Of a DNA stretch of 64,000 bases, positions 1-64,000 are shown in pieces. How positions within the stretch are numbered: the first letter of the stretch is position 1; every line of letters begins with the position of its first letter. The translations under genes and the position numbers were made by a program. Source of the stretch: Brevibacterium sp. p3-SID960 (lineage in GTDB: Bacteria > Actinomycetota > Actinomycetes > Actinomycetales > Brevibacteriaceae); assembly GCF_025144725.1 (NCBI RefSeq), contig NZ_JALXKS010000008.1:1-64000 (forward strand). Reading direction: 5' to 3'. A model generated the notes under the pieces. That model was not told the origin of the DNA and searched no databases. It saw nothing but the letters and a program-made list of their open reading frames with translations.

Positions 1-126
1 GACAACGGTGATGGCGAAGAGCTGCGCGTGGTACCCGGGGTGCACATCCTCGATTCGATCGGCGAGCTGCCCGACCTCCTCGGCGCCGCCCCGGGAATCG
101 CGTCCGGCCACACTCCCGAAGCCTGA
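1..126 (+). CDS. 3' end of an unrecognised gene (partial)
   Basis: The first 41 codons of the window form an open frame closed by TGA. The tail reads ...LRVVPGVHILDSIGELP and ends in a small, polar, disordered-looking stretch. The start and most of the protein lie outside the window. I do not recognise the family from this fragment. It runs toward the convergent APC permease gene with a 54-bp gap that has no clear terminator. Reality of the frame is supported by strong third-position G/C bias. Confidence 0.55.
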   Translation, partial: DNGDGEELRVVPGVHILDSIGELPDLLGAAPGIASGHTPEA

Positions 127-180
127 GCACAGGCCCCGGCTACCGATTCGAGAACGGGGCCGTCGGCCTGGCTGAAGCGG

Positions 181-1518
181 TTACTCCCGCAGGTTGAGGG
201 AGGGGGGCGGCTCGCGGAACCCGCGGGTGAGGACGGCCAGGTATCCGACGCCGAGTGCGACCCAGAGCAAGCCGAAGAACAGGGTTGAACCTGAAAGGCT
301 CGTCCACAGCCACAACGTCAAGCCGAAACCGATGACTGGCACGAGACCGTAGAGAAGAATCGACGGCGCTTCTCGGCGATGTTTCTGCACGAGGAAGATC
401 GAGACGACGGCCAGGTTGACGACGGTGAAGGCAGTGAGCGCGCCGAAGCTCACGATGGAGGCGACGAAATCGACGCTGGCGAAGACTGCTGAGACTGAAA
501 TGACAGCGACGACGAGAATCGCTCCGACTGGAGTTCGGAACCGCTCGCTCAGGACACCGAAGATGCGACGCGGCAGCACGCCGTCGCGGCCCATGCTGTA
601 GAGGATCCGTGAGACGCTTGCCTGCGAGGCGAGGGCTGAGCCGAGGGCGCCAGTGACATACGCGGCTAGGAAGAGTGCGACGAGCAGGTTTCCGCCGATG
701 TGCATGAGCATGGCGAGGGCTGCGGTATCGGCGCCCTCTCCGTTGATGAAGTTCGGATGGGCCATGTGTGCCAGCCAGGAGATGGCGATGAAGATCCCTC
801 CGCCTGCCAGAGTCGTGAGGATGACGGCGACGGGCACTGTTCGCCGTGGCTCCTTGGCCTCCTCCGACATCGTCGAGACTGCGTCGAACCCGAGGAAGGA
901 CAGGCACAGGATCGCCGCGCCCGCCATGATGAGAGAAGCGTCGATATCCCCGCTGATGAACGGATCGAGAAGGCTGACGTTCGCGTCGAAGGACCGCACT
1001 GCCATGACGGCGAAGATGATGAAGAAGAGCACCTGCAGCGACACGAGCACGACATTGGCGTGCTTGACGGCGTTGATGCCGACGATGTTGAGGATGAGGA
1101 CGAGGAGGAGGGCAGCCATTGAGAACACCCAGGCGGGGACGGCGGGGAGCTGTTCGTGGAGGTAGAGGCCGATGAGCAGGTAGTTGAGCATCGGCAGGAG
1201 GATGTAGTCGACCATGATGACCCAGCCTGTCATGAAGCCGATATGGCCGCCGAAACCAGCGCGCGCATAGTCATAGGCGGCGCCAGCGGCAGGCACTTCG
1301 CGACTGAGCACTGCATAGCTGACCGCGGTGAAGAACATGGCGCTCAAGGTGACCGCATAGGCAAGCGGCAAATGGCCCTGGGTGATCTCGTTGACGATGC
1401 CGTATGTGGTGAAGACCGTCATCGGCACCATGTACGAAAGGCCGAACATGACAAGAGTCGGAATGCCGAGCGAGCGGCGCAGTGTCGGGCTTTGGATGGC
1501 GGTGCTCTCAGGTGTCAT
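181..1518 (-). CDS. APC-family amino acid/polyamine permease
   Basis: A 445-residue polytopic membrane protein of the amino acid-polyamine-organocation superfamily, expected to import an amine or amino acid across the cytoplasmic membrane. About 12 hydrophobic segments are visible, beginning with LVMFGLSYMVPMTVFTTYG in helix 1. The loop motif FLGFDAVSTMSEEAKEPRR, around residue 210, is typical of APC transporters. I chose the ATG at 1518 rather than upstream codons because GAGAGGAA precedes it at normal spacing and the transporter alignment begins there. It diverges from the TetR gene across a shared operator. The amine oxidase beyond that suggests that the substrate is an amine (inference). 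Exact substrate unknown. Confidence 0.85.
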   Translation of the reverse strand: MTPESTAIQSPTLRRSLGIPTLVMFGLSYMVPMTVFTTYGIVNEITQGHLPLAYAVTLSAMFFTAVSYAVLSREVPAAGAAYDYARAGFGGHIGFMTGWVIMVDYILLPMLNYLLIGLYLHEQLPAVPAWVFSMAALLLVLILNIVGINAVKHANVVLVSLQVLFFIIFAVMAVRSFDANVSLLDPFISGDIDASLIMAGAAILCLSFLGFDAVSTMSEEAKEPRRTVPVAVILTTLAGGGIFIAISWLAHMAHPNFINGEGADTAALAMLMHIGGNLLVALFLAAYVTGALGSALASQASVSRILYSMGRDGVLPRRIFGVLSERFRTPVGAILVVAVISVSAVFASVDFVASIVSFGALTAFTVVNLAVVSIFLVQKHRREAPSILLYGLVPVIGFGLTLWLWTSLSGSTLFFGLLWVALGVGYLAVLTRGFREPPPSLNLRE

Positions 1519-1590
1519 GCGGAGGGTTCCTCTCGAGTGCGGTGCTTCGTTGCACCAGCTTCGACGTCGGTGTGAACAGTGGTCGTCGGG

Positions 1591-1619
1591 TTGACGCGTC
1601 AAGCGGGAGCAGTCATATT
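1591..1619 (+). promoter_or_regulatory. Promoter of the tetR gene
   Basis: TTGACG at 1591-1596 and CATATT at 1614-1619 are separated by 17 bp, giving a start near 1626 and a leader of about 55 nt to the ATG at 1681. The -10 box is the left end of the operator palindrome, so a bound repressor would block the gene's own promoter. Confidence 0.5.
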
Positions 1620-1637
1620 GGTCAGGTGACCAATATG
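1614..1637. promoter_or_regulatory. Perfect 24-bp palindromic operator between permease and tetR
   Basis: CATATTGGTCA, two bases, then its exact reverse complement TGACCAATATG. Eleven-base perfect arms centred between divergent genes, one of which encodes a TetR-family protein, are the usual form of a TetR operator. The site overlaps the -10 of the tetR promoter and lies just downstream of the likely start of permease transcription, so one site could control both. Confidence 0.8.
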
Positions 1638-1648
1638 GCGTGTGTCAC

Positions 1649-1677
1649 AACCTAGGCAACGGACAGGACGGTGTCAA
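1649..1677 (-). promoter_or_regulatory. Promoter of the APC permease gene
   Basis: On the minus strand, TTGACA (1677 to 1672) and TAGGTT (1654 to 1649) are separated by exactly 17 bp. The predicted start is near 1642, immediately before the palindrome at 1614-1637, a road-block position for a repressor. Confidence 0.6.
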
Positions 1678-1680
1678 GAA

Positions 1681-2292
1681 ATGGCGGGGCCGAGAGTGCG
1701 GAAGTCTGCTGAGCAGCGTCGCGTCGAGATGCGTGAGGCTGCGGACGCCATTGCGGTGTCTGACGGTCTTGCTGCGGTCACGGTGCGCTCGCTGGCCCAG
1801 CGGATGGGTGTGGTGCCGGGGCTCATCGCCCACTACGTGGATTCGATGGATGTTCTGCGGGCCGAAACCGTCGGTCGCGTGCTGACCGCCGAGCTGGAAG
1901 ATTTTCGCGAGGTGGTGGAGGCAGAGACGAGCACGCGCATCCGGCTGCGGCTGCTGACCGAGCTGCTCACGAGAGCGGGCCGCGAAGGGGCCTCAGCACT
2001 CTGGCTCGACGCGTGGAGTCACGGCCTACGGGTATCGCCCATCGCCGCAGAAGTGCGTGCGCATATGGACGCGTGGCAAGCATTCATCCAACAGCTGATC
2101 GAAGTTGCCGTCGATGCCGGTGACGTTGAATGCAGAGATCCGGACGCCACCGCGTGGCACATCATTGCGGTGGCGGATGGCCTCAACGCGCATGGTCTCG
2201 TCCAGTACCGCGACCGCGAGGCTCTGCGACGTCAACTGGCAAAAGCAATTGGAGAGAGCCTGGGTCTCCCTCCCGAAGACCTGTGCAGCTGA
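1681..2292 (+). CDS. TetR-family transcriptional regulator
   Basis: A 203-residue protein with an N-terminal helix-turn-helix at about residues 34-55 (VRSLAQRMGVVPGLIAHYV) and a helical ligand-binding C-terminal half, the size and layout of TetR repressors. The in-frame GTG at 1642 is an alternative start adding 13 residues, but the ATG at 1681 better matches where the family begins. It probably binds the palindrome at 1614-1637, repressing itself and the divergent permease. Its ligand is likely an amine or an oxidation product (inferred from neighbours). The gene ends just before a 24-bp tandem repeat. Confidence 0.85.
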   Translation: MAGPRVRKSAEQRRVEMREAADAIAVSDGLAAVTVRSLAQRMGVVPGLIAHYVDSMDVLRAETVGRVLTAELEDFREVVEAETSTRIRLRLLTELLTRAGREGASALWLDAWSHGLRVSPIAAEVRAHMDAWQAFIQQLIEVAVDAGDVECRDPDATAWHIIAVADGLNAHGLVQYRDREALRRQLAKAIGESLGLPPEDLCS

Positions 2293-2296
2293 GACA

Positions 2297-2416
2297 CCTC
2301 CCCAGGACTTTCGCTCAGGGCCTCCCCAGGACTTTCGCTCAGGGCCTCCCCAGGACTTTCGCTCAGGGCCTCCCCAGGACTTTCGCTCAGGGCCTCCCCA
2401 GGACTTTCGCTCAGGG
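2297..2416. repeat. Five perfect 24-bp tandem repeats
   Basis: The unit begins CCTCCCCAGGAC and ends TTTCGCTCAGGG; five identical copies are joined head to tail with no spacer. It fills most of the gap between the tetR stop and the amine oxidase start. Because 24 is a multiple of three, all six frames stay open through it, which explains spurious long frames here. Complete identity between copies suggests recent expansion or homogenisation. Confidence 0.95.
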
Positions 2417-2455
2417 CAAATGCAATGGGCATCTCAAAGATCGGAGACAGAGATT

Positions 2456-3823
2456 ATGAAGACGCAGAACGGCGCGCCGGACCACGACGTGGTGGTTATT
2501 GGCGCTGGGCTTTCCGGCCTCACCGCGGCGACACAGCTCGTGGAGGCTGGATACGACGTCATCGTGCTCGAAGCCCGAAACCGGGTCGCCGGCCGAAACG
2601 AGAACGGAACATTCTCAGATGGGCTCTCGATCGAGCTCGGCGGGCAGTGGGTCGGGCCGACTCAGGACGCCGTGCTGGAGCTGATCGACGACCTCGGTTT
2701 GGAGACGTTCACGGTCTACGACGAAGGCAAGACGCTCTTGGCGATCGGTGGGCAGATCCACTCCAGCGACGACGACGCGGTCGGACTGACCGACGAACTG
2801 GCCGTTGAGTTCCAGTCCACCGTGGACATGATTGACCGCACCTGCGCTGGTATCGACATCGAGCGGCCTTGGCTGTCGGACAAAGCCATGGAACTGGACC
2901 GCATGACAACGCAGCAATGGCTGGCGGAGAACGTCCCGACGCCTGAAGTTCGAAACGTGCTCGACGTGCTTCTGGCAACGATCTTCGCAGCCGAATCCGA
3001 GGAGTATTCCGCGTTGCACTGTCTCTTCTACCTTGCCGCTGGCGGTGGGCTGCATCGCATGATGGCGACGATCGGCGGGGCGCAGGAGGCGCGCGTGCTC
3101 GGCGGCACTCACCAGATCTCCGAGCGTCTGGCGAGTCGGCTTGGGAAACGTGTGCACCTCAGCACTGAGGTCACAGGACTGACATACGGCGACGACGGCG
3201 TCACAGTGCACACCGCCACGAATGATGTGCGCGCTCGCCGGGCTATCGTGACGCTGCCGCCGACGTTGGCAGGACGGCTGCGGTACAACCCGCCGATGCC
3301 GCCGAACCGCGACGTTCTCACCTCCCAGATGCCCGGCGGAAACGTCATCAAGTTCCAGCTCCGGTATGCCAGGCCGTTCTGGCGCGATGCAGGCCTGCGC
3401 GGCACGGTGCTCAGCCTTGATCACGATGTAGCCCTCGTCTACGACAACTGCGTTCCCGGCGAGGAGTCCGGGATCCTCGTAGCCTTCGTCGAGGGTCACC
3501 ACGCGAAGGCCTTCGCTGGTCTTTCGGAGGATGAGCGCACTGCGCGAGTGCTTGAGTGCTTAACCGACTTCTTCGGTGACTATGCGCGGAAGCCGCTCGA
3601 AGTGCTGCAGCGTGACTGGAGTGCTGAGCCGTTCACGCGCGGTTGCTACGGCGGCCGGCTCGGAGCGGGGCTGTGGACGCACGTCGGTGAGGAGCTGCGC
3701 CGGCCCGTCGGCCCTGTGCATTGGGCCGGAGCGGAAACCGCAGCCGAATGGAACGGCTACATGGACGGGGCAATCCGCAGCGGCCGGCGGGCAGCCAGCG
3801 AGGTCGGCGACGCACTCAGCTGA
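2456..3823 (+). CDS. Flavin monoamine oxidase (MAO/putrescine oxidase-like)
   Basis: A 455-residue FAD enzyme that should oxidatively deaminate a primary amine to an aldehyde, ammonia and hydrogen peroxide in the cytoplasm. The FAD-binding dinucleotide fold is at residues 11-30 (VVVIGAGLSGLTAATQL), followed by EARNRVAGR. Near the C-terminus are RGCYGG and HWAGAETAAEWNGYMDGA, the usual MAO signature. Cys397 sits in the GCY position where mitochondrial MAOs attach FAD covalently. The ATG at 2456 is preceded by GGAGA at 8 bp and starts eight residues before the flavin fold. Together with the APC permease and TetR regulator it makes an amine uptake and oxidation unit. Tyramine, phenylethylamine or putrescine are candidate substrates; the sequence alone does not decide. 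Confidence 0.88.
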   Translation: MKTQNGAPDHDVVVIGAGLSGLTAATQLVEAGYDVIVLEARNRVAGRNENGTFSDGLSIELGGQWVGPTQDAVLELIDDLGLETFTVYDEGKTLLAIGGQIHSSDDDAVGLTDELAVEFQSTVDMIDRTCAGIDIERPWLSDKAMELDRMTTQQWLAENVPTPEVRNVLDVLLATIFAAESEEYSALHCLFYLAAGGGLHRMMATIGGAQEARVLGGTHQISERLASRLGKRVHLSTEVTGLTYGDDGVTVHTATNDVRARRAIVTLPPTLAGRLRYNPPMPPNRDVLTSQMPGGNVIKFQLRYARPFWRDAGLRGTVLSLDHDVALVYDNCVPGEESGILVAFVEGHHAKAFAGLSEDERTARVLECLTDFFGDYARKPLEVLQRDWSAEPFTRGCYGGRLGAGLWTHVGEELRRPVGPVHWAGAETAAEWNGYMDGAIRSGRRAASEVGDALS

Positions 3824-3830
3824 GCGCAAC

Positions 3831-3847
3831 CACCGCCTCGGGAACGG
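3831..3847 (+). repeat. Dispersed word, exact copy
   Basis: CACCGCCTCGGGAACGG in the short gap between the amine oxidase and glmS. This is the consensus form of a word that recurs about 20 times in the window. Confidence 0.8.
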
Positions 3848-3926
3848 GAGCGACCAGCCGACGCCGAGTCGCAGATGTTACGCGCCGGGCGGGCGCGAAC
3901 GTGCAGGTGCTGGGCGTCGGCGGGTT

Positions 3927-3932
3927 TAGACT
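3927..3932 (+). promoter_or_regulatory. -10 box of leaderless glmS
   Basis: TAGACT, preceded by TT, ends 7 bp before the glmS ATG. Transcription would begin at or next to the A of the start codon, and there is no Shine-Dalgarno sequence. Confidence 0.55.
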
Positions 3933-3939
3933 GAAATCT

Positions 3940-5811
3940 ATGTGCGGAATTGTTGGATACGTTTCATCGTCAACCCCCGAAGCAGCAGGCCACAGCGCCC
4001 TTGACGTAGTGCTCGGCGGCCTCAAGCGACTCGAATACCGCGGCTACGACTCAGCCGGCGTCGCGCTCGTCACCGACGGGGGTCAGGTCGCCAGCGCGAA
4101 GAAGGCCGGCAAGCTCTCGGCGCTGACCGACGAGCTCGAAGCTCACCCGCTGCCGGCAGCGATGACCGGCATCGGCCACACCCGGTGGGCCACACACGGC
4201 GGGCCGACCGACGACAACGCGCACCCGCACCTGGCCGATGGCGGCCAGCTGGCGGTGATCCACAACGGCATCATCGAGAACTTCGCCTCCCTTAAGGCCG
4301 AGCTGCAGGCCGATGGCGTTGAGTTCCTCTCCGAGACCGACACCGAGGTCGCCGGCCACCAGCTGGCGAAGAACTACGCCAAGACCAAGGACCTGACCGA
4401 AGCGATGCGCCTGACCGCCGGCGAGCTCGAAGGCGCCTTCACGCTGCTGGCCGTCCACGCTGATCAGCCGGGCACCGTCGTGGCCGCCCGCCGCAACTCG
4501 CCGCTGGTCATCGGGCTCGGGGAGGGCGAGAACTTCCTCGGCTCCGACGTCGCCGCGTTCATCGACCACACCCGCAAGGCTGTTGAGATCGGCCAGGACG
4601 AGATCGTCACGATCACTCCGGACTCGGTCGACATCATCGACGCCGGGGGCAACCCGGTCGAGGGCACGAGCTTCAACGTCGACTGGGACACCGCCGCTGC
4701 CGAGAAGGGCGGCTTCGCCTCCTTCATGGACAAGGAGATCCACGACCAGCCGCAGGCCGTGGCCGACACGCTGCTCGGCCGGATGGACGCTGACGGCAAG
4801 CTGACGCTTGACGAGATCCACGTCGATGAGACGATCCTCAAGTCGATCGACAAGATGATCGTCATCGCCTGCGGTACCGCCGCCTACGCCGGCCAGGTCG
4901 CCAAATACACGATCGAGCACTGGTGCCGCATCCCCGTTGAGGTCGAACTCGCCCACGAGTTCCGCTACCGCGACCCGGTCGTCAACGAGAAGACCCTCGT
5001 GGTCGCCGTGTCTCAGTCCGGCGAGACGATGGACACGATCATGGCGGTGCGCCACGCCCGCCAGCAGGGCGCGAAGGTCGTCGCGATCTGCAACACCTAC
5101 GGCTCGACGATCCCGCGCGAATCCGACGCAGCGCTCTACACGCACGCCGGTCCCGAAGTGGCTGTCGCCTCGACGAAGGCGTTCCTGTCCCAGATCGTCG
5201 CCTGCTACCTGCTGGGTCTGTACCTGGCGCAGCTGCGTGGGAACAAGTTCACCGATGAGGTGCGCGTCATCCTCGATGAGCTGCAGCAGATCCCGGAGAA
5301 GATCGAAAAGGTCCTTGAGCTCAAGGGGCAGGTCGAAAGTCTTGCCCGCAGCGTGCAGGACACCCAGTCGGTGCTGTTCCTCGGCCGGCATGTCGGCTAC
5401 CCGGTTGCGCTCGAAGGCGCGCTCAAGCTCAAGGAGCTCGCCTACATCCACGCGGAGGGCTTCGCTGCCGGCGAGCTCAAGCACGGGCCGATCGCCCTCA
5501 TCGAGGACGGTCAGCTCGTCTTCATCGTCGTGCCGAGCAGGGAAGGACGCGATTCGCTGCACGCGAAGGTCATCTCCAACATCCAGGAGGTCCGTGCCCG
5601 CGGTGCGAACACGATCGTCATCGCCGAAGAGGGCGACGAGGCTGTGAAGGAATACGCCTCCGAAGTGTTCTACGTCCCGCAGACTCCGACGCTGCTCGCG
5701 CCGCTGCTGACGACGATTCCGCTGCAGTTCTTCGCTATGGAACTGGCGACGATGAAGGGCCTCGACGTCGATCAACCGCGCAACCTCGCCAAGTCCGTCA
5801 CCGTCGAGTAA
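3940..5811 (+). CDS. glmS: Glutamine--fructose-6-phosphate aminotransferase
   Basis: A 623-residue enzyme making glucosamine-6-phosphate from fructose-6-phosphate and glutamine, the first committed step toward UDP-GlcNAc and peptidoglycan. The N-terminal glutaminase domain begins MCGIVGYV with the nucleophile Cys immediately after Met, and GHTRWATHG follows. Two SIS domains come next (CGTAAYAGQVAKY and SQSGETMDT, then ALKLKELAYIHAEGFAAGE). The C-terminus ends QPRNLAKSVTVE, as usual. Length is typical. The start is fixed by Cys2; upstream methionines would bury it. The gene is probably leaderless. acpS follows 15 bp downstream, beginning a conserved actinobacterial gene order. Confidence 0.97.
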   Translation: MCGIVGYVSSSTPEAAGHSALDVVLGGLKRLEYRGYDSAGVALVTDGGQVASAKKAGKLSALTDELEAHPLPAAMTGIGHTRWATHGGPTDDNAHPHLADGGQLAVIHNGIIENFASLKAELQADGVEFLSETDTEVAGHQLAKNYAKTKDLTEAMRLTAGELEGAFTLLAVHADQPGTVVAARRNSPLVIGLGEGENFLGSDVAAFIDHTRKAVEIGQDEIVTITPDSVDIIDAGGNPVEGTSFNVDWDTAAAEKGGFASFMDKEIHDQPQAVADTLLGRMDADGKLTLDEIHVDETILKSIDKMIVIACGTAAYAGQVAKYTIEHWCRIPVEVELAHEFRYRDPVVNEKTLVVAVSQSGETMDTIMAVRHARQQGAKVVAICNTYGSTIPRESDAALYTHAGPEVAVASTKAFLSQIVACYLLGLYLAQLRGNKFTDEVRVILDELQQIPEKIEKVLELKGQVESLARSVQDTQSVLFLGRHVGYPVALEGALKLKELAYIHAEGFAAGELKHGPIALIEDGQLVFIVVPSREGRDSLHAKVISNIQEVRARGANTIVIAEEGDEAVKEYASEVFYVPQTPTLLAPLLTTIPLQFFAMELATMKGLDVDQPRNLAKSVTVE

Positions 5812-5826
5812 GACAGGCAGACGGGT

Positions 5827-6357
5827 ATGGGGATCATCGGAATCGGTCTCGACATCGCCGATGTGCCGCGGTTCGCTGAGCACATCGAGCGGGTGCCGGA
5901 GCTGCTCGACCGGCTGCTGACTCCTGCCGAGCAGCTCAAGCGCAACGGCAAGCTGCGCACACCGGAGTCGCTGGCCGCGAGGTTCTCTGCGAAAGAAGCG
6001 CTCGTCAAGGCGATGCAGTATCCGGGCATCATCGAATGGCAGCACGCCGAGGTCGTCTCTGCCCATTCGGGTGCGCCGTCGTTCCGGCTCTCCGGGCCGG
6101 TGCTCGAGCATTTCCGGAAGATCGGCGGGGAGACCATCCATCTGTCGATCACTCATGATGCCCGGGTGACGATGACCTACGTCATCGTCGAAGGGTCAGG
6201 CGCACCGCTGTCACCGCCTGTCGATCAACCGCCCCCGCTGCTGCCGGGCAGCCCGGAGGCGCTCGCCGCGTTGGAAGCGCGGGGGAAGCAGCGGAAAGCT
6301 GAAAAGCAGCGACAGGCTGAAAATCAGCGGCAGGGCGAGGAGAAGCGACAGCACTAA
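5827..6357 (+). CDS. acpS: Holo-[acyl-carrier-protein] synthase with C-terminal tail
   Basis: Transfers 4'-phosphopantetheine from CoA to apo-ACP, activating fatty-acid synthesis. The AcpS fold is visible: GIGLDIADVPRF with the metal-binding Asp at residue 9, and ARFSAKEALVKAM with the second metal ligand near residue 57. At 176 residues it is about 50 longer than usual for AcpS. The extra part is a proline-rich linker followed by a Gln/Lys/Arg/Glu-rich helix. It follows glmS by 15 bp and is probably co-transcribed with it. Confidence 0.93.
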   Translation: MGIIGIGLDIADVPRFAEHIERVPELLDRLLTPAEQLKRNGKLRTPESLAARFSAKEALVKAMQYPGIIEWQHAEVVSAHSGAPSFRLSGPVLEHFRKIGGETIHLSITHDARVTMTYVIVEGSGAPLSPPVDQPPPLLPGSPEALAALEARGKQRKAEKQRQAENQRQGEEKRQH

Positions 6358-6375
6358 GCTGACGCGGCCGACCGG

Positions 6376-8367
6376 TCAGAACGGAGGAGCGTCGTCGCCA
6401 GACGAGTCCCCGGGGTTCTTCCATGGGAGGCCGTCGTCCTGCGTTCCCTCTCCCTGCGTTTCCTCCCGCAGTGCTTCCCGCCGGGCGGCATCGCTGAGTT
6501 CGTCGGCCCGTGTCAGGCCCAGATAGTGCTGGGCCAGCTCGGCGGCCGTATCGAGATACATCGCATCAGGCTCGGCTGGTGAGGTCACTGTCTGCGCGCA
6601 GGCTGCCCGCTCGGCTTCGGCCGGTGGGCTGGTCGCCCAGTGCGAACCGGGTGCGGCGTCGTCGCGCAGCAGAGCGCGCATCGGTTCAGGCAGTGCCTCG
6701 CCGATGATCCGCGCCTGCCGTTGCTCCACCGGATTGCGGGGCTTACGTGTATGCCCGGTGAGCCCGAACATCATCGTCCACCGCAGCACACCATCCTCGC
6801 CCTTGAACACACGCAGATGTCCGCGCGTCTTGAGGTCGTGATGGGTTTTGCACAGCGGCTGCATGTTGCCCGCCTGCGTCAGCCCGCCAGCAGACGGGTC
6901 ACGGTGGTTGAACGACACGATGTGATCGGTCTCCGAGGTCGAGGCCCGACGGCTGCAGCCCGGTGCCGTGCACCACGCCCATGCCGCCTGCACTGTTGTG
7001 CGCACCGCCCGCGGCACCGTGTACTTCTTGGCCGGCTCGTCGAGGACCTCACCGGTCAGCGGGTCCGTCAGCAGCCGGTAAAGCGTCGAGGACTCGGCAG
7101 CGAACTGCCGGGCCGTCAGCGCTGGAATCGGATGCTGCCCCTCCACGGTGCCCGGCAGATCAGCAGTGCCCAGCAGCGTGATCACCGGCACCGTGACATT
7201 CACCGTCGCCTGCCGGCGCAGCCACTCAGCACTCGTCGGGCACGACACCTCGACGAGCTGCTCAGCAGCTTCCCCGCCAGAGACACGAACACGGGTGGAC
7301 GGTGCCATGCCAGTGAGCATGTCGAACATCACCTGCGGGATCGTGCGCTCCTCCAACAGCTGGGTCGCCGCGTCGCGCGCACCACCCGACTGCATGCCGG
7401 CAGCTCCAGTCCGCTGCTCATCAGAGCTCAGCCCGAAGGCATCGAGCTGCTGCCGCACAACCCCGCGAGCGCAGGCGAGCGTGCGCTTGTACAGCGCCGT
7501 CAGCGGAGCCAGCGGCCCGCGCAGCGTCAGCGTCGCGCTGCCATCAGGCAGTGCTTCGAAGAGCACCGCCCGCTGCTCGTGGATCTGCTCAGCGGCCTCG
7601 TCCTCTGGCACGATCGTCGCCAGTTCCATATCGACATGCCGGCGCACCTCGCGCATCGGCCGGTGCGCCGGGATCGCAGTGACCGACGCGTCCATCTCCT
7701 CCAGCTGTGCCAGCGTGAGGTCGCTGCTCTTGCGCGCGGTGTAGTCCAGCCGCTCGAAGGGCACCTGTCCGCGCAGGACGAGTGCCGTCAGCCGCGGCAG
7801 GCCGACGAAGGCTACGAGCGCCCGCGAGACCAGGGTGTAGGCCTTCTGCAGCGAGCAGTCGTGCATCGTCGAGACCACGACGCGGATGGCGTTCTCAGCC
7901 CGGTCGTTGGCGCAGAACCACGACATGAGCGAGCCGCTGAAACGCACCTGCCGCAGGCCCGCGGCGACATCCCCAGGGGAGGGGAGCACCGCCTCGGGCG
8001 CGGTCACCCCGGGCATCTCGGGTACGAACCCGACCATGCGCGCGGGATCGAACGCCGGTGCCCGCGCCACCGCCTCGGGGCCGGAACCCACCGCGGGGCC
8101 GGAACCCATCGCGGAGCCGGTGTCCACCACCCAGGGGCCGGGTGGCCCGCCTGTATCCGGTGGATCGGCCGGCCGATGCTGCAGCGGCAATGCTGCGAGC
8201 CGGTCGTCGATGTTGAGCACCGCGAAGGCCAGCTGTGCCAGCCCGTACATCTGCACGGCCTCATAGCGGCCCAGCTGCCGGTTGTAGGCGGCCACATGAT
8301 CGGCCAGCAGCGACACAGGGCTCGCCGGCACCTCGACGGCCAGCTGCGGGTCGTCATCGGGGTCCAT
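6376..8367 (-). CDS. DUF222/HNH endonuclease domain protein (13E12 type)
   Basis: A 663-residue protein of the actinobacterial 13E12-repeat family: a long DUF222 region and a C-terminal HNH nuclease motif. The HNH part reads CTAPGCSRRAS, then TDHIVSFNHRD, then LCKTHHDLKTRG, with the zinc Cys residues and catalytic His present. The ATG at 8367 is preceded by AGGAGG at 8 bp, so I reject an upstream start at 8448. Function is unknown; family members are thought to be nucleases that occur in many copies per genome. It lies antisense inside an otherwise forward cell-wall gene block, which suggests insertion. Two copies of the dispersed word fall in the low-complexity region near its N-terminus. 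A second member is at 54509-56143. Confidence 0.85.
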   Translation of the reverse strand: MDPDDDPQLAVEVPASPVSLLADHVAAYNRQLGRYEAVQMYGLAQLAFAVLNIDDRLAALPLQHRPADPPDTGGPPGPWVVDTGSAMGSGPAVGSGPEAVARAPAFDPARMVGFVPEMPGVTAPEAVLPSPGDVAAGLRQVRFSGSLMSWFCANDRAENAIRVVVSTMHDCSLQKAYTLVSRALVAFVGLPRLTALVLRGQVPFERLDYTARKSSDLTLAQLEEMDASVTAIPAHRPMREVRRHVDMELATIVPEDEAAEQIHEQRAVLFEALPDGSATLTLRGPLAPLTALYKRTLACARGVVRQQLDAFGLSSDEQRTGAAGMQSGGARDAATQLLEERTIPQVMFDMLTGMAPSTRVRVSGGEAAEQLVEVSCPTSAEWLRRQATVNVTVPVITLLGTADLPGTVEGQHPIPALTARQFAAESSTLYRLLTDPLTGEVLDEPAKKYTVPRAVRTTVQAAWAWCTAPGCSRRASTSETDHIVSFNHRDPSAGGLTQAGNMQPLCKTHHDLKTRGHLRVFKGEDGVLRWTMMFGLTGHTRKPRNPVEQRQARIIGEALPEPMRALLRDDAAPGSHWATSPPAEAERAACAQTVTSPAEPDAMYLDTAAELAQHYLGLTRADELSDAARREALREETQGEGTQDDGLPWKNPGDSSGDDAPPF
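7987..8084 (+). repeat. Two dispersed-word copies inside the HNH gene
   Basis: CACCGCCTCGGGCGCGG at 7987-8003 and CACCGCCTCGGGGCCGG at 8068-8084. The gene is on the other strand, where both copies read PEAV in the protein (in TAPEAVLPSPG and GPEAVARAP), within a low-complexity segment that also contains the imperfect repeat MGSGPAVGSGPEAV. Confidence 0.7.
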
Positions 8368-8476
8368 TCCACTCACCTCCTCGTGAGGGTGCAGCCGTCG
8401 GGCGGCTGCTGGTTTCGTCGCGTTCAGGCTATCGGGAGGCACTGACATCGCTTCCGGATTGAGGGTGCCGCGGGGT

Positions 8477-8482
8477 TAGGCT
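8477..8482 (+). promoter_or_regulatory. -10 box of leaderless M20 hydrolase gene
   Basis: TAGGCT ends 6 bp before the ATG at 8489. The GGGAG in between is too close to serve as a normal ribosome-binding site. Confidence 0.5.
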
Positions 8483-8488
8483 GGGAGT

Positions 8489-9796
8489 ATGACAGTCATC
8501 AGCGCCGCCGCAGCGGCTGCCCTCCTGCCCGAACTCCAGCGCCTGCGCCGCGATCTGCATCGCGAACCCGAACTCGGCCTCGACCTGCCCAAGACCCAGG
8601 CCCGGGTCGCAGCTGGTCTCGATGGCCTCGACGTCGAGGTCACCTATGGGCAGTCGCTGGCCTCGCTGACCGTCGTGCTGCGCGGCGGGAAGCGCGACCC
8701 TGAGAACCCGGTGGCGGTGCTGCTGCGCGGAGACATGGACGCCCTGCCGGTGACCGAGGCGACCGGCTTCGACTTCGCCTCCACCAACGGCGCGATGCAC
8801 GCCTGCGGCCACGACCTGCACACCACCGGCCTGTACGGGGCGCTGCGGCTGCTCCACGCCGTCCGCGACGAGCTGGCAGGCGACGTCATCTTCATGTTCC
8901 AGCCCGGCGAGGAGGGGTACGACGGTGCCGGTCACATGCTGCGCGAAGGGGTCCTCGACGCCGCCGGAGTGCCGGTCATCGCCGCCTTCGGTGTGCACGT
9001 CTCCGCTGATCAGGAGCTCGGCAACCTGTACTGTCGGCCGGGCTCGTACATGTCGGCGTTCTCGATCATGAACATCACCGTGCGCGGCAAGGGCGGTCAT
9101 GCCTCCCGCCCGCACACCGGCCGCGACCCGATCCAGGCCGGTGCGATGCTGGTGGGCCAGCTGCAGGAGTATGCGACCCGCCGCTTCGACGCCTTCGATC
9201 CGGTCATCATCACCGTCGGCCAGTTCCACGCCGGCACCGCACCCAACGTCATCCCCGACACTGCCGAACTCACCGTCGGGATCCGCTGCTTCTCCGAGGC
9301 CACCACCGCCCGCACCGAAGCTGAGCTGCCGAACCTCGTGTCCACCCTTGTGTCCGCCCACGGCTTGGAGGCAGACGTCGACTACCGGTCGGTGCTGCCG
9401 CCAGTCATCAACGATGAGGCCGAGACCGCGTTCTACCTCGACACCGCCGCCGAGGTGTTCGGCCCGAGCCGCACGCACCTCGTCACGGTGCCGAAACCGG
9501 GCTCGGAGGACTTCTCGCGCATCCTCCAGCAGGTGCCGGGCACCTACGGCCACCTCGGCGCAGCACTTCCGGGCACGGTGGCCGAGCAGCAGGATTCGAA
9601 CCACTCACCGCGCGCCCGTCACACCGATGAGGGACTTGCCGACCACGCCCGCTTCCTCGCCGCGCTCGCCGCCGGCAGGCTTCACCAGCATGCCGCCGCA
9701 GCACCCGCCTGGCCGGGCGCCGCTGCAGCTGCCGGTGATGCTGGGGCTGCCGTTCCCGAGGTGGAGGAGGCTGAGACCGAGGGGAACCTGTCATGA
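8489..9796 (+). CDS. M20-family metallo-amidohydrolase
   Basis: A 435-residue zinc/manganese amidohydrolase of the M20D group (hippurate or N-acyl-amino-acid hydrolase type), cytoplasmic. Metal ligands are visible in GDMDALPV, HACGHDLHTTGLYG and FQPGEEGYDGAGHM. The dimerisation region has GKGGHASRPHTGRDPI, and the last ligand His is in the NHSPR region. The C-terminal 40 residues are Ala/Glu-rich and not part of the fold. Its stop overlaps the nnr start by 4 nt (ATGA), so the two are translationally coupled. Substrate cannot be read from sequence. Confidence 0.88.
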   Translation: MTVISAAAAAALLPELQRLRRDLHREPELGLDLPKTQARVAAGLDGLDVEVTYGQSLASLTVVLRGGKRDPENPVAVLLRGDMDALPVTEATGFDFASTNGAMHACGHDLHTTGLYGALRLLHAVRDELAGDVIFMFQPGEEGYDGAGHMLREGVLDAAGVPVIAAFGVHVSADQELGNLYCRPGSYMSAFSIMNITVRGKGGHASRPHTGRDPIQAGAMLVGQLQEYATRRFDAFDPVIITVGQFHAGTAPNVIPDTAELTVGIRCFSEATTARTEAELPNLVSTLVSAHGLEADVDYRSVLPPVINDEAETAFYLDTAAEVFGPSRTHLVTVPKPGSEDFSRILQQVPGTYGHLGAALPGTVAEQQDSNHSPRARHTDEGLADHARFLAALAAGRLHQHAAAAPAWPGAAAAAGDAGAAVPEVEEAETEGNLS

Positions 9797-11259
9797 GGCT
9801 CGGGTACACCGCTGCCGCCGTCCGTGAGGCCGAGGCACCGCTGCTGGCTGCAGGCCGCGGGGAGGCGCTCATGCGCACCGCCGCTGCTGGGCTCGCTTCC
9901 GTGTGCCGGCGCCTCTTGAGTAAGCGCGGGCAGATCTCCGGCAGCCGCGTCGTCATGCTCGTCGGTGCCGGCAACAACGGTGGAGACGCCCTCTACGCCG
10001 GCGCGAACCTCGCAGGCCGCGGCGCCCACGTCACCGCTGTCGACGTCTTCGGGAAGATGCATGAGGCTGGTGCCGCCGCCTTCACCTCATCCGGTGGGCA
10101 GACCGAGGCCTTCAACGCGGAGAATTCGGCGGAGATCTCCGGCCTGCTGCGCGGAGCCGACCTCGTCATCGACGGAGGGCTCGGCACTGGTGCCAAGCCC
10201 GGCCTGCCCGAAGACCTCGCAGCCCTCATCCGCGGCTGGCAGGGAAGCGCCACCTCCGGCCAGTTCGTCGTCGCCGTCGACGTGCCCACCGGCGTTGATG
10301 CCTCGACCGGGGCCTGCGGGCCCACCCACGTGCGCGCCACCCACACCGTCACCTTCGGTGCTGACAAAGCCGGTCTCCTGCTGCCCGGCGGTGCCGATGC
10401 AGCAGGCGAGGTCACGATGGTCGACATCGGCCTCGACATGTCAGCCCATGTCCCGGCCGTCCACGTGCCCGACGACAGCGATCTCGCCACCTTTTGGCCG
10501 CGCCCGCAGGCAGGCGACCACAAGTACTCCCGCGGCGTCCTCGGGCTCGTCGCCGGCTCCGCCCGCTTCCCGGGTGCCGGTGTGCTCACCGCCTCGGCGG
10601 CGGTCGCCACCGGTGTGGGCATGCTCCGGCTCCTGGCTCCGGCCGAGGTGACCGAGACCGTCCTGCAGACCTACCCGGAGGTCGTTACCGACGCCGGGCG
10701 CGTGCAGGCGTGGGCGATCGGGCCGGGTGCTCCGGACCGGCTGGCGATGCAGCAGGCGATCACCGCCGCGGAATCCCAGCACGTCCCGCTCGTCATCGAC
10801 GCCGGCGGCCTGGCGCTGCTCACCCGGCCGCTGGAGACCAGCTGTATCCTCACCCCGCACGCCGGCGAGCTCTCAGACCTGCTCGCCCGCCTCGGCACCG
10901 GCGCCCCCACCCGGTCCGAGGTCGAAGCCGAACCGGTCACTCACGCCGTGCGCGCCGCCCAAGTGATTGAGGCGATCGTGCTGCTCAAGGGCAACCGGAC
11001 GATCATCGCCCGGCCCGATGGCACCGTCGTCGCGCCAGAACCCGGGCCCGCCACGCTGGCCACCGCCGGCACCGGCGACGTGCTCACCGGTATCCTGGGA
11101 GCGCTGCTGGCCACCACCGCCGGAACCGACATCGATCTGGCCGACCTGGCCGGGCTGGCAGTGCTCATGCACGCGCGCGCAGGCGCGCACGCAACTCACG
11201 CCTCGCACCTGCCGGCCGCCCTCGAAGCCGACGTCCTCGCCGTGCTCGACCAGATCTGA
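9793..11259 (+). CDS. nnr: Bifunctional NAD(P)H-hydrate epimerase/dehydratase
   Basis: Repairs damaged NADHX and NADPHX. The N-terminal epimerase domain (YjeF_N) shows GAGNNGGDALYAGANL and VDVPTGVDASTG. The C-terminal ADP-dependent dehydratase domain (about residues 230-488) shows GSARFPGAGVLTASAAV, DAGGLALL, LTPHAGEL and LATAGTGDVLTGILGALL. Length 488 is normal for the fused enzyme. The start overlaps the upstream stop by 4 nt. The order nnr-alr-tsaE-tsaB-rimI-tsaD is widely conserved in actinobacteria. Confidence 0.95.
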   Translation: MRLGYTAAAVREAEAPLLAAGRGEALMRTAAAGLASVCRRLLSKRGQISGSRVVMLVGAGNNGGDALYAGANLAGRGAHVTAVDVFGKMHEAGAAAFTSSGGQTEAFNAENSAEISGLLRGADLVIDGGLGTGAKPGLPEDLAALIRGWQGSATSGQFVVAVDVPTGVDASTGACGPTHVRATHTVTFGADKAGLLLPGGADAAGEVTMVDIGLDMSAHVPAVHVPDDSDLATFWPRPQAGDHKYSRGVLGLVAGSARFPGAGVLTASAAVATGVGMLRLLAPAEVTETVLQTYPEVVTDAGRVQAWAIGPGAPDRLAMQQAITAAESQHVPLVIDAGGLALLTRPLETSCILTPHAGELSDLLARLGTGAPTRSEVEAEPVTHAVRAAQVIEAIVLLKGNRTIIARPDGTVVAPEPGPATLATAGTGDVLTGILGALLATTAGTDIDLADLAGLAVLMHARAGAHATHASHLPAALEADVLAVLDQI

Positions 11260-11346
11260 GACACGCGCCCGGCAGCGGCACGACGGCCACGTGCGGCCGG
11301 CCCGTACCACGGCGGCACCACCCACCGACAACGAAGGAGACAGCCC

Positions 11347-12732
11347 ATGGCAGCAGCGGCGCAGGCAGCGACCGGATCGGTCGTGAGCGCCCGCATCGAC
11401 ACCGCGGCACTCATCGACAACGCCCGCACCGTTGCCGCGCGCGTCGCTCCCGCCCAGCTCATGGCCGTCGTCAAGGCCGACGCCTACGGCCACTCCACCG
11501 ACATCGTCGCCCCTGCGCTGTATGCCGCCGGACTGCGGGACTTCGCCGTGGCGACCGTGCCCGAGGCGGTGGCCCTGTCCCAGCTGCTCGGCCCGGATTC
11601 CGGGGCTCGGATCCTGTGCTGGCTCTTCGACCCGGCTGCCGACCTCACTGTTTGCACACGCGCCGGGATCGAATTGGGCATCTCCACCCCCGAAGCCCTC
11701 GAGGCCGCCATCGCCGCAGGCCGGGCGACCGGCCGCTCTCAGGACGTGCATCTCAAACTCGACACGGGGCTGGGCCGCAACGGCCTCTCCCTGTCCCAGC
11801 TCGACACTGTCCTCGAACGACTGCGCGCGCTTGCCGCCGAGTCCAGCATCGCCGCCGGTGCGCAGGCAACGACCGGGACGCCCACCATCGGGACGGCCAC
11901 CGCCGGAACTGCCCGAACCGCCGGGACGGCCGCCACCGGAACTATCGGAACCGCCGGACCGCCCACCTCGGCGCCGGTGCGGGTGACCGGCATCATGACC
12001 CATTTCGCCAACGCCGACATCCCCGGCGATCCGGCGACGGCCGACCAGCTGCACCGCTTCGACAGCCTCTACGGTCGCCTGCAGGCCGAGCTGCCGTCCG
12101 ACCTGCGCGCAGACGACCTCAGAGTGACCTTGGCCAACTCGCCGGCCGCGCTCTCGCTCGACCCGGTGCCCGGCAGCCACGTGCGTGCCGGCGTCATCCT
12201 CTACGGCCTCAGCCCATTCGAGAACAGAACCGCCGCGCAGCTCGGCCTCACCCCGGTCATGACGCTCACCTCCCGCGTCCTCAACGTCAAGGATGTCCCC
12301 GCAGGTCAGGGTGCCTCGTACGGGCTGACGTACCGCGCTGCTCACGACACCCGCTTCGCGCTCGTCGCCGGCGGCTACGGTGACGGGCTGCCGCGCATCG
12401 CCGGCAACCGCGGTGAGGTCACCGTCCGCGGCCGCCGCTACCCGATCGTCGGGCGCATTGCGATGGACCAAATGGTCCTCGACATCGGCCCGGCTGAGAC
12501 CGGTGGCGAGGTGGCGATCGGCGATGAGGTCGTCGTCATCGGCGACGGCACCACCGGCCCGAGCGCCGAGGAATGGGCTGCCTGGTGCGAGACGATCAAC
12601 TACGAGATCGTCACCTGCATCAGCCCCCGCGTCGACCGCATCGCCGTCGGCGCGCCCGGCGAGGCCGCGGCCGGCGAGGCTGCGAACGGAGCACACCCAG
12701 CTGCTGACCACACCCGAGGCGGCGGCCGGTGA
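11347..12732 (+). CDS. alr: Alanine racemase with a Thr/Gly-rich insert
   Basis: Interconverts L- and D-alanine for peptidoglycan, using PLP. Lys43 in AVVKADAYGH is the PLP lysine, and Tyr325 in GASYGLTYR is the second catalytic base. VGRIAMDQMVLDIG is also present. Length 461 is about 80-90 residues above the family norm. Part of the excess is an insert at about residues 168-209 built of TxGTA-like repeats, between the barrel strands leading to VRVTGIMTHFANAD. The rest is an Ala/Gly-rich C-terminal tail. GAAGGAG lies 8 bp upstream of the ATG. It overlaps tsaE by 4 nt. Confidence 0.95.
   Translation: MAAAAQAATGSVVSARIDTAALIDNARTVAARVAPAQLMAVVKADAYGHSTDIVAPALYAAGLRDFAVATVPEAVALSQLLGPDSGARILCWLFDPAADLTVCTRAGIELGISTPEALEAAIAAGRATGRSQDVHLKLDTGLGRNGLSLSQLDTVLERLRALAAESSIAAGAQATTGTPTIGTATAGTARTAGTAATGTIGTAGPPTSAPVRVTGIMTHFANADIPGDPATADQLHRFDSLYGRLQAELPSDLRADDLRVTLANSPAALSLDPVPGSHVRAGVILYGLSPFENRTAAQLGLTPVMTLTSRVLNVKDVPAGQGASYGLTYRAAHDTRFALVAGGYGDGLPRIAGNRGEVTVRGRRYPIVGRIAMDQMVLDIGPAETGGEVAIGDEVVVIGDGTTGPSAEEWAAWCETINYEIVTCISPRVDRIAVGAPGEAAAGEAANGAHPAADHTRGGGR
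11848..11973 (+). repeat. Degenerate ACCGGxACxGCC-type repeat inside alr
   Basis: Codes for about 42 residues of GTATAGTARTAGTAATGT-like sequence inserted in the alanine racemase barrel. Imperfect units of roughly 12 and 24 bp can be seen. Confidence 0.7.
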
Positions 12733-13382
12733 CCGACCAGACGCACCTTGCCATCGGCGACCGCGAGGACATGGAGCGCTTCGCCTCACTGCTGGCCAGC
12801 CGGCTGCGCGCCGGTGACGTCATCATCCTCACCGGCAACCTGGGCGCCGGCAAGACGGCGCTGACGCAGTTCCTCGCCACCGCACTCGGGGTGACCGGCC
12901 GGGTGTCCTCACCGACGTTCGTCATCGCCCGCGCGCATGCGAACCCGCGCCCAGACCGGCCGCCGCTGGTGCACGTCGACGCGTACCGCCTCGGCGACGC
13001 CGCCGAGTTCTCTGACCTCGACCTCGAATACGGGCATGACGAAGCCGTCACCGTCATCGAATGGGGCCGCGGACTTGCCGAAGGGCTCGCCGAGGACCGT
13101 CTGGAGATCGTCATCACCCGCGCCGGCGAGGACCCAGAGGCGGCACCCGATGCCGATCCCACCAGCAGTGGAGACCCCACCAGCGACGCCCCTGCCACCG
13201 CTCCTGACACCGGGCCCCTGGACGTCGCCGACCTCCTCGGCGACGGCTCACCCGGCCCCGTCGACCTCACCGAGGCTGAGGAGGACGAGACCCGCACCAT
13301 CCGGCTCATCCCGACCGGGCCGAGCTGGCAGGCGCGCATCAGCGCCATCGCCGCCGCCTACGCAGAGCAGGAGCCCACATGA
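12729..13382 (+). CDS. tsaE: tRNA t6A threonylcarbamoyladenosine ATPase subunit
   Basis: ATPase partner of TsaB-TsaD in t6A37 modification of ANN-decoding tRNAs. Walker A is GNLGAGKTALTQ (about residues 36-47), followed by SSPTFVIARAH and the conserved VHVDAYRL and VIEWGRG. At 217 residues it is about 60 longer than usual. An acidic, Pro/Thr/Asp-rich insert at roughly residues 135-190 separates the core from the last strand. GTG start, overlapping the alr stop by 4 nt (GTGA). Confidence 0.93.
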   Translation: MTDQTHLAIGDREDMERFASLLASRLRAGDVIILTGNLGAGKTALTQFLATALGVTGRVSSPTFVIARAHANPRPDRPPLVHVDAYRLGDAAEFSDLDLEYGHDEAVTVIEWGRGLAEGLAEDRLEIVITRAGEDPEAAPDADPTSSGDPTSDAPATAPDTGPLDVADLLGDGSPGPVDLTEAEEDETRTIRLIPTGPSWQARISAIAAAYAEQEPT

Positions 13383-14077
13383 TCATCCTCGCCATCGACA
13401 CCTCGGCCACGGCCACCGCGGCACTGACCGACGGCGAGAGGGTGCTCGCCGAGTGGGGTGCGGCCGCTGGCGGCAAGCATGCCGAGCTCACCGGCCCGGC
13501 CGTCCGCGACCTCACCGACGGCCAGCCGGCCCCTGAACTCGTCGTCACCGGGATCGGGCCCGGCCCCTTCACCGGCCTGCGCGCCGGCATCGCCACCGCG
13601 ATCGGCTACAGCCTCGGCGCCGGCATCACCGCTGCCGGCGTGCCCAGCCACCTCGCGCTCGCCGTGCGCGCCTACCGCAGCCTCGACCCCGCAGCCCCGC
13701 TGCTCACCGCCACCGATGCACGGCGCAAAGAGGTCTACTGGACCCGCTTCAGCGGTGCTGATGAGCACGGTGTGCCTGTCATCGCTACCGGGCCCGAGGT
13801 GTCAGCACCGGCCGATCTGGCAGCCCACCTGACCGAGACGGCAGGAGAGTCGGTACCAGCGGGCATCGGGGGCGGGTTCGTGCTCTATCCTGAGCTGCTC
13901 GCCGTGCCCGAGGTGGCCGTCCCGATCCTCGACACGGCACCTCCGGCTGCTGCCGACCTCGCGATCGCCGCCCACCGGATCCTGGCAGCAGGCGGTGAGC
14001 TGTGGCCGACGACTCCGCTGTATCTGCGCGCCCCCGACGCCGCCCCGGCCGCCCGCCGTGAGACGAGCCTGCGATGA
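13379..14077 (+). CDS. tsaB: tRNA t6A modification protein TsaB
   Basis: A 232-residue ASKHA-fold scaffold that pairs with TsaD in t6A synthesis. Visible features are LAIDTSATATAAL at the N-terminus, the GIGPGPFTGLRAGIATA motif near residue 58, and TDARRKEVYWTRF. It overlaps tsaE by 4 nt and rimI by 4 nt, so all four genes of this stretch are coupled. Confidence 0.94.
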   Translation: MIILAIDTSATATAALTDGERVLAEWGAAAGGKHAELTGPAVRDLTDGQPAPELVVTGIGPGPFTGLRAGIATAIGYSLGAGITAAGVPSHLALAVRAYRSLDPAAPLLTATDARRKEVYWTRFSGADEHGVPVIATGPEVSAPADLAAHLTETAGESVPAGIGGGFVLYPELLAVPEVAVPILDTAPPAAADLAIAAHRILAAGGELWPTTPLYLRAPDAAPAARRETSLR

Positions 14078-14637
14078 ACGACGACCCCACCGCAGGAGCT
14101 GACCCCGCTGCACACGCCGCAGGAGCTGACCCCGCTGCACACGCCGCGGCCGCGGAAGCCGATCCCGCCGCAGTTGCCGACGCCGCGGTGATCCGGCGGA
14201 TGCGTTGGTTCGATATCGCACCGATCGCCGCCCTCGATGCCGCGATCTTCGGCGCCGATGCCTGGTCAGAGGCCTACTTCTGGTCGGAGCTGGCAGCTCC
14301 GGGCCGGCACTTCATCGTCCTCGACGCCGCTGCCGCCGGCAACGCCGCGAGCCCAGGGCTCCTCGGCTTCGCCGGTCTGAGCGTTTCCGGCCCGCAGGCC
14401 GACATCCTCACGATCGCCTCCCACCCGGACGCACGCCGGCAGGGGGTCGGCCGCCGGCTGCTCGACGCGCTGCTCGACCACGCCCGCGCCCACGGCGTCG
14501 AAGCCGTCCACCTCGACGTCCGCGCCGACAACGCCGCCGCCCAGGCGATGTACGCCGCCGACGGATTCGTAGAACTCGACCGCCGGCCCGGCTACTACCG
14601 CGACGCCGACGCCGTGCTCATGCGCGCACTGCTGTGA
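14074..14637 (+). CDS. rimI: Ribosomal-protein-S18-alanine N-acetyltransferase-like GNAT
   Basis: A 187-residue GNAT acetyltransferase in the position always held by rimI beside tsaB and tsaD. Acetyl-CoA binding is seen in DARRQGVGRRLLDALL, and the C-terminal VRADNAAAQAMYAADGF is characteristic. The first about 40 residues are an Ala/Asp-rich extension made by a tandem DNA duplication, not part of the fold. Overlaps tsaB by 4 nt. Assignment rests on fold and context; the actual acetylation target is inferred. Confidence 0.88.
   Translation: MNDDPTAGADPAAHAAGADPAAHAAAAEADPAAVADAAVIRRMRWFDIAPIAALDAAIFGADAWSEAYFWSELAAPGRHFIVLDAAAAGNAASPGLLGFAGLSVSGPQADILTIASHPDARRQGVGRRLLDALLDHARAHGVEAVHLDVRADNAAAQAMYAADGFVELDRRPGYYRDADAVLMRALL
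14092..14145 (+). repeat. Perfect 27-bp tandem duplication in rimI
   Basis: Two identical 27-bp units (14092-14118 and 14119-14145) encode AGADPAAHA twice in the disordered N-terminus of RimI. Confidence 0.9.
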
Positions 14638-14675
14638 CAATCCCCAACCGACCCAACGGCGCGGCCCGGAATTGG

Positions 14676-14681
14676 TAGCCT
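14676..14681 (+). promoter_or_regulatory. -10 box of leaderless SRPBCC gene
   Basis: TAGCCT ends 6 bp before the ATG at 14688; no Shine-Dalgarno sequence is present. Confidence 0.5.
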
Positions 14682-14687
14682 GATGCC

Positions 14688-15212
14688 ATGACATCATCGC
14701 CTGTCCTGCGCTTCTCACTCGTGTCCTGGGAAGATGGCGTCGACCTCGACATCCGCACGACGCTGCCGGTGACCGCCGCCGAGGTGTGGGCACAGATCGC
14801 AGACCCTGCTGCCTGCGGTGCGTGGTTCGCGCCGTACACGCGGGCAGGCGACACACTGACCTTCGACGCCGGCGACGGCGAGACCTTCACCGCCGAGATC
14901 ATCCACTGCGCCGAAGAATCCGATGTCATGCTCGACTTCGCCGACTTCGGGCTCACCGGCTTCAGCCTCCGGCCCGCCGAGGACGACGAGAACTCCACCG
15001 AGGTCATCGTCACCCGACCGCACCCCGACGACACCGCTGTCGCCGATTCGATCGACAGCCAGGTCGAAGGACTGTGGCCCTCCCACCTCGAACTGCTGGC
15101 CGCACAGCTCGGTCACCCGATGGACAGCCAGCGCAACCCTGACTTCCTCGCTGAGACCTTCGCAGCCCTTTCAAGCGAGGCCCGCGCAAATGCCGCTGAG
15201 GCGAGCCGATGA
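14688..15212 (+). CDS. SRPBCC (AHSA1/START-like) domain protein
   Basis: A 174-residue cytoplasmic protein with the START/AHSA1 helix-grip pattern: [19 protein letters not shown], then [10 protein letters not shown], an acidic middle, and a long C-terminal helix at [13 protein letters not shown]. Such proteins bind hydrophobic ligands or act as Hsp90-activator-like folds; the role here is unknown. It has its own probable leaderless promoter. Its stop overlaps the tsaD start by 4 nt, so tsaD is read from both promoters. Confidence 0.78.
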
Positions 15213-16408
15213 GCGCTGCTGATAGCCCGCTCGTCCTCGGCATCGAATCCTCCTGCGACGAGACCGGTGTCGGGATCGTGCGCGGGCGCACCCTGCTGAC
15301 GAACACCGTCGCCTCCTCGATGGACGAGCATGTGCGCTTCGGCGGTGTCGTGCCCGAAGTCGCCTCCCGTGCCCACGTCCACGCCATCGGCCCGACCATC
15401 GACGAAGCCCTCACCGACGCCGGTGTCACCCTCGATGACATCGACGCGATCGCTGTGACCGCAGGCCCCGGGCTCTCCGGAGCGCTCATGGTCGGCGTCG
15501 CCGCCGCCAAAGGCCTGGCCGCGGCCACCGGGCTGCCCCTGTACGGCATCAACCACTTAGCCGCCCACATCGCCGTTGACCTTGTCGCCGACGACCTGCA
15601 GCAGCCAGCCACCGCCTCCGGAACTGCCGCCGCCTCGGAAACGGCGGACAACGGCCAGCCAGCCACCGCCTCGGGCCCGGTGACCCCGTCGATCGCCCTG
15701 CTCGTCTCCGGCGGGCACACCGAGATCCTGCGCATCGGCGACCTCGTCGACGACATCGAACTGCTCGGCGCCACCATCGACGACGCCGCCGGTGAGGCCT
15801 TCGACAAAACCGCCCGGCTGCTGGGCCTGAGCTATCCGGGCGGGCCGAACATCTCGAAAGCCGCCGCCGGCATCCTCGACGGCACCGGCCAGCCGGGTGA
15901 CCCGGCCAGCGTGAAGTTCCCGCGCGGACTCTCCACCGCAAAGGACCTCCGCGACCCTCAGCGCCGCTACTCCTTCTCCTTCTCCGGGCTCAAGACCGCC
16001 GCCCTGCGGTTCGTCACCGCCTACGAGGCCGCACGCGCCGCCGGCAGCCCGGAGACCAGCCGGCAGCTGACCGACCTGCGCTTAGCCGATGTCACCGCAT
16101 CCTTCGAGACAGCCGTCGTCGACGTGCTCGTGACCAAGACGCTGCTCGCGTGTGAGGATTACGGCATCGACCACGTCATGCTCGGCGGGGGAGTGGCCGC
16201 GAACCGACGGCTGCGCAAGACCTTGGCCGAACGCTGCGCTGAGCGCGGCGTCACCCTGCGGATCCCGCCGCTGAAGCTGTGCACCGACAACGGTGCGATG
16301 GTCGCCGCCCTCGGCGCCGAGCTCGTCACCCGCGGACTGCCGCCCTCACCAGAGGACTTCGCGGTGTTCTCATCTCTGGAGGTGCGCGATGTCTACATCC
16401 GGCCCTGA
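15209..16408 (+). CDS. tsaD: tRNA t6A N6-threonylcarbamoyltransferase with an insert
   Basis: Catalytic subunit of t6A synthesis, an ASKHA-fold metalloprotein. [14 protein letters not shown] opens the protein; the metal-binding HxxxH appears as NHLAAHIA near residue 115. [27 protein letters not shown] and [13 protein letters not shown] are all present. Length 399 is about 50 above normal. The excess is an insert at about residues 130-157 that contains [12 protein letters not shown] and [10 protein letters not shown], encoded by three copies of the dispersed word. The last 20 nt overlap the nudix start. Confidence 0.96.
15610..15680 (+). repeat. Three dispersed-word copies inside tsaD
   Basis: Variants at 15610-15626 and 15628-15643 and CACCGCCTCGGGCCCGG at 15664-15680. 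They encode TASG or ASE in a surface insert of TsaD, in the same reading frame used in RsmA and the Opp proteins. Confidence 0.7.
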
Positions 16409-16952
16409 CCGCAGCGGATCCCCGGGACCGGACACGGGCCCGACTCCAGCCGAGGCGCGCCGGTCCATGCCGCCGATCGAAGAGCTGCGGGCCCGCCGCC
16501 GCTCCGGCGACGGCTGGATCGAAACCCCGCAGGGACGCTTCTGGGGCAAGTTCGGCGCCGCCGGCCTGCTCATCCACGACCGTGAACGCGGCGTGCTGCT
16601 GCAGCACCGGGTGCCGTGGTCAGCCCACGGTGACACGTGGGGGATCCCCGGTGGGGCGATCGACGCCGATGAGACCCCGACCGCCGGGGCGATCCGCGAA
16701 TGCCATGAAGAAGCCGGTGTGCCCGCGCTTGACGGCACCGGAATCCGGATCCTCGACACGCATGTCGTCGACAAGGACGGCTGGTCGTATACGACCGTCA
16801 TCGCTGAGGCCACCGAGCCGCTAGAGGCCTTCATCGCCGATATCGAAAGCCTCGACCTGCGCTGGGTGCCCCTTGACGAGGTCACCGACTATCCGCTGCA
16901 CCCGGGCTTCGCGGCCGCCTGGCCGCAGCTGCGCGCGGTGCTCAACGCCTGA
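16389..16952 (+). CDS. NUDIX hydrolase
   Basis: A 187-residue pyrophosphohydrolase. The complete Nudix box lies at about residues 93-115 as [13 protein letters not shown] followed by [11 protein letters not shown], matching Gx5Ex7REUxEExGU. The ATG at 16389 has GGAGG 6 bp upstream and lies inside the end of tsaD (20-nt overlap), so translation is coupled. The first 40 residues are polar and Pro/Gly-rich. Substrate unknown; housecleaning of nucleotides or NTP-like damage is the family theme. Confidence 0.9.
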
Positions 16953-16989
16953 AACACGGCGCGCACCAGGCGACCGGAACCCCGCCGGC

Positions 16990-17006
16990 GACCGCCTCGG
17001 CAGCGG
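16990..17006 (+). repeat. Dispersed word, variant copy
   Basis: GACCGCCTCGGCAGCGG between the convergent nudix and GCS2 genes. Confidence 0.55.
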
Positions 17007-17022
17007 CGACCCGAACCCGCGA

Positions 17023-18156
17023 TCAGAGCCTGCCGAGCACCCCGGTGTCGAATTCCTCAGCCAGCTGCCGGGCCACAGCGGTCAGCTCGCCGGTGCGGGA
17101 GAACTCCGCGCGCTGACGCTGATAACTCGCCCCGGTCTCAGCGAAGCGCAGCATGTCAGCCAGCTCGTCGACGCAGCCGAGCCGCTCAGCCACCGGCTGC
17201 AGGCGCGCGACCTCAGCGGCGATGACATCGGTGACGAGCCGCTCATCGGCGGCGGCGTTTTCGATGATGATCGCCTCCATCGCATAGCGCGCCGCCCGCC
17301 ACTTGTTCTCCACATGGAACCAATCCGGCATCGTCGGCAGCGTCTCACCGGCATCGAGGCGGGCGGAGAAGTCATCGACGAGGCACTGGACGAACGCGGT
17401 GACGGCGGCGACCTCGCGCAGGCTCGGCAGCGCATCGCAGACCCGCACCTCGATCGTGCCCCACCTGGGCGCTGGCCGGATGTCCCAGCGGATCTCATTG
17501 ATCTCATCGATGACACCGGTGGTGAACATGTCGTGCGTATACGCCTCGTAATCAGCCCACGCATCGAACTGGTACGGCAGCCCGGCCGTCGGCAGCTGCT
17601 GGAACATCATCGCCCGGTTCGAGGCGTAGCTCGTGTCCTGCCCGGACCAGAACGGTGAAGACGCACTCACCGCCTGCAGATGCGGCACATAGGCCAGCAG
17701 TGCGCTCAGGATCGGCAGCACCTTGTCCCGGTCGTCGATCCCGACATGCGTGTGCAGGCCGAAGATGAGCATGTGCCGGCCCCACCATTGGGTGCGGTTG
17801 ATGAGCTCGGCGTAACGTTCGGCCTCGGTGACCTGCTGGTCCTTCCAGCGCGCGAATGGGTGGGTGCCGGCTGAGAGCATCCGAATGCCCAGCGGCTCGG
17901 TGATCTCGTGCAGCTGCCCGATCGTCTCGACCAGATCCGCACTGGCCTGAGCGACGGTGCGGTGCACGCCGGTGACCGCCTCGACGGTGTTCGTCAGCAT
18001 CTCCCCGACGATCCGCCCGCGCAGCGCGGCGCGCTCCTCGACGGCAGCGAGCACCTCGCCGGCACGCGGCACGAGGTCGAGCGAGGCCGCATCGACAAGC
18101 CCGAGTTCCCATTCGACGCCGAGGGTCGACCGTTGAGAGCGCGCGAAATCCACCAT
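17023..18156 (-). CDS. GCS2-type carboxylate-amine (glutamate--cysteine) ligase
   Basis: A 377-residue ATP-grasp-like ligase of the YbdK/GCS2 family, forming gamma-glutamyl amides such as gamma-glutamylcysteine. Seen: GVEWELGLVDAASLDLVPRA at the N-terminus, EMLTNTVEAVTGVH, SAGTHPFARWK, GLHTHVGIDD and WGTIEVRVCDALPS. The ATG at 18156 is preferred over TTG at 18162; a TAGGAT box 6 bp upstream suggests a leaderless message. Diverges from the GH3 gene by 84 bp. Actinobacteria use such enzymes for ergothioneine precursor supply or unknown amides; which applies here cannot be read. Confidence 0.85.
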   Translation of the reverse strand: MVDFARSQRSTLGVEWELGLVDAASLDLVPRAGEVLAAVEERAALRGRIVGEMLTNTVEAVTGVHRTVAQASADLVETIGQLHEITEPLGIRMLSAGTHPFARWKDQQVTEAERYAELINRTQWWGRHMLIFGLHTHVGIDDRDKVLPILSALLAYVPHLQAVSASSPFWSGQDTSYASNRAMMFQQLPTAGLPYQFDAWADYEAYTHDMFTTGVIDEINEIRWDIRPAPRWGTIEVRVCDALPSLREVAAVTAFVQCLVDDFSARLDAGETLPTMPDWFHVENKWRAARYAMEAIIIENAAADERLVTDVIAAEVARLQPVAERLGCVDELADMLRFAETGASYQRQRAEFSRTGELTAVARQLAEEFDTGVLGRL

Positions 18157-18162
18157 GCGCAA

Positions 18163-18168
18163 ATCCTA
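18163..18168 (-). promoter_or_regulatory. -10 box of leaderless GCS2 gene
   Basis: TAGGAT on the minus strand, 6 bp before the ATG at 18156. Confidence 0.55.
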
Positions 18169-18194
18169 CAGAACCCGTGTCATTTCCTGCCTAT

Positions 18195-18213
18195 CCGTTC
18201 CCCGAGGCGGTGG
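18195..18213 (-). repeat. Dispersed word in the GCS2/GH3 divergent promoter region
   Basis: Minus-strand CCACCGCCTCGGGGAACGG, one G longer than consensus. It sits where the -35 region of the GH3 promoter should be. Confidence 0.65.
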
Positions 18214-18228
18214 CCGCGCCGAGCCCGT

Positions 18229-18234
18229 TACGAT
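18229..18234 (+). promoter_or_regulatory. -10 box of leaderless GH3 gene
   Basis: TACGAT, 6 bp before the ATG at 18241. Confidence 0.55.
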
Positions 18235-18240
18235 GGCCTC

Positions 18241-19935
18241 ATGGCTCGCACCTCTTCGATCGTCCTCGCCGGACTGCTCGCCGGCGCCCTCACGCTCACC
18301 GGCTGCAGCCGTGAGCAAACTGAAGGATCCCGGGAGCAGAGCAGCCCTGTGGCTGCTGAGACCCCGGCGGCGAACGTGCCGACGACGAGTGCGCAGCCTG
18401 ACGCCCGGCCTGCCGACTTCACTGACGAGGCGACGGGCATCGTCGCCGAGATGGATGACACGGCGCTGGCCGGGGCGGTCATCATGGGCTCCTATGACGG
18501 CACCGATGCCGCCGCCGGAGCCAAGCTCATCCGCGATCACCAGCTCGCCGGCGTCATCGTCATGCCCTATAACCTCCCGCAGGACGTCGACCGGCAGACG
18601 GTCGGGACGATGACCGAGGAGTTCCGCACAGCTGCCGGTGAGCGCGGCTGGCAGACGATGATCGGCGTCGACCAGGAGGGCGGTCCGGTCACCCGTGCTG
18701 GAAGCGCGGCCGTCGAACTGCCGCCGCTCATGGCCCACGGTGCGGCCGACGATCCGGCGCTGACCAGCCAGATCACTGCTCTGCAGGGCCGTGATCTCAT
18801 CGAACTCGGCTTCACCACCGACTTCGCCCCCGTCGCCGACGTCACCGTCGGCAAGGACGACCCCGCCATCAGCGTGCGATCTGCCGGTGACGACCCGCAG
18901 CGCGTTTCGTCCGTGGTCGAGGCCGCAGTCACCGGTTACGACGAGGCGGGGATCATCTCCTCACTCAAGCACTTCCCCGGCCACGGGGCGCTGACCGAGG
19001 ACTCCCACGAGACGCTCCCGGTGTCGGAGAAGTCCCTCGACGAGCTCGCCGACCGCGACTTCGTGCCCTTCGCCGATGCCGCTGAGGCCGGTGTCGCGAC
19101 CTCGATGATGGTCGGCCACATCGCCCTGCCTGATGATGAGACGCTGCCGGCCTCGCTCAACCCGAAGGCCTACCAGGCGCTGCGTGAGGACGTCGGCTTC
19201 GAGGGCCTCATCGTCACCGACGCCCTGAATATGGGTGCGGTCACGGCCGGCAGCCCCGGCCAGGAGACTGTCAGGGCGCTTGCCGCCGGAGCCGATCTCG
19301 CGCTCCTGCCCCCGGACAGCGCTGCTGCCGCCGAGGCGGTGCGCACCGCGCTTGAAGACGGCACCCTGAAACGCGAGGACCTCAAGGAGTCGGCCACCCG
19401 AGTGGTGGCCGCCCAGCTGTGGCAGACTGCGGTTGCCGGCCAGACCGGTGCTGACCAGACCGCTGCTGACCAGAGCGGTGAGGAGTCCGTGCCGGGCGAG
19501 AATGAACTGCGCCAGCAGCTTGCCGATGCCGCACTGACCGTCATGACAGGCGAATGCCGCTTCGCCGATCCCGTCGACGAGGTCTCGGTCACCGGCTCCG
19601 ACCTGGGTGTCAAAGCCTTCACCGAGGCCGCGGAGGAAGCCGGGCTGAAGGTCACCGACAGCGCTGAGACCACGGTCGCGCTGGTGCCGGGTCCGCTGTT
19701 GGGATCCGAGACCGTCAAACAGGCAACGGCACGGAACTCGACGACAGCCGACATCGCCGTCGCCCTGTCCGGACCGTGGGAGCTGGACGGCTTCGACTCC
19801 GGCACTCAGCTGGCGATCTACGACGACTGGCAGCCGGGCATGGCAGCTGTCGCAAGCTATCTGTCAGGTGATCTTGAGGCCACCGGCTCCCTGCCGGTGC
19901 AGATCGAGGGAGCCGAACCGCCGGACTGCAGCTGA
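18241..19935 (+). CDS. Glycoside hydrolase family 3 lipoprotein (NagZ-like beta-N-acetylhexosaminidase)
   Basis: A 564-residue exported lipoprotein expected to cleave terminal GlcNAc from muropeptides or other glycans outside the cytoplasm. A lipoprotein signal peptide ends in LTGC, with Cys22 as the lipidated residue, followed by a disordered Glu/Ser/Pro linker. The GH3 barrel shows IGVDQEGGPVTR, FAPVADVTVGKDD, LKHFPGHGALTEDSHETLP (the His/Asp catalytic loop of NagZ) and IVTDALNMGAV with the nucleophile Asp. The part beyond about residue 400 is a variable C-terminal domain. Near-leaderless start. Role in wall recycling is inferred from family. Confidence 0.9.
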   Translation: MARTSSIVLAGLLAGALTLTGCSREQTEGSREQSSPVAAETPAANVPTTSAQPDARPADFTDEATGIVAEMDDTALAGAVIMGSYDGTDAAAGAKLIRDHQLAGVIVMPYNLPQDVDRQTVGTMTEEFRTAAGERGWQTMIGVDQEGGPVTRAGSAAVELPPLMAHGAADDPALTSQITALQGRDLIELGFTTDFAPVADVTVGKDDPAISVRSAGDDPQRVSSVVEAAVTGYDEAGIISSLKHFPGHGALTEDSHETLPVSEKSLDELADRDFVPFADAAEAGVATSMMVGHIALPDDETLPASLNPKAYQALREDVGFEGLIVTDALNMGAVTAGSPGQETVRALAAGADLALLPPDSAAAAEAVRTALEDGTLKREDLKESATRVVAAQLWQTAVAGQTGADQTAADQSGEESVPGENELRQQLADAALTVMTGECRFADPVDEVSVTGSDLGVKAFTEAAEEAGLKVTDSAETTVALVPGPLLGSETVKQATARNSTTADIAVALSGPWELDGFDSGTQLAIYDDWQPGMAAVASYLSGDLEATGSLPVQIEGAEPPDCS

Positions 19936-19988
19936 GCGCACCGGCACCCACACGGTCAGCTGATAGCGGCGCTGACCTGCACGAACCG

Positions 19989-20017
19989 TTGAGACACCGG
20001 GTGCCGGAGACTACAGT
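19989..20017 (+). promoter_or_regulatory. Promoter of the mug-like gene
   Basis: TTGAGA (19989-19994), 17 bp, TACAGT (20012-20017). Start near 20024; leader about 65 nt with GGAAG before the ATG at 20089. Confidence 0.55.
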
Positions 20018-20088
20018 GGAGCCAATCCTCAGGATCTGCCTGATCTGGGCAGGCGAGCCCCGAATCCGCGAACGGAAGTGACGGCATC

Positions 20089-20826
20089 ATGGCAGCCCCG
20101 CACCACCCGGCCGACCGGCAGCACCCAGTGCCAGACTCGCCGCCCGGATGCCAGCCCGCAGTGAGCCGGCCAGATCCGCAGGCGACGCAGCCGGCGTCAT
20201 CGTCACGGCGCCGGTCACCGTTGGGCGGTCGCAAGCCGACGAAGGACGACCTGCCGGCCTTCGCCACTGACAACCCGGACTCGGTCGAAGACGTGCTGCC
20301 CGGTCTCGGCGACCCGCCGCTGCGGCTGCTCATCATCGGCATCAATCCCGGCCTGTGGACGGCAGCGGTCAACGCTCCCTTTGCCCGGCCGGGAAACCGG
20401 TTCTGGCCCTCCCTGCACCGGGCGGGCCTGACCGATCACCTCATCGATGCGTCACGCGGACTCGGTCTCGCCGATGAACGCCACCTCATCACCCGCGGCA
20501 TCGGGATCACGAATATCGTCGGCCGAGCCACCGCGCGCGCCGATGAGCTCAGGCCAGACGAACTGCGCGACGGCGCAGCTGCACTTGTGACCCGCATCCA
20601 GACGCTGCGCCCGCAGGCGGCAGCGATCGCCGGGATCACCGCCTTCCGCGCCGCATTCCGGCAGCCGAAAGCCGTGCTCGGCCGGCAGGCCACCACCCTC
20701 ATCGACGGATGGCCGGCAGGCACCCAGCTGTGGGTCGTCCCGCAGCCCAGCGGCCTCAACGCGCATGAGAACATCGACACGCTCGCAGCCAAATGGCGTG
20801 TCGTATGGGAGGCAACCGCACCATAG
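20089..20826 (+). CDS. mug: G/U mismatch-specific DNA glycosylase
   Basis: A 245-residue uracil-DNA glycosylase superfamily protein (MUG/TDG family) that removes uracil or thymine mispaired with G. The active-site motif LLIIGINPGLWTA lies near residue 82, and the second motif is VPQPSGLNAHE near the C-terminus. RPGNRFWPSLHRAGL is also family-typical. The first about 45 residues are a Pro/Gln/Arg-rich disordered extension. GGAAG precedes the ATG at 10 bp. Confidence 0.92.
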   Translation: MAAPHHPADRQHPVPDSPPGCQPAVSRPDPQATQPASSSRRRSPLGGRKPTKDDLPAFATDNPDSVEDVLPGLGDPPLRLLIIGINPGLWTAAVNAPFARPGNRFWPSLHRAGLTDHLIDASRGLGLADERHLITRGIGITNIVGRATARADELRPDELRDGAAALVTRIQTLRPQAAAIAGITAFRAAFRQPKAVLGRQATTLIDGWPAGTQLWVVPQPSGLNAHENIDTLAAKWRVVWEATAP

Positions 20827-20952
20827 GCTGAACCCGCAGGGCTGAACCAGGGCTGAACCCACTGAGCGGAACCGAGTCCCAGCAGGCTGAGCGAAGGGCA
20901 GCGGCAGCGCCGCGCGCGAAGCTGCAGCAGCTCATCTGATCCGGTGCGGTGC

Positions 20953-21855
20953 TCAGCTGTCGACGGGCTTCTCGAACCCGGTGGCGGCCGGCCGGTGGGC
21001 ATCCGATGACCAGCCCGACCAGCTCGGTGCGTAGAGCACCGAATCGATGCCCAGCGTCGCCAGCGCCAGCGCATTGTGACACGCCGTCACACCCGAACCG
21101 CAGTACACGCCCACCGGCGCCTGACCGCCCTCGCCGGTGCCGCTGCCGGCCTCGACATCGATGCCGAGGGCGGCGAAGCGCTGCTTGAGTCCGTCGGCTT
21201 CGAGGAACATCCCATCAGAGAGGTTCCCGGGCGCAGGAGCCGACAGGGCACCGGGAATATGCCCGGCACGTGAGTCCATCGGCTCGGACTCACCGGCATA
21301 GCGCTCAGGCGCACGCGCGTCGATGACCGTGCCCGTGTCCGCCAGCTCGGCGATCCCATCGGCATCGGTGACCGGCAGCTGACCGGGCCGGATCTCGAAG
21401 GCCGAGGCCGGCACCTCGGCGGCGGCGCTCTCAGCAGACCCGGCCTCGACCTCGCGTTCGGCCTGCGTCCACGCGGCATAGCCGCCGTCGAGCAGGCGCA
21501 CATTGCCGACACCTGCCCAGCGCAGCAGCCACCAGGCGCGGGCGGCACCCAGGCCGGGGCCTGCGTCGTAGACGACGATCGGGGTGGCGGCCTCGATCCC
21601 CCACGAACGGACGGTCTGCTCGAACCGGCTCGGGCTCGGCAGCGGGTGGCGGCCCTCGCGGGCGTCGTCGCTGGACCCGGCCAGATCGTCATCGAGGGAG
21701 ACGTAGAGAGCACCGGGGATGTGGCCGGCGGCGAACGCGCCGGAGCCATCGGGCTGCTGCAGGCTCCAACGGACATCGAGCAGCACCGGCGGCGAGGAGG
21801 ACATGCGCTCAGCAGCAAGCTGGTCGACGGTGATGAGGTGATCGGCGCGGGACAT
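20953..21855 (-). CDS. Two-domain rhodanese (thiosulfate/3-mercaptopyruvate sulfurtransferase)
   Basis: A 300-residue protein with an inactive N-terminal rhodanese domain (LLDVRWSL, GHIPGALYVSLDDDLAG) and an active C-terminal one (VIDARAPERYAGE, AGHIPGALSAP). The catalytic Cys lies in VYCGSGVTACHNALAL; the CGSGVTA loop resembles mercaptopyruvate sulfurtransferases. Cytoplasmic sulfur transfer to cyanide or thiols is the family role. ATG at 21855 with GAGAGGAAT upstream. Monocistronic on the minus strand downstream of the methyltransferase gene, with a tandem repeat between. Confidence 0.9.
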   Translation of the reverse strand: MSRADHLITVDQLAAERMSSSPPVLLDVRWSLQQPDGSGAFAAGHIPGALYVSLDDDLAGSSDDAREGRHPLPSPSRFEQTVRSWGIEAATPIVVYDAGPGLGAARAWWLLRWAGVGNVRLLDGGYAAWTQAEREVEAGSAESAAAEVPASAFEIRPGQLPVTDADGIAELADTGTVIDARAPERYAGESEPMDSRAGHIPGALSAPAPGNLSDGMFLEADGLKQRFAALGIDVEAGSGTGEGGQAPVGVYCGSGVTACHNALALATLGIDSVLYAPSWSGWSSDAHRPAATGFEKPVDS

Positions 21856-21955
21856 CGGATTCCTCTCGCTGGATGACAGAACTGGTCAGGGACGGGTGAT
21901 CAGGGGACGGGGGATGCGGAGCACGGGGCGCAGGCGGCGGCGGTTCGGCGGGCAC

Positions 21956-22023
21956 GTCACGGCTCGGCTGCGGCGGGCAGGTCACGGCTCGGCTGCGGCG
22001 GGCAGGTCACGGCTCGGCTGCGG
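21956..22023. repeat. 25-bp tandem repeat, 2.7 copies, overlapping a stop codon
   Basis: Units start at 21956, 21981 and 22006 (GTCACGGCTCGGCTGCGGC then GGGCAG). The last partial copy covers the stop codon and final codons of the methyltransferase gene on the minus strand. Confidence 0.9.
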
Positions 22024-23239
22024 AACCCAGCTCGACGTGATCGGCCAGCAGCACCGCATGCTGCTCACCGACCCGGGTGAAGAACAGAGTGGCGGACTGA
22101 CCGCCCTTGGGCAGCTTGAGCTGGCGGCGCACCTGGTCGGGTGCGATATCAGCCCCGCGCTTCTTGATGACGACCCGGTTGATGCCGCGTTCGATGAGCG
22201 CCCGGCGCAGCGGCTTGATGCCGGCCGGCAGCACATCAGCGATCCGCCAGGCCCGCACCGCCCGGGCGGGCGCTCCAGCAGGCAGCCTGTCCCCGGTCAG
22301 GTAGGCGATCGGGGCGGAGATCCGCCGCACATTCAGAGGCGCGCAGAGCGCGCGCACGAGACCGGCGCGCACGATCGCGCCATCGGGTTCGAAGAGGTAC
22401 GCGCCGAGATCGCCGATGCCGGTCTCATCGTCTGTCGGCACCTCGGATTCGTGGACGGCCAGCGTCCCGCCGTTGCGCATGATCAGAGCGCTGCGGCCCG
22501 GCCGCTGGCACACCGCGCCGTGATACAGCGCCACCTCGACCACATCACCGTCATGCGAAACCCACTGCGCCTCCCAGCCGGGAGGAACCAGGCCATGATC
22601 CAACGCCGGCCCGAGTTTGATCCCGGCACCTGCCACCTCGGCGGCGGCCTTGAACGCCCACGACAGCGACGGCGAGAATGCCTCGGGATCGCTCAGGCGA
22701 GAGGCGCCGCTGGCCTTGCCCGAGGCGGTGTCCCGCCGTGCAGGGTCGAGCCAGAGCGCATCGGTACGGGAGAGATCGTAATCCTCAGCGCGGGCGTGGG
22801 AGACGGTGACGGTGTCGAGGTGCCGCAGGTTGAACGCCGCGATCGCCGCCGTCACCTCATCGGCATCGACAGCCTCAACGCTGGCGCCGAGACCTGCGAA
22901 GGCCAGCGCATCGGCGCCGATCCCGCAGCCGAGATCGGCGATGACCTGGGCACCCCCGGCGGTCATCCGGGCGGCATGATGGGCCGCAACCGGCAGACGG
23001 GTCGCCTGCTCCAGGCCAGGGCGGGTGAAGAGCATATCGGCCGCGAACGGCCCGAACTTCGCCTCCGCCTCCTGCCGCAGCTCGGCTTGGGCGAGCACCG
23101 CAGTCGCGGCCTCAGGACTCAACCCCTGCCGGCGCAGCCGCTCAGCAAGGGCGAGCTCATCGGCACGTGAGTACTCCAGCTCATCGAGCAGGCGGTACAC
23201 CTCGGGGTCGAGCACGGCAGCCAGCGTCTGCGGATCCAT
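22007..23239 (-). CDS. Class I SAM-dependent methyltransferase with THUMP-like domain
   Basis: A 410-residue protein. An N-terminal helical region is followed by a Rossmann methyltransferase core: ADLGCGIGADALAFAGLGA (SAM motif I, near residue 110), AVDADEV, and ALWLDPARR as the motif IV equivalent. The C-terminal part (about residue 310 on) resembles the THUMP-like domain described for this actinobacterial family. The target is probably RNA but is not known. The ATG at 23239 follows a TAGGGT box by 7 bp, making the message leaderless; GTG at 23248 is an alternative. Diverges from rsmA by 71 bp. Confidence 0.82.
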   Translation of the reverse strand: MDPQTLAAVLDPEVYRLLDELEYSRADELALAERLRRQGLSPEAATAVLAQAELRQEAEAKFGPFAADMLFTRPGLEQATRLPVAAHHAARMTAGGAQVIADLGCGIGADALAFAGLGASVEAVDADEVTAAIAAFNLRHLDTVTVSHARAEDYDLSRTDALWLDPARRDTASGKASGASRLSDPEAFSPSLSWAFKAAAEVAGAGIKLGPALDHGLVPPGWEAQWVSHDGDVVEVALYHGAVCQRPGRSALIMRNGGTLAVHESEVPTDDETGIGDLGAYLFEPDGAIVRAGLVRALCAPLNVRRISAPIAYLTGDRLPAGAPARAVRAWRIADVLPAGIKPLRRALIERGINRVVIKKRGADIAPDQVRRQLKLPKGGQSATLFFTRVGEQHAVLLADHVELGSAAEP

Positions 23240-23246
23240 AGATGCC

Positions 23247-23252
23247 ACCCTA
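23247..23252 (-). promoter_or_regulatory. -10 box of leaderless methyltransferase gene
   Basis: TAGGGT on the minus strand, 7 bp before the ATG at 23239. An identical hexamer at identical spacing serves the divergent rsmA gene. Confidence 0.55.
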
Positions 23253-23297
23253 TCGGGTGGCCGGCTCCGTTGTGGTGGACAGCGCCACTGAGTCGTT

Positions 23298-23303
23298 TAG
23301 GGT
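23298..23303 (+). promoter_or_regulatory. -10 box of leaderless rsmA
   Basis: TAGGGT preceded by TT, 7 bp before the GTG start at 23311. Confidence 0.6.
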
Positions 23304-23310
23304 AAGAACC

Positions 23311-24303
23311 GTGACGAACCTCCTCAGTGCCCGCGACATCCGGGCACTCGCCGCCGAAATCGGCCTGCGCCCCACCAAGCAGCGCGGGCAGAACTTCGTC
23401 ATCGACCCCAACACGGTGCGGATGATCGTCTCTGCTGCCGAGCTGGACGAGAACTGCCGGGTCGTCGAGATCGGCCCCGGGCTCGGCTCGCTGACCCTCG
23501 CGCTGTTCGAAGCCGGCCACGCCGTCACTGCCGTCGAAGTCGACCCGGTGCTCGCCGGCCTGTTGCCGGCCACGATCGAAACCCACCACGGTACCGATTC
23601 CGCCTTCGCCCTCGTCACCGCTGACGCACTGCGCATCACCGACCTGCCTGATGCCGCCGGGAGCGCGGCACCTGGCCCGCAGGCACTCGTGGCGAACCTG
23701 CCGTACAACGTCGCCGTGCCGGTGCTGCTGCACTTCCTCGCCACCTTCCCCACCATCGACACGGCCCTCGTCATGGTCCAAGCCGAAGTCGCCGACCGGC
23801 TCGCCGCCGGCCCCGGCTCGCGCACCTACGGGGTGCCCAGCGTCAAGGCCCAGTGGTACGGCACCGTCACCCGGGCCGGCACGATCGGCAAGAACGTCTT
23901 CTGGCCAGCCCCCAACATCGACTCCGGGCTCGTGCGCATCACCCGGCACGCACACCCCTACACCGCTGAGAAGCAGGCGGTGTTCTCCTGCATCGACGCC
24001 GCCTTCGCCCAGCGCCGCAAGACCCTGCGCTCAGCCCTGTCCGGTTGGGCCGGCTCCCCCGCCCGCGCCGAGGAGATCCTCACCGCAGCCGGCGTCGACC
24101 CGCGGGCACGTGGAGAGACGCTGACGATCACCGACTTCATCGCCATCGCCGAGGCGGCGGAGACGACCAGCGCACAGGCGCCCACTGCCTCGGAAACGGC
24201 AACCACCGCCTCGGAAACGGTACCCACCGCCTCGGGAACGGTACCCACCGCCTCGGGAACGACACCCACCGCTTCGGGAACGGGGGAGGAGGACCGGGCA
24301 TGA
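23311..24303 (+). CDS. rsmA: 16S rRNA (adenine(1518)-N6/adenine(1519)-N6)-dimethyltransferase with repeat tail
   Basis: Dimethylates two adjacent adenines near the 3' end of 16S rRNA (KsgA). Core motifs: [14 protein letters not shown] at residues 23-36, [15 protein letters not shown] (motif I), VEVDPVLA, and [14 protein letters not shown] (the NLPY catalytic motif). The GTG at 23311 is chosen because the family begins here ([16 protein letters not shown]) and a TAGGGT box lies 7 bp upstream. The last about 36 residues are five 7-residue repeats of the [14 protein letters not shown] type, absent from ordinary KsgA. Overlaps ispE by 4 nt. Confidence 0.95.
24183..24283 (+). repeat. Five-copy 21-bp array of the dispersed word in rsmA
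   Basis: Word copies begin at 24183, 24204, 24225, 24246 and 24267, exactly 21 bp apart. The third is the perfect consensus; the others differ at one or two bases. They encode the heptad repeat at the C-terminus of RsmA. Confidence 0.9.
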
Positions 24304-25238
24304 ACGCAGAAGTCTCCCAGCTCGGCGCCCGTTCGGTCACCGCGCGCGCCTACGGCAAGATCAACGTCTTCCTCTCCGTCGGCCCGCAGCGCACAGACGG
24401 CTACCACGATCTGGTCAGTGTCTTCCAGTCACTCGACCTGGCCGAGACGATCACGCTGACCCCGGCGACCGAGACCGCGGTGACGCTCACCGGCCCCCGA
24501 GCGGACACGACCGTCCCGCTTGACAACCGCAACCTCGCCGTCCAGGCCGTCGCGGCACTGTCCGAGGCGACCCAGACGCACATCCCGGTCGCCATCACGA
24601 TCGACAAACAGGTTCCGGTCGCCGGCGGGATGGGCGGCGGGTCAGCCGACGCGGCCGCGGCGCTGGTCGCCTACGCCGAGCTCATCGGCTGCGATGACGC
24701 AGAGCTGCTCGCCAGGATCGCCGGCGAACTCGGCGCCGATGTGCCGTTTGCGCTCACCGGCGGCACCGCGATCGGCACCGGCCGCGGCGACGAACTCGTG
24801 CCCGTCGCCGGGTCCGGTACATTCCACTGGGTGCTCGCCACCTCGGTGGCGTCCCTGTCCACACCCGAGGTGTACCGCACCCTCGATGAGCTGCGCTGCG
24901 AGACTTCGACGGCGAGCGATGACACCCTGCGTGATCCCGATGACGTCGTGACCGCACTGACCGCAGGTGACCCGCACGCTCTGGCCGGAGTGCTGCACAA
25001 CGACATGACCGACGCGGCGATCGAGCTGCTGCCCGGCATCGCCGATGTCATGGAATCCGGGCGGCAGGCAGGAGCCCTCGCCGCGCTCGTCTCCGGCTCG
25101 GGACCGACGGTCGGGTTCCTCGTCGCCGACTCGACGCATGCCCTCGACCTCACCGTGCTGCTCGAAGCCACTCGCGGAGTCCGCGACGTGGTGCGCACCA
25201 CCGCACCGGCCGGTGGCGCCCGCCTGGTGAGCGGCTGA
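24300..25238 (+). CDS. ispE: 4-diphosphocytidyl-2-C-methyl-D-erythritol kinase
   Basis: GHMP kinase of the MEP isoprenoid pathway, 312 residues. N-terminal [26 protein letters not shown]-binding [20 protein letters not shown] near residue 103, and [12 protein letters not shown] near residue 262 are all present. Starts in the rsmA stop (ATGA), so the two are coupled, the usual actinobacterial rsmA-ispE order. Confidence 0.96.
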
Positions 25239-25305
25239 GCACCTGCGCCTGAGCGCTCGCCCGCCTCGTGACCGGCAGCACCGCTGTACGCCTGCGGCTG
25301 AGAAT

Positions 25306-25319
25306 CAACCGTTCGGTTG
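25306..25319. promoter_or_regulatory. 14-bp palindrome, candidate TetR-type operator
   Basis: CAACCG TT CGGTTG, perfect. It lies about 105 bp upstream of the remnant gene at 25424. Such sites often control MFS drug exporters, and a piece of one remains just downstream. No regulator gene survives here. Confidence 0.45.
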
Positions 25320-25423
25320 CTGCCGGATTCGACCTCCCGCACGATCCCAAGCGTCGGCCATCCTGGTGGAATGGAATCGAACACTCCCGTACCCGCACCA
25401 GGAGCACCAGAGAGGGGATACCC

Positions 25424-25660
25424 ATGACTGCCCTGTTCAGGGCCGCAACCGCCTACCTCGTCCTCGGGCGCGCCTCCGGCCTGTATTACCGCGAGTTCAC
25501 CAAAGCCAACGACTTCCCCGCAGGGGAGTTCACCCAGCTCTCGGCCACCCACACCCACCTGCTGGCGGGCAGGCCGGTGATGCGCTTGCCGAGGCACGCC
25601 AGCCAGCCGGGGCACTATCAGCCAGCTGCGGGCCGAAGGATCGGCCAGTCAGTTCGGTGA
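25424..25660 (+). pseudogene. Truncated DUF2871 (YoaS-like) membrane protein gene
   Basis: The first 48 codons read like a normal DUF2871 protein: an N-terminal hydrophobic segment (AATAYLVLGRASGLYYREF), then TQLSATHTHLLA, where the histidine pair begins the next helix. After about 25567 the frame turns into arginine/proline-rich nonsense and stops at 25660. The remaining three helices expected for the family are missing. GAGGGGA precedes the ATG. I read this as the 5' stump of a gene cut by a deletion. Confidence 0.6.
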
Positions 25661-25826
25661 GCACGCCTCTGGTGTCGTCGACGCGCTCGCGACCGGATTC
25701 GCCGACGCAACTCGGTGGGCGGTGCTGACGGCGACGGTGTTCCTCGTCCTCGGCTTCATCGGCGCCGTGAACGTCCGTCAGGCTGCGGCGACACATGAAG
25801 ATGGGCAGCCGGCGCACGCATCCTGA
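25581..25826 (+). pseudogene. 3' remnant of an MFS (DHA2-type) transporter gene
   Basis: In a different frame from the DUF2871 stump, and bounded on the left by a stop, a stretch reads GTISQLRAEGSASQFGEHAS, then FADATRWAVLTATVFLVLGF and IGAVNVRQAA before a TGA. This is the last transmembrane helix and tail of a 14-helix drug/H+ antiporter. There is no start codon region or earlier helices. The deletion that fused it to the DUF2871 stump lies around 25567-25581. Confidence 0.5.
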
Positions 25827-25900
25827 CTGCGGCGAGGCCACCCGGCAGCACGGCGGCTGCTGCATCGACCGTGCCCCGAAAGCAAGAGCTGAGCGTTCGG

Positions 25901-27745
25901 TCAGCCCAGTTCTTCCGAAAGCTCCAGCCACCGGTCTTCGAGTTCGGACGATTGCGTTTCCAGCTCCCGCAGCTCACTCGTAAAGGACTGCAGCCCCTCG
26001 AAATCCGTCTGGTCGTGATCAGCGATGCGCTCATGCACCCGGCTGATCTGCTGACTGAGCTTGTCCATGCGCCGCTCGAGTGAGGCCAGCTCCTTCTCCG
26101 CTGCCCGCCGCTCGGCACCGGTGAGGCCGGTCGGCCCGTCGGCGCCATCCGCCCCGACCCCGTCGCCACCGCCTCCGTCGCCACCTCCGCCGTCGGCACC
26201 TGCATGCCCGCTTCCTCGGGAGCGGGCAGCCCCAGCCGGACCGGCCTGACGCTGCAGCTTGAGGTATTCATCGACCCCGCCGGGGACGTGGCGGAGCCGG
26301 CGGTCGATGATCGCGTACTGCTGGTCGGTCACGCGCTCAAGCAGGTACCGGTCGTGGGAGACGACGAGCAGGGTGCCCGGCCACGAGTCGAGCAGGTCCT
26401 CCATCGCGGCGAGCATGTCGACATCGAGGTCATTGGTCGGTTCGTCGAGGATCATGACATTCGGCTCATCGAGCAGCACGAGCAGCAGCTGCAGGCGCCG
26501 GCGCTGCCCACCGGAGAGATCCCCGACCCGGGCGGACAGGTGAGCATTCGAGAACCCGAGGCGTTCGAGCAGCTGCGCAGGTGTGAGCTCCTTGCCCTCA
26601 ACTTCGACCGAGCTCTTCTGCCTGCCGAGCACCTCGCGCACCCGCTCGCCTTCGATCTCAGCCAACTGGGAGAACTGCTGATCGAGCACGGCGAGCTTCA
26701 CCGTCTTCCCGCGCTTGATGCGGCCGGCGCTCGGCTCGACGCTGCCGGCGATGAGCCCGAGCAGCGTCGACTTGCCGGCCCCGTTGGCACCGAGGATCCC
26801 GGTCCGCTCACCGGGGCCGATCCGCCACGTGACACCGCGCAGGATCTCGCGTTCGCCGAAGGACACCGAGGCATCCTCGACATCGATGACGTCCTTGCCC
26901 AGCCGGGCGGTCGCTAAGTGGGTGAGTTCGATCGGGTTGCGCACCGGCGGCACATCGGCGATGAGCGCATTGGCCGCATCGATGCGGAACTTCGGCTTCG
27001 ACGTCCGGGCCGGTGCCCCGCGGCGCAGCCAGGCGAGCTCCTTGCGCATGAGATTCTGCCGCTTCGCCTCGGCCGCGGCAGCCTGCCGGTCGCGTTCGAC
27101 ACGTTGGAGGACGTAGGCGGCGTACCCGCCGTCGAACGGCTCGACGATCCCATCGTGGACCTCCCACGTCGTCGTGCACACCTCGTCGAGGAACCATCGG
27201 TCGTGGGTGATGACGAGCAGCGCCCCGGACCCAGCCGGCCAGCGCCGCTTGAGGTGCTCGGCCAGCCACGCGATCCCCTCGACATCGAGGTGGTTGGTCG
27301 GTTCGTCGAGAGCGAGGATGTCCCAGTCGCCCACCAGCAGCTTCGCCAGCGCCACCCGGCGGCGCTGCCCGCCGGAGAGCGCGTCGACCCTCGCCTGGAA
27401 GTCGATGTCGCCGGTCAGCCCGGCGAGCACATCGCGGATCTGCGGATCTGATGCCCATTCGTGTTCGGGCGCGTCGCCGACGATGGAGGTCTGCACCGTT
27501 GCCGAGACGTCGAGATCGTCGGTCTGGTCGAGGACTCCCAGGCGGGTGCCGCCGCGACGGGTCACCCGCCCGGCATCCGGAGTGATGGTGCCAGCGAGCA
27601 TGCCCATGAGGCTGGACTTTCCGTCGCCGTTGCGGCCGACGATGCCGATCCGGTCACCGGCGTCGATGCCGAGGGTGACGGAATCGAAGACTGTGCGGGT
27701 CGGATATTCGAGTGCGATCGCTTCCGCGCCGAGTAGATGTGCCAC
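25901..27745 (-). CDS. ABC-F family ATPase
   Basis: A 614-residue cytoplasmic protein with two ABC nucleotide-binding domains and no membrane part; ABC-F proteins act on the ribosome or in DNA/translation quality control. Domain 1: GIVGRNGDGKSSLMGML (near residue 37), ALSGGQRRRVALAKLL, LALDEPTNHLDVEG. Domain 2: GILGANGAGKSTLLGLI (near residue 330), DLSGGQRRRLQLL, MILDEPTNDLDVD. A Gly/Asp-rich linker (about residues 530-565) leads to a C-terminal coiled coil, as in Uup-like members. GTG start with TACCAT 6 bp upstream: leaderless. Its place after rsmA-ispE is common in actinobacteria. Confidence 0.92.
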   Translation of the reverse strand: MAHLLGAEAIALEYPTRTVFDSVTLGIDAGDRIGIVGRNGDGKSSLMGMLAGTITPDAGRVTRRGGTRLGVLDQTDDLDVSATVQTSIVGDAPEHEWASDPQIRDVLAGLTGDIDFQARVDALSGGQRRRVALAKLLVGDWDILALDEPTNHLDVEGIAWLAEHLKRRWPAGSGALLVITHDRWFLDEVCTTTWEVHDGIVEPFDGGYAAYVLQRVERDRQAAAAEAKRQNLMRKELAWLRRGAPARTSKPKFRIDAANALIADVPPVRNPIELTHLATARLGKDVIDVEDASVSFGEREILRGVTWRIGPGERTGILGANGAGKSTLLGLIAGSVEPSAGRIKRGKTVKLAVLDQQFSQLAEIEGERVREVLGRQKSSVEVEGKELTPAQLLERLGFSNAHLSARVGDLSGGQRRRLQLLLVLLDEPNVMILDEPTNDLDVDMLAAMEDLLDSWPGTLLVVSHDRYLLERVTDQQYAIIDRRLRHVPGGVDEYLKLQRQAGPAGAARSRGSGHAGADGGGGDGGGGDGVGADGADGPTGLTGAERRAAEKELASLERRMDKLSQQISRVHERIADHDQTDFEGLQSFTSELRELETQSSELEDRWLELSEELG

Positions 27746-27751
27746 GGCCCC

Positions 27752-27757
27752 ATGGTA
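27752..27757 (-). promoter_or_regulatory. -10 box of leaderless ABC-F gene
   Basis: TACCAT on the minus strand, 6 bp before the GTG start at 27745. Confidence 0.5.
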
Positions 27758-27780
27758 CGCGTGGCCCGGAGCACTGGAAT

Positions 27781-28314
27781 CTATGCCCCATTGCCGTTGC
27801 CGCTGAGTGCGGCCGCGCAGCGGGCGTTGCCGGCGTCGAGGGCATCGACAACCTCGATGCAGGCGGCGAGTGCCGCCCCGGACCGGGCGGCGAGCACCTC
27901 GGCGTAGGAGCGGGTGAGCAGCCGGTGATGCCGCTGCAACAGGGCGGCGGCCGCCTCAGTGGGCCGCAGTGCGGTGCGTCGCCGGTCGGATGCCTGCCGC
28001 TGCCGGTCGACGAAGCCGGCCGCAGCCAGACGCTCGGTGATCGACGTCAGCGTCGAAGCGGAGATGCCGAGCTCGCGGCAGATCTCCTGAGGCCGGGCCG
28101 GGCGCGCTTCAGCTGCGGACATCGAGATGAGCTGGAGGACGTGGAAGTCCGTCACGCTCAACCGCTCGCGGCGCAGGAACCGGGCGGTCGCCAAGCGCAG
28201 ACTGATGAGCTGACGCTGGTTGGCCCGCACGATCGACTCGATGGCCGAGAGTCTGCGCGTCGCCTCCCCAGACGGGGGAGAGGCCGCGCGCCGGGTACGG
28301 GGTGAAGCGGTCAT
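27781..28314 (-). CDS. MarR-family transcriptional regulator
   Basis: A 177-residue winged-helix regulator. The DNA-binding core is LSVTDFHVLQLISMS, RPQEICRELGISASTLTSIT and the wing AAGFVDRQRQASDRRRTALRPT. N-terminal residues 1-20 are Arg/Pro-rich. AAAGG lies 10 bp upstream of the ATG. It runs toward the ABC-F gene (35-bp gap) and diverges from the nucleoside transporter operon, which it might control (inference). A 14-bp direct repeat upstream is a candidate binding site. Confidence 0.88.
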   Translation of the reverse strand: MTASPRTRRAASPPSGEATRRLSAIESIVRANQRQLISLRLATARFLRRERLSVTDFHVLQLISMSAAEARPARPQEICRELGISASTLTSITERLAAAGFVDRQRQASDRRRTALRPTEAAAALLQRHHRLLTRSYAEVLAARSGAALAACIEVVDALDAGNARCAAALSGNGNGA

Positions 28315-28648
28315 CAGCAGGCCTTTCGAACAGGCAGCCGAAGCTGCACGACGGGGTGAGTGGAACTGGTCTTGTGGAACTGGTCTTGTCGCACACTAGC
28401 CTCACCGCGACGCCGCAGACAGGGCAGAACGCCCGTTATGGCAGGATTGCGCATCCGGTGTTCCAGGACTGACACACCCGAAGCGCCGACGCCGGACGTC
28501 GGCGCAGGTCACGGCTGGGCAACGTCTGCCCGACACCCGCTCTGAAAGCATGAAAGTGTGCAAAAATGACCCATGATAGGTGCAGACCGTTCTCACCAAA
28601 CGGCCAGGTTCACCTGTTTTCAGAACACACGAGACTGGGAGACATCCT
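28315..28648. other. Divergent spacer between MarR and BMP lipoprotein genes
   Basis: A 334-bp non-coding gap. It holds a perfect 14-bp direct repeat at 28361-28388, a minus-strand TAGTGT at 28393-28398 that could be the marR -10, and an A-rich patch at 28548-28566 (GAAAGTGTGCAAAAATG) near the expected promoter of the bmp operon. GGGAG lies 9 bp before the bmp GTG. No gene is visible. Confidence 0.5.
28361..28388. repeat. 14-bp direct repeat upstream of the MarR gene
   Basis: TGGAACTGGTCTTG twice in immediate succession, 47 bp upstream of the marR start. Position suits an operator for autoregulation; MarR sites are usually palindromic, so this is uncertain. Confidence 0.5.
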
Positions 28649-29743
28649 GTGAAGAAATCGATCATGGTTCCGGCCACCGCCTTCGCGGCAGCGTCTGCAC
28701 TGCTGCTGTCGGCCTGTGGTGAGGCTCCGGAGGAATCCTCCAACGGCGGGGGAGAGGCAAGCGACTTCAAGGCATGCATGGTCTCCGATTCCGGCGGCTG
28801 GGACGACAAGTCCTTCAACCAGTCCGGCCGCGAGGGCCTCGACAAGGCCAAGGAGGACTTCGGCATCGAAGAGGCCCTTGCCGAGTCCGCTGACGACTCC
28901 GATTTCGGCCCCAATGTCGACAATATGGTCCAGCAGGGCTGTGACCTGACCTTCGGCGTCGGCTTCCTCCTCGAAGACGCACTGCAGGAGGCCGCTGAGG
29001 CCAACTCTGATATGAACTTCGCGCTCATCGACTCCACCTTCTCCGATGGCGACGGCAACCCGGTCGAACTCGAGAACGCCAAGCCGCTGGTGTTCAACAC
29101 TGCTGAGGCCTCCTACCTCGCCGGCTACCTGGCTGCGGGCATGAGCGAATCGGGCAAGGTCGCCACCTTCGGCGGCATGCAGATCCCGTCGGTGTCGATC
29201 TTCATGGACGGCTTCGCTGACGGCGTCGACAAGTACAACGAGGACAAGGGCGAAGATGTCCAGCTCCTCGGCTGGGACAAGGAGAAGCAGGAGGGCTCGT
29301 TCTCTGGTGACTTCGAGAACCAGGGACAGGGACAGGCGCTGACCGAGCAGTTCATCTCGCAGGGCGCTGACATCATCATGCCGGTCGCCGGACCGGTCGG
29401 CCTCGGCGCCGCCTCGGCCGCATCGAAGTCTGATGGCACCAAGGTCATCTGGGTCGACTCCGACGGCTACGAGTCGGCTGCCGAGTACAAGGACATCATG
29501 CTCACCTCGGTGATGAAGGAGATCTCGACGGCCGTCTATGACACCGTCGAGGCAGCCAAGGACGGCAACTGGGACGCCAAGCCCTACGTTGGCACGCTGG
29601 AGAACGAGGGCGTCGGACTGGCCCCGTACCACGACTTCGAGGACCAGGTCGATGACGGCCTGAAGAAGGAAGTCGAAGATCTCAAGCAGCAGATCATCGA
29701 CGGCGAGATCACCGTCGAGTCGCCCTCGACCCCGCAGCAGTAA
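28649..29743 (+). CDS. BMP-family nucleoside-binding lipoprotein
   Basis: A 364-residue substrate-binding lipoprotein of an ABC importer, PnrA/BmpA-like; these bind purine and pyrimidine nucleosides outside the membrane. Signal peptide ends in LLLSACG with the lipid Cys at residue 24. The BMP fold shows DDKSFNQSGREGL near residue 52, DLTFGVGFLLEDAL, AGYLAAGMS and SDGTKVIWVDSDGY. GTG start with GGGAG upstream. First gene of a transporter operon; an inverted repeat separates it from the ATPase gene. Salvage genes downstream support nucleosides as substrate. Confidence 0.92.
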   Translation: MKKSIMVPATAFAAASALLLSACGEAPEESSNGGGEASDFKACMVSDSGGWDDKSFNQSGREGLDKAKEDFGIEEALAESADDSDFGPNVDNMVQQGCDLTFGVGFLLEDALQEAAEANSDMNFALIDSTFSDGDGNPVELENAKPLVFNTAEASYLAGYLAAGMSESGKVATFGGMQIPSVSIFMDGFADGVDKYNEDKGEDVQLLGWDKEKQEGSFSGDFENQGQGQALTEQFISQGADIIMPVAGPVGLGAASAASKSDGTKVIWVDSDGYESAAEYKDIMLTSVMKEISTAVYDTVEAAKDGNWDAKPYVGTLENEGVGLAPYHDFEDQVDDGLKKEVEDLKQQIIDGEITVESPSTPQQ

Positions 29744-29757
29744 GTTCCTTCCCACGC

Positions 29758-29824
29758 CCGAGGCGGTGCTCGCCTGACCGCGTGCGCGCGCCAGCGCACA
29801 CGCTTACGGTGAGCACCGCCTCGG
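29758..29824. repeat. REP-like inverted pair of the dispersed word between bmp and its ATPase
   Basis: Left arm CCGAGGCGGTGCTC (29758-29771) and right arm GAGCACCGCCTCGG (29811-29824) are perfect 14-bp complements. The 39-nt loop contains a smaller GTGCGC/GCGCAC hairpin. It starts 14 bp after the bmp stop and ends 23 bp before the ATPase GTG. The RNA would form a very stable stem. Confidence 0.88.
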
Positions 29825-29847
29825 CTGCGGAATAAAGGAGAGTCCAC

Positions 29848-31419
29848 GTGAAACTCGAGCTCCGCGGGATCACCAAGGTGTTCGGATCCCTCGTTGCCAA
29901 CGATGACATCAACCTCGTCATCGAACCCGGCGAGATCCACGCCCTGCTCGGTGAGAACGGGGCCGGCAAGTCGACGCTCATGAACGTCCTCTACGGCCTC
30001 TATGCCCCCGACGACGGGCAGATCCTCATCGACGGCACCGAACGCCGCTTCACCGGCCCCGGCGATGCGGTCGCCGCCGGCATCGGCATGGTGCATCAGC
30101 ACTTCATGCTCGTGCCCGTCTTCACCGTCGCCGAATCCGTTGCTCTGGGCTATGAGCCGACGAAGGGCCTCGGGCTGCTCGACCTCGGTCAGGCGCGCGA
30201 GAAGGTCCGCGAGATCTCCGCCCGCTTCGGCTTCGACATCGACCCCGATGCCGTCATCGAGGACCTGCCGGTCGGCGCCCAGCAGCGCGTTGAGATCATC
30301 AAGGCGCTCTCCCGCGATGCCGAGGTCCTCATCCTCGATGAGCCGACCGCGGTGCTGACCCCGCAGGAGACCGACGAGCTCATCGAGATCATGCGCCAGC
30401 TCAAGGCTGAGGGCACCTCGATCGTGTTCATCACCCACAAGCTGCGCGAAGTCCGGGCTGTTGCCGACCAGATCACCGTCATCCGCCGCGGGGCGGTCGT
30501 CGGCGAGGCGGAGCCGACGTCCTCGGAACAGGAACTCGCCAGCCTCATGGTCGGCCGCGACGTCAAGCTCGCCACCGAGAAGACCCCTGCCGACCCCGGT
30601 GAGGAGTCCTTCGTCGTCAAGGACCTGACCGTGCTGTCGAAGAACGGCACCGTGACCGTCGACAACATCTCCTTCTCCGTCGCCCGCGGTGAGATCTTCG
30701 TCATCGCAGGTGTGCAGGGCAACGGCCAGACCGAGGTCGCCGAGACGATCATCGGCCTCGACGAGCCGCACGCCGGCTCCATCACCCTCGAGGGTACGTC
30801 GCTGCTGGGCAAGTCAGTGAAGAAGCGCCTCGACGCCGGGATCGGGTTTGTGCCCGAGGACCGTTCCACCGACGGCGTCATCGCCGGCTTCTCCATCCGC
30901 GAGAACATGATCCTCGACCAGTACGACCGCGAACCCTACGCCAAGGGCCTGGCGCTGCGGCCTGCGGTCATCCGCGAGAAGGCCGCTGAGAAGGTCGAGG
31001 AGTTCGACATCCGGCTCACCTCGATCGACGACCCGATCTCGACCCTGTCCGGCGGCAACGCGCAGAAGGTCGTGCTCTCCCGTGAACTCGGCCGCAAGCT
31101 CAGCCTGCTCATCGCCAGCCAGCCGACCCGCGGCCTCGACGTCGGTTCGATCGAGTTCGTGCACAAGCGCATCATCGCCGAACGCGACGCCGGCACCCCC
31201 TGCATCATCGTCTCCACCGAGCTCGATGAAGCCCTCAACCTCGCCGACCGGATCGCGGTCATGTACCGCGGCACGATCATCGGCATCGTCCCCGGTGACA
31301 CCCCGCGCGACGTGCTCGGCCTCATGATGGCGGGCGTGCCTGCCGACGAAGCCCTGGCCCGCTACCGCGACGGCTCAGGTGCCACCGCCGTGTCTGCAGC
31401 AGCGAAGGAGGAGCTCTGA
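29848..31419 (+). CDS. Nucleoside ABC transporter ATP-binding protein (two NBDs)
   Basis: A 523-residue duplicated ABC ATPase energising the nucleoside importer, like NupA/YufO and RbsA. NBD1: LLGENGAGKSTLMNVLYG (near residue 33), a signature region GAQQRVEIIKAL, ILDEPTAVLTPQE. NBD2: the Walker A is the diverged IAGVQGNGQTEV, with TLSGGNAQKVVLSREL and LIASQPTRGLDVGS. A degenerate second site is normal for this subfamily. GTG start with AAAGGAG 7 bp upstream. Its stop overlaps the permease start by 1 nt. Confidence 0.94.
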   Translation: MKLELRGITKVFGSLVANDDINLVIEPGEIHALLGENGAGKSTLMNVLYGLYAPDDGQILIDGTERRFTGPGDAVAAGIGMVHQHFMLVPVFTVAESVALGYEPTKGLGLLDLGQAREKVREISARFGFDIDPDAVIEDLPVGAQQRVEIIKALSRDAEVLILDEPTAVLTPQETDELIEIMRQLKAEGTSIVFITHKLREVRAVADQITVIRRGAVVGEAEPTSSEQELASLMVGRDVKLATEKTPADPGEESFVVKDLTVLSKNGTVTVDNISFSVARGEIFVIAGVQGNGQTEVAETIIGLDEPHAGSITLEGTSLLGKSVKKRLDAGIGFVPEDRSTDGVIAGFSIRENMILDQYDREPYAKGLALRPAVIREKAAEKVEEFDIRLTSIDDPISTLSGGNAQKVVLSRELGRKLSLLIASQPTRGLDVGSIEFVHKRIIAERDAGTPCIIVSTELDEALNLADRIAVMYRGTIIGIVPGDTPRDVLGLMMAGVPADEALARYRDGSGATAVSAAAKEEL

Positions 31420-32735
31420 TGACGGACCAGCCCACTGCGGCAGCCACCGGCACGGACACCGCCACCGGCCCCAGCGGCCCGAAGAGCCCCGCAACCCCCG
31501 ACGGCCCCGGCTCCGGCGGTTCGTCAGGCGGCTCCGGCAACGGCGGTTCGACCGCGGCCGGCGGCCCGGATTCGACCCAGGGCACGATCATCCGCCGCAT
31601 TCTGTCGTCCTCGACGATGGTCTCGGTGCTCTCGGTCGTCATCGCTCTCATCCTCGGCGGCGTCCTCATCGCCGCAGCCAACCGCGAGGTGCAGGCCACC
31701 CTCGGCTACTTCTTCGCCCGCCCGACCGACTTCTTCGTCACGGTCTTCCGCACCGTCAGCGAGGCCTACCTGGCGCTCTTCCGCGGCGCGTTCATCGACT
31801 GGCAGGCCTCCAGCTTCGTGCGCGCGGTCCGCCCGCTGACCGAGACGATGGTCAACGCCACCCCGCTCATCCTCGCCGGCCTCGGCATCGCCCTGGCCTT
31901 CCGGTCCGGTCTGTTCAACATCGGTGCCCAGGGCCAGCTCATCCTCGGCGCGATCCTCGGCGGCTACTTCGGCTACGCGATCGGCCTGCCGCCGGTCATC
32001 CACTTCCTCTTCGCTCTCCTCATGGGGGCCGTCGCCGGTGCCTGCTGGGGCGGTATCGCCGGCTTCCTCAAGGCCCGCACCGGCGCCAACGAGGTCATCG
32101 TCACGATCATGCTCAACATGATCGCCGGCTACCTGCTGGCCTATCTGCTCAAACAGAGCTGGTTCAAGCAGACCACCTCGGCCAACCCGGCCACCCGCAA
32201 CATCGACGAGTCCGCCTTCCTCCCGCAACTGCTGCCGGACCCCTTCCGCCTGCACTTCGGCTTCATCGTGGCGCTGCTGGCCGTACTGTTCGTCTGGTGG
32301 CTGCTGGAGCGCTCCACCCTCGGCTTCGAATTCCGCGCCGTCGGCGAGAACCCGAACGCCGCCCGCACCGCCGGCATCTCCGTCGGCCGGGTCACCCTGC
32401 TCGTCATGGTCACCGCCGGCGCCCTGTCAGGACTTGCCGGAGCCTCGCTCATCCTCGGCACCGAGGCCAAGCTCACCGGCGGCATCGCCGGCACGCTCGG
32501 CTTCGACGCCATCACCGTCGCACTGCTCGGCCGGTCCCGGCCGCTGGGCACCCTGCTCGCCGGTCTGCTGTTCGGCGCCTTCCGCGCCGGCGGCTACCTC
32601 ATGCAGTCCCAAACCGGCACCCCGATCGACATCGTCCTCGTCGTCCAGTCGGTCATCGTGCTGCTCATCGCCGCACCTCCGCTGGTGCGCACGATCTTCC
32701 GCCTGCCGGCACCCCTTGCAAAGGAGACGCGATGA
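31419..32735 (+). CDS. Nucleoside ABC transporter permease 1
   Basis: A 438-residue membrane subunit of the BPD_transp_2 (RbsC/NupB-type) family. The first about 55 residues are a Gly/Ser/Pro-rich cytoplasmic tail, then TM1 (VLSVVIALILGGVLIAAA). Family motifs include ATPLILAGLGIALAFRSGLF, NIGAQGQLILGA and GARTGANEVIVTIML-like sequence. It overlaps both neighbours, so subunits are made in a coupled way. Confidence 0.92.
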   Translation: MTDQPTAAATGTDTATGPSGPKSPATPDGPGSGGSSGGSGNGGSTAAGGPDSTQGTIIRRILSSSTMVSVLSVVIALILGGVLIAAANREVQATLGYFFARPTDFFVTVFRTVSEAYLALFRGAFIDWQASSFVRAVRPLTETMVNATPLILAGLGIALAFRSGLFNIGAQGQLILGAILGGYFGYAIGLPPVIHFLFALLMGAVAGACWGGIAGFLKARTGANEVIVTIMLNMIAGYLLAYLLKQSWFKQTTSANPATRNIDESAFLPQLLPDPFRLHFGFIVALLAVLFVWWLLERSTLGFEFRAVGENPNAARTAGISVGRVTLLVMVTAGALSGLAGASLILGTEAKLTGGIAGTLGFDAITVALLGRSRPLGTLLAGLLFGAFRAGGYLMQSQTGTPIDIVLVVQSVIVLLIAAPPLVRTIFRLPAPLAKETR

Positions 32736-34030
32736 ACGCCAAGAAGGCCACCGCGGCTGCTGAGAGCCTCGACCACTCCGCAACAGATGTCCGGGCGCCG
32801 ATCGCCTGGAAGTTCCCCATCATCTTCGGCGTCCTCGCCGTGCTCGCGCTGCTGTTCTTCGGTCTGCTGGCCGCCGCCGGCAAGCGCACGACCTTCGCCT
32901 TCGCCTCCTCCGGTGACTTCTTCGCCATCCCCGAGGTGACGGTCCCGACGAAGCTCACCGGCATCGTCCTCGGCGTGGTCCTGCTGGCATTGGCAGCCTA
33001 CGCCACCTTCGAGGCGGCGAACCGGCGCCGTATCCCCGCCTGGGTGATGGTGTCCTTCGGCATCGTCTTCGTCCTCAGCTTCCTCAACTGGGCCGGCGGC
33101 GACACCGGCCGCATCCCGATCACCGCACTGCTGGCCGGCTCGCTGGCCCTGTCAGTGCCGTTGATCTTCGGCTCGATGTGCGGTCTCGTCGGTGAGCGCT
33201 CAGGCATCATCAACATCGCCATCGAAGGCCAGCTGCTTGCCGGTGCGTTCCTCGCCGCTGTCGTCGCCTCGCTGTTCTCCAGCCCGTACGCCGGCCTCAT
33301 CGCAGCCCCGGTCGCCGGTGCGCTCGTCGCCGTTGTGCTCACGTTCTTCGCGGTGCGCTACTGGGTCGACCAGATCATCATCGGTGTGGTGCTCAACGTG
33401 CTCGTCATCGGCGTGACCAGCTTCCTGTTCTCCACGGTGCTCACCGCCAATGCCGAGAAGTGGAACTCCCGCCAGCAGCTGCCGAACCTGCCGATCCCGC
33501 TGCTGTCGGATATCCCGGTGCTCGGCAAGGTGCTGTTCAACCAGAACATCCTCGTCTACCTCATGTACATCACGGTGATCCTGTTGCAGATCTTCGTGTT
33601 CCGCTCCCGCTGGGGCCTGCGGATGCGTGCGATCGGCGAGCATCCGAAAGCCGCTGACACCGTCGGCATCAACGTCAACCTCAACCGGGTTGCCAACACG
33701 ATCTTCGCCGGTGCGATCGCAGGCTTAGGCGGGGCGTTCTTCACGATCGGCTCCGGCCTGGCCTTCGGCAAGGAGATGTCAGCCGGGCAGGGTTACATCG
33801 CCCTGGCCGCGATGATCCTCGGCAAATGGAATCCTGTCGGCGCGCTGGCGGCAGCACTGCTGTTCGGGTTCTCCAAGAACCTCGGCAACACGCTCTCGGC
33901 GATCGGCACGCCGGTGCCCAGCGAGCTGCTGCTCATGCTGCCCTACATCGTCACGATCCTGGCCGTGGCCGGATTCGTCGGCCGGGTCCGCCCGCCGGCT
34001 GCCGAAGGCAAGCCGTACTCCACCCAGTAG
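32732..34030 (+). CDS. Nucleoside ABC transporter permease 2
   Basis: A 432-residue second permease, NupC-type. After a soluble N-terminus come about ten hydrophobic segments; SGIINIAIEGQLLAGAFLAA is the hallmark of this family, followed by WVDQIIIGVVLNVLVIGVTS and MRAIGEHPKAADTVGINV. AAAGGAG precedes the ATG, which overlaps the upstream stop by 4 nt. Confidence 0.92.
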   Translation: MNAKKATAAAESLDHSATDVRAPIAWKFPIIFGVLAVLALLFFGLLAAAGKRTTFAFASSGDFFAIPEVTVPTKLTGIVLGVVLLALAAYATFEAANRRRIPAWVMVSFGIVFVLSFLNWAGGDTGRIPITALLAGSLALSVPLIFGSMCGLVGERSGIINIAIEGQLLAGAFLAAVVASLFSSPYAGLIAAPVAGALVAVVLTFFAVRYWVDQIIIGVVLNVLVIGVTSFLFSTVLTANAEKWNSRQQLPNLPIPLLSDIPVLGKVLFNQNILVYLMYITVILLQIFVFRSRWGLRMRAIGEHPKAADTVGINVNLNRVANTIFAGAIAGLGGAFFTIGSGLAFGKEMSAGQGYIALAAMILGKWNPVGALAAALLFGFSKNLGNTLSAIGTPVPSELLLMLPYIVTILAVAGFVGRVRPPAAEGKPYSTQ

Positions 34031-34059
34031 ACCTGCGCCGGCAGGGAAGGAGGCAGCAG

Positions 34060-34482
34060 ATGCGCGAGTTCGACCCCGAGGTGTGGCAGCAGCTGCATGA
34101 CGCCGCGACCGCGGCGATGGAGCGAGCCTACGCACCGTATTCCGGCTACCCGGTCGGTGCCGCCGCACTCGTCGACGACGGCCGGATCGTCACCGGCTGC
34201 AACGTCGAGAACGCCTCCTACGGCCTCGGCCTATGCGCCGAATGCGGACTTGTGAGCGAGCTCGCCCGCACCGGCGGGGGACGGCTGGTCGCATTTGCCT
34301 GCGTCGACGCGAACCGTGACAAGCTGGTGCCGTGCGGACGCTGCCGCCAGCTGCTCTACGAGTTCGGCGGACCCGACCTCGTCCTCGACATGCCCTCAGG
34401 CACGCGGCCGCTGGCAGAAGTCCTGCCCGAGGCGTTCGGCCCGGACCACCTCGACACCACCTCGCGAAAGGACGCCCCATGA
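34060..34482 (+). CDS. cdd: Cytidine deaminase
   Basis: A 140-residue zinc enzyme converting cytidine and deoxycytidine to uridine and deoxyuridine. N-terminal AYAPYSGYPVGAAALVDDG, then NVENASYGLGLCAECGLVSE with the C-A-E metal/proton-shuttle triad, and VPCGRCRQLLYEF. This is the tetrameric type. AGGAGG upstream. It follows the importer by 29 bp and overlaps deoA by 4 nt, placing salvage in the same operon as uptake. Confidence 0.96.
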   Translation: MREFDPEVWQQLHDAATAAMERAYAPYSGYPVGAAALVDDGRIVTGCNVENASYGLGLCAECGLVSELARTGGGRLVAFACVDANRDKLVPCGRCRQLLYEFGGPDLVLDMPSGTRPLAEVLPEAFGPDHLDTTSRKDAP

Positions 34483-35798
34483 CTGCGAAGACCACCACCG
34501 AAGCCTTCGACGCCGTTGACGTCATCCGCACCAAACGCGACGGCGGCACACTGTCCGATGACCAGATCGCCTGGATCATCGACGCCTACACTCGCGGCAT
34601 CGTCGCCGATGAGCAGATGTCGGCCCTGGCGATGGCGATCTTCCTGCGCGGCATGAGCGATGCGGAGACCGCTCGCTGGACGCAGGCGATGATCGACTCC
34701 GGTGAGCGGATGAGCTTCGAGTCGCTGTCCAAGCCCACTGTCGACAAGCACTCCACCGGCGGTGTCGGGGACAAGATCACTCTGCCGCTGGCACCGCTCG
34801 TCGCCGTGTTCGATGTCGCCGTCCCGCAGCTCTCCGGCCGCGGCCTCGGCCACACCGGCGGCACGCTGGACAAGCTCGAATCGATCCCCGGTTGGCAGGC
34901 CGACATGAGCAACGAGACGCTGCTGGCCCAGCTCGAGGACCTCGGCGCCGTCATCTGCGCCGCCGGCTCCGGCCTCGCTCCGGCGGACAAGAAGCTCTAC
35001 GCGCTGCGCGACATCACCGCCACCGTCGACTGCCTGCCGCTGATCGCCTCCTCGATCATGTCGAAGAAGATCGCTGAGGGCACCTCCGCACTCGTCCTCG
35101 ACGTCAAGGTCGGCTCCGGAGCGTTCATGAAGGACGAAGCCTCCGCCCGCGCGCTGGCCGAGACGATGGTCCGTCTCGGCACCGCAGCCGGCGTCGACTG
35201 CACCGCGCTGCTGACCGACATGTCGACCCCGCTCGGGCGCACCGTTGGAAATGCGCTGGAAGTCCGTGAATCCGTTGAGGTGCTCGCCGGCGGGGGACCG
35301 GCCGACGTCGTCGAGCTCACCGTCGCCCTGGCTGAGGAGATGCTGCGCATGGCCGGCCGACCCGATGCCGACGTCCGCGCAGCCCTGGCCGACGGCCGGG
35401 CGATGGACAAGTGGAGCCAGATGATCCGCGCTCAGGGCGGAGACCCGGAGGCCGCGCTGCCGCAGGCTGCCGAGACCGAGGTGGTGCGCGCCGAGTCTGC
35501 CGGCGTGCTCACCGGCCTCGATGCGCTGTCCGTCGGCGTCGCCTCCTGGCGCCTGGGCGCCGGACGTGCCAAGCAGGGTGACGAACTCTCGCGTGGAGCC
35601 GGCATCGAACTGCACGCCAAGCCCGGTGAGGCCGTCACCGCGGGCCAGCCGCTCATGACCCTGCACGCCGACAACCCGGCGCTCTTCGCCCGCGCACAGG
35701 AAGCCCTGGCCGAGGCGGTCGAGATCACCCCGGCTGCCGAAGGCGCCGACGCCGAGGCGGCCGCCGGCTCGATCGTCATCGACCGCATCACCGCCTGA
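34479..35798 (+). CDS. deoA: Thymidine phosphorylase
   Basis: A 439-residue pyrimidine nucleoside phosphorylase releasing thymine and deoxyribose-1-phosphate. Seen: [37 protein letters not shown] (the family signature, near residue 88), [17 protein letters not shown] and [12 protein letters not shown]. Starts inside the cdd stop (ATGA). Downstream deoC needs the deoxyribose-1-phosphate after mutase action. Confidence 0.96.
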
Positions 35799-35816
35799 GC
35801 CACCGCTGCCCGGAAT

Positions 35817-35921
35817 ACCAGCGCATAGACCTAGGACATCAGCGCCCAGACCTGGAACACCACCACACAGACCTGACGCAGCACCGCACAGACCTGAGAC
35901 ACCACCGCGTCAGTCTGAACC
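35817..35921. repeat. Five degenerate 21-bp tandem repeats between deoA and deoC
   Basis: Units of exactly 21 bp (35817, 35838, 35859, 35880, 35901) share the core CAGACCTG. Divergence between copies is about 20-35%. The 188-bp gap holds nothing else except the GAAGGAG before deoC. Confidence 0.75.
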
Positions 35922-35986
35922 CGAACCACCCTGACATCCGCTACGAGCCTCGAAACCTACGAGACACCGAACCTGAAGGAGATGCG

Positions 35987-36664
35987 ATGACCGCACGCAC
36001 CGACGTCGCCCGCATGATCGATCACACCCTGCTCAAGCCGCAGAGCACCGCCGCGGATGTCGCGGCCCTCGTCGCCGAAGCCCAGGAGCTCGGTGTGCTC
36101 GCCGTGTGCGTGTCACCGAACATGCTGCCGCTGATGAACACCGGCGACCTCGTCGTCGCCACTGTCTGCGGCTTCCCCTCCGGTGCCCACCACGGTGAGG
36201 TCAAGGCCGCCGAGGCAGCGCTGTCGGTCCGCCAGGGGGCAGCCGAGGTCGACATGGTCATCAACCTCGGGCTCGCTTTGGCCGGTGACTTTCGCGGTGT
36301 CGAGGCGGAGATCCGCGAGGTCGTCAGCGCCTGTGCCGAATCGGGCCGTGCCATCGGCAGCGAGGCGATCGTCAAGGTCATCATCGAATCCGCCGCGCTC
36401 GACGACGCCCAGATCGTCGCCGCCTGCGAGGCCGCCGAAGCCGCAGGTGCCCACTTCGTCAAGACCTCGACAGGCTTCCACCCGGCAGGCGGCGCTTCGG
36501 CGCACGCCGTCAAGCTCATGCGCGAGACCGTCGGTGACCGCCTCGGCGTCAAGGCCTCCGGCGGCATCCGCGACGCCGCTGCCGCCCAGCAGATGATCGA
36601 CGCCGGTGCCTCCCGCCTCGGACTCTCGGGATCGGCTGCCGTGCTCGACGGCTTCGAGAGCTGA
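35987..36664 (+). CDS. deoC: Deoxyribose-phosphate aldolase
   Basis: Splits deoxyribose-5-phosphate into glyceraldehyde-3-phosphate and acetaldehyde, feeding nucleoside sugar into glycolysis. A 225-residue class I aldolase: [10 protein letters not shown] at the N-terminus, [16 protein letters not shown], the Schiff-base lysine in [12 protein letters not shown], and [19 protein letters not shown] precedes the ATG at 35987. Last forward gene of the nucleoside block; a strong hairpin follows. Confidence 0.96.
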
Positions 36665-36704
36665 TCGCCGGGACTGATCGCACGCACTGCGTCGAGAATG
36701 CCGG

Positions 36705-36733
36705 ACGCGCCCGGGGAAGACTCCCGGGCGCGT
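36705..36733. terminator. Bidirectional hairpin terminator after deoC
   Basis: ACGCGCCCGGG and CCCGGGCGCGT form a perfect 11-bp stem with a 7-nt loop between the convergent deoC and mutase genes. No long T-tract, as is common in high-GC genomes. Confidence 0.7.
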
Positions 36734-36755
36734 TCGCGTGAGGTGGTGCTGCGCC

Positions 36756-36810
36756 GGTGGGCGGGGTGGCCGAGCTGCTGGTGGGCGGGGTGTCCGAGCT
36801 GTTGGTGGGC
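36756..36810. repeat. 24-bp tandem repeat, 2.3 copies
   Basis: Units at 36756-36779 and 36780-36803 (GGTGGGCGGGGTG core) differ at two positions; a third begins at 36804. In the spacer downstream of the mutase gene. Confidence 0.75.
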
Positions 36811-36822
36811 CGCCTACCCGAG

Positions 36823-38736
36823 TCAGAGCCCGAAGAACAGCGTCAGATCCGCCCGCATCTGCTCCAGACGTGCCCGGGCTGCCTCGATCTGCGTCAGCTC
36901 CCCGACCGCTTCGAGATAGCACTTGAGTTTCGGCTCGGTACCCGACGGGCGGATGATGACCCGGTCACCGGCGGCCGTCAGCAGCATCATCCCGTCGGTC
37001 GGCGGCAGCTGCGCTGATCCCTCCGCCAGGTCGGCCACCTCGGTGACGTCATGGCCAGCCAGCTGCGCAGGAGCCGCGGCGCGCAGCCGGGCCATCGCCT
37101 CGCCGATGAGCGAGGTGTCGGTCAGCCGGAACGTCAGCGGCTGGGTGACGAATGCTCCGTCACGCGTGCGGATGCGCTCGAGCTCATCATCGACGCTGCG
37201 GCCCTGCTCGGCCAGCGCCGAGACCAGGGAGGCGAACACGACACCGGCTGAGATGCCGTCCTTGTCGCGCACGACCTGCGGGTCGACGCAGTAGCCCAGC
37301 GCCTCCTCATAGCCGAACGCCACATCCGGGACCCGGGAGATCCACTTGAAGCCGGTGAGTGTGGCCGCATGCTCAAGCCCATGGAACTTCGCAGCCGCAG
37401 CCAGCGCGCGGGAAGATACGATCGAATTGGCCAGCACCGCGTTCTGGGGGCTGCGGGCGGCGATGTGCTCGCCGAGCAGCAGGCCCACCTCGTCACCGGT
37501 CAGCTGCCGCCAGCCGCTGGCACCTCCCGCCGTGCCGACAGCAGCTCCTCCAGCAGCGCCAGCCGAAGCGCCCGCAGCCGGGCCGACCGAAGCGCCCGCA
37601 GCTGGGCGCACCGGAATCGCCGCTGACATGCGATCGGCATCCGGGTCGTTGGCGATGATGAGATCGGCACCGACCTCATCGGCCAGCGCGATCGCGGCAT
37701 CGAGGGCGCCGTCCTCCTCGGGGTTGGGGAAGGTCACCGTCGGGAAGTCCGGGTCCGGCTGCTCCTGCGCGGCCACCGCATGGACATCATCGAAACCCGC
37801 GCGTTCGAGTGCCGCGCGCATCGTCGCCCCACCGACCCCGTGCAGGCTCGTGATGACGATCCGCAGCGGTGCAGTGCGCACCGCACCCAGCCGCTGGCCG
37901 AGCGCATCGATCGAGGAGAGATAGTCCTCTACGATCTGCTCACCGACCGTCTCCCACCCGGACTCGGCACGCGGGGTGCCAGCGACTGTGGCGATCCCGG
38001 CGATATGGGCGGCGATGAGGTCATCGAAGGGCGGGACGATCTGCGCACCGGCCCCCGCCTCGGCGGCGGCAGCAGCGGTTGAATCTCCCTGCCGCTGAAG
38101 CACCGTCTGCAGGGGGCGGGCGCCGAGGTAGACCTTGTATCCGTTGTCCTGCGGCGGATTGTGGCTGGCGGTCACCATGACCCCGGCATCGGCGTTGAGG
38201 TGGCCGAGAGCGAAGGCGAGCACGGGTGTCGGCAGCTTGTCCGGCAGCAGCAGTGCCTTCCCGCCGGCAGCTGTGACGACGGCAGCGGTGTCGCGGGCGA
38301 AATCGGCTGAGCCGTAGCGGGCATCGCAGCCGATGACGACCCGGAACCCCTCACCGAGAGTCTCGCACAGGAACCCAGCGAGCCCAGCAGCTGCGCGGAT
38401 GACGACCGCTCGGTTCATCCGGTTCGGCCCGCCCCCGAGCGCCCCGCGCAGACCGGCGGTGCCGAAGGACAGGGGAGCGGCGAACCGGTTCTCAAGCTCG
38501 GCGACCGCGGCGGCATCGCCGGCTGCGCCGTCCGACCCGATGGCGGCCTCCAGCAGTGAGGTCAGCTCCGTGCGGGTCTGCTCATCGGGGTCATCGGCGA
38601 TCCAGGACTCGACGATATCGGCGTCGAAGCCCTCAGTGAACACCGTTGGCGCAGGCGGCTGCGGAGGCGGGGCCGGCTGTGGAGGCTCGGCCGGCTGCAC
38701 AGGCTCGGCGGGCTGCGGAGGCTGGGCGGTGCTCAT
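36823..38736 (-). CDS. Phosphohexomutase/phosphopentomutase-like enzyme (PMM/PGM superfamily)
   Basis: A 637-residue alpha-D-phosphohexomutase. A Pro/Gln-rich N-terminus (about 30 residues) precedes FGTAGLRGALGGGPNRMN, the phosphoserine loop VMVTASHNPPQDNGYKVY, the metal loop ANDPDADRM and the phosphate-binding RPSGTEPKLK near the C-terminus. An Ala/Gly-rich insert (about residues 375-410) follows the metal loop. It overlaps the purine phosphorylase gene by 1 nt on the minus strand. That pairing, plus deoA and deoC, suggests that it moves phosphate from C1 to C5 of (deoxy)ribose (inference); glucose or mannose phosphates remain possible. Confidence 0.88.
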   Translation of the reverse strand: MSTAQPPQPAEPVQPAEPPQPAPPPQPPAPTVFTEGFDADIVESWIADDPDEQTRTELTSLLEAAIGSDGAAGDAAAVAELENRFAAPLSFGTAGLRGALGGGPNRMNRAVVIRAAAGLAGFLCETLGEGFRVVIGCDARYGSADFARDTAAVVTAAGGKALLLPDKLPTPVLAFALGHLNADAGVMVTASHNPPQDNGYKVYLGARPLQTVLQRQGDSTAAAAAEAGAGAQIVPPFDDLIAAHIAGIATVAGTPRAESGWETVGEQIVEDYLSSIDALGQRLGAVRTAPLRIVITSLHGVGGATMRAALERAGFDDVHAVAAQEQPDPDFPTVTFPNPEEDGALDAAIALADEVGADLIIANDPDADRMSAAIPVRPAAGASVGPAAGASAGAAGGAAVGTAGGASGWRQLTGDEVGLLLGEHIAARSPQNAVLANSIVSSRALAAAAKFHGLEHAATLTGFKWISRVPDVAFGYEEALGYCVDPQVVRDKDGISAGVVFASLVSALAEQGRSVDDELERIRTRDGAFVTQPLTFRLTDTSLIGEAMARLRAAAPAQLAGHDVTEVADLAEGSAQLPPTDGMMLLTAAGDRVIIRPSGTEPKLKCYLEAVGELTQIEAARARLEQMRADLTLFFGL

Positions 38737-39578
38737 CAGTCCTCCTGGGCGATCGCGCCGACGATCTCGGCGAGCAGCCGCGAGATCCGCGGGCCCGCGG
38801 CCTTGCCGGCGGCGATGACCTCGGAGTGGTCGAGCGGTTCGTCGCTGATCCCGGCGGCGAGGTTGGTGACAAGCGAGATGCCGAGGATCTCAAGCCCGGC
38901 TTCACGGGCGGCGATCGCCTCGAGTGCGGTCGACATGCCGACGAGGTCGGCGCCGAGCGCACCGGCCATCCTCACCTCGGCCGGAGTCTCATAGTGGGGT
39001 CCGCGGAACTGGGCGTACACACCCTCGGGCAGGTCACTGTCGATCGAGCGGGCGAGCTCACGCAGCCGCGAGGAGTACAGGTCGGTCAGGTCGACGAACG
39101 TCGCGCCCTCCAGCGGGGAGGCGGCGGTGAGGTTGATGTGATCGGAGATGAGCACCGGGGTGCCGGGGCCCCATTCGGGGTTGAGTCCGCCGCAGCCGTT
39201 GGTGAGCACGAGCGTTTGGCAGCCGGCGGCAGCTGCGGTCCGCACACCGTGGGCGACTGCACGCACGCCGCGGTCTTCGTAGAAGTGGGTGCGGGCTCCG
39301 AGCACGAGCGCATGCTTGGCCTCAGCACCGGAGCCGGGGCCGTTGATGCGCAGAGTGCGCAGGGTGCCGCCGTGGCCGGCGACGACGGGGGAGTGGAAGC
39401 CGGGCACCTCGGCGGCCGGCACCTCGGAGATGGTCTCACCGATGAGCTCGGCGGCCTCACCCCAGCCCGAGCCCAGGACGAGGGCGATGTCGTGGTGGTC
39501 GATGCCGGCGGCGTCGTTGAGGACGGTGGCTGCCTGCGTAGCTGCGGCGGTAGGATCGCTGATGTGTGAGTCGCTCAT
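38736..39578 (-). CDS. punA: Purine-nucleoside phosphorylase
   Basis: A 280-residue trimeric PNP releasing purine base and (deoxy)ribose-1-phosphate. Seen: LVLGSGWGEAAELI, VPGFHSPVVAGHGG, GARTHFYEDRGV, LTNGCGGLNPEWGPGTPVLI, FRGPHYETPAEVRM and GMSTALEAIAAREAG, the full low-molecular-mass PNP pattern. The ATG at 39578 lies 6 bp after TAATCT, so the message is probably leaderless. First gene of a two-gene minus-strand operon with the mutase. Confidence 0.95.
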   Translation of the reverse strand: MSDSHISDPTAAATQAATVLNDAAGIDHHDIALVLGSGWGEAAELIGETISEVPAAEVPGFHSPVVAGHGGTLRTLRINGPGSGAEAKHALVLGARTHFYEDRGVRAVAHGVRTAAAAGCQTLVLTNGCGGLNPEWGPGTPVLISDHINLTAASPLEGATFVDLTDLYSSRLRELARSIDSDLPEGVYAQFRGPHYETPAEVRMAGALGADLVGMSTALEAIAAREAGLEILGISLVTNLAAGISDEPLDHSEVIAAGKAAGPRISRLLAEIVGAIAQED

Positions 39579-39584
39579 GGTCTG

Positions 39585-39590
39585 AGATTA
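39585..39590 (-). promoter_or_regulatory. -10 box of leaderless punA
   Basis: TAATCT within GATAATCT on the minus strand, 6 bp before the ATG at 39578. Confidence 0.55.
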
Positions 39591-39636
39591 TCAGCGGGGC
39601 TCGCCGCCTGCCGGAACTGAGGAAAGGAACGCGCCC

Positions 39637-40596
39637 GTGCACATCCGTCCCTTCACCGACGGTGACGACCTGCGACTCAACGACGTCTTCCACGACGCCG
39701 CGAACCCTGCTGAGTATGCCGCGCGCAGCCTCTTCCGCGCCGACTCCGAGTCCCCGCTGTCCCGCTGCGTCGTTGCTTCGCTTGACGATGAGGCTCCCGG
39801 GGCCGAGGTGCTCATCGGAGCTGCTGCAATCGCCGCCTCGCCAGCCCACCCGCACCGTGCGTGGGCGCATGTCGAGGTCGCCGAGCCCGAACGTCGCCGA
39901 GGTGTCGGTGCGGCTCTGCTGGAAGCCGCCCGCGAGGCGGTGGCTGGCACGGAGCTGATCGACCTGCCGCTGCGTGGGCGGGTGGCCGTCGGTTCTGTCG
40001 GCGCTGCCGCTGCCAGAAGCCAGGGTGCCGGTCTGCTGTTCACCACGCGGGTCATCACGGTCAAGCCATCGGCCCTCGGTGGGCTGGGCGCTGACCGGCT
40101 GGAGGACTTCGAGGTCACCGCCACCGGTTCAGTGGCGCTCACCCGGGCGTTCGCGGCCTGGTATGCCGGCGTCAATGCCGCCGACCCGGCGGCTGAGATG
40201 TCGATCGGCGAGGTCAACCGCCGGTTCCTCTCCGAACCGACCGGCGCCTACGGTGCTGCGCTTATGCGCCGAGACGGCGAGGTCTCGGCGTTCGCGGTTT
40301 CCTACCCGCACGAGGACGGCGCAACCGAACTCACCCTCGGAGCCGCGTATGACGGCAAGATCGGTCTCGCCAACCGCGGTGAGAACGCCGCTGAGTTCAC
40401 CGTCGACCGCAATGATCCTGGCTTCCAGGCAGGTCTTGAGGACACCGGTGCACTGCTGGCCCGCCTGTCGACCGACACCGAGGTCGTCGTCGAGGTCACC
40501 GACGAGATGCCGGTCGTCTCCGAGCTTATGGACGGGCTCATCTCCGCAGGGGTCGCCGAGGTGCTCTACACCTACGAGACGATCTCACTGCCGTGA
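39637..40596 (+). CDS. GNAT-family N-acetyltransferase
   Basis: A 319-residue protein with an N-terminal GNAT domain: IRPFTDGDDLRLNDVF, HRAWAHVEVAEPERRRGVGAALL (acetyl-CoA motif A, near residue 85). The second half (from about residue 150) has the size of another GNAT fold with weak motifs, so this may be a tandem GNAT protein. GTG start with AGGAAAGGAA upstream. The last 25 nt overlap the end of the convergent FtsK-like gene. Substrate unknown. Confidence 0.75.
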   Translation: MHIRPFTDGDDLRLNDVFHDAANPAEYAARSLFRADSESPLSRCVVASLDDEAPGAEVLIGAAAIAASPAHPHRAWAHVEVAEPERRRGVGAALLEAAREAVAGTELIDLPLRGRVAVGSVGAAAARSQGAGLLFTTRVITVKPSALGGLGADRLEDFEVTATGSVALTRAFAAWYAGVNAADPAAEMSIGEVNRRFLSEPTGAYGAALMRRDGEVSAFAVSYPHEDGATELTLGAAYDGKIGLANRGENAAEFTVDRNDPGFQAGLEDTGALLARLSTDTEVVVEVTDEMPVVSELMDGLISAGVAEVLYTYETISLP

Positions 40597-43500
40597 CCGG
40601 CAGCAGACCGGACGTCGACGGGCAGGGCGAGTGACCCGGAGACGAACCATGCCCAGCCTGCCGGTGGCAGCGGCAGATCCCGCATTCCCAGCGCTGCCAG
40701 CTCAGTCGGCTGCCGCAGCCCGAGCAGCAACTGCGGCCCCGTCTTCGTCACGGCACACAGCGGAGAGCTATAGGGCAGCTGGGCGGTCAGCGGATAGCTG
40801 ATCGCGCAGTACTGCGCCGAGGCGGCGAGTGCGGCGGCAGTCGGGTCTGCGTCGTGCGCGTCGATGAGCGCCATGACCTCCGGAGACTGACCGTCGGCCG
40901 GTGGTTGCGCGAGGCCCGACAGCAGCGGCTGGCAGAGTTCTGCCGGGCCGCGGAGGGTGAGCACAGGTCCGTCGACATCTGGGGCCCAGATGATGTTCTC
41001 ACCGAGCGGTCCCTGCCCGAGCCTGAATGACACTGCTCCGGTCGCGTTGCGCTGGAACCCTCCGATGTCGCATCCACCCGGCCCGGCCGCACCGACCTGG
41101 TTCACCCGGCCCACCCGGCCCACCCGGCCCACCCGGCCCACCCGGTCTGCCCGGCCTGCCCGGTCTGCCCGGTCTGCGCGGCCCATCCGGCCACTCTGAT
41201 CAGCTTCGTCCATCTTTCCGCCGACCGCTGGGTCGATCTCAGGCTCCACGAGCTGAACGGCCACGCCCTCTCGCGCGTTCGCCGGCGCGGGTTGGCTGCG
41301 CGCCGCCGGCCCGAGCACGACGGCACGGCCGGGCGGCCACACACCAGCAAAGCGCCCGGCAGGCAGTCCGTAATGGAGCGAGTCCTGGGCATCATTGGTC
41401 GGGAAGACGATCCGGGTGGAAGCCCGTGCAGCGATCGGCGAGTGAAGGAACCGGCGACCTGCCACTACGACGAACATCGGCGCTGCTGTCCCTCCGGCCG
41501 TCAGCAGCTGCGCGAGCCTGTCCAAGCGTCGCGACGTCTCATGCCGGGCTGTCAGTGCCTCGTAGTCGTCGATGCACAGGCAGACATCGCCTGGGCTGAG
41601 GGTGCCGAGGTCGAAGAGCGCGAGCAGATACTCCAGCGTCCACGGGTGATCGTGGCTGAACGTCACGAACGCCGAACCGGCCACAGCGGAGGCACTGAGC
41701 GATGGGGACGACAGCATGATCACCGACTTCCCGTGCGCTAAAGCCGCCTGCCCGCACCGCAGCAGCGCACTCGTCGCTCCTGCACCGCTGCCTCCGGTGA
41801 TGACGACGGACCCGTCACGGCCAGGGTCGTATCGCCACGGCTCTGAGACCCCGTCATCGGGAAAGTCGAGGATCCCCAGCAGCGCGGGATCTCCGTCACC
41901 TGCCGCGCGGACCGGCAGCGGCGGCGGGATGACCCTATGCGGGGCAGGCAAGCGTTGTGCGGCCTCTTGTGAGGCGTCGGCAAGTGCGCTGACGGTCAGG
42001 GCCGGCGGCTGCGGCGGTGGCACTAACCGCAGCCGTACACAGCCGGACGCCACACCTCGCGACGCTGACGGCCCGTCGCCCAGGCGCGTCCACTGCACCT
42101 CGCAGTGCTCAGCCTCCTCGCTACCGGCACCCGCCGCACCCGTCTGTGCCCCCGCCTCGTCAGCGGTGATGTCGATGGTCGCCGCGCGAAACGGGACTGG
42201 CGCACCGCCGTCACTGAGGAACCCGAGGCCCGGTTGCTCAGGTGGGATGCCGGCCGCGTCCTCACACTCGATGACCTCACGCGAATCGACGCCATCGCGC
42301 ACCCGCAGCGCGATGCGCAGATTGATATTGGCTTTCATCCGCGGGGTGACGATCCCGGCCGGGCGCTGGGTCGCGAGGACAACGTGGATGCCCAGCGACC
42401 GGCCCACCGCAGTCAGCGACTCGAGCACCTCAGTGCCGGCCGGATGCTCGGTGATGAGCGCATGGAACTCATCGATGATGACGACCAGGCGCGGCAGAGG
42501 CTGCTCCGGCGTCCGTCTGCCGGCGCCTGAGTTGAACGCTTCGATGTCGGCCGCGCCGTGCTCGGCGAGCAGCCGCTCCCGGCGCAGGATCTCAGCGCCG
42601 AGGTTACGCAGCGTGCGCATCCCGGCCGCCGGGTCGAGGTTGCTCACCACCGCATCGGTGTGAGCGAACGCGGAGAACGGGGTGAAGGCCGCCCCGCCTT
42701 TGAAGTCGATGAGTACGAATCGCAGCTCGGCGCTGCTGAATCGGGCCGCCAGCGATGCGATCCATGTCTGGAGCAGCACCGACTTGCCGCTGCCTGTCGT
42801 GCCGGCCAGCAGCGCATGAGGCCCGGAGGTGAACAGATCGATGATCGCAGCCCCGCCCGGCCCGCGCCCGAGCGGCACCGCCGACCGGTCACCGGCGGCA
42901 TCAGCAGCTCCACCGGGCCGCTCCTGCCCATCGAGCAGCTCGCCGAGAGTGCACTCCTGCTGCCAGTCAGGCAGGGGCGGCTGCCACGCCCGGTTGAGGG
43001 CGAGGAACCGCTCGGGACGCATCCGCGTCGGTTCGATCTCGCCGGTGAGCGGACGGGGGAGATCTTCGGGGGCCCCTGCCGGGAGCTGGAGGCGTGCTGC
43101 GCCGTCGTCGCTCACACGCAGCAGCCACGTCTCGACGCCGCGGCCCCGGTCGCCGCCCGGCCCGATGTGTACCTCCACGTGCTGCTGAGCATCGGCCGCT
43201 GGCCGGCCTGCCACCTCGACGACTCCCTCCCCGCCGCGTGCCGTCAGGGGCAGTGCCGCCAGTTCAGGGCAGACGGCCAGCAGCTGCGCAGCCGTCAGAT
43301 GGACTGCCAGACTCCGGCTGGTGAGCTGGGAGAGCACCGCCCGCAGCACCGCAGCGACCTGCACCAGCGGGCCCTCGACCTGCAGGCGCTGGAGCGTGAA
43401 GTCGATGATAATCGGCACCGTGTCAGCCGCCGAGTAGTGCCGCTGCCCGAACTGCGCACCCGCCGACAGGTGCTGGTCGAGATACCGGCGTTCTGCCAGA

Positions 43501-44552
43501 GCAAGCGGATCCTCCGTCGCCGAGCCTGTGGTCTCCTGCGCCGTGATGGGAATGTCCCGGACACCGCCGGGCAGCAGCGCGGGCCCCAGTCCGATCGTCG
43601 TCTCCCCGCCGGTGAGTCTGCGCCGGTGGGCGGCATCGAGTGCCTGCTGATTGGACTCGGCCAGTCGGTGCAGACAGTCCCGCACCGCTGCCCGATAGTC
43701 CCGGCAGGCGCGCAGCACGTCGCGCCGGTAGCGGCTCCGCCCGGTGAGGTACATGATCCCGGCGGTGACCGGACCGGAGATGCTGAAAAGCAGGAACATC
43801 CACATCTGTGTGAAGACTGCTAGGGCGATGCCGATCGCAATCGGAGCTGTGTACATCAGCCACGAGGGCGCACGCGGCCGGGCGACGGTGGCGATCCGCG
43901 GCCAGCCGACAGGTGCCGCGGTGGTCGGCTGACCGGTGTGCGGGAGCGTCTGCGGTGGAATGAGGCGGGCAGCGGTGCTGCCGAAGGCGGTCACGGCGGC
44001 AGTCGCCGCCAGCGGGATGCTGCGCATACCGCCCGATTCGCTCACCTGGATGCCCGAGGGGGCGTTGCGCAAGGTGAGCAGCTCCCTCGAAAGGTACGGG
44101 TCGGCCACAGCGATATCGGCCGCAGGCGTTCGTCCCATCGTCCACGCTCCGATCGGCAGCGGGTGCGCGAAACCGGCGTCCGGGCCGCTGAGGTACTCGA
44201 TGATGCCGGTGCGTTCGGCCGGCAGCACAGCGACGGGAGCGAGCCGGTCGGCAACCGGGCCAGGCGGAGGTGCGGCGATCGCATCGTCGCAGGCGGGCTC
44301 ATCATCGAAGATGACCAAGGTGGCTGCCGCTGCCTGCGCCCAGGTGCGCCACGGGTCGGTGAGCACCGGCGGCGGCTCGGCCCCGCAGGGCACGACGCGC
44401 GGCTGACCGGTCAGGTGGCCCAGCCCGATGCGCGGCAGGAAGTCATCGAGGAACGCATCGAGCACCGATTCGGCCGTCGGCCGCCCAGCGGCGACCACGC
44501 GCGCACTGTGCAGCGAGAACTCGGCGATGACGTAGACGATTCCACTCGGCAT
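40572..44552 (-). CDS. EssC/EccC-like FtsK-SpoIIIE ATPase with N-terminal FHA-like domain
   Basis: A 1326-residue protein resembling type VII secretion ATPases. Order: short N-terminal domain; an FHA-like segment around residue 135 (AWTMGRTPAADIAVADPYLS); two membrane helices near residues 230-270 (LMYTAPIAIGIALAVF, MWMFLLFSISGPVTAGIMYL); a complete FtsK ATPase with Walker A AGTTGSGKSVLLQTW (Lys590), FVLIDFKGGAAF and Walker B LVVIIDEFHAL; and a second ATPase domain with the degenerate loop GGSGAGATSALL. A basic VGR/ADR repeat linker near residue 1130 precedes a third, poor domain. TACCGT 6 bp before the ATG suggests a leaderless message. No WXG100 substrate, EccB or EccD gene is in view. Confidence 0.82.
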   Translation of the reverse strand: MPSGIVYVIAEFSLHSARVVAAGRPTAESVLDAFLDDFLPRIGLGHLTGQPRVVPCGAEPPPVLTDPWRTWAQAAAATLVIFDDEPACDDAIAAPPPGPVADRLAPVAVLPAERTGIIEYLSGPDAGFAHPLPIGAWTMGRTPAADIAVADPYLSRELLTLRNAPSGIQVSESGGMRSIPLAATAAVTAFGSTAARLIPPQTLPHTGQPTTAAPVGWPRIATVARPRAPSWLMYTAPIAIGIALAVFTQMWMFLLFSISGPVTAGIMYLTGRSRYRRDVLRACRDYRAAVRDCLHRLAESNQQALDAAHRRRLTGGETTIGLGPALLPGGVRDIPITAQETTGSATEDPLALAERRYLDQHLSAGAQFGQRHYSAADTVPIIIDFTLQRLQVEGPLVQVAAVLRAVLSQLTSRSLAVHLTAAQLLAVCPELAALPLTARGGEGVVEVAGRPAADAQQHVEVHIGPGGDRGRGVETWLLRVSDDGAARLQLPAGAPEDLPRPLTGEIEPTRMRPERFLALNRAWQPPLPDWQQECTLGELLDGQERPGGAADAAGDRSAVPLGRGPGGAAIIDLFTSGPHALLAGTTGSGKSVLLQTWIASLAARFSSAELRFVLIDFKGGAAFTPFSAFAHTDAVVSNLDPAAGMRTLRNLGAEILRRERLLAEHGAADIEAFNSGAGRRTPEQPLPRLVVIIDEFHALITEHPAGTEVLESLTAVGRSLGIHVVLATQRPAGIVTPRMKANINLRIALRVRDGVDSREVIECEDAAGIPPEQPGLGFLSDGGAPVPFRAATIDITADEAGAQTGAAGAGSEEAEHCEVQWTRLGDGPSASRGVASGCVRLRLVPPPQPPALTVSALADASQEAAQRLPAPHRVIPPPLPVRAAGDGDPALLGILDFPDDGVSEPWRYDPGRDGSVVITGGSGAGATSALLRCGQAALAHGKSVIMLSSPSLSASAVAGSAFVTFSHDHPWTLEYLLALFDLGTLSPGDVCLCIDDYEALTARHETSRRLDRLAQLLTAGGTAAPMFVVVAGRRFLHSPIAARASTRIVFPTNDAQDSLHYGLPAGRFAGVWPPGRAVVLGPAARSQPAPANAREGVAVQLVEPEIDPAVGGKMDEADQSGRMGRADRADRAGRADRVGRVGRVGRVGRVNQVGAAGPGGCDIGGFQRNATGAVSFRLGQGPLGENIIWAPDVDGPVLTLRGPAELCQPLLSGLAQPPADGQSPEVMALIDAHDADPTAAALAASAQYCAISYPLTAQLPYSSPLCAVTKTGPQLLLGLRQPTELAALGMRDLPLPPAGWAWFVSGSLALPVDVRSAAGHGSEIVS
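41100..41190. repeat. 9-bp CCCACCCGG-type repeats in the FtsK-like gene
   Basis: About nine tandem units, first ACCCGGCCC then CCGGTCTGC variants. On the coding strand they give ADRAGRADRVGRVGRVGRVG, a basic linker. Confidence 0.8.
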
Positions 44553-44558
44553 GACAGC

Positions 44559-44564
44559 ACGGTA
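44559..44564 (-). promoter_or_regulatory. -10 box of leaderless FtsK-like gene
   Basis: TACCGT on the minus strand, 6 bp before the ATG at 44552. Confidence 0.5.
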
Positions 44565-44603
44565 GGAACAACGGCACCCTGCCGGTCAGCATGCCGCGCA
44601 TGC

Positions 44604-44661
44604 TGTGGACGACCGGCAGCGTCCACACGCGTGCGCGCGCCAGCCCGATCAGCTGTCCACA
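44604..44661. other. Small group of DnaA-box-like sites
   Basis: TGTGGACGA (44604-44612, minus-strand TCGTCCACA), GCGTCCACA (44618-44626, one mismatch) and CTGTCCACA (44653-44661). Two fit the high-GC DnaA-box consensus YYNTCCACA. They lie in the 132-bp gap between the FtsK-like gene and the Tad operon. Confidence 0.45.
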
Positions 44662-44684
44662 GCCGGCTCCGCCTCGGCGGCGGC

Positions 44685-45146
44685 TCACCGGTCAAGACGC
44701 AGACCGCCACGGGAGGTGGCTGCAGCCTCGAGCGGCACCCCGTCCGGGACGAACGGTGAGAGCGCCACCGGCCGGAACCGCGTCGTGATCGTCACCTCGA
44801 CAGTCGAATCATCGACCGCTCGGCCGCGCACGCCCACCCGCTGGAACCTCTCAGCGCGCGGCACCTGCCGCAGGTAGTCGTGGGCGCGGGCCTGCACCTC
44901 GGCGTCGGAGAACTCGATCCGCGGTCCCGAGCCCTGATAGGAGGGCTGGAAGCTGTCAGCGGCGCTGAGCGCAGCTGAATCCGCCAGCGCGTAGAGCTTG
45001 CGCTGGGCGAGGTAGATGTCGCTGATGACAACGGCGAGGAAGATGAGCGTCAGGCCGATCGCGGTGAACCCGATCGCCAGCGGCGTGATCGACCCGTCAT
45101 CGTCGCCGAGTCTCAGTATCCGACGCTTCCGGGTGCCGGCGTTCAT
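44685..45146 (-). CDS. TadG-like pilus assembly protein
   Basis: A 153-residue protein at the 3' end of the Tad operon. It begins RLGDDDGSITPLAIGFTAIG and continues into a single hydrophobic helix, as in actinobacterial Tad secreted proteins (Rv3654c-like), followed by LAQRKLYALADSAALSAADS and an extracytoplasmic part. ATG 45146 overlaps the upstream TadE gene by 4 nt, which fixes the start. Confidence 0.78.
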   Translation of the reverse strand: MNAGTRKRRILRLGDDDGSITPLAIGFTAIGLTLIFLAVVISDIYLAQRKLYALADSAALSAADSFQPSYQGSGPRIEFSDAEVQARAHDYLRQVPRAERFQRVGVRGRAVDDSTVEVTITTRFRPVALSPFVPDGVPLEAAATSRGGLRLDR

Positions 45147-45607
45147 GGCTGCCCGCCTGCCGCGCGGTGCGGGTAGATGACGTCGGAGTGCTCCGCAGTG
45201 ACCGTCAGGTGCGGGGTGCGCTGCGGGCCGAAGATCGCCGGCACACCGGGGACCGGGATGCGCGCGCGGACGTGTGCGGTGACGATGTCCCCGGCTTCGG
45301 TGCACGAGTCCGAGCAGCGGAAGGTCACATCATAGGTGGCGTCCTCGACACCGAAATCAGCGAAGTGCAGCTGTGCCAGCGCCTCAGCCCGGGCCTGCGC
45401 GCTGTCGGGGTGTTCGGCTGCCACGCGAGCAGCGTTGATCGCCGTTGTGTTCGTCGCGTAGGACCCGGCCTGCAGGTGCCCGAGGGTGAGGAGGAGGTAG
45501 ATGAGCGGGATCAGCAGCACGACTGAGGCGAAGATGAACTCGATCGGCGCGGTTCCCTCATCATCGCTCAGCTGCCGGCGCAGACCCGGCGTCACCGGCC
45601 GCCTCAT
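45143..45607 (-). CDS. TadE-like minor pilin
   Basis: A 154-residue protein with a basic N-terminus, the GTAPIEFIFASVVLLIPLIY motif (Glu five residues into a hydrophobic helix, the TadE pseudopilin signature) and a C-terminal soluble domain holding a CSDSC pair. It overlaps both neighbouring genes by 4 nt. Confidence 0.85.
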   Translation of the reverse strand: MRRPVTPGLRRQLSDDEGTAPIEFIFASVVLLIPLIYLLLTLGHLQAGSYATNTTAINAARVAAEHPDSAQARAEALAQLHFADFGVEDATYDVTFRCSDSCTEAGDIVTAHVRARIPVPGVPAIFGPQRTPHLTVTAEHSDVIYPHRAAGGQP

Positions 45608-46050
45608 CCGTCGATGTCCTCAACGAGGGCGCGGCCGCTGAGCTGCCAGGTGCCGGTGGGCCCCAGTAGCCCGATGACCGGGACGGGCGTGGTGACGGTG
45701 ACGGTGACGATGTCCTCTCCGCCGTGGGTGCTGTAGTCGACGTCGATGCGCTCGGCGTAGCGGCTGCTGACCGTCTCGCTGATGAGCTGCTGCGTCAGCT
45801 CGGCACCTTCTCGCGGCGCGGCATCAGGCAGGGAGGCGAGCCGGGCCCCGGCGACTGCGGAGTCGATGACGGTGTTGCGCACATGCATCGCCAAGCCCAG
45901 CTGGATCACGGCGAGGAACACCAGGCTCAGCAGGGCAGCGACCATGACGAACTCGGCGACGGCGACACCGGCGTCGCTGCCGAGACCGCGTCTGCGGCGG
46001 CTGCTGCGAGAGACGCCCGGGCGGCTCTCAGCTGTGCGGGTCACGCTCAC
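45604..46050 (-). CDS. TadE-like minor pilin
   Basis: A 148-residue protein: Arg-rich start, then GVAVAEFVMVAALLSLVFLA, the TadE pseudopilin pattern, and a soluble beta-rich domain. The GTG at 46050 is chosen because it overlaps the upstream stop as GTGA; a longer frame extending back to 46320 runs out of frame over the upstream gene and is discarded. Confidence 0.82.
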   Translation of the reverse strand: MSVTRTAESRPGVSRSSRRRRGLGSDAGVAVAEFVMVAALLSLVFLAVIQLGLAMHVRNTVIDSAVAGARLASLPDAAPREGAELTQQLISETVSSRYAERIDVDYSTHGGEDIVTVTVTTPVPVIGLLGPTGTWQLSGRALVEDIDG

Positions 46051-46343
46051 CCGCCTGAACCGCGCACCTTCGACATCGAGTCTTCGAACATCGACGTGAA
46101 GGCATCCCCGGCCAGCGCCCACAGGGCCACAACGAGTCCGGCGGTCATCATCGTGATGAGCACCCAGCCGGGCACGTCGCCACGATCCGGGCTGGTCTCC
46201 CGGCGGCCGCGCTCGGCGCGCCCGGGCAGGTAGGCGAAGGGGTCGATCACGAAGGCGACGACAAGCAGGTGCCAGCAGGTCCACCGGCCGGTGGGCGCTT
46301 GGCCAGGTGGGGGTGTGCACGGGGTGCGAGTCGGGGTGGTCAT
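46047..46343 (-). CDS. Small membrane protein at the Flp pilin position
   Basis: A 98-residue protein with a polar N-terminal 60 residues and one C-terminal hydrophobic helix (GWVLITMMTAGLVVALWALA) followed by a short tail. Its position between tadC and the TadE genes, and its size, suggest the Flp-type major pilin, but the usual Glu-Tyr motif is not evident. AAAGGAGA lies 6 bp before the ATG, the strongest ribosome-binding site of the operon, which fits a high-copy subunit. Confidence 0.6.
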   Translation of the reverse strand: MTTPTRTPCTPPPGQAPTGRWTCWHLLVVAFVIDPFAYLPGRAERGRRETSPDRGDVPGWVLITMMTAGLVVALWALAGDAFTSMFEDSMSKVRGSGG

Positions 46344-46440
46344 GGTTTCTCCTTTCGGTGTGCCGCCGGCAGGCGGCCGGTATCAGATGCCGCGGCAGTC
46401 GCTCGGCCAGGACGGCAGGTCAGGCGGCCAGGACAGCAGG

Positions 46441-47418
46441 TCAGTAGGACAGGTTCAACACCGCCAATGAGGGGAAGATCGCGAACAGGACGGTGATGGG
46501 CAGCACGAAGACGACGACCGGAACGAGCATTCCGACTTCCTTCTTGCCGCTGAGCTCCATGAGCTGACGGCGGCCCTCGTCGCGGACGTCCGTGGCCTGG
46601 GCGCGCAGCACCTCGGACAGCGGAGTGCCGCGGGCGATCGCGACGGCCATCCCGTCGACGAACTGCGCGATCGACTGGATGCCGGTGCGCTTGCCGAGGT
46701 GGTCGAGCGCCTCAACGAGAGGGGTGCCGGTGCGGGCCTCAGCGAGCGTGTAGGCGAGCTCCCGGCTCAGTTCGCCCTCCGTTGCGCGGCAGGCGCGGTC
46801 GAGCGCATCGACTGTCCCCTCACCTGCGGTGATGGACAGGGCCAGCAGTTCGGCGATCGTCGGGAACTCCGCCAGAATGCGTGTCTCACGCTGCCGCACT
46901 CGGTATGAGAGCCACCAGTCGTTGAACAGATGCCCGGCGACGGCCCCGAAGATGAGGCAGCCGAGGATGATGAATGGGTGCGGCCCCCGGCTGACCGACA
47001 CGAACGCCGCCAGCAGCGCACCGGCGCCGAACCCGCCGGTGATGAGCAGCAGCTGCTGCGCCCGGAACCGTTCGATCGTCTCCCCGGGCCCGAGGCGGTC
47101 GAGACGTGCGGTGATCCCGGCGTTGGTCGTCAGGCGGGAGGTCAGCCACGATCCTGCGCGGTTGAGCCAGGAGGTGAGAATCCCGCGCACGCCGGCATCG
47201 GCGGGTTCGGTCTCGGCGAACAGGGCGGCGATCCGCGGCTGATCGCGCAGATATGGGGCGATGCGGTCAGCGAGGGTGATGCGGTTGAAGACCGGCCAGC
47301 TGGTGACGAAGAACGCGAGCGATAGCCCGAGCACCAGCCCGGTAGTGATGATGACAGCAGGATGGGTCGGGTCGATGCGCGCCGATCCGAACGGGCCGAA
47401 GGGAATCTCAAAGGGCAT
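46441..47418 (-). CDS. tadC: Tad pilus inner-membrane protein TadC
   Basis: A 325-residue type II secretion F-domain protein. One N-terminal helix, a long cytoplasmic part, then the T2SF domain with AEFPTIAELLALSITAGEG, LVEALDHLGKRTGIQSIAQF and two C-terminal helices. It works with TadB as platform for the TadA motor. Begins 12 bp after tadB. Confidence 0.88.
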   Translation of the reverse strand: MPFEIPFGPFGSARIDPTHPAVIITTGLVLGLSLAFFVTSWPVFNRITLADRIAPYLRDQPRIAALFAETEPADAGVRGILTSWLNRAGSWLTSRLTTNAGITARLDRLGPGETIERFRAQQLLLITGGFGAGALLAAFVSVSRGPHPFIILGCLIFGAVAGHLFNDWWLSYRVRQRETRILAEFPTIAELLALSITAGEGTVDALDRACRATEGELSRELAYTLAEARTGTPLVEALDHLGKRTGIQSIAQFVDGMAVAIARGTPLSEVLRAQATDVRDEGRRQLMELSGKKEVGMLVPVVVFVLPITVLFAIFPSLAVLNLSY

Positions 47419-47430
47419 GGCGCACCGTCC

Positions 47431-48303
47431 TCATCGCAGCACTCGCGGTTCAGAGGGCAGCCGGCCGATGCGCTTCATGGCGCTGTAGGCGACCAGTGAG
47501 ACTGCGAGGCCGGCGAGCAGCAGCAGCGAGCCTGTAGCCGAGTTGTATGCCTGGGCAGTCTCCGGCCGGGTGGCCAGCAGGGCGAGCACCACCCAGGGGG
47601 CGGCGACCGCGAGCCGGGCGCCGGTGACCGTCCAGCTCTGCCGTGCCTGCATCTCCGAACGGGTGCGGGAGTCATCGCGCAGGAACTGGCTGAGCGTCTT
47701 GAGCATCGTGCCCAGATCGGTGCCGCCGACTTCGCGGGTGACGGCCAGTGCGGCGACGATCCGGTCGGCGACCGGGTCGGCGCAGGCGGACTTGAAGGCG
47801 GTGAGCGCCATGGAGAACGATCCGGTCGCCCGGTACTCCTCAGCGAAGACCGCGAACAGCGGACGCAGCGGCTCGGGCCCGCGCTGGGCGAGACCGCCGA
47901 GCGCCTCGGGCAGGGCGAGACCGGCACGCACGCCGGAGTTGAGGTGGTCGATCGCCTCCGGCCACAGCGCCCGGCGGGCGACAGTCCGCGAGCGCGCCCG
48001 GTGCCGCACCGCGTAGGACGGCACGAGTGCAGCGAAGAAGGCGAAACAACCGGCGATCGCGATGGCGTTCGTGACCGCATAGGCGAAGAGGAACACGATC
48101 CCGGCGGCGCCCAGCCCGCCGAGCACGAGGTGGTAGGGGCGAAGCCGGGGCAGGCCAGCGGTGGTGAGCATGTCCTGGGTGTCACGGATGAAGCGCGGCG
48201 GCTCGGTCTGCCGTGGCGGGGACTCCCAGCACGACCACCAGATGAGGAACAGTCCGATCCCGATACCCAGCCCGCACAGCGCTCCACTCAGCGACGTCGT
48301 CAT
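47431..48303 (-). CDS. tadB: Tad pilus inner-membrane protein TadB
   Basis: A 290-residue T2SF-domain membrane protein, second gene of the operon, 6 bp after tadA. N-terminal helix (SGALCGLGIGIGLFLIWWS), two helices near residues 60-100, the F domain (HLNSGVRAGLALPEALGGLA, GGTDLGTMLKTLSQFLRDD) and C-terminal helices. Confidence 0.88.
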   Translation of the reverse strand: MTTSLSGALCGLGIGIGLFLIWWSCWESPPRQTEPPRFIRDTQDMLTTAGLPRLRPYHLVLGGLGAAGIVFLFAYAVTNAIAIAGCFAFFAALVPSYAVRHRARSRTVARRALWPEAIDHLNSGVRAGLALPEALGGLAQRGPEPLRPLFAVFAEEYRATGSFSMALTAFKSACADPVADRIVAALAVTREVGGTDLGTMLKTLSQFLRDDSRTRSEMQARQSWTVTGARLAVAAPWVVLALLATRPETAQAYNSATGSLLLLAGLAVSLVAYSAMKRIGRLPSEPRVLR

Positions 48304-48309
48304 TGTCGA

Positions 48310-49536
48310 TCACGCCGCTTCGAGCACGGTGTGGATGTCGTGACCGAGCTGCGCGAACCGCTCGCCGAGGTGGGTGTAGCCGCGCCCGCGCACCAGCCGC
48401 CGGTCCGCGGTGGAGGTGAAGACGGTTTCGAGTTCGATGACCTCACCTTCGATGCCGCCGGGAACTGCGACGATCTCCTCGACGCGGCGCTGTCCGCTGC
48501 GGTCGAGGCGCATGTGGACGACGAGGTCGACGCAGCTGGCCACGGTCGGGGTGACGAACGTCGAGCCGATGTTCGGGCCCGCCAGAAGCGGCAGCGTGCA
48601 CAGCTTCGTCACTGCGGCCCGCGCGGAGTTCGCGTGGATCGAGCCCATCGACGGCAACCCTGAGTTCATCGCCACGAGCAGGTCGAAGCTCTCGGCCTCG
48701 CGCACCTCGCCGACGATGACGCGATCAGGCCGCATCCGCAGCGCCTCCTTGACAAGGGTGCGCAGCGTCACCTCGCCGGTGCCCTCCAGGGACGCCTGCC
48801 GGCACTGCATCGGCACCCAGTCCCGGGAGGGAACTGAGAGTTCGAAGACCTCCTCGCACGTCACCACCCGGTCGCGGACCGGGATCGCGCCGGTGAGCGC
48901 GTTGAGCATCGTCGTCTTGCCCGCCTGGGTGGCACCGGAGACCAGCACATTGGCGCCGGCGGCCACGGCAATGGAGAGGAACTGCGCCGCCGCCGAGGTT
49001 AGGGTCCCGAGCGCGACGAGGTCGCCGAGATTGCGGGTGCGGGTGATGAACTTGCGGATGTTGATCGCCGGATGTTTGCGGGTGATGTCCGGCAGTACGA
49101 CGTGCAGCCGCGAACCGTCGGGCAGCGAGGCGTCGACGAAGGGGCTGGAGAGATCGACCCGCCGACCGGTGGTGCGCAGCATCCGCTCGATGAGTTCGTC
49201 GACATCGGCGGCGCTCAGCACGGTGGTGGTCAGCTCGCTGACGCCGTGCCGGCTCACGAAGATCTCGCTCGGCGAATTCAGCCAGATCTCTTCGACCTCA
49301 GCGTCGTCGAGGTACTGCTGCAACGGCCCGAAGCCCGAGACCTGGTCGAAGATCTCCCGGCAGGTCTGTTCGACGTCGGTAAGCAGAGGAAGGGAGCCTG
49401 CCAGCGTCCGCTCGTCGTAGTCGTGGACGGCCTGCACGACGAGCTCTCGGGTCGGAGCCGGTTCGGTGCGCGGGTCGATGCCGCGTCTGCGGATCTCCTC
49501 GCGCACCTCTGCGGCAATGATCTCAGCTGCGTTCAT
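48310..49536 (-). CDS. tadA: Tad/CpaF secretion ATPase
   Basis: A 408-residue hexameric ATPase driving Flp pilus assembly. N-terminal GFGPLQQYLDDAEVEEIWLN region, then Walker A VSGATQAGKTTMLNAL (near residue 208), the Asp box and Walker B RPDRVIVGEVREAES, and HANSARAAVTKLCTLPLLAG. It heads the operon tadA-tadB-tadC-flp-tadE-tadE-tadG. TadZ-like, prepilin peptidase and secretin genes are not in the window. Confidence 0.93.
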   Translation of the reverse strand: MNAAEIIAAEVREEIRRRGIDPRTEPAPTRELVVQAVHDYDERTLAGSLPLLTDVEQTCREIFDQVSGFGPLQQYLDDAEVEEIWLNSPSEIFVSRHGVSELTTTVLSAADVDELIERMLRTTGRRVDLSSPFVDASLPDGSRLHVVLPDITRKHPAINIRKFITRTRNLGDLVALGTLTSAAAQFLSIAVAAGANVLVSGATQAGKTTMLNALTGAIPVRDRVVTCEEVFELSVPSRDWVPMQCRQASLEGTGEVTLRTLVKEALRMRPDRVIVGEVREAESFDLLVAMNSGLPSMGSIHANSARAAVTKLCTLPLLAGPNIGSTFVTPTVASCVDLVVHMRLDRSGQRRVEEIVAVPGGIEGEVIELETVFTSTADRRLVRGRGYTHLGERFAQLGHDIHTVLEAA

Positions 49537-49599
49537 CTGGGGTACCTTCGCTGTTCGAGGGGCCTTTCATGTGCCGCAAGTCATATAAGAGTGTGATTC

Positions 49600-49628
49600 A
49601 AATTATCGGGTGTCTCCCAGCCTTTCAA
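49600..49628 (-). promoter_or_regulatory. Promoter of the Tad operon
   Basis: Minus-strand TTGAAA (49628 to 49623), 17 bp, TAATTT (49605 to 49600). The region is strikingly AT-rich for this genome. Predicted start near 49593, leader about 57 nt. Confidence 0.6.
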
Positions 49629-49719
49629 GAGGTTGCGCACAAACTGTGGAAAGAACGCATAACCTGTATCGTCCGCTGTCACCGTCTCGGCACCTGTGCC
49701 GACGTGGCAGGATGGATCC

Positions 49720-49956
49720 ATGAGTCACAATGAAGATCCGGTCGCCGGAATCCGGATCGGGCACGCCAAGCGCGAGGCGGTCATCGACACCCTCCGCGAT
49801 GCCGCCGCTGATGGCCGCCTCACCCCCGATGAACTCGATGAGCGCATCGGCCGCGCCGCGGAGGCCCGCGTCTTCGGTGACCCCGATGCACTCGTCGCCG
49901 GTCTTCCGGTCCCGCGGCCGTCTGATCAGCTGCGTGCCCTCGGCGCCCTGCGCTGA
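49720..49956 (+). CDS. Truncated DUF1707 (SHOCT-like) protein
   Basis: A 78-residue frame: residues 11-62 are a clear DUF1707 domain (RIGHAKREAVIDTLRDAA, DGRLTPDELDERIGRA). Most such proteins continue into membrane helices or a DUF4097-like domain. Here the frame stops soon after the domain, exactly where an unrelated flavoenzyme fragment begins. It may be a functional short DUF1707 protein or a stump left by deletion. Confidence 0.6.
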   Translation: MSHNEDPVAGIRIGHAKREAVIDTLRDAAADGRLTPDELDERIGRAAEARVFGDPDALVAGLPVPRPSDQLRALGALR

Positions 49957-50150
49957 ACTCTGCGACGCACTCCACTTCGACGCAGATGTCGAACGGCAGT
50001 TCGGCCGTAGACACCGCCGAAGACATCACCATCGTCTCCGCCTGCTCCGGCCACGGCGCCAGGCTCGCCCCGGCCACCGGCGAGGCGGTCGCCGCAGCAC
50101 TGGTCGAAGGCATCGCTTTGCCGGAGCGCTTCGCCTTCGTCCGCGACTGA
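49950..50150 (+). pseudogene. 3' remnant of a sarcosine/D-amino-acid oxidase-type gene
   Basis: In another frame from the DUF1707 gene, the sequence reads ALNSATHSTSTQMSNG, then [20 protein letters not shown] and [18 protein letters not shown] before TGA. SGHG followed by (A/K)xAPxTGE is the C-terminal FAD-contact of the DAO/sarcosine oxidase family. The remaining about 300 residues are absent. An in-frame ATG at 49986 could in theory start a 54-residue peptide. Confidence 0.55.
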
Positions 50151-50205
50151 GCCGCAAACGTCGCGAGTCGGGCCGCAGGCATCATGCACTACGCTAGGGA
50201 GCACT

Positions 50206-51336
50206 ATGGCCATTGACTTTTCTTCCGAGATCGCTGCCCTCAAACAGACCTACGCCTCGATCCGCGATGTCTCCGACATCGACCAGCTGCGCTCCGAGGT
50301 CGCAGAGCTGACCGAGGCTGCGGCGGCACCGGACCTGTGGGACAACCCGGATGAGGCACAGCAGGTGACCTCGAAGCTGTCCCACCGGCAAGGGCACTTG
50401 GAGAAACTCGAGAAGTTCGACTCCCGCATCGAGGACGTCGAGCTGCTCGTCTCGATGGCCGAGGACGAAGACGACGCCGACACCCTTGCCGAAGCCGAAG
50501 ACGAGATCGGCAAGCTGCGCCGCGAACTCGACTCCCTGGAGATCGCCACGCTGCTCTCGGGTGAATACGACGAGCGCGCCGCGGTCATCACCGTCCGCTC
50601 CGGCGCCGGCGGCGACGATGCCACCGACTTCGCCCAGACCCTGACCCGCATGTACATCCGCTGGGCCGAGAGCAAGGACTACAGCGTCCAGGAACTCGAC
50701 ACCTCGTATGCGGAAGGTGCCGGCGTGAAGTCGGCGACCATCCAGATCAACGCCCCGTACGCCTACGGCACGCTCTCGGTCGAGGCCGGCACGCACCGGC
50801 TCGTGCGCATCAGCCCGTTCGACTCGAACGCCCGCCGCCACACCTCGTTCGCCGCAGTCGAAGTCATCCCGCTCATCGAGGCGACCGACCACATCGACAT
50901 CGACGAGAACGACCTGCGCATCGACGTCTACCGTTCTTCAGGCCCCGGCGGCCAGTCGGTCAATACGACCGACTCGGCGGTGCGCATCACCCACGTGCCG
51001 ACTGGCACCGTGGTGAGCATGCAGAACGAGAAGTCCCAGATCCAGAACCGGGCTGCTGCGATGCGTGTCCTGCAGTCCCGTCTGCTGCAGCTCAAGCACG
51101 AGGAGGAGGAGCGGGAGAAGAAGAACCTCGCCGGTGACATCAAAGCCAGCTGGGGCGATCAGATGCGTTCGTACGTCACCCACCCGTACCAGATGGTCAA
51201 GGACCTGCGCACCGGGCACGAGGAGTCCAATCCGCCGGCGGTCTTCGACGGCGACATCGACGCGTTCCTCGAAGCTGGCATCCGCTGGCGCAAGGAGCAG
51301 CAGAAAGCCGCCGAAGCCGAGGCGGAGCTCGCCTGA
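50206..51336 (+). CDS. prfB: Peptide chain release factor 2
   Basis: Recognises UAA/UGA and triggers peptide release. A 376-residue protein with [14 protein letters not shown] containing the SPF anticodon tripeptide (near residue 204) and [19 protein letters not shown] with the catalytic GGQ (near residue 245). The frame is continuous from ATG: the programmed +1 frameshift at about codon 25 found in many bacteria is absent. TACGCT at 50190-50195 and GGGAG before the ATG suggest a very short leader. Confidence 0.96.
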
Positions 51337-51420
51337 TCTGACCGGTATCCGCAGGCGATCTCACACCGAACCGTGAGCGACTCGCCAGATGAAGTGCGCG
51401 CATTGGCCGATGGAAGTTCG

Positions 51421-51426
51421 TACAGT
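51421..51426 (+). promoter_or_regulatory. -10 box upstream of ftsE
   Basis: TACAGT. Start near 51433, leaving about 35 nt before the preferred ftsE TTG. No convincing -35. Confidence 0.4.
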
Positions 51427-51467
51427 GGGAGCGATTGCCACTGTCCCTCTGCGATTGCGAACCTCAT

Positions 51468-52157
51468 TTGATCACCTTCGAATCGGTCACCAAAGTCTAC
51501 GATTCCAAGGCTCAGCCAGCCCTGAACGACATCTCCTTCACCGCTGAGGCCGGTGAATTCGTCTTCCTCGTCGGCGCTTCGGGCTCGGGAAAATCGACCG
51601 TCATCCGCCTGGTGCTGCGCGAAGAGGTGCCCACCGCCGGCCGGATCCGGGTGGCCGGGAAGTCCGTGGTCAAGATGCCCTCATGGCGGGTGCCGTACCT
51701 GCGCCGCAATATCGGCACCGTGTTTCAGGATTTCCGGCTGCTGCCGAACAAGACCGTTTTCGACAACGTCGCCTTCACCCTCCACGTCATCGGCAAGACC
51801 AGGGCAGCGATCTCGACTTTGGTGCCCGATGTGCTTGAAACCGTCGGATTGGAGGGCAAGCACAAACGCTATCCGCACGAACTCTCCGGCGGCGAGCAGC
51901 AGCGCGTGGCCATCGCCCGTGCAGTCGTCAACAAGCCGGCGATCCTCCTCGCCGACGAGCCGACCGGCAACCTCGACCCGATCACCGGCGACGAGATCAT
52001 GGAAGTCCTGCAGCGCATCAACCGCGCCGGCACCACCGTGCTCATGGCCACCCACGACGGCGACATCGTCAACCGGATGAATCGCCGCGTCATCGAGCTG
52101 AGCAACGGCCGGATCGTCCGTGACGACGAGCACGGCAGCTACGGGGTGAGCGCATGA
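51468..52157 (+). CDS. ftsE: Cell division ATP-binding protein FtsE
   Basis: ABC ATPase that with FtsX activates septal murein hydrolases. 229 residues, the family length: [17 protein letters not shown] (Walker A near residue 30), [16 protein letters not shown] (Q-loop), [27 protein letters not shown] chose the TTG at 51468 because FtsE proteins begin MIxFxxVTKxY (here [12 protein letters not shown]). A TTG at 51435, nearer the predicted start of transcription, would add 11 residues. Confidence 0.92.
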
Positions 52158-53068
52158 GGTTCTCCTTCATCCTCTCCGAGACGTGGAACGGCCTGCGCCG
52201 GAACATGTCGATGGTTGTCTCGGTCATCCTCGTCACGTTCGTCTCCTTGCTCTTCGTCGGTGCGGCCGCACTGCTGCAGATGCAGATTTCGGGTATGAAG
52301 GATTACTGGTACGACCGTGTGCAGGTGGCGATCTTCCTGTGCCCGCCGGATTCCGAGGCACCGACCTGCGCGACCGGTGAGGCGACGGCCGAGCAGAAGC
52401 AGCAGATCGAGACGGCCCTCGAAGGCGCTGACCTGAGCCCGTATGTCGAAGATGTCATCTTCGAGGACAAGGCGATGGCCTACAAGCTCTTCCAGGAGCA
52501 GTTCGAGGGCACCTCTTTAGAGGGCTCCATCCCCGAAGACCAGATGCAGGAGTCGTATCGAGTCAAGCTCGCTGATGCTGAGCAGTACGAGATCATCAAC
52601 GAGTACTTCTCCGCCACGCCCGGTGTTGAGGAAGTCGTCGACCAAAACCAGCTGCTCGATCGGCTGTTCTCCGTCATGAACGTCATGACAGCGATCGCGA
52701 TCGGCATCGCTGGGATCATGCTGCTGTGCGCTGTCCTCCTGATCGCTACGACGATCCGGCTCTCAGCGTTCTCCAGACGCAGAGAGACCGGCATCATGCG
52801 ACTGGTCGGCGCTTCGAACATGTTCATCCAGCTGCCGTTCGTGCTCGAAGGAGTCATCGCTGCGGCGATCGGATCCCTGATGGCAGCCTTGGGATTGGCT
52901 GTGATCGTGCACTTCGGCGTCGCTGGTTGGTTACAATCGCAATTGGCGAGCTTCGACCTGGTCTCAGTCGCCGACGTCGCTCTCATCGCACCGTTCCTGG
53001 TGCTGGTGGGCGTGCTCATGGCTGGACTGTCCTCGCTCGTGACGCTGCGCCGGTACATGAAGGTCTGA
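52154..53068 (+). CDS. ftsX: Cell division protein FtsX
   Basis: A 304-residue four-helix permease-like partner of FtsE. N-terminal [20 protein letters not shown] and TM1, a large extracellular loop with one Cys pair ([10 protein letters not shown]), then three helices including [20 protein letters not shown] and [20 protein letters not shown]. The loop contacts a hydrolase outside the membrane. Overlaps ftsE by 4 nt. Confidence 0.94.
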
Positions 53069-53078
53069 GTGGGAACAG

Positions 53079-54326
53079 ATGCTGAAGACGAACGGACGGA
53101 TCCTTCCCGCGCTGCTGCTGGCAGCAATCGCCATGTTCCTCACGCTGCTGATGCCCGTGACCTCGGCAGTGGCGAATCCCAAAGAGCAGAAGAACCGGAT
53201 CGACAAGCGCGTCGAGGAACTGCAGAAGGAGTTCCGCGACCTCGACAATGACCTCGCCCGCACCATCGCAGAGAAGGAAGCGGCCGAAGAGGAGATGCCC
53301 GGGGCTGAGGAAGCTCTCGGCCAGGCGCAGGAAGAACTCGAGGACGCACAGCGTGAAGACGAAGAACTCGGCGCCCGTCTGACGTCTGCCGAGAACGCCC
53401 AGTCGAGCCTGCAGGATGACATCAACAGGGGCGAAGCCGACCTGGACAAGAAGCAGAAATCGGTGACGAAGATCGCCCGCCAGGCGTACCAGAACTCCGG
53501 AGTCACTTCAGATGTGGCGATGCTGCTGCAGATGGCGAGTAAGCAGAACGGAGCTTCGGGAGCGACGCGCGTCGACTCGGCAGTGCGTGCGCAGCAGCGC
53601 AGCATCACTCAGCTGTCGGAGCAGCGTTCGCTCAACATGAACAACAAGGACCGCCTCGATGCAGTCACCGAGGAGATCGCAGACCTGAAGGAAGAAGCTG
53701 CGAAGGTGGTGCTGCGCAAGGAAGCTGCAGAACGCGACGCGAAGCAGAAGCGCGACGACCTGGACTCGCTCATCACCACGAAGGATGAGGCTTCCAAGCG
53801 CATCGAAGACAGTCGTGACGAGGCTGAGCGGCAGCTTGAAGAGCAGCAGGCAGAGCAGGACCGGCTTGCCAAGGAAGTCGAGGAGTGGGAGAAGGAGCAG
53901 GAGAAGAAGGGCCTGCCCACCGGCAACGGCGACCTCATCAACCCAGCGCAGGGATACCCGACCACCTCACCGTTCGGCTACCGCATCCACCCGATCTCCA
54001 AGCGGCGCAAACTGCATACCGGCACCGACTTCGGCATGGGTTGCGGCTCGCCGGTGCGCGCAGCCGGTGATGGTGTCGTCGTCTCAGCCGGATGGGCCGG
54101 TGGCTACGGCAACCGGGTCGTGATCTCCCACGGCAAGATGAAGGGCTCCAAGATCGCCTCGACCTACAGCCACAACTCCAGTCTCAAGGTGCGGTCCGGC
54201 ACACGGGTCAAGCAGGGGCAGGTCATCGCCTCCTCCGGCACGACGGGTGCCTCAACCGGCTGCCACCTGCACTTCGAGATCATGCAGAACGGCTCGTACG
54301 TCAACCCGATGCCCTGGATCAGCTGA
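53079..54326 (+). CDS. Secreted M23 (LytM) murein hydrolase with coiled coil
   Basis: A 415-residue exported protein with signal peptide (cleavage near TSAVA, residue 28), a long coiled coil at about residues 35-275 with very high Glu/Lys/Gln content, and a C-terminal LytM domain (FGYRIHPISKRRKLHTGTDF, then TGCHLHFEIMQNG). All four zinc/catalytic residues of LytM appear present, so it may be enzymatically active, unlike EnvC. Located 10 bp after ftsX; FtsEX-coiled-coil hydrolase pairs (EnvC, RipC, PcsB) are well known, so it is the likely FtsEX partner. Confidence 0.92.
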   Translation: MLKTNGRILPALLLAAIAMFLTLLMPVTSAVANPKEQKNRIDKRVEELQKEFRDLDNDLARTIAEKEAAEEEMPGAEEALGQAQEELEDAQREDEELGARLTSAENAQSSLQDDINRGEADLDKKQKSVTKIARQAYQNSGVTSDVAMLLQMASKQNGASGATRVDSAVRAQQRSITQLSEQRSLNMNNKDRLDAVTEEIADLKEEAAKVVLRKEAAERDAKQKRDDLDSLITTKDEASKRIEDSRDEAERQLEEQQAEQDRLAKEVEEWEKEQEKKGLPTGNGDLINPAQGYPTTSPFGYRIHPISKRRKLHTGTDFGMGCGSPVRAAGDGVVVSAGWAGGYGNRVVISHGKMKGSKIASTYSHNSSLKVRSGTRVKQGQVIASSGTTGASTGCHLHFEIMQNGSYVNPMPWIS

Positions 54327-54335
54327 TCCGGCCAC

Positions 54336-54374
54336 CGGGTGTGGCCGAGCCGGCAGCCGGCCCAGCCACACCCG
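54336..54374 (+). terminator. Hairpin terminator after the M23 gene
   Basis: CGGGTGTGGC and GCCACACCCG form a 10-bp stem, with an inner GCCGG/CCGGC stem on the same axis. Begins 9 bp after the stop; no T-tract. Confidence 0.65.
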
Positions 54375-54508
54375 AAGGGGCCGCGTGTTTCACTGTGCGG
54401 TTATCAGACAACAATCGCTCAGCCCCTGTCCTATACAGCTGCGACCATGGCTGACACCGACTGTGCCGGTGTGCAGGTGCAACTGCAGGGGTGAGGGCGG
54501 CGAGGTTC

Positions 54509-56143
54509 TCATGACGGGTGTTCCTCTTCAGCTGAGAAGAGCCCGTCGTTCACGTCGTCGTGTGAGGCTGGGGAACCAGGCTGGGACTGGGCGCTGCCGG
54601 GCGCGGTACTGGCGATGAGTTCGGCATGCCGGCGGTGCAGCACAGACCCCGGCGGATGGGTCCTTGCTGTCGTGCCTCCCGGCAGCGTCCACGTCAGCAC
54701 CCCTGTTCGGGGCTCGCGTCTGAGTCTGAACACTCCCTGCGTCTTGAGCTGATGGTGCTGTTTGCACAGCGGGTGCAGGTTCTCCATGGTCGTCGGACCG
54801 CCGCGGGTAGGGTGCCGATGATTGAAGGGCTCGATGTGGTCGAGCTCAGCTTTCGCCGCTGGCCGGTCGCAGCCGGGGGCGGTGCAGTGTCGCCAGCGTG
54901 CCACGAGTGCATGCCGCATGCGCGCACCGATCGTGTACGTCGTCGCGACATGGTCGAGGACTTCGCCGGTGGCTGGGTCGGTGAGCAGACGGTAGATCGT
55001 GTCTCCGCCCGAGCCGACCAGCTGGCGAGCGACGTCGGGGCTGATGGGGCTGCCGTCGACCGAGCCGGGAAGTTCATCGGCGGCCGGGCTCTCAGAGAGT
55101 GCCATGGCCGGGACGGTGATGGTGATCTTGGCCTGGCGCTCGAGCCACTGGCCGCTGGCGGGACATGAGATGGGCGTGTCGCTGAGCAGGTCGGCGAGAT
55201 CGTCCGCCAATGGATCAAGTGGTGAAGCCGTGTGGCCGGAGGATTCCTGCCGCCTGGCCAGCGCCTGCTGAGCGAGGTCAAGCGTGTTGACGTCGCCGCC
55301 GATCGTCGCGCCGATGAGGAAGTCGTACTTCAGCTGCTCGAAGGAACGAGTATCGGCGAAGACATGGTTCTCCGGCAGGTCGAACCCGGCGGTGTATCCG
55401 CGGACCACACATCGGGCCATGCCCTCGAGCCGCGCGTGAAGCAGCGCGATCTCATGGGACGGGCCCTGGGCGATGAGTGTGCCGCGGCCGTGCTGGTCGT
55501 AGAACGCCTCGACCCGCCGGCGCTCACGGATCTGCTGGGCATGCTCGGCGCGCGTGACCAGCGCGGCAATCGCGGCCTTGACCTCCGAGAAGTACACGCT
55601 CTTCTTCGTGGCCGTAATCGTGGCCAGCAGCGTATCCAGCTGACCGAGGAGGGCCGGGTCGACTGATGCTGCCTGCCCGGCGGCGAAGACGAATCGATCG
55701 AAGCTCAGCACGCCCCCACGCACCTGTGCGGTGAGCTTCGGGAGCCCGATGAACGCAGTGGCAGCGCCGGTCACCCGTGACCACGCGGTGTTCGACGTGA
55801 CATCGAGGGCGTGGGCAAGAGCGGCCAGCGTCGGTTTGCCGATGCGATCACGCAGCCAGGTGAGCGCCTCTGCGCGCGCTGCATCGGAAACTCCGCCTGC
55901 TGGTTGCGGTTCAACCGCAGTCTCAACCGAGTCGGCACCGGCAAGAGAGTGCAGCGCATCGACCTGCGTGTCGATGTTGTCACGGCTGTCGGCGCGGACG
56001 CGTTCGAGCACGACGCCGAACATCTCCTCATACCCCTGCAGCTGTGCCCGCTCGAGAGCGCTGAGGGACTGCTCGAACGCGCAGAACCGAGTCCGGTACG
56101 CCCCAGCAGGCGCCGGCACGCGAGCCTCAGCTGTCGCCGTCAT
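54509..56143 (-). CDS. DUF222/HNH endonuclease domain protein (13E12 type)
   Basis: A 544-residue second member of the family at 6376-8367. DUF222 occupies about residues 30-400 (FIGLPKLTAQVRGGVLSFDR; the paralogue has FVGLPRLTALVLRGQVPFER). The HNH motif reads CTAPGCDRPAAKAELDHIEP, FNHRHPTRGG, LCKQHHQLKTQG. GGGAGG lies 9 bp before the ATG. Like its paralogue it is inserted antisense within a conserved forward block (between the FtsEX hydrolase and smpB). Function not established. Confidence 0.85.
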   Translation of the reverse strand: MTATAEARVPAPAGAYRTRFCAFEQSLSALERAQLQGYEEMFGVVLERVRADSRDNIDTQVDALHSLAGADSVETAVEPQPAGGVSDAARAEALTWLRDRIGKPTLAALAHALDVTSNTAWSRVTGAATAFIGLPKLTAQVRGGVLSFDRFVFAAGQAASVDPALLGQLDTLLATITATKKSVYFSEVKAAIAALVTRAEHAQQIRERRRVEAFYDQHGRGTLIAQGPSHEIALLHARLEGMARCVVRGYTAGFDLPENHVFADTRSFEQLKYDFLIGATIGGDVNTLDLAQQALARRQESSGHTASPLDPLADDLADLLSDTPISCPASGQWLERQAKITITVPAMALSESPAADELPGSVDGSPISPDVARQLVGSGGDTIYRLLTDPATGEVLDHVATTYTIGARMRHALVARWRHCTAPGCDRPAAKAELDHIEPFNHRHPTRGGPTTMENLHPLCKQHHQLKTQGVFRLRREPRTGVLTWTLPGGTTARTHPPGSVLHRRHAELIASTAPGSAQSQPGSPASHDDVNDGLFSAEEEHPS

Positions 56144-56375
56144 CGCCGTCGCCTCCCTTCGCTGGTCGATTAAGTGTCTCCATCACACCACCAGGCACGG
56201 ACAACGCAGGGTGACCAGGGACAACGCCAATCGCTGACGCACGGGGAGCCGCTACGATGATCGCCTTCCCCGTCATGTCCATCGCCCCTCTGCCGATCCG
56301 GTTCCGTCGTGCATCTCCACCACTGTCGCCATGACAGCATGAGGCACTGACATCGCGGGCTCACCAGGCCGAACA

Positions 56376-56441
56376 CTCGAACACGGCAACGCGCTCGCAC
56401 ACGGCAGCGCGCTCGCAACCGGCAGCTGGCTCGCACACCAG
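56376..56441. repeat. 18-bp tandem repeat, 3.7 copies
   Basis: Units start at 56376, 56394, 56412 and 56430 with the form CTCGCACACGGCAGCGCG and 2-4 differences between copies. Confidence 0.75.
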
Positions 56442-56442
56442 T

Positions 56443-56459
56443 CACCGCCTCGGGAACGG
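56443..56459 (+). repeat. Dispersed word, exact copy
   Basis: CACCGCCTCGGGAACGG, directly abutting the palindrome upstream of the smpB promoter. Confidence 0.8.
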
Positions 56460-56496
56460 TGCTCACTGTGAGCACAGGACCCTGTGCGCCATCCGG

Positions 56497-56502
56497 TACA
56501 AT
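56497..56502 (+). promoter_or_regulatory. -10 box of smpB
   Basis: TACAAT; start near 56508, leader about 43 nt with GAGGAGGAG before the ATG. No good -35 hexamer; the palindrome at 56459-56475 ends there. Confidence 0.5.
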
Positions 56503-56550
56503 GGTGCCTTCGTGCGCGCACGCGTGCGTCCAAGAGAGGAGAGGAGGAGC

Positions 56551-57021
56551 ATGGCCAAGGAACAGGGCAGGAAGACGATCGCCAAGAACCGCCGCGCCCG
56601 ATACGAGTACCACATCGAGGACATCTATGAGGCCGGGCTCGTCCTCACCGGCACCGAGGTCAAGTCGCTGCGCGAGGGACGCGCCTCGTTGACCGACGGC
56701 TTTGGGCTCATCTTCCAGGGTGAGGCGTGGTTGGAGAATGTCCACATCCCCGAGTATCTGCAGGGCACGTGGACGAATCATTCGGCCCGCCGCAGGCGCA
56801 AGATGCTGCTGCACAAGGACGAGATCCTCAAGATCTCGCACAAGCTCAAGGAATCCGGACGCACCCTCGTTCCGCTGGAGCTGTACTTCGACGGTTCGCG
56901 GGCGAAGGTCGAAATCGCGGTCGCGCGCGGAAAGAAGGACTGGGACAAACGCGAGACGCTGCGTCGCAAGCAGGATGAGCGCGAGGCCCAGCGCGCGATG
57001 TCGCTGCGCCGTCAGGCCTGA
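56551..57021 (+). CDS. smpB: SsrA-binding protein
   Basis: A 156-residue RNA-binding protein that delivers tmRNA to stalled ribosomes. [46 protein letters not shown] and a basic C-terminal tail ([16 protein letters not shown]) are typical. The ATG at 56551 has a strong GAGGAGG 5-6 bp upstream. Its partner RNA ssrA is 718 bp downstream. Confidence 0.96.
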
Positions 57022-57083
57022 TCCAGCGGAAGCGGAAGCGGTTCCGCCGCGCTGTTCACATCTCGTTGTGACCTCTCATCATC

Positions 57084-57099
57084 CCGTTCCCGAGGCGGG
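57084..57099 (-). repeat. Dispersed word, minus-strand copy
   Basis: Minus-strand CCCGCCTCGGGAACGG, directly adjoining the first DnaA-box-like site. Confidence 0.75.
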
Positions 57100-57413
57100 C
57101 CATCCACAGTGCTTTCGCCCGCGTTTAGCCTGTGGTTGGGTGTGGGTTGCAGGCACATTGTCCACACTGTCTGGGGATATGTGTGGATAACGGTTGAAAT
57201 GCTGTGCATGATCAAGTCCGGACTGATTCCAGGTCAGCGTAGCCCTTCACCGTGCAAGCCGCTGATCAGCGGCGATGCATGATCGCGTGGGCTGTGATAG
57301 TGGCCAGTGCCGAGGTGAGGTGCAGGTGCCGCAAAGACTTGCCCCGCCGGGAATCGGCTGGGTTTCCACAGTTTTCTATGGGGGTTGTGGACAGCCGGCT
57401 GACGTGTGGATAA
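57100..57413. other. Cluster of six DnaA-box-like sites
   Basis: CCATCCACA (57100-57108, +), TTGTCCACA (57158-57166, +), TTATCCACA (57182-57190, -), GTTTCCACA (57362-57370, +, one mismatch), CTGTCCACA (57386-57394, -) and TTATCCACA (57405-57413, -). Two are the perfect E. coli consensus, others fit the high-GC actinobacterial form. dnaA and dnaN are not here, so this is not obviously oriC. Confidence 0.65.
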
Positions 57414-57487
57414 CAGTGTGACCTGCGGTCATCGGCACCGCGAGCAGAGGCGGGAGTCGAACCGGTGCCCTGACTGCCGGTGCCATC

Positions 57488-57588
57488 GTGGCAGCGTCAT
57501 CGCGGAGGTGTATGCGGGGCAGTGTCATCGTGTCGGTTTCTGCGTGGCAGTGTCATCGTGTCGGTTTCTGCGTGGCAGTGTCATCGTG
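57488..57588. repeat. 28-bp tandem repeat
   Basis: Two perfect units (57518-57545, 57546-57573) beginning GGCAGTGTCATCGTGTCGG, a 15-bp partial third, and a degenerate copy upstream from 57488. Confidence 0.85.
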
Positions 57589-57739
57589 GCGACGCCGTGC
57601 GGCATCTCAGCGACCCGCGGTCGGTGAGACCCGGGAATAGACTTGGGGGGCGTGTGTTGAGCTGATAGACTCACGGTCTGCCGTTGACGGACAGCCGCCC
57701 CGGGCGGACCCGCCAGCGGGTTGTTTGGAAAGTGAATAT

Positions 57740-58113
57740 GGGGATGATCGGTTTCGACGTCGTTCAATGCGTCGGGAGAAGCGGGCCGAGAATGTAGAGT
57801 CATCTCGTTAACGTTCTCTGCAAAAAAATAAGTGCTAAGTCTAACGACCGCACCGAATTCGCCCTCGCTGCCTGATTTCAGCGAGCTGCGATTCTGTCAG
57901 TCTAGAGTCGCTTCCGCTCTAGTTTCTGGCATCAGCTAGGAAGCCACTGCCGCTGGCATATGTTGGGGATGTCAGCGGAACACTCACTCAACTCCGTTCG
58001 TTGGCCACCGTGTTCGTGCGAGGGCCAGGACCTAAGAGACGTTCTCACGAACTGCGCCCGGAGAAGTCCCGATAACTTGCCGACGGACGCGGGTTCGATT
58101 CCCGCCATCTCCA
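57740..58113 (+). ncRNA. ssrA: Transfer-messenger RNA
   Basis: The 5' end GGGGATG pairs with 3' CATCTCC to form the acceptor stem; GGGTTCGATTCCC forms the T-arm; GATCGGTTTCGAC near the 5' end is the conserved tmRNA start. The tag frame begins at the resume codon GCT (57834) and reads AKSNDRTEFALAA before TGA at 57873-57875. The terminal CCA is not encoded (ACTC follows the acceptor stem), so it must be added enzymatically. It rescues stalled ribosomes with SmpB. Confidence 0.95.
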
Positions 58114-58121
58114 CTCTCGAC

Positions 58122-58164
58122 AAGCCCTGTGGGCCGGTGCACTACCGGTCTGCAGGGCTTTTGT
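58122..58164 (+). terminator. ssrA terminator
   Basis: AAGCCCTG (58122-58129) and CAGGGCTT (58153-58160) form the stem, with CCGGT/ACCGG continuing it inside, followed by TTTTG. It starts 9 bp after the tmRNA acceptor stem. Confidence 0.8.
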
Positions 58165-58320
58165 CATGCCCACTCAGCCGTCGATCTCACCGCTCCCGAG
58201 GCGTCCCTCACCAGCTTGCCCAACGCCACCGCTGACCTGGAGTGACGATGGAACGCAGCCACTGCCGCGGGCGCGGGAAGCGCGGGGGATATACAGATGC
58301 TCCCACGCCGCAAAATGCGC

Positions 58321-58349
58321 TTGAACTGGTGATGAATGAGATATAGGTT
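58321..58349 (+). promoter_or_regulatory. Promoter of the oligopeptide transporter operon
   Basis: TTGAAC, 17 bp, TAGGTT. Start near 58356. Confidence 0.6.
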
Positions 58350-58461
58350 ACAGTGACGGCTTAACCGAGGAGGCGGTGAATCCCCGGCTGCCTCAGGCCA
58401 TCCAGCGCGGGTATGTCGCGAAGGAGCGCTGCCGGCGGGGTGAACGACCTGGAAGGACGAC

Positions 58462-60276
58462 ATGCTCTCACACACTTTCCGGCGCTGTGCCGCCGGCACT
58501 ATGGCGCTGGCACTCACAGCGCTGACCGCCACCAGTCTCACTGCGCCAGCGAGCGCCTCGACCGAGCAGGCCCCAGCCGATGAGTCGACGATGCGCATCG
58601 CCACCTCGGGCCAGGTCGACAGCTTCAATCCCTTCACCTCGATCTACCTCACACCCACTGCGATCAACCGCTACGTCTACGAGAGCCTCGTGCAGTACGA
58701 CTCCACGGATTTCGGCCCCACCGAGGGGATGGCCGAGTCGTGGGACACAAGCGACGACGGCAAGGAGTGGACGTACAAGATCCGCGAGGGCATGAAGTGG
58801 TCTGACGACGAGCCGATCACCGCCGACGACGTCATCTACACCTTCACCCAGATGATGGAAGACCCCGCGATGGGCGCGGCGAACGGCTCGCTGGTGCAGA
58901 ACTTCGACTCCGTCGAAGCCACCGACGACCACACAGTGACGATCACACTCAAGGAGCCCCAGGCCCCCAATCCGGGTGGGGAAATCCCGATCGTGCCCGA
59001 GCACATCTGGTCCGAAAAGGACGACCCGGCAGGCGACGACAATGACACCGAGGTCGTCGGCTCCGGCCCGTTCACGCTGGAGAGCTACGAGGCCAACCAG
59101 TCGATCACGCTCAAGGCCAACCCGAACTTCTGGCGCGGGGCGCCGAAGATCGACACGATCCAGTACGTCTACTACACCAACAGCGACGCCCAGGTCCAGG
59201 CCCTGCGGGCCGGCGACGTCGACTTCGTCACCGGCCTCAGCCCCGAGCAGCTCAAGGCGCTCGAGGGCGCTGACAATGTCGAGACGAACATCGGCAAATC
59301 CCGTCGCTTCACCGCCCTCGGCATCAACTCCGGCTTCGAGACCCCCGAAGGCGAGGCCTACGGCACCGGCGCAGAGGCGCTGCAGGACCTCAAGGTCCGC
59401 CGGGCGCTGCGCCTGGGCATCGACATGAACACGCTGCGCGAGCAGGTGATGCAGGACTACGCGACCGAGGCGACGAGCTTCGTGCCCGAATCGTTTGAGA
59501 AATGGCACCTGCCGAAGTCGGACAAGATCGTCTCCTCGGACCCGGAGGCGGCGAAGAAGCTGCTTGACGAGGCCGGCTGGACCGAAGGCTCCGACGGCAT
59601 CCGCGAGAAGGACGGCGAGAAGCTGTCGCTGCGTCTGCTCACCGATGCGCAAGCGCCGACCGAGCAGACAATCGGCGAGTTCCTCACCCCGTGGATGAAG
59701 GACATCGGCGTCGAGCTCAAGGTCGAATCGAGCGACTCGGACACGATCGCCGACCGCTCTCTCGTCGGTGACTTCGACTTGTACATCACCGGCTGGTCGG
59801 TCACCCCGGACCCGGAGTTCCAGCTCTCGATCAACACCTGCGCTTCCCGCCCGGACGCGGAGGGCAACGGCCCGACCTCCCAGGACGGCTACTGCAGCGA
59901 GAAGTTCGACGAACTGTACGCCAAGCAGCACGCCGAGCTCGACGAGTCCAAGCGCATCGAGTACGTCCACCAGGCCCTGCAGCAGCACTATGACGACGTC
60001 GCGCAGATCACCCTGTGGTACCCCAGCCAGCTCGAGGCCTTCCGCTCGGACCGGTTTACTGGCTTCACCACCCAGCCCACCGACGGCGGCGTCATCGGCA
60101 ACCAGTCCGGTTATTGGGGCTTCCTGTCCGCCGAACCGGCCGCTGAGGCCGACGCCGGTGACAGCGGGGGAGGACTCTCCGCGATCGCGTGGGTGGGCAT
60201 CGGCATCGCTGTGCTCGCCGGCGCCATCGGCATCCCGCTGGCGCTGCGCCGCCGCAAGTCCGAGGACCGCGCCTGA
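58462..60276 (+). CDS. Peptide-type ABC substrate-binding protein with C-terminal membrane anchor
   Basis: A 604-residue family 5 solute-binding protein (OppA/DppA class) that captures peptides or similar solutes outside the membrane. Signal peptide of about 33 residues ends in ASA with no lipobox Cys. SBP_bac_5 motifs: SFNPFTSIYLTPTAINRYVY, WTYKIREGMKWSDDEPITADDV, VVGSGPFTLESYE, LRLGIDMNTL. Residues about 570-594 are a hydrophobic helix followed by RRRKSEDRA, so the protein appears anchored by its C-terminus rather than by lipid. GGAAGGA lies before the ATG. An inverted repeat separates it from oppB. Substrate not determinable. Confidence 0.9.
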   Translation: MLSHTFRRCAAGTMALALTALTATSLTAPASASTEQAPADESTMRIATSGQVDSFNPFTSIYLTPTAINRYVYESLVQYDSTDFGPTEGMAESWDTSDDGKEWTYKIREGMKWSDDEPITADDVIYTFTQMMEDPAMGAANGSLVQNFDSVEATDDHTVTITLKEPQAPNPGGEIPIVPEHIWSEKDDPAGDDNDTEVVGSGPFTLESYEANQSITLKANPNFWRGAPKIDTIQYVYYTNSDAQVQALRAGDVDFVTGLSPEQLKALEGADNVETNIGKSRRFTALGINSGFETPEGEAYGTGAEALQDLKVRRALRLGIDMNTLREQVMQDYATEATSFVPESFEKWHLPKSDKIVSSDPEAAKKLLDEAGWTEGSDGIREKDGEKLSLRLLTDAQAPTEQTIGEFLTPWMKDIGVELKVESSDSDTIADRSLVGDFDLYITGWSVTPDPEFQLSINTCASRPDAEGNGPTSQDGYCSEKFDELYAKQHAELDESKRIEYVHQALQQHYDDVAQITLWYPSQLEAFRSDRFTGFTTQPTDGGVIGNQSGYWGFLSAEPAAEADAGDSGGGLSAIAWVGIGIAVLAGAIGIPLALRRRKSEDRA

Positions 60277-60314
60277 CCAGGTGGCCGGCTGATCCGGTGA
60301 CTGGACACCCCGTG

Positions 60315-60355
60315 CCCGAGGCGGTGGGCTGCACCGGCGTGCGCCCCGCCTCGGG
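60315..60355. repeat. REP-like inverted pair of the dispersed word between binding protein and permease genes
   Basis: CCCGAGGCGG (60315-60324) and CCGCCTCGGG (60346-60355), perfect 10-bp complements; pairing continues as GGGC against GCC with one bulged T. Starts 38 bp after the binding-protein stop. Confidence 0.85.
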
Positions 60356-60432
60356 ACCGGGCTCCGGTCACCATGAGCACCATGACTGCGCTGCGCACGT
60401 GTGCAGCAGCGTGTGGAAGGCAGGAGACTGAC

Positions 60433-61485
60433 GTGTCAGTGAACGCAGAGACCGAGGCAGCCGACCCGCAGTCGGCCGACGGGCGGGAGGACATCGACGC
60501 ACCCCCACCGGGGCAGTCCTTCGGCGGATACCTGCTGCGCAAGGTCGGCGGGGCGCTCATCAGCCTGCTGATGGTCGTGCTGCTGGGCTTCTTCGCCTTC
60601 AGGATCCTGCCCGGCGACCCGGTGCAGAAGATCGCCCGCGAACGCCAGATGAGCCCGGAGCAGATGGAGTTGCTGCGCGCCGAGTACGGCCTCGACAAGC
60701 CGCTGGTTGTGCAGTTCTGGGACTACCTCGTGGGCATCTTCACCGGCAATCTGGGCACCAGCTACGTCTACCGGCAGCCGGTCAGCCAGCTCATCGCCGA
60801 GTACGCCTGGCCGACCCTGCTGCTCACCGGCACGGCGGCGATACTCGCGATCGCCCTCGGCCTGTGGATGGGACAGCTGGCGGCCTGGAAGCGCGGTTCG
60901 CTGTTCGACAAGCTCACCACCTCGACCAGCCTCGTGTTCTGGTCGGTGCCGACCTTCTGGCTGGCGCTGCTGCTGCTCATGATCTTCGCCGGCCGGCTGC
61001 AATGGCTGCCGACCGGCGGAATGGTCTCACCTGGTGTCGAGTCCGGCAGCCTCGAATACGTCGTCGACGTCGCCAAGCATCTGATCCTGCCGGTCATCAC
61101 GATGACCGCTGTCGTCTACGCCCAGTACCTCATGGTCATGCGCGCCTCGCTGCTCGGCGAGATGAGCGCCGACTACCTCACGACCGCCCGCGCCAAGGGC
61201 CTGCGCGAGGATGATGTGCGGCTCAAACATGCGGTGCCCAATGCGCTGCTACCGACGGTCACACTCGTGTTCATGCACATCGGCGGGCTCATCACCGGTG
61301 CGGTCACCGTCGAGACGGTGTTCTCGTGGCCAGGGCTGGGGAAGCTGACCTATGAGGCGATCTCGGGTCCGGACCTGCCGCTGCTGCAGGGCACCTTCGT
61401 CGTGTTCTCCTCGGCGATCATCATCATGAATCTGCTCGCCGACCTCATCTACCGGCAGCTTGACCCGCGTGTCAGGAGGGCATGA
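60433..61485 (+). CDS. Peptide ABC transporter permease (OppB/DppB-like)
   Basis: A 350-residue permease with six hydrophobic segments. YLLRKVGGALISLLMVVLLG is TM1; FRILPGDPVQKIARERQMSP, LRAEYGLDKPLVVQFWDYL and GNLGTSYVYRQPV follow; the EAA loop is YLTTARAKGLREDDVRLKHA with PNALLPTVT. The GTG at 60433 is chosen because AGGAG is 6 bp upstream; an ATG at 60373 would add 20 residues. First of the membrane components. Confidence 0.92.
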   Translation: MSVNAETEAADPQSADGREDIDAPPPGQSFGGYLLRKVGGALISLLMVVLLGFFAFRILPGDPVQKIARERQMSPEQMELLRAEYGLDKPLVVQFWDYLVGIFTGNLGTSYVYRQPVSQLIAEYAWPTLLLTGTAAILAIALGLWMGQLAAWKRGSLFDKLTTSTSLVFWSVPTFWLALLLLMIFAGRLQWLPTGGMVSPGVESGSLEYVVDVAKHLILPVITMTAVVYAQYLMVMRASLLGEMSADYLTTARAKGLREDDVRLKHAVPNALLPTVTLVFMHIGGLITGAVTVETVFSWPGLGKLTYEAISGPDLPLLQGTFVVFSSAIIIMNLLADLIYRQLDPRVRRA

Positions 61486-61486
61486 G

Positions 61487-62482
61487 ATGGCACATTCCAG
61501 CACCAGCCAGCCCAGCACCAGCCAGCCCGGCGCTAGTAAGACCAGCCAGCCAGGCACCAGCAGGACCGGCCCAGCCACCGCCTCGGGTCCGGCCAGCCCG
61601 CGGGCACTGGCCTGGAACCGCCGCCTGGCCGCCGCACAGAAGAACTGGAAGGTCTTCTTGGAGGACCGCGCCGGAGTCGCCGGCGGGATCGTCCTCATCC
61701 TCGTCGTCCTCGTCGCCGCATTCGCCCCGCTCATCGCCGACCGGTCCATGCTCGACGTCACCCAGAACCTCGACCAGCCGCGCTACGCCCCGCCCTCGGC
61801 CGAGCACCCGCTGGGCACCGACAACTACGGCCGCGAACTGTGGGCCCGCCTCGTGTGGGGCGCCCGGGTCTCCCTCATCGTCGGCCTGGCTGCGACTGCG
61901 ATGTCGATGGTCATCGGCACCATCATGGGCATGGCCGCCGGCCATTTCTCAGGGCTGTTCGGCGGGCTCATCATGCGCATCATCGACTTCTTCCTGGTGC
62001 TGCCCTCCCTGCTGCTGGCGATCGTGCTGTCCTCAGTGCTCGAACGCGGCGTCCTCACGATTGTCATCGCGATCGGCATCACCTCCTGGGCCGGCACCGC
62101 GCGCATCGTGCGGGCCCAGACGCTGTCGGCTGAGTCCCGGCTCTACATCGAACGGGCCAAAGTGCTCGGTGCCGGGCACTGGCACATCATCCGCACCCAC
62201 CTGCTGCCGGCCGTCATGCCGCTCGTGCTCGCCAACACCACCCTGACCGTCGGCTCGGCGATCATCGCCGAATCGACGCTGGCCTTCTTGGGCCTGGGCG
62301 ACACCACGCAGCAGTCGTGGGGCACGATCCTGAAGAACGCGATGGACGTCTCGGCCGCGACCTCGGGCTACTGGTGGTACATCCTCACCCCCGGGCTCGC
62401 CATCGTCGCGGTGGTCCTGGCCTTCACCCTGGTGGGCCGGGCCATCGAAGCCATCGCCAACCCGACTCTGAGGAGCCGCTGA
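61487..62482 (+). CDS. Peptide ABC transporter permease (OppC/DppC-like)
   Basis: A 331-residue second permease. The first 40 residues are a Thr/Ser/Gln/Pro-rich tail (STSQPSTSQPG) ending in PATASGPAS, encoded by a dispersed word at 61576-61592. Then GVAGGIVLILVVLVAAFAPL (TM1), HPLGTDNYGRELWARLVWGA, SRLYIERAKVLGAGHWHIIR (EAA loop) and ALAFLGLGDTTQQSWG-like sequence. ATG 61487 has AGGAGG 7 bp upstream; an earlier in-frame start is rejected. Its stop overlaps the next start by 1 nt. Confidence 0.92.
   Translation: MAHSSTSQPSTSQPGASKTSQPGTSRTGPATASGPASPRALAWNRRLAAAQKNWKVFLEDRAGVAGGIVLILVVLVAAFAPLIADRSMLDVTQNLDQPRYAPPSAEHPLGTDNYGRELWARLVWGARVSLIVGLAATAMSMVIGTIMGMAAGHFSGLFGGLIMRIIDFFLVLPSLLLAIVLSSVLERGVLTIVIAIGITSWAGTARIVRAQTLSAESRLYIERAKVLGAGHWHIIRTHLLPAVMPLVLANTTLTVGSAIIAESTLAFLGLGDTTQQSWGTILKNAMDVSAATSGYWWYILTPGLAIVAVVLAFTLVGRAIEAIANPTLRSR
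61576..61592 (+). repeat. Dispersed word inside oppC
   Basis: CACCGCCTCGGGTCCGG, coding TASGP in the N-terminal cytoplasmic tail. Confidence 0.7.
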
Positions 62483-64000
62483 TGAGCAGAACCGACCCAG
62501 CCACCGCCTCGGGAGCCGAGCCGGCCGGCAGCGACCTTGTCTTCGACGACGTCTCGATCCTTTACTCCTCGCGCACCTCCCGCGGCGACATCGCCGCGGT
62601 CAAGAACGTCACCCTCGAACTGCCTGCCGGTGGCACCCTCGGCATCGCTGGCGAATCCGGTTCCGGGAAATCGACGCTCATCCTTTCGGCGCTGCGGCTG
62701 CTGCCGCACAATGCGGCGCTGACCGGTCAGGTGCGCTTAGGCGGCACCGACATCGCGGAGCTGAACTTCGGGCAGATGCGCGCGGTGCGCTGGTCGCAGG
62801 CCGCGATCATCTTCCAGGGCGCCCTGCACTCGCTCAACCCGGTCCGCCCGGTCGGCAAGCAGATCCTCGAAGCACTTGAACTCCACGTCAAGGACGACTG
62901 GCGCACCGATGCCGCCCGCAGCACGCGCATGCACGAGCTGCTCGGCCACGTCGACCTCGGACCCGAGATCGCGAAATCGTATCCGCATGAGCTCTCCGGC
63001 GGGCAGAAGCAGCGGGTCATGATCGCGATGGCGCTGGCCTGCGACCCGGACATCATCATCGCCGACGAGCCGACCACCGCCCTCGACGTCATCGTCCAGG
63101 AACAGATCCTCACCCGCCTGCGCGCACTCGTCGAAGCCCGCGGCATCTCGCTGCTCATTATCTCCCACGACCTGTCCGTCCTCGCCGCCGCCTGCGACCG
63201 GCTGGCGATCATGCGCGATGGCGAGATCGTCGAACTCGGCCCGTCTGAACAGGTGTGCAACGACCCTAAGGAGGAGTACACCCGGCAGCTGGCCGACGCG
63301 TTCCCCACCATCGGCGACCCGGACTCCCGGCTCAACCCGATGACCCGCAACCCCGCCCGCATCACCACCGACACCCCACACGAGATGACCGACGAGGTGA
63401 TGCTCGCCGCCGAGAACCTCAACGTCACCTTCTCCGCCCGCGGGCGGACCGTGCGTGCTGTGCGCAACGTCGACCTCACCCTGCACCGCTCGGAGATCCT
63501 CGCCGTCGTCGGCCAGTCCGGTTCGGGCAAGACGACCCTGGCTCGCGCACTGCTCGGTCTGCAGCCACCGGATCGCGGCTCGACGCTCACCTTCCGCGGC
63601 AAGCCGCTGCCCACCTCGGCGAAGGGTCTGCGCGCGTTCCGCCGGGACGTGCAGATGATCCTGCAGGACCCGTCAGGATCACTCAACCCGGCATTGTCGG
63701 CGTACGAATCGGTCGCTGAGGGTCTGCGGGTGCAGAAGTTCACCGGCGATGAGCGCGAGCGCGTGCGCGAGAGCCTCGAATCGACTGAGCTCATCCCCGG
63801 TGAGGACTTCTTCGAACCGATTCCGCAGGAGCTCTCCGGCGGGCAGCGTCAGCGCGTCGTCATCGCCAGCGCGCTCGCCCTCAACCCCGACATCCTCATC
63901 GCCGATGAACCGGTCGCCTCACTCGATGCCTCCGTGCGCGGGGAGATCCTCTCGCTCATCCTCGCGCTGAAGAAGAACCTCGGGCTCACCGCGCTCGTCA
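62482..64000 (+). CDS. Fused peptide ABC transporter ATPase (OppD-OppF), partial
   Basis: 506 codons visible; the gene continues beyond the window. Two complete ABC domains in one chain energise the importer. NBD1: GIAGESGSGKSTLILSAL (near residue 55), FQGALHSLNPVRPVG, ELSGGQKQRVMIAMAL, IIADEPTTALDV. NBD2: VVGQSGSGKTTLARALLG (near residue 345), LQDPSGSLNPALSAYE, ELSGGQRQRVVIASAL, LIADEPVASLDASVR. The N-terminal PATASGAEPA is encoded by a dispersed word at 62502-62518. It starts in the oppC stop (1-nt overlap). Confidence 0.94.
   Translation, partial: MSRTDPATASGAEPAGSDLVFDDVSILYSSRTSRGDIAAVKNVTLELPAGGTLGIAGESGSGKSTLILSALRLLPHNAALTGQVRLGGTDIAELNFGQMRAVRWSQAAIIFQGALHSLNPVRPVGKQILEALELHVKDDWRTDAARSTRMHELLGHVDLGPEIAKSYPHELSGGQKQRVMIAMALACDPDIIIADEPTTALDVIVQEQILTRLRALVEARGISLLIISHDLSVLAAACDRLAIMRDGEIVELGPSEQVCNDPKEEYTRQLADAFPTIGDPDSRLNPMTRNPARITTDTPHEMTDEVMLAAENLNVTFSARGRTVRAVRNVDLTLHRSEILAVVGQSGSGKTTLARALLGLQPPDRGSTLTFRGKPLPTSAKGLRAFRRDVQMILQDPSGSLNPALSAYESVAEGLRVQKFTGDERERVRESLESTELIPGEDFFEPIPQELSGGQRQRVVIASALALNPDILIADEPVASLDASVRGEILSLILALKKNLGLTALV
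62502..62518 (+). repeat. Dispersed word at the start of the fused ATPase gene
   Basis: CACCGCCTCGGGAGCCG, coding TASGA at residues 8-12, before the first ABC domain. Confidence 0.65.

Follow-up and report, generated by a model that had tools for sequence, protein, structure and literature searches.

To our knowledge, the Neisseriaceae and the Pasteurellaceae, both Gram-negative, are the only families in which DNA uptake words are known. The DUS of Neisseriaceae is repeated hundreds to thousands of times, on either strand and both within genes and in spacers; it is clade-specific, common to sister species, and forms some inverted pairs in spacers. The USS of Pasteurellaceae has mismatch variants and no overall orientation bias and comprises a core plus a weaker flank, and a low density of uptake words is expected in recently acquired DNA. 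Among other abundant elements, REP sequences are palindromes lying outside genes and associated with Y1 transposases, and Chi and KOPS are genome-wide asymmetric words that are shorter than the word described below and polar along the replichore. The accessible part of PMC1939737 describes the spacing of USS as even and places about 65% of the H. influenzae USS in reading frames; it also gives a gradual distribution of mismatch load as the molecular-drive criterion for uptake sequences. The USS receptor is only predicted according to the accessible part of PMC12616744, and HIP1, a very frequent short word of one cyanobacterial lineage, is described in the accessible part of PMC4390886 as a palindromic 8-mer discussed together with DNA methyltransferases. 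Among the matches listed, the titles and abstract openings of the open-licence literature searched contained no case of a Gram-positive uptake word.

Here we describe a split 17-bp word in a 64-kb stretch of Brevibacterium DNA (the window) and in two sister species. The word shares the above features of the DUS and differs from it in its Gram-positive host, in the presence of Tad instead of type IVa pili, in its longer split form, in its tandem arrays mostly of 21 bp, in an uptake role that is as yet proposed, and in its lower copy number (~640 near-exact copies in 3.2 Mb versus 2245–5918 in several Neisseriaceae dialects). It resembles the USS in its mismatch variants, balanced orientation, and core with a weaker flank, and differs in sequence, phylum, G+C richness, and random spacing. 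HIP1 is likewise very frequent in one lineage, whereas the Brevibacterium word is split and asymmetric. REP/BIME elements are also dispersed and sometimes form inverted pairs, but the copies here are mostly genic. Compared with the polar Chi and KOPS, the word shows strands without clear polarity over two colinear stretches of 400 kb, but uneven strands in one other region.

Consensus and copies in the window

The first-pass annotation had reported a 17-bp word dispersed about 20 times in the window. Every listed place was recovered (at most 6 bases off) within 3 mismatches of the 17-mer, which has 28 matches in the window versus 0.71 in shuffles (largest shuffle, 3). Seven of the 28 were absent from the earlier list, at 9750(−), 10587, 11555(−), 22714(−), 34455, 39926(−), and 47084(−). 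The 9-mer core CCGCCTCGG is present in 36 copies versus 3.4. A better consensus is CACCGCCTCGGGNNCGG (the NN form), which is matched by 20 window copies at ≤1 mismatch. The word is laid out as a core CCGCCTCGGG-NN-CGG with a two-letter spacer, a sharp right edge and weaker letters on the left; this left flank, approximately A-S-S-Y-R-R-C, is seen only in spacer copies. Read directly, the letters are not palindromic. The core had been described as constant, but one core letter is altered in each of the copies at 15610, 24183, and 24267. The repeated word observed earlier is real, and its scale is much larger than first noted.

In spacers of the window, exact words are located at 3831..3847 (+) and 56443..56459 (+), and a word with 2 mismatches at 57084..57100 (−). 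Two inverted pairs also lie in spacers. The pair at 29752..29830 (29752–29768 minus, 29814–29830 plus) gives a strong hairpin when folded as RNA, and the pair at 60310..60360 (60310–60326 minus, 60344–60360 plus), in the spacer that separates the genes of a solute-binding protein and a permease, also gives an RNA hairpin. The occurrence of the word both in spacers and in frame in proteins, as claimed before, was seen in the window and in the sister genomes. The in-frame peptide had been given as TASG or TASE. This agrees with the sense copies, which read TASG or TAS, but antisense copies read PEAV: two in gene 6376–8367 (7987..8003 and 8068..8084, both +) and one in gene 11383–12732 (11555..11571, −), each with 0 mismatches to the NN form. 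Copies with 1 mismatch to the NN form are found at 10587..10603 (+) in gene 9793–11259 (TAS), at 22714..22730 (−) in sense in gene 22007–23239 (TASG), at 39926..39942 (−) in gene 39637–40596, at 47084..47100 (−) in a T2SSF gene of the Tad operon, and at 62502..62518 (+) at the N-terminus of a double ABC ATPase (TASG). The copy at 61576..61592 (+) in an OppC-like permease gene (TASG) has 0 mismatches to this form.

Two genes carry several words. Three words (15610, 15628, and 15664) occupy 15610..15680 (+) of TsaD, approximately residues 134–157; in 53 of 57 Brevibacterium genomes, the match to TsaD ends at this stretch. Near the C-terminal end of RsmA, an array of five words with 21-bp spacing lies at 24183..24283 (+), and units of this array are absent from the alignments of both sister species.

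Abundance across genomes

The window is 91–92% identical to both B. luteolum and the sister species G001. Genome-wide counts refer to these two sister species, G001 and B. luteolum (G019), as the genome of the window is known here by its 64 kb. Abundance was counted with a fixed pattern allowing mismatches; an iterated position-weight matrix was dropped after it drifted into codon-context patterns. At ≤1 mismatch, G001 has 643 matches to CACCGCCTCGGGNNCGG and G019 has 551, versus 0–58 in 57 other genomes. Comparison with relatives had been set beforehand as a check, and the word proved abundant in the two sister species (261 and 223 exact copies), versus 0–5 exact copies in 55 other Brevibacterium and in the remaining 394 of 396 genomes sampled across the order. 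The closest non-carriers have 74–75% TsaD identity. Among the genomes searched, the word is confined to one clade, the B. luteolum group.

The Markov comparison proposed earlier also left the reading standing. In 400 kb, 34 exact copies were seen versus 0.2 predicted by an order-5 Markov model, and the observed-to-predicted ratios for 0–4 mismatches were 170, 34, 7.3, 2.0, and 1.4. The excess is clear at 0–2 mismatches; beyond 2 it is no more than in the G+C-richer non-carrier G064, which equals or exceeds G001 in 3- and 4-mismatch words. Three non-carriers were searched for over-represented words of their own. In 200 kb of G064, GGGCGCCTCGGC is in mild excess (14 versus 0.76), with 11 of the 14 in genes; as these mostly encode AEAP or GASA stretches, GGGCGCCTCGGC was taken as a codon-repeat effect and rejected as a dialect of the word. 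A clustered TGCATTAAAGCG-type repeat was present in 264 kb of G070, and nothing comparable was found in 80 kb of G010.

Placement of the word

Frame and spacer counts rest on a simple gene caller, not on curated annotation. By these counts, the word is about four times denser in spacers (0.54–0.60 per kb) than in genes (0.135–0.163 per kb), with approximately two thirds of the copies in genes (47/75 and 58/85 in the two 400-kb stretches). Most genic copies lie in two frames that give the unrelated peptides TASG and PEAV, both of which put G or C at every third codon position. There is no clear preference for either end of genes.

The strand-bias check revealed no bias over whole genomes (323/320 in G001 and 270/281 in G019, with contigs in arbitrary orientation), and the counts were 42/33 and 47/38 in the two colinear stretches and 16/14 in contig C18 of G019. 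One region is uneven (18/8 in contig C1 of G001 and 14/6 in the window). Spacing is random (CV 1.03 and 0.99), no regional clustering was found in the two 400-kb stretches, and the commonest close spacing is 21 bp in direct orientation. Some inverted pairs occur in spacers, and only these could act as transcription terminators; since most copies are single or direct, termination was rejected as a general function.

Constraint at the DNA level and turnover

Between the sister species, counting each shared site once per direction, the fixed letters of the word diverge at 88/2220 positions (4.0%), the N letters at 60/296 (20.3%), and the flanks at 589/5684 (10.4%). At non-redundant spacer sites, the values are 30/450 (6.7%) for fixed letters and 17/60 for N letters. 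Fixed letters in spacers thus lie only slightly under the 8.3% average for spacers, and the N letters account for the contrast seen in spacers. At third codon positions, 13 of 236 fixed letters changed versus 31.8 expected, while the N at position 12 changed in 14 of 59 cases versus 12.5 expected. Codon choice was also biased: with orthologues counted twice, TAS is encoded by the word codons in 63/129 cases (0.49; expected 0.12) and PEAV in 20/38 (0.53; expected 0.018), approximately 4-fold and 30-fold over codon use. In the non-carrier G064, the word codons were used for 4/21 TAS and 0/4 PEAV. The lower divergence of fixed letters relative to N letters and flanks, together with the few third-position changes, indicates that the DNA itself is constrained; the word is kept as DNA, not as protein.

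Of 163 aligned copies, 15 are gapped. Tandem arrays account for 12 of these and one-base indels for the other 3; isolated copies showed no insertion of a unit. Isolated copies turn over by point mutation, and tandem arrays gain or lose units.

Accessory DNA and competence genes

A 42-kb prophage of G001 contains 0 words at ≤1 mismatch versus 8.9 from the core density. Accessory DNA of G001 has 0.96 words per 10 kb versus 2.11 in the core, a depletion mostly from the prophage. In B. luteolum, the accessory fraction (defined against G001) shows no such depletion, with 17 words in ~84 kb (2.03 versus 2.15 per 10 kb in the core). The ancestry of the three species is mosaic (chi-square 1349, 108 df), a pattern that a different route of exchange could also have produced.

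ComEC is present in 57/57 genomes, with a ComEA-like gene adjoining it in G001, and DprA in 5/5 genomes searched. In the search for a candidate receptor, the number of TadE-like genes did not separate carriers from non-carriers in 13 genomes (2 matches each in G001 and G019, 1–5 in the 11 others). Since Brevibacterium non-carriers have ComEC, DprA, and TadE-like genes just as carriers do, these genes leave the restriction of the word to one clade unexplained. The Tad/Flp operon at 44685..49536 (−) comprises, by Pfam, TadE/G-like, TadE, two T2SSF, and T2SSE genes and two small genes without a Pfam match, of which the 67-aa one is guessed to be the pilin. The first-pass annotation had linked this operon with transformation in Micrococcus; the operon is indeed in the window, but its host is Brevibacterium. 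We regard it as candidate uptake machinery.

Discussion

Because it is preserved as DNA and not as protein, the word resembles the 'self' label by which some other bacteria select the loose DNA they import. We propose that the B. luteolum group carries it as a sequence-specific recognition site that spread through molecular drive; most likely it serves as a DNA uptake sequence, and the comparisons above give this proposal about an even chance. The uptake-sequence analogy made at first pass fits most of the properties tested, although uptake itself, with an uptake receptor as the reader of the word and biased uptake as the drive, is what we infer. The receptor would sit on the cell surface and prefer word-bearing DNA; it could plausibly be a ComEA-side protein or, in the Tad/Flp pilus, a minor pilin. 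Recombination of imported fragments with the chromosome would turn near-matches into matches again and again, so that copies would build up to hundreds wherever proteins and spacers tolerate them. Only tentatively, at slightly under an even chance, do we suggest an actinobacterial (Gram-positive) uptake sequence in which self-specific transformation evolved independently, with a Tad/Flp or ComEA-side receptor and ~640 words seeding 21-bp arrays and new protein tails.

The constraint on DNA would also be expected if the word were bound inside the cell by a clade-specific protein that organises or repairs the chromosome, with selection for binding maintaining the hundreds of sites, including those in arrays of 21 bp (two turns). 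The protein-like footprint with its two-letter spacer and sharp right edge and the common 21-bp direct spacing agree with such a protein, but the random spacing, the lack of regional clustering in the two 400-kb stretches, and the word-free prophage do not, and we consider it unlikely, if a serious alternative. A Chi-type recombination or repair signal spreading by gene conversion is improbable. Active recombination is evident from the mosaicism, near-exact copies drop gradually with mismatches, and strands are uneven in one region (18/8 and 14/6); against this, the larger colinear stretches (42/33 and 47/38) and G019 C18 (16/14) lack clear polarity, and known Chi sites are shorter.

Only slim odds can be given to a tie with DNA methylation or restriction like that discussed for HIP1. 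One short word is over-represented genome-wide at the DNA level, and it contains CTCGGG, one form of CYCGRG, which we take to be the AvaI site, but it is long and asymmetric with a free two-letter spacer, unlike the palindromic 8-mer described in the accessible part of PMC4390886. A mobile repeat of the REP/BIME or palindromic coding type is very improbable: the analogy drawn at first pass had dispersal on both strands and some inverted spacer pairs in its favour, and fails on the lack of an insertion footprint at isolated copies (the 15 gapped of 163 being array units and one-base indels), on the two thirds of genic copies, on the absence of a palindrome, and on the absence of Y1 (RAYT-type) transposases from 13 Brevibacterium genomes (0/13, with 5/14 control genomes positive). 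An origin of the word as a side effect of composition, codon use, or peptide repeats is regarded as refuted. The G/C third positions of the two main frames are favoured by codon use, and G064 has its mildly frequent GGGCGCCTCGGC in mostly AEAP/GASA stretches (14 versus 0.76), but the exact word exceeds the Markov expectation (34 versus 0.2), one DNA word underlies two unrelated peptides at ~4-fold and ~30-fold over codon use, and spacers are richest in it.

The tail of RsmA and an inserted stretch of TsaD are examples of protein sequence shaped by constraint at the DNA level. Even if uptake is not its function, a 17-bp site maintained in hundreds of positions, with nearest non-carriers that lack it, is a clean system for finding its reader. 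If the uptake reading is true, the word would be a third, independent origin of uptake words, in a Gram-positive with Tad pili. Its restriction to one small clade of the genus, the other 55 species searched being without it, would raise the question of what makes uptake self-specific, and would let one ask whether selection or molecular drive built the word and how receptor and word co-evolve.

Abundance and distribution of the word

The word is genome-wide, clade-specific and constrained at the DNA level. It was located at every position named in the first-pass annotation; the window contains 28 matches with ≤3 mismatches (0.71 in dinucleotide shuffles) and 36 copies of the core 9-mer (3.4 expected). 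Alignment of the copies showed that the word ends sharply after CGG, leaves positions 12 and 13 (zero-based) free and has a weak flank on its left. The flank of 51 spacer copies, not all independent because G001/window orthologues were kept, is approximately A-S-S-Y-R-R-C, and T is absent from its positions −6 and −3. The word is not a palindrome.

In the sister genome G001, the original 17-mer with ≤2 mismatches gave 225 + 235 matches, and the reversed pattern 1 + 4. The refined word, CACCGCCTCGGGNNCGG, was counted at ≤1 mismatch or exactly. The count of one-mismatch variants in relatives, proposed in the first-pass annotation, revealed an excess confined to G001 (643) and G019 (taken to be B. 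luteolum CCUG 46604; 551), versus 0–58 across the remaining 57 genomes (59 were searched). Exact matches numbered 261 and 223, respectively; each of the 55 further Brevibacterium genomes (57 searched) had 0–5, as did the remaining 394 of 396 genomes sampled evenly across the order. The Markov comparison proposed alongside also bore out the excess: observed and order-5 expected counts in 400 kb of G001 were 34 and 0.2 (exact), 41 and 1.2 (one mismatch), 83 and 11.4 (two), 207 and 104.6 (three), and 894 and 648.8 (four), and none of 200 letter-shuffled words exceeded one exact match there. When scaled to 400 kb, the counts for G064, a non-carrier richer in G+C, were 2, 2, 34, 244, and 1332 at 0–4 mismatches; since this genome equals or exceeds G001 at 3–4 mismatches, the carrier-specific excess is limited to 0–2 mismatches.

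The window comes from a Brevibacterium. The best segment of its TsaD shares 92% identity with the protein of B. luteolum CCUG 46604, the nearest named genome, and the window, G001, and G019 share about 91–92% pairwise identity in their aligning parts. Contigs C11 of G001 and C1 of G019 are colinear across 317 kb with 93.2% identity. The window also carries a tmRNA gene (57740–58114) with the tag AKSNDRTEFALAA.

Stretches L170, L172, L186, and L187 of the nearest non-carrier genome, G070, contain clustered TGCATTAAAGCG / GCGTGAATCTGC repeats, often 30–230 bp apart. GGGCGCCTCGGC is mildly frequent in G064 (L188–L197; 14 in 200 kb, 0.76 expected), has GCCTCGG in common with the word and mainly encodes AEAP/GASA.

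Placement and coding frames

Genes and spacers were assigned with a simple purpose-written gene-calling script. As first described, the word occurs both in spacers (28 of 75 copies in G001 and 27 of 85 in G019, in a 400-kb stretch of each) and within genes, at densities per kb of 0.54 and 0.60 in spacers versus 0.135 and 0.163 in genes. Regarding the strand bias that the first-pass annotation raised, copies are balanced genome-wide (323/320 in G001 and 270/281 in G019, with arbitrary contig orientation) but not in G001 C1 (18/8) or the window (14/6); the 400-kb stretches gave 42/33 and 47/38, and G019 C18 gave 16/14. Distances between copy clusters are consistent with a random process (CV 1.03 and 0.99). 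Among direct close pairs, 21 bp is the commonest spacing in genes and spacers, accompanied by 18, 24, and others. This is the length of the word with the four closest letters on its left, and equally that of two DNA turns, and it may reflect either. Inverted pairs are present in spacers, and those at window 29752/29814 and 60310/60344 fold strongly.

Two frames hold 41 of 47 (G001) and 56 of 58 (G019) in-gene copies, a preference explained by both placing G or C at each third position. The sense frame (C/ACC GCC TCG GGN NCG/G) yields TASG, as previously read, but is not the sole one: the antisense frame (CC/GNN CCC GAG GCG GTG) yields PEAV, so that one DNA word encodes unrelated peptides. Counting orthologues once in each of the two genomes, word codons spell 63 of the 129 TAS, where a share of 0.12 is expected, and 20 of the 38 PEAV, where 0.018 is expected; in G064 they spell 4 of 21 TAS and 0 of 4 PEAV. 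TsaD (window 15209–16408) holds a word-bearing stretch at about residues 130–155 in this clade, where the TsaD alignments break off in 53 of the 57 Brevibacterium genomes.

Constraint and turnover of copies

Divergence at word sites was counted in both directions between the sisters, plus the window versus both. Changes affected 88 of 2220 fixed letters, 60 of 296 N letters, and 589 of 5684 flanking letters. Among the 450 fixed letters at spacer sites counted without redundancy, 30 had changed, compared with 17 of the 60 N letters (P = 3e-6), although the 6.7% for fixed letters is only slightly under the spacer average of 8.3%. At third codon positions, 13 of 236 fixed letters (3, 6, 9, and 15) had changed versus a codon-matched expectation of 31.8, and 14 of 59 at N letter 12 versus 12.5. 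The deficit at fixed letters indicates that in genes the DNA word is constrained beyond the peptide.

Isolated copies are gained and lost through point mutation, which counts against the mobile element considered in the first-pass annotation. Gaps affected 15 of the 163 aligned copies, of which 12 belong to tandem arrays and three have a one-base indel. Random 17-mers are gapped at a rate of 2.5%; the arrays are thus unstable.

Foreign DNA, gene exchange and uptake machinery

The largest G019-absent block in the compared stretch is a 42-kb G001 prophage (C11:184525–226711; L040–L042), for which the colinear part of B. luteolum CCUG 46604 shows no equivalent. The seven genes scanned gave matches to terminase, portal, head protease, head protein, tape measure, minor tail, and integrase families. 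The prophage contains no word at ≤1 mismatch, where core density would give 8.9, and two at ≤2. In the G001 stretch, accessory DNA as a whole contains eight words (0.96 per 10 kb versus 2.11 in the core); against this depletion, G019 accessory DNA is undepleted (17 words, 2.03 per 10 kb versus 2.15 in the core).

The three species are mosaic. Proportions of sites shared by window+G001, window+G019, and G001+G019 shift strongly over 55 one-kb steps (chi-square 1349, 108 df, inflated by linkage and local rate differences), and the closest pair switches in long runs along the window, a sign of recombination between sister species. In window 1–55000 compared with G001 C1 and G019 C18, the closest pair is window+G019 at 25–30 kb, mostly window+G001 at 33–50 kb, and G001+G019 around 12–15 and 22–25 kb.

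ComEC was found in 57 of 57 Brevibacterium genomes and DprA in all five searched. The neighbours of the G001 ComEC gene include a DNA polymerase III delta gene and a ComEA-like gene that encodes SLBB and helix-hairpin-helix domains. The Tad pilus operon is indeed within the window. Transformation of Micrococcus luteus needs Tad genes, and the authors consider the same likely in other Actinobacteria (extract of PMC4322843). Species without the word also have ComEC, DprA, and TadE-like genes; the machinery thus permits uptake and leaves the word unexplained. Adjoining the Tad operon is a 1326-aa FtsK/EssC-like protein (window 40572–44552, minus strand) that shares only 32–33% identity with its counterpart in the nearest non-carriers. 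Its N-terminus weakly matches Yop-YscD_cpl, an FHA-like family.

Comparison with known uptake sequences

As extracted from PMC1939737, Haemophilus and Neisseria uptake sequences are not palindromic, include about 10% inverted repeats, lie within reading frames in 65% of cases for H. influenzae and 35% for N. gonorrhoeae, and show non-coding excess, unbiased orientation, and a graded mismatch distribution interpreted as molecular drive; even spacing is cited there. Neisseriaceae have clade-specific DUS dialects, and five genomes of the family are without obvious DUS (extract of PMC3630211). A minor pilin receptor was predicted for Pasteurellaceae in 2025 (extract of PMC12616744). Among the matches listed in open-licence literature, neither a Gram-positive uptake word nor a mention of this word for B. 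luteolum appeared. The Brevibacterium word shares most of the listed traits, but is randomly spaced and less numerous. Its mismatch gradient stands out from that of non-carrier G064 only up to two mismatches, and accessory DNA is depleted of the word in G001 but not in G019. The main rival, an intracellular binding site, seems rather unlikely. That the word is a DNA uptake sequence is our inference, at about even odds.
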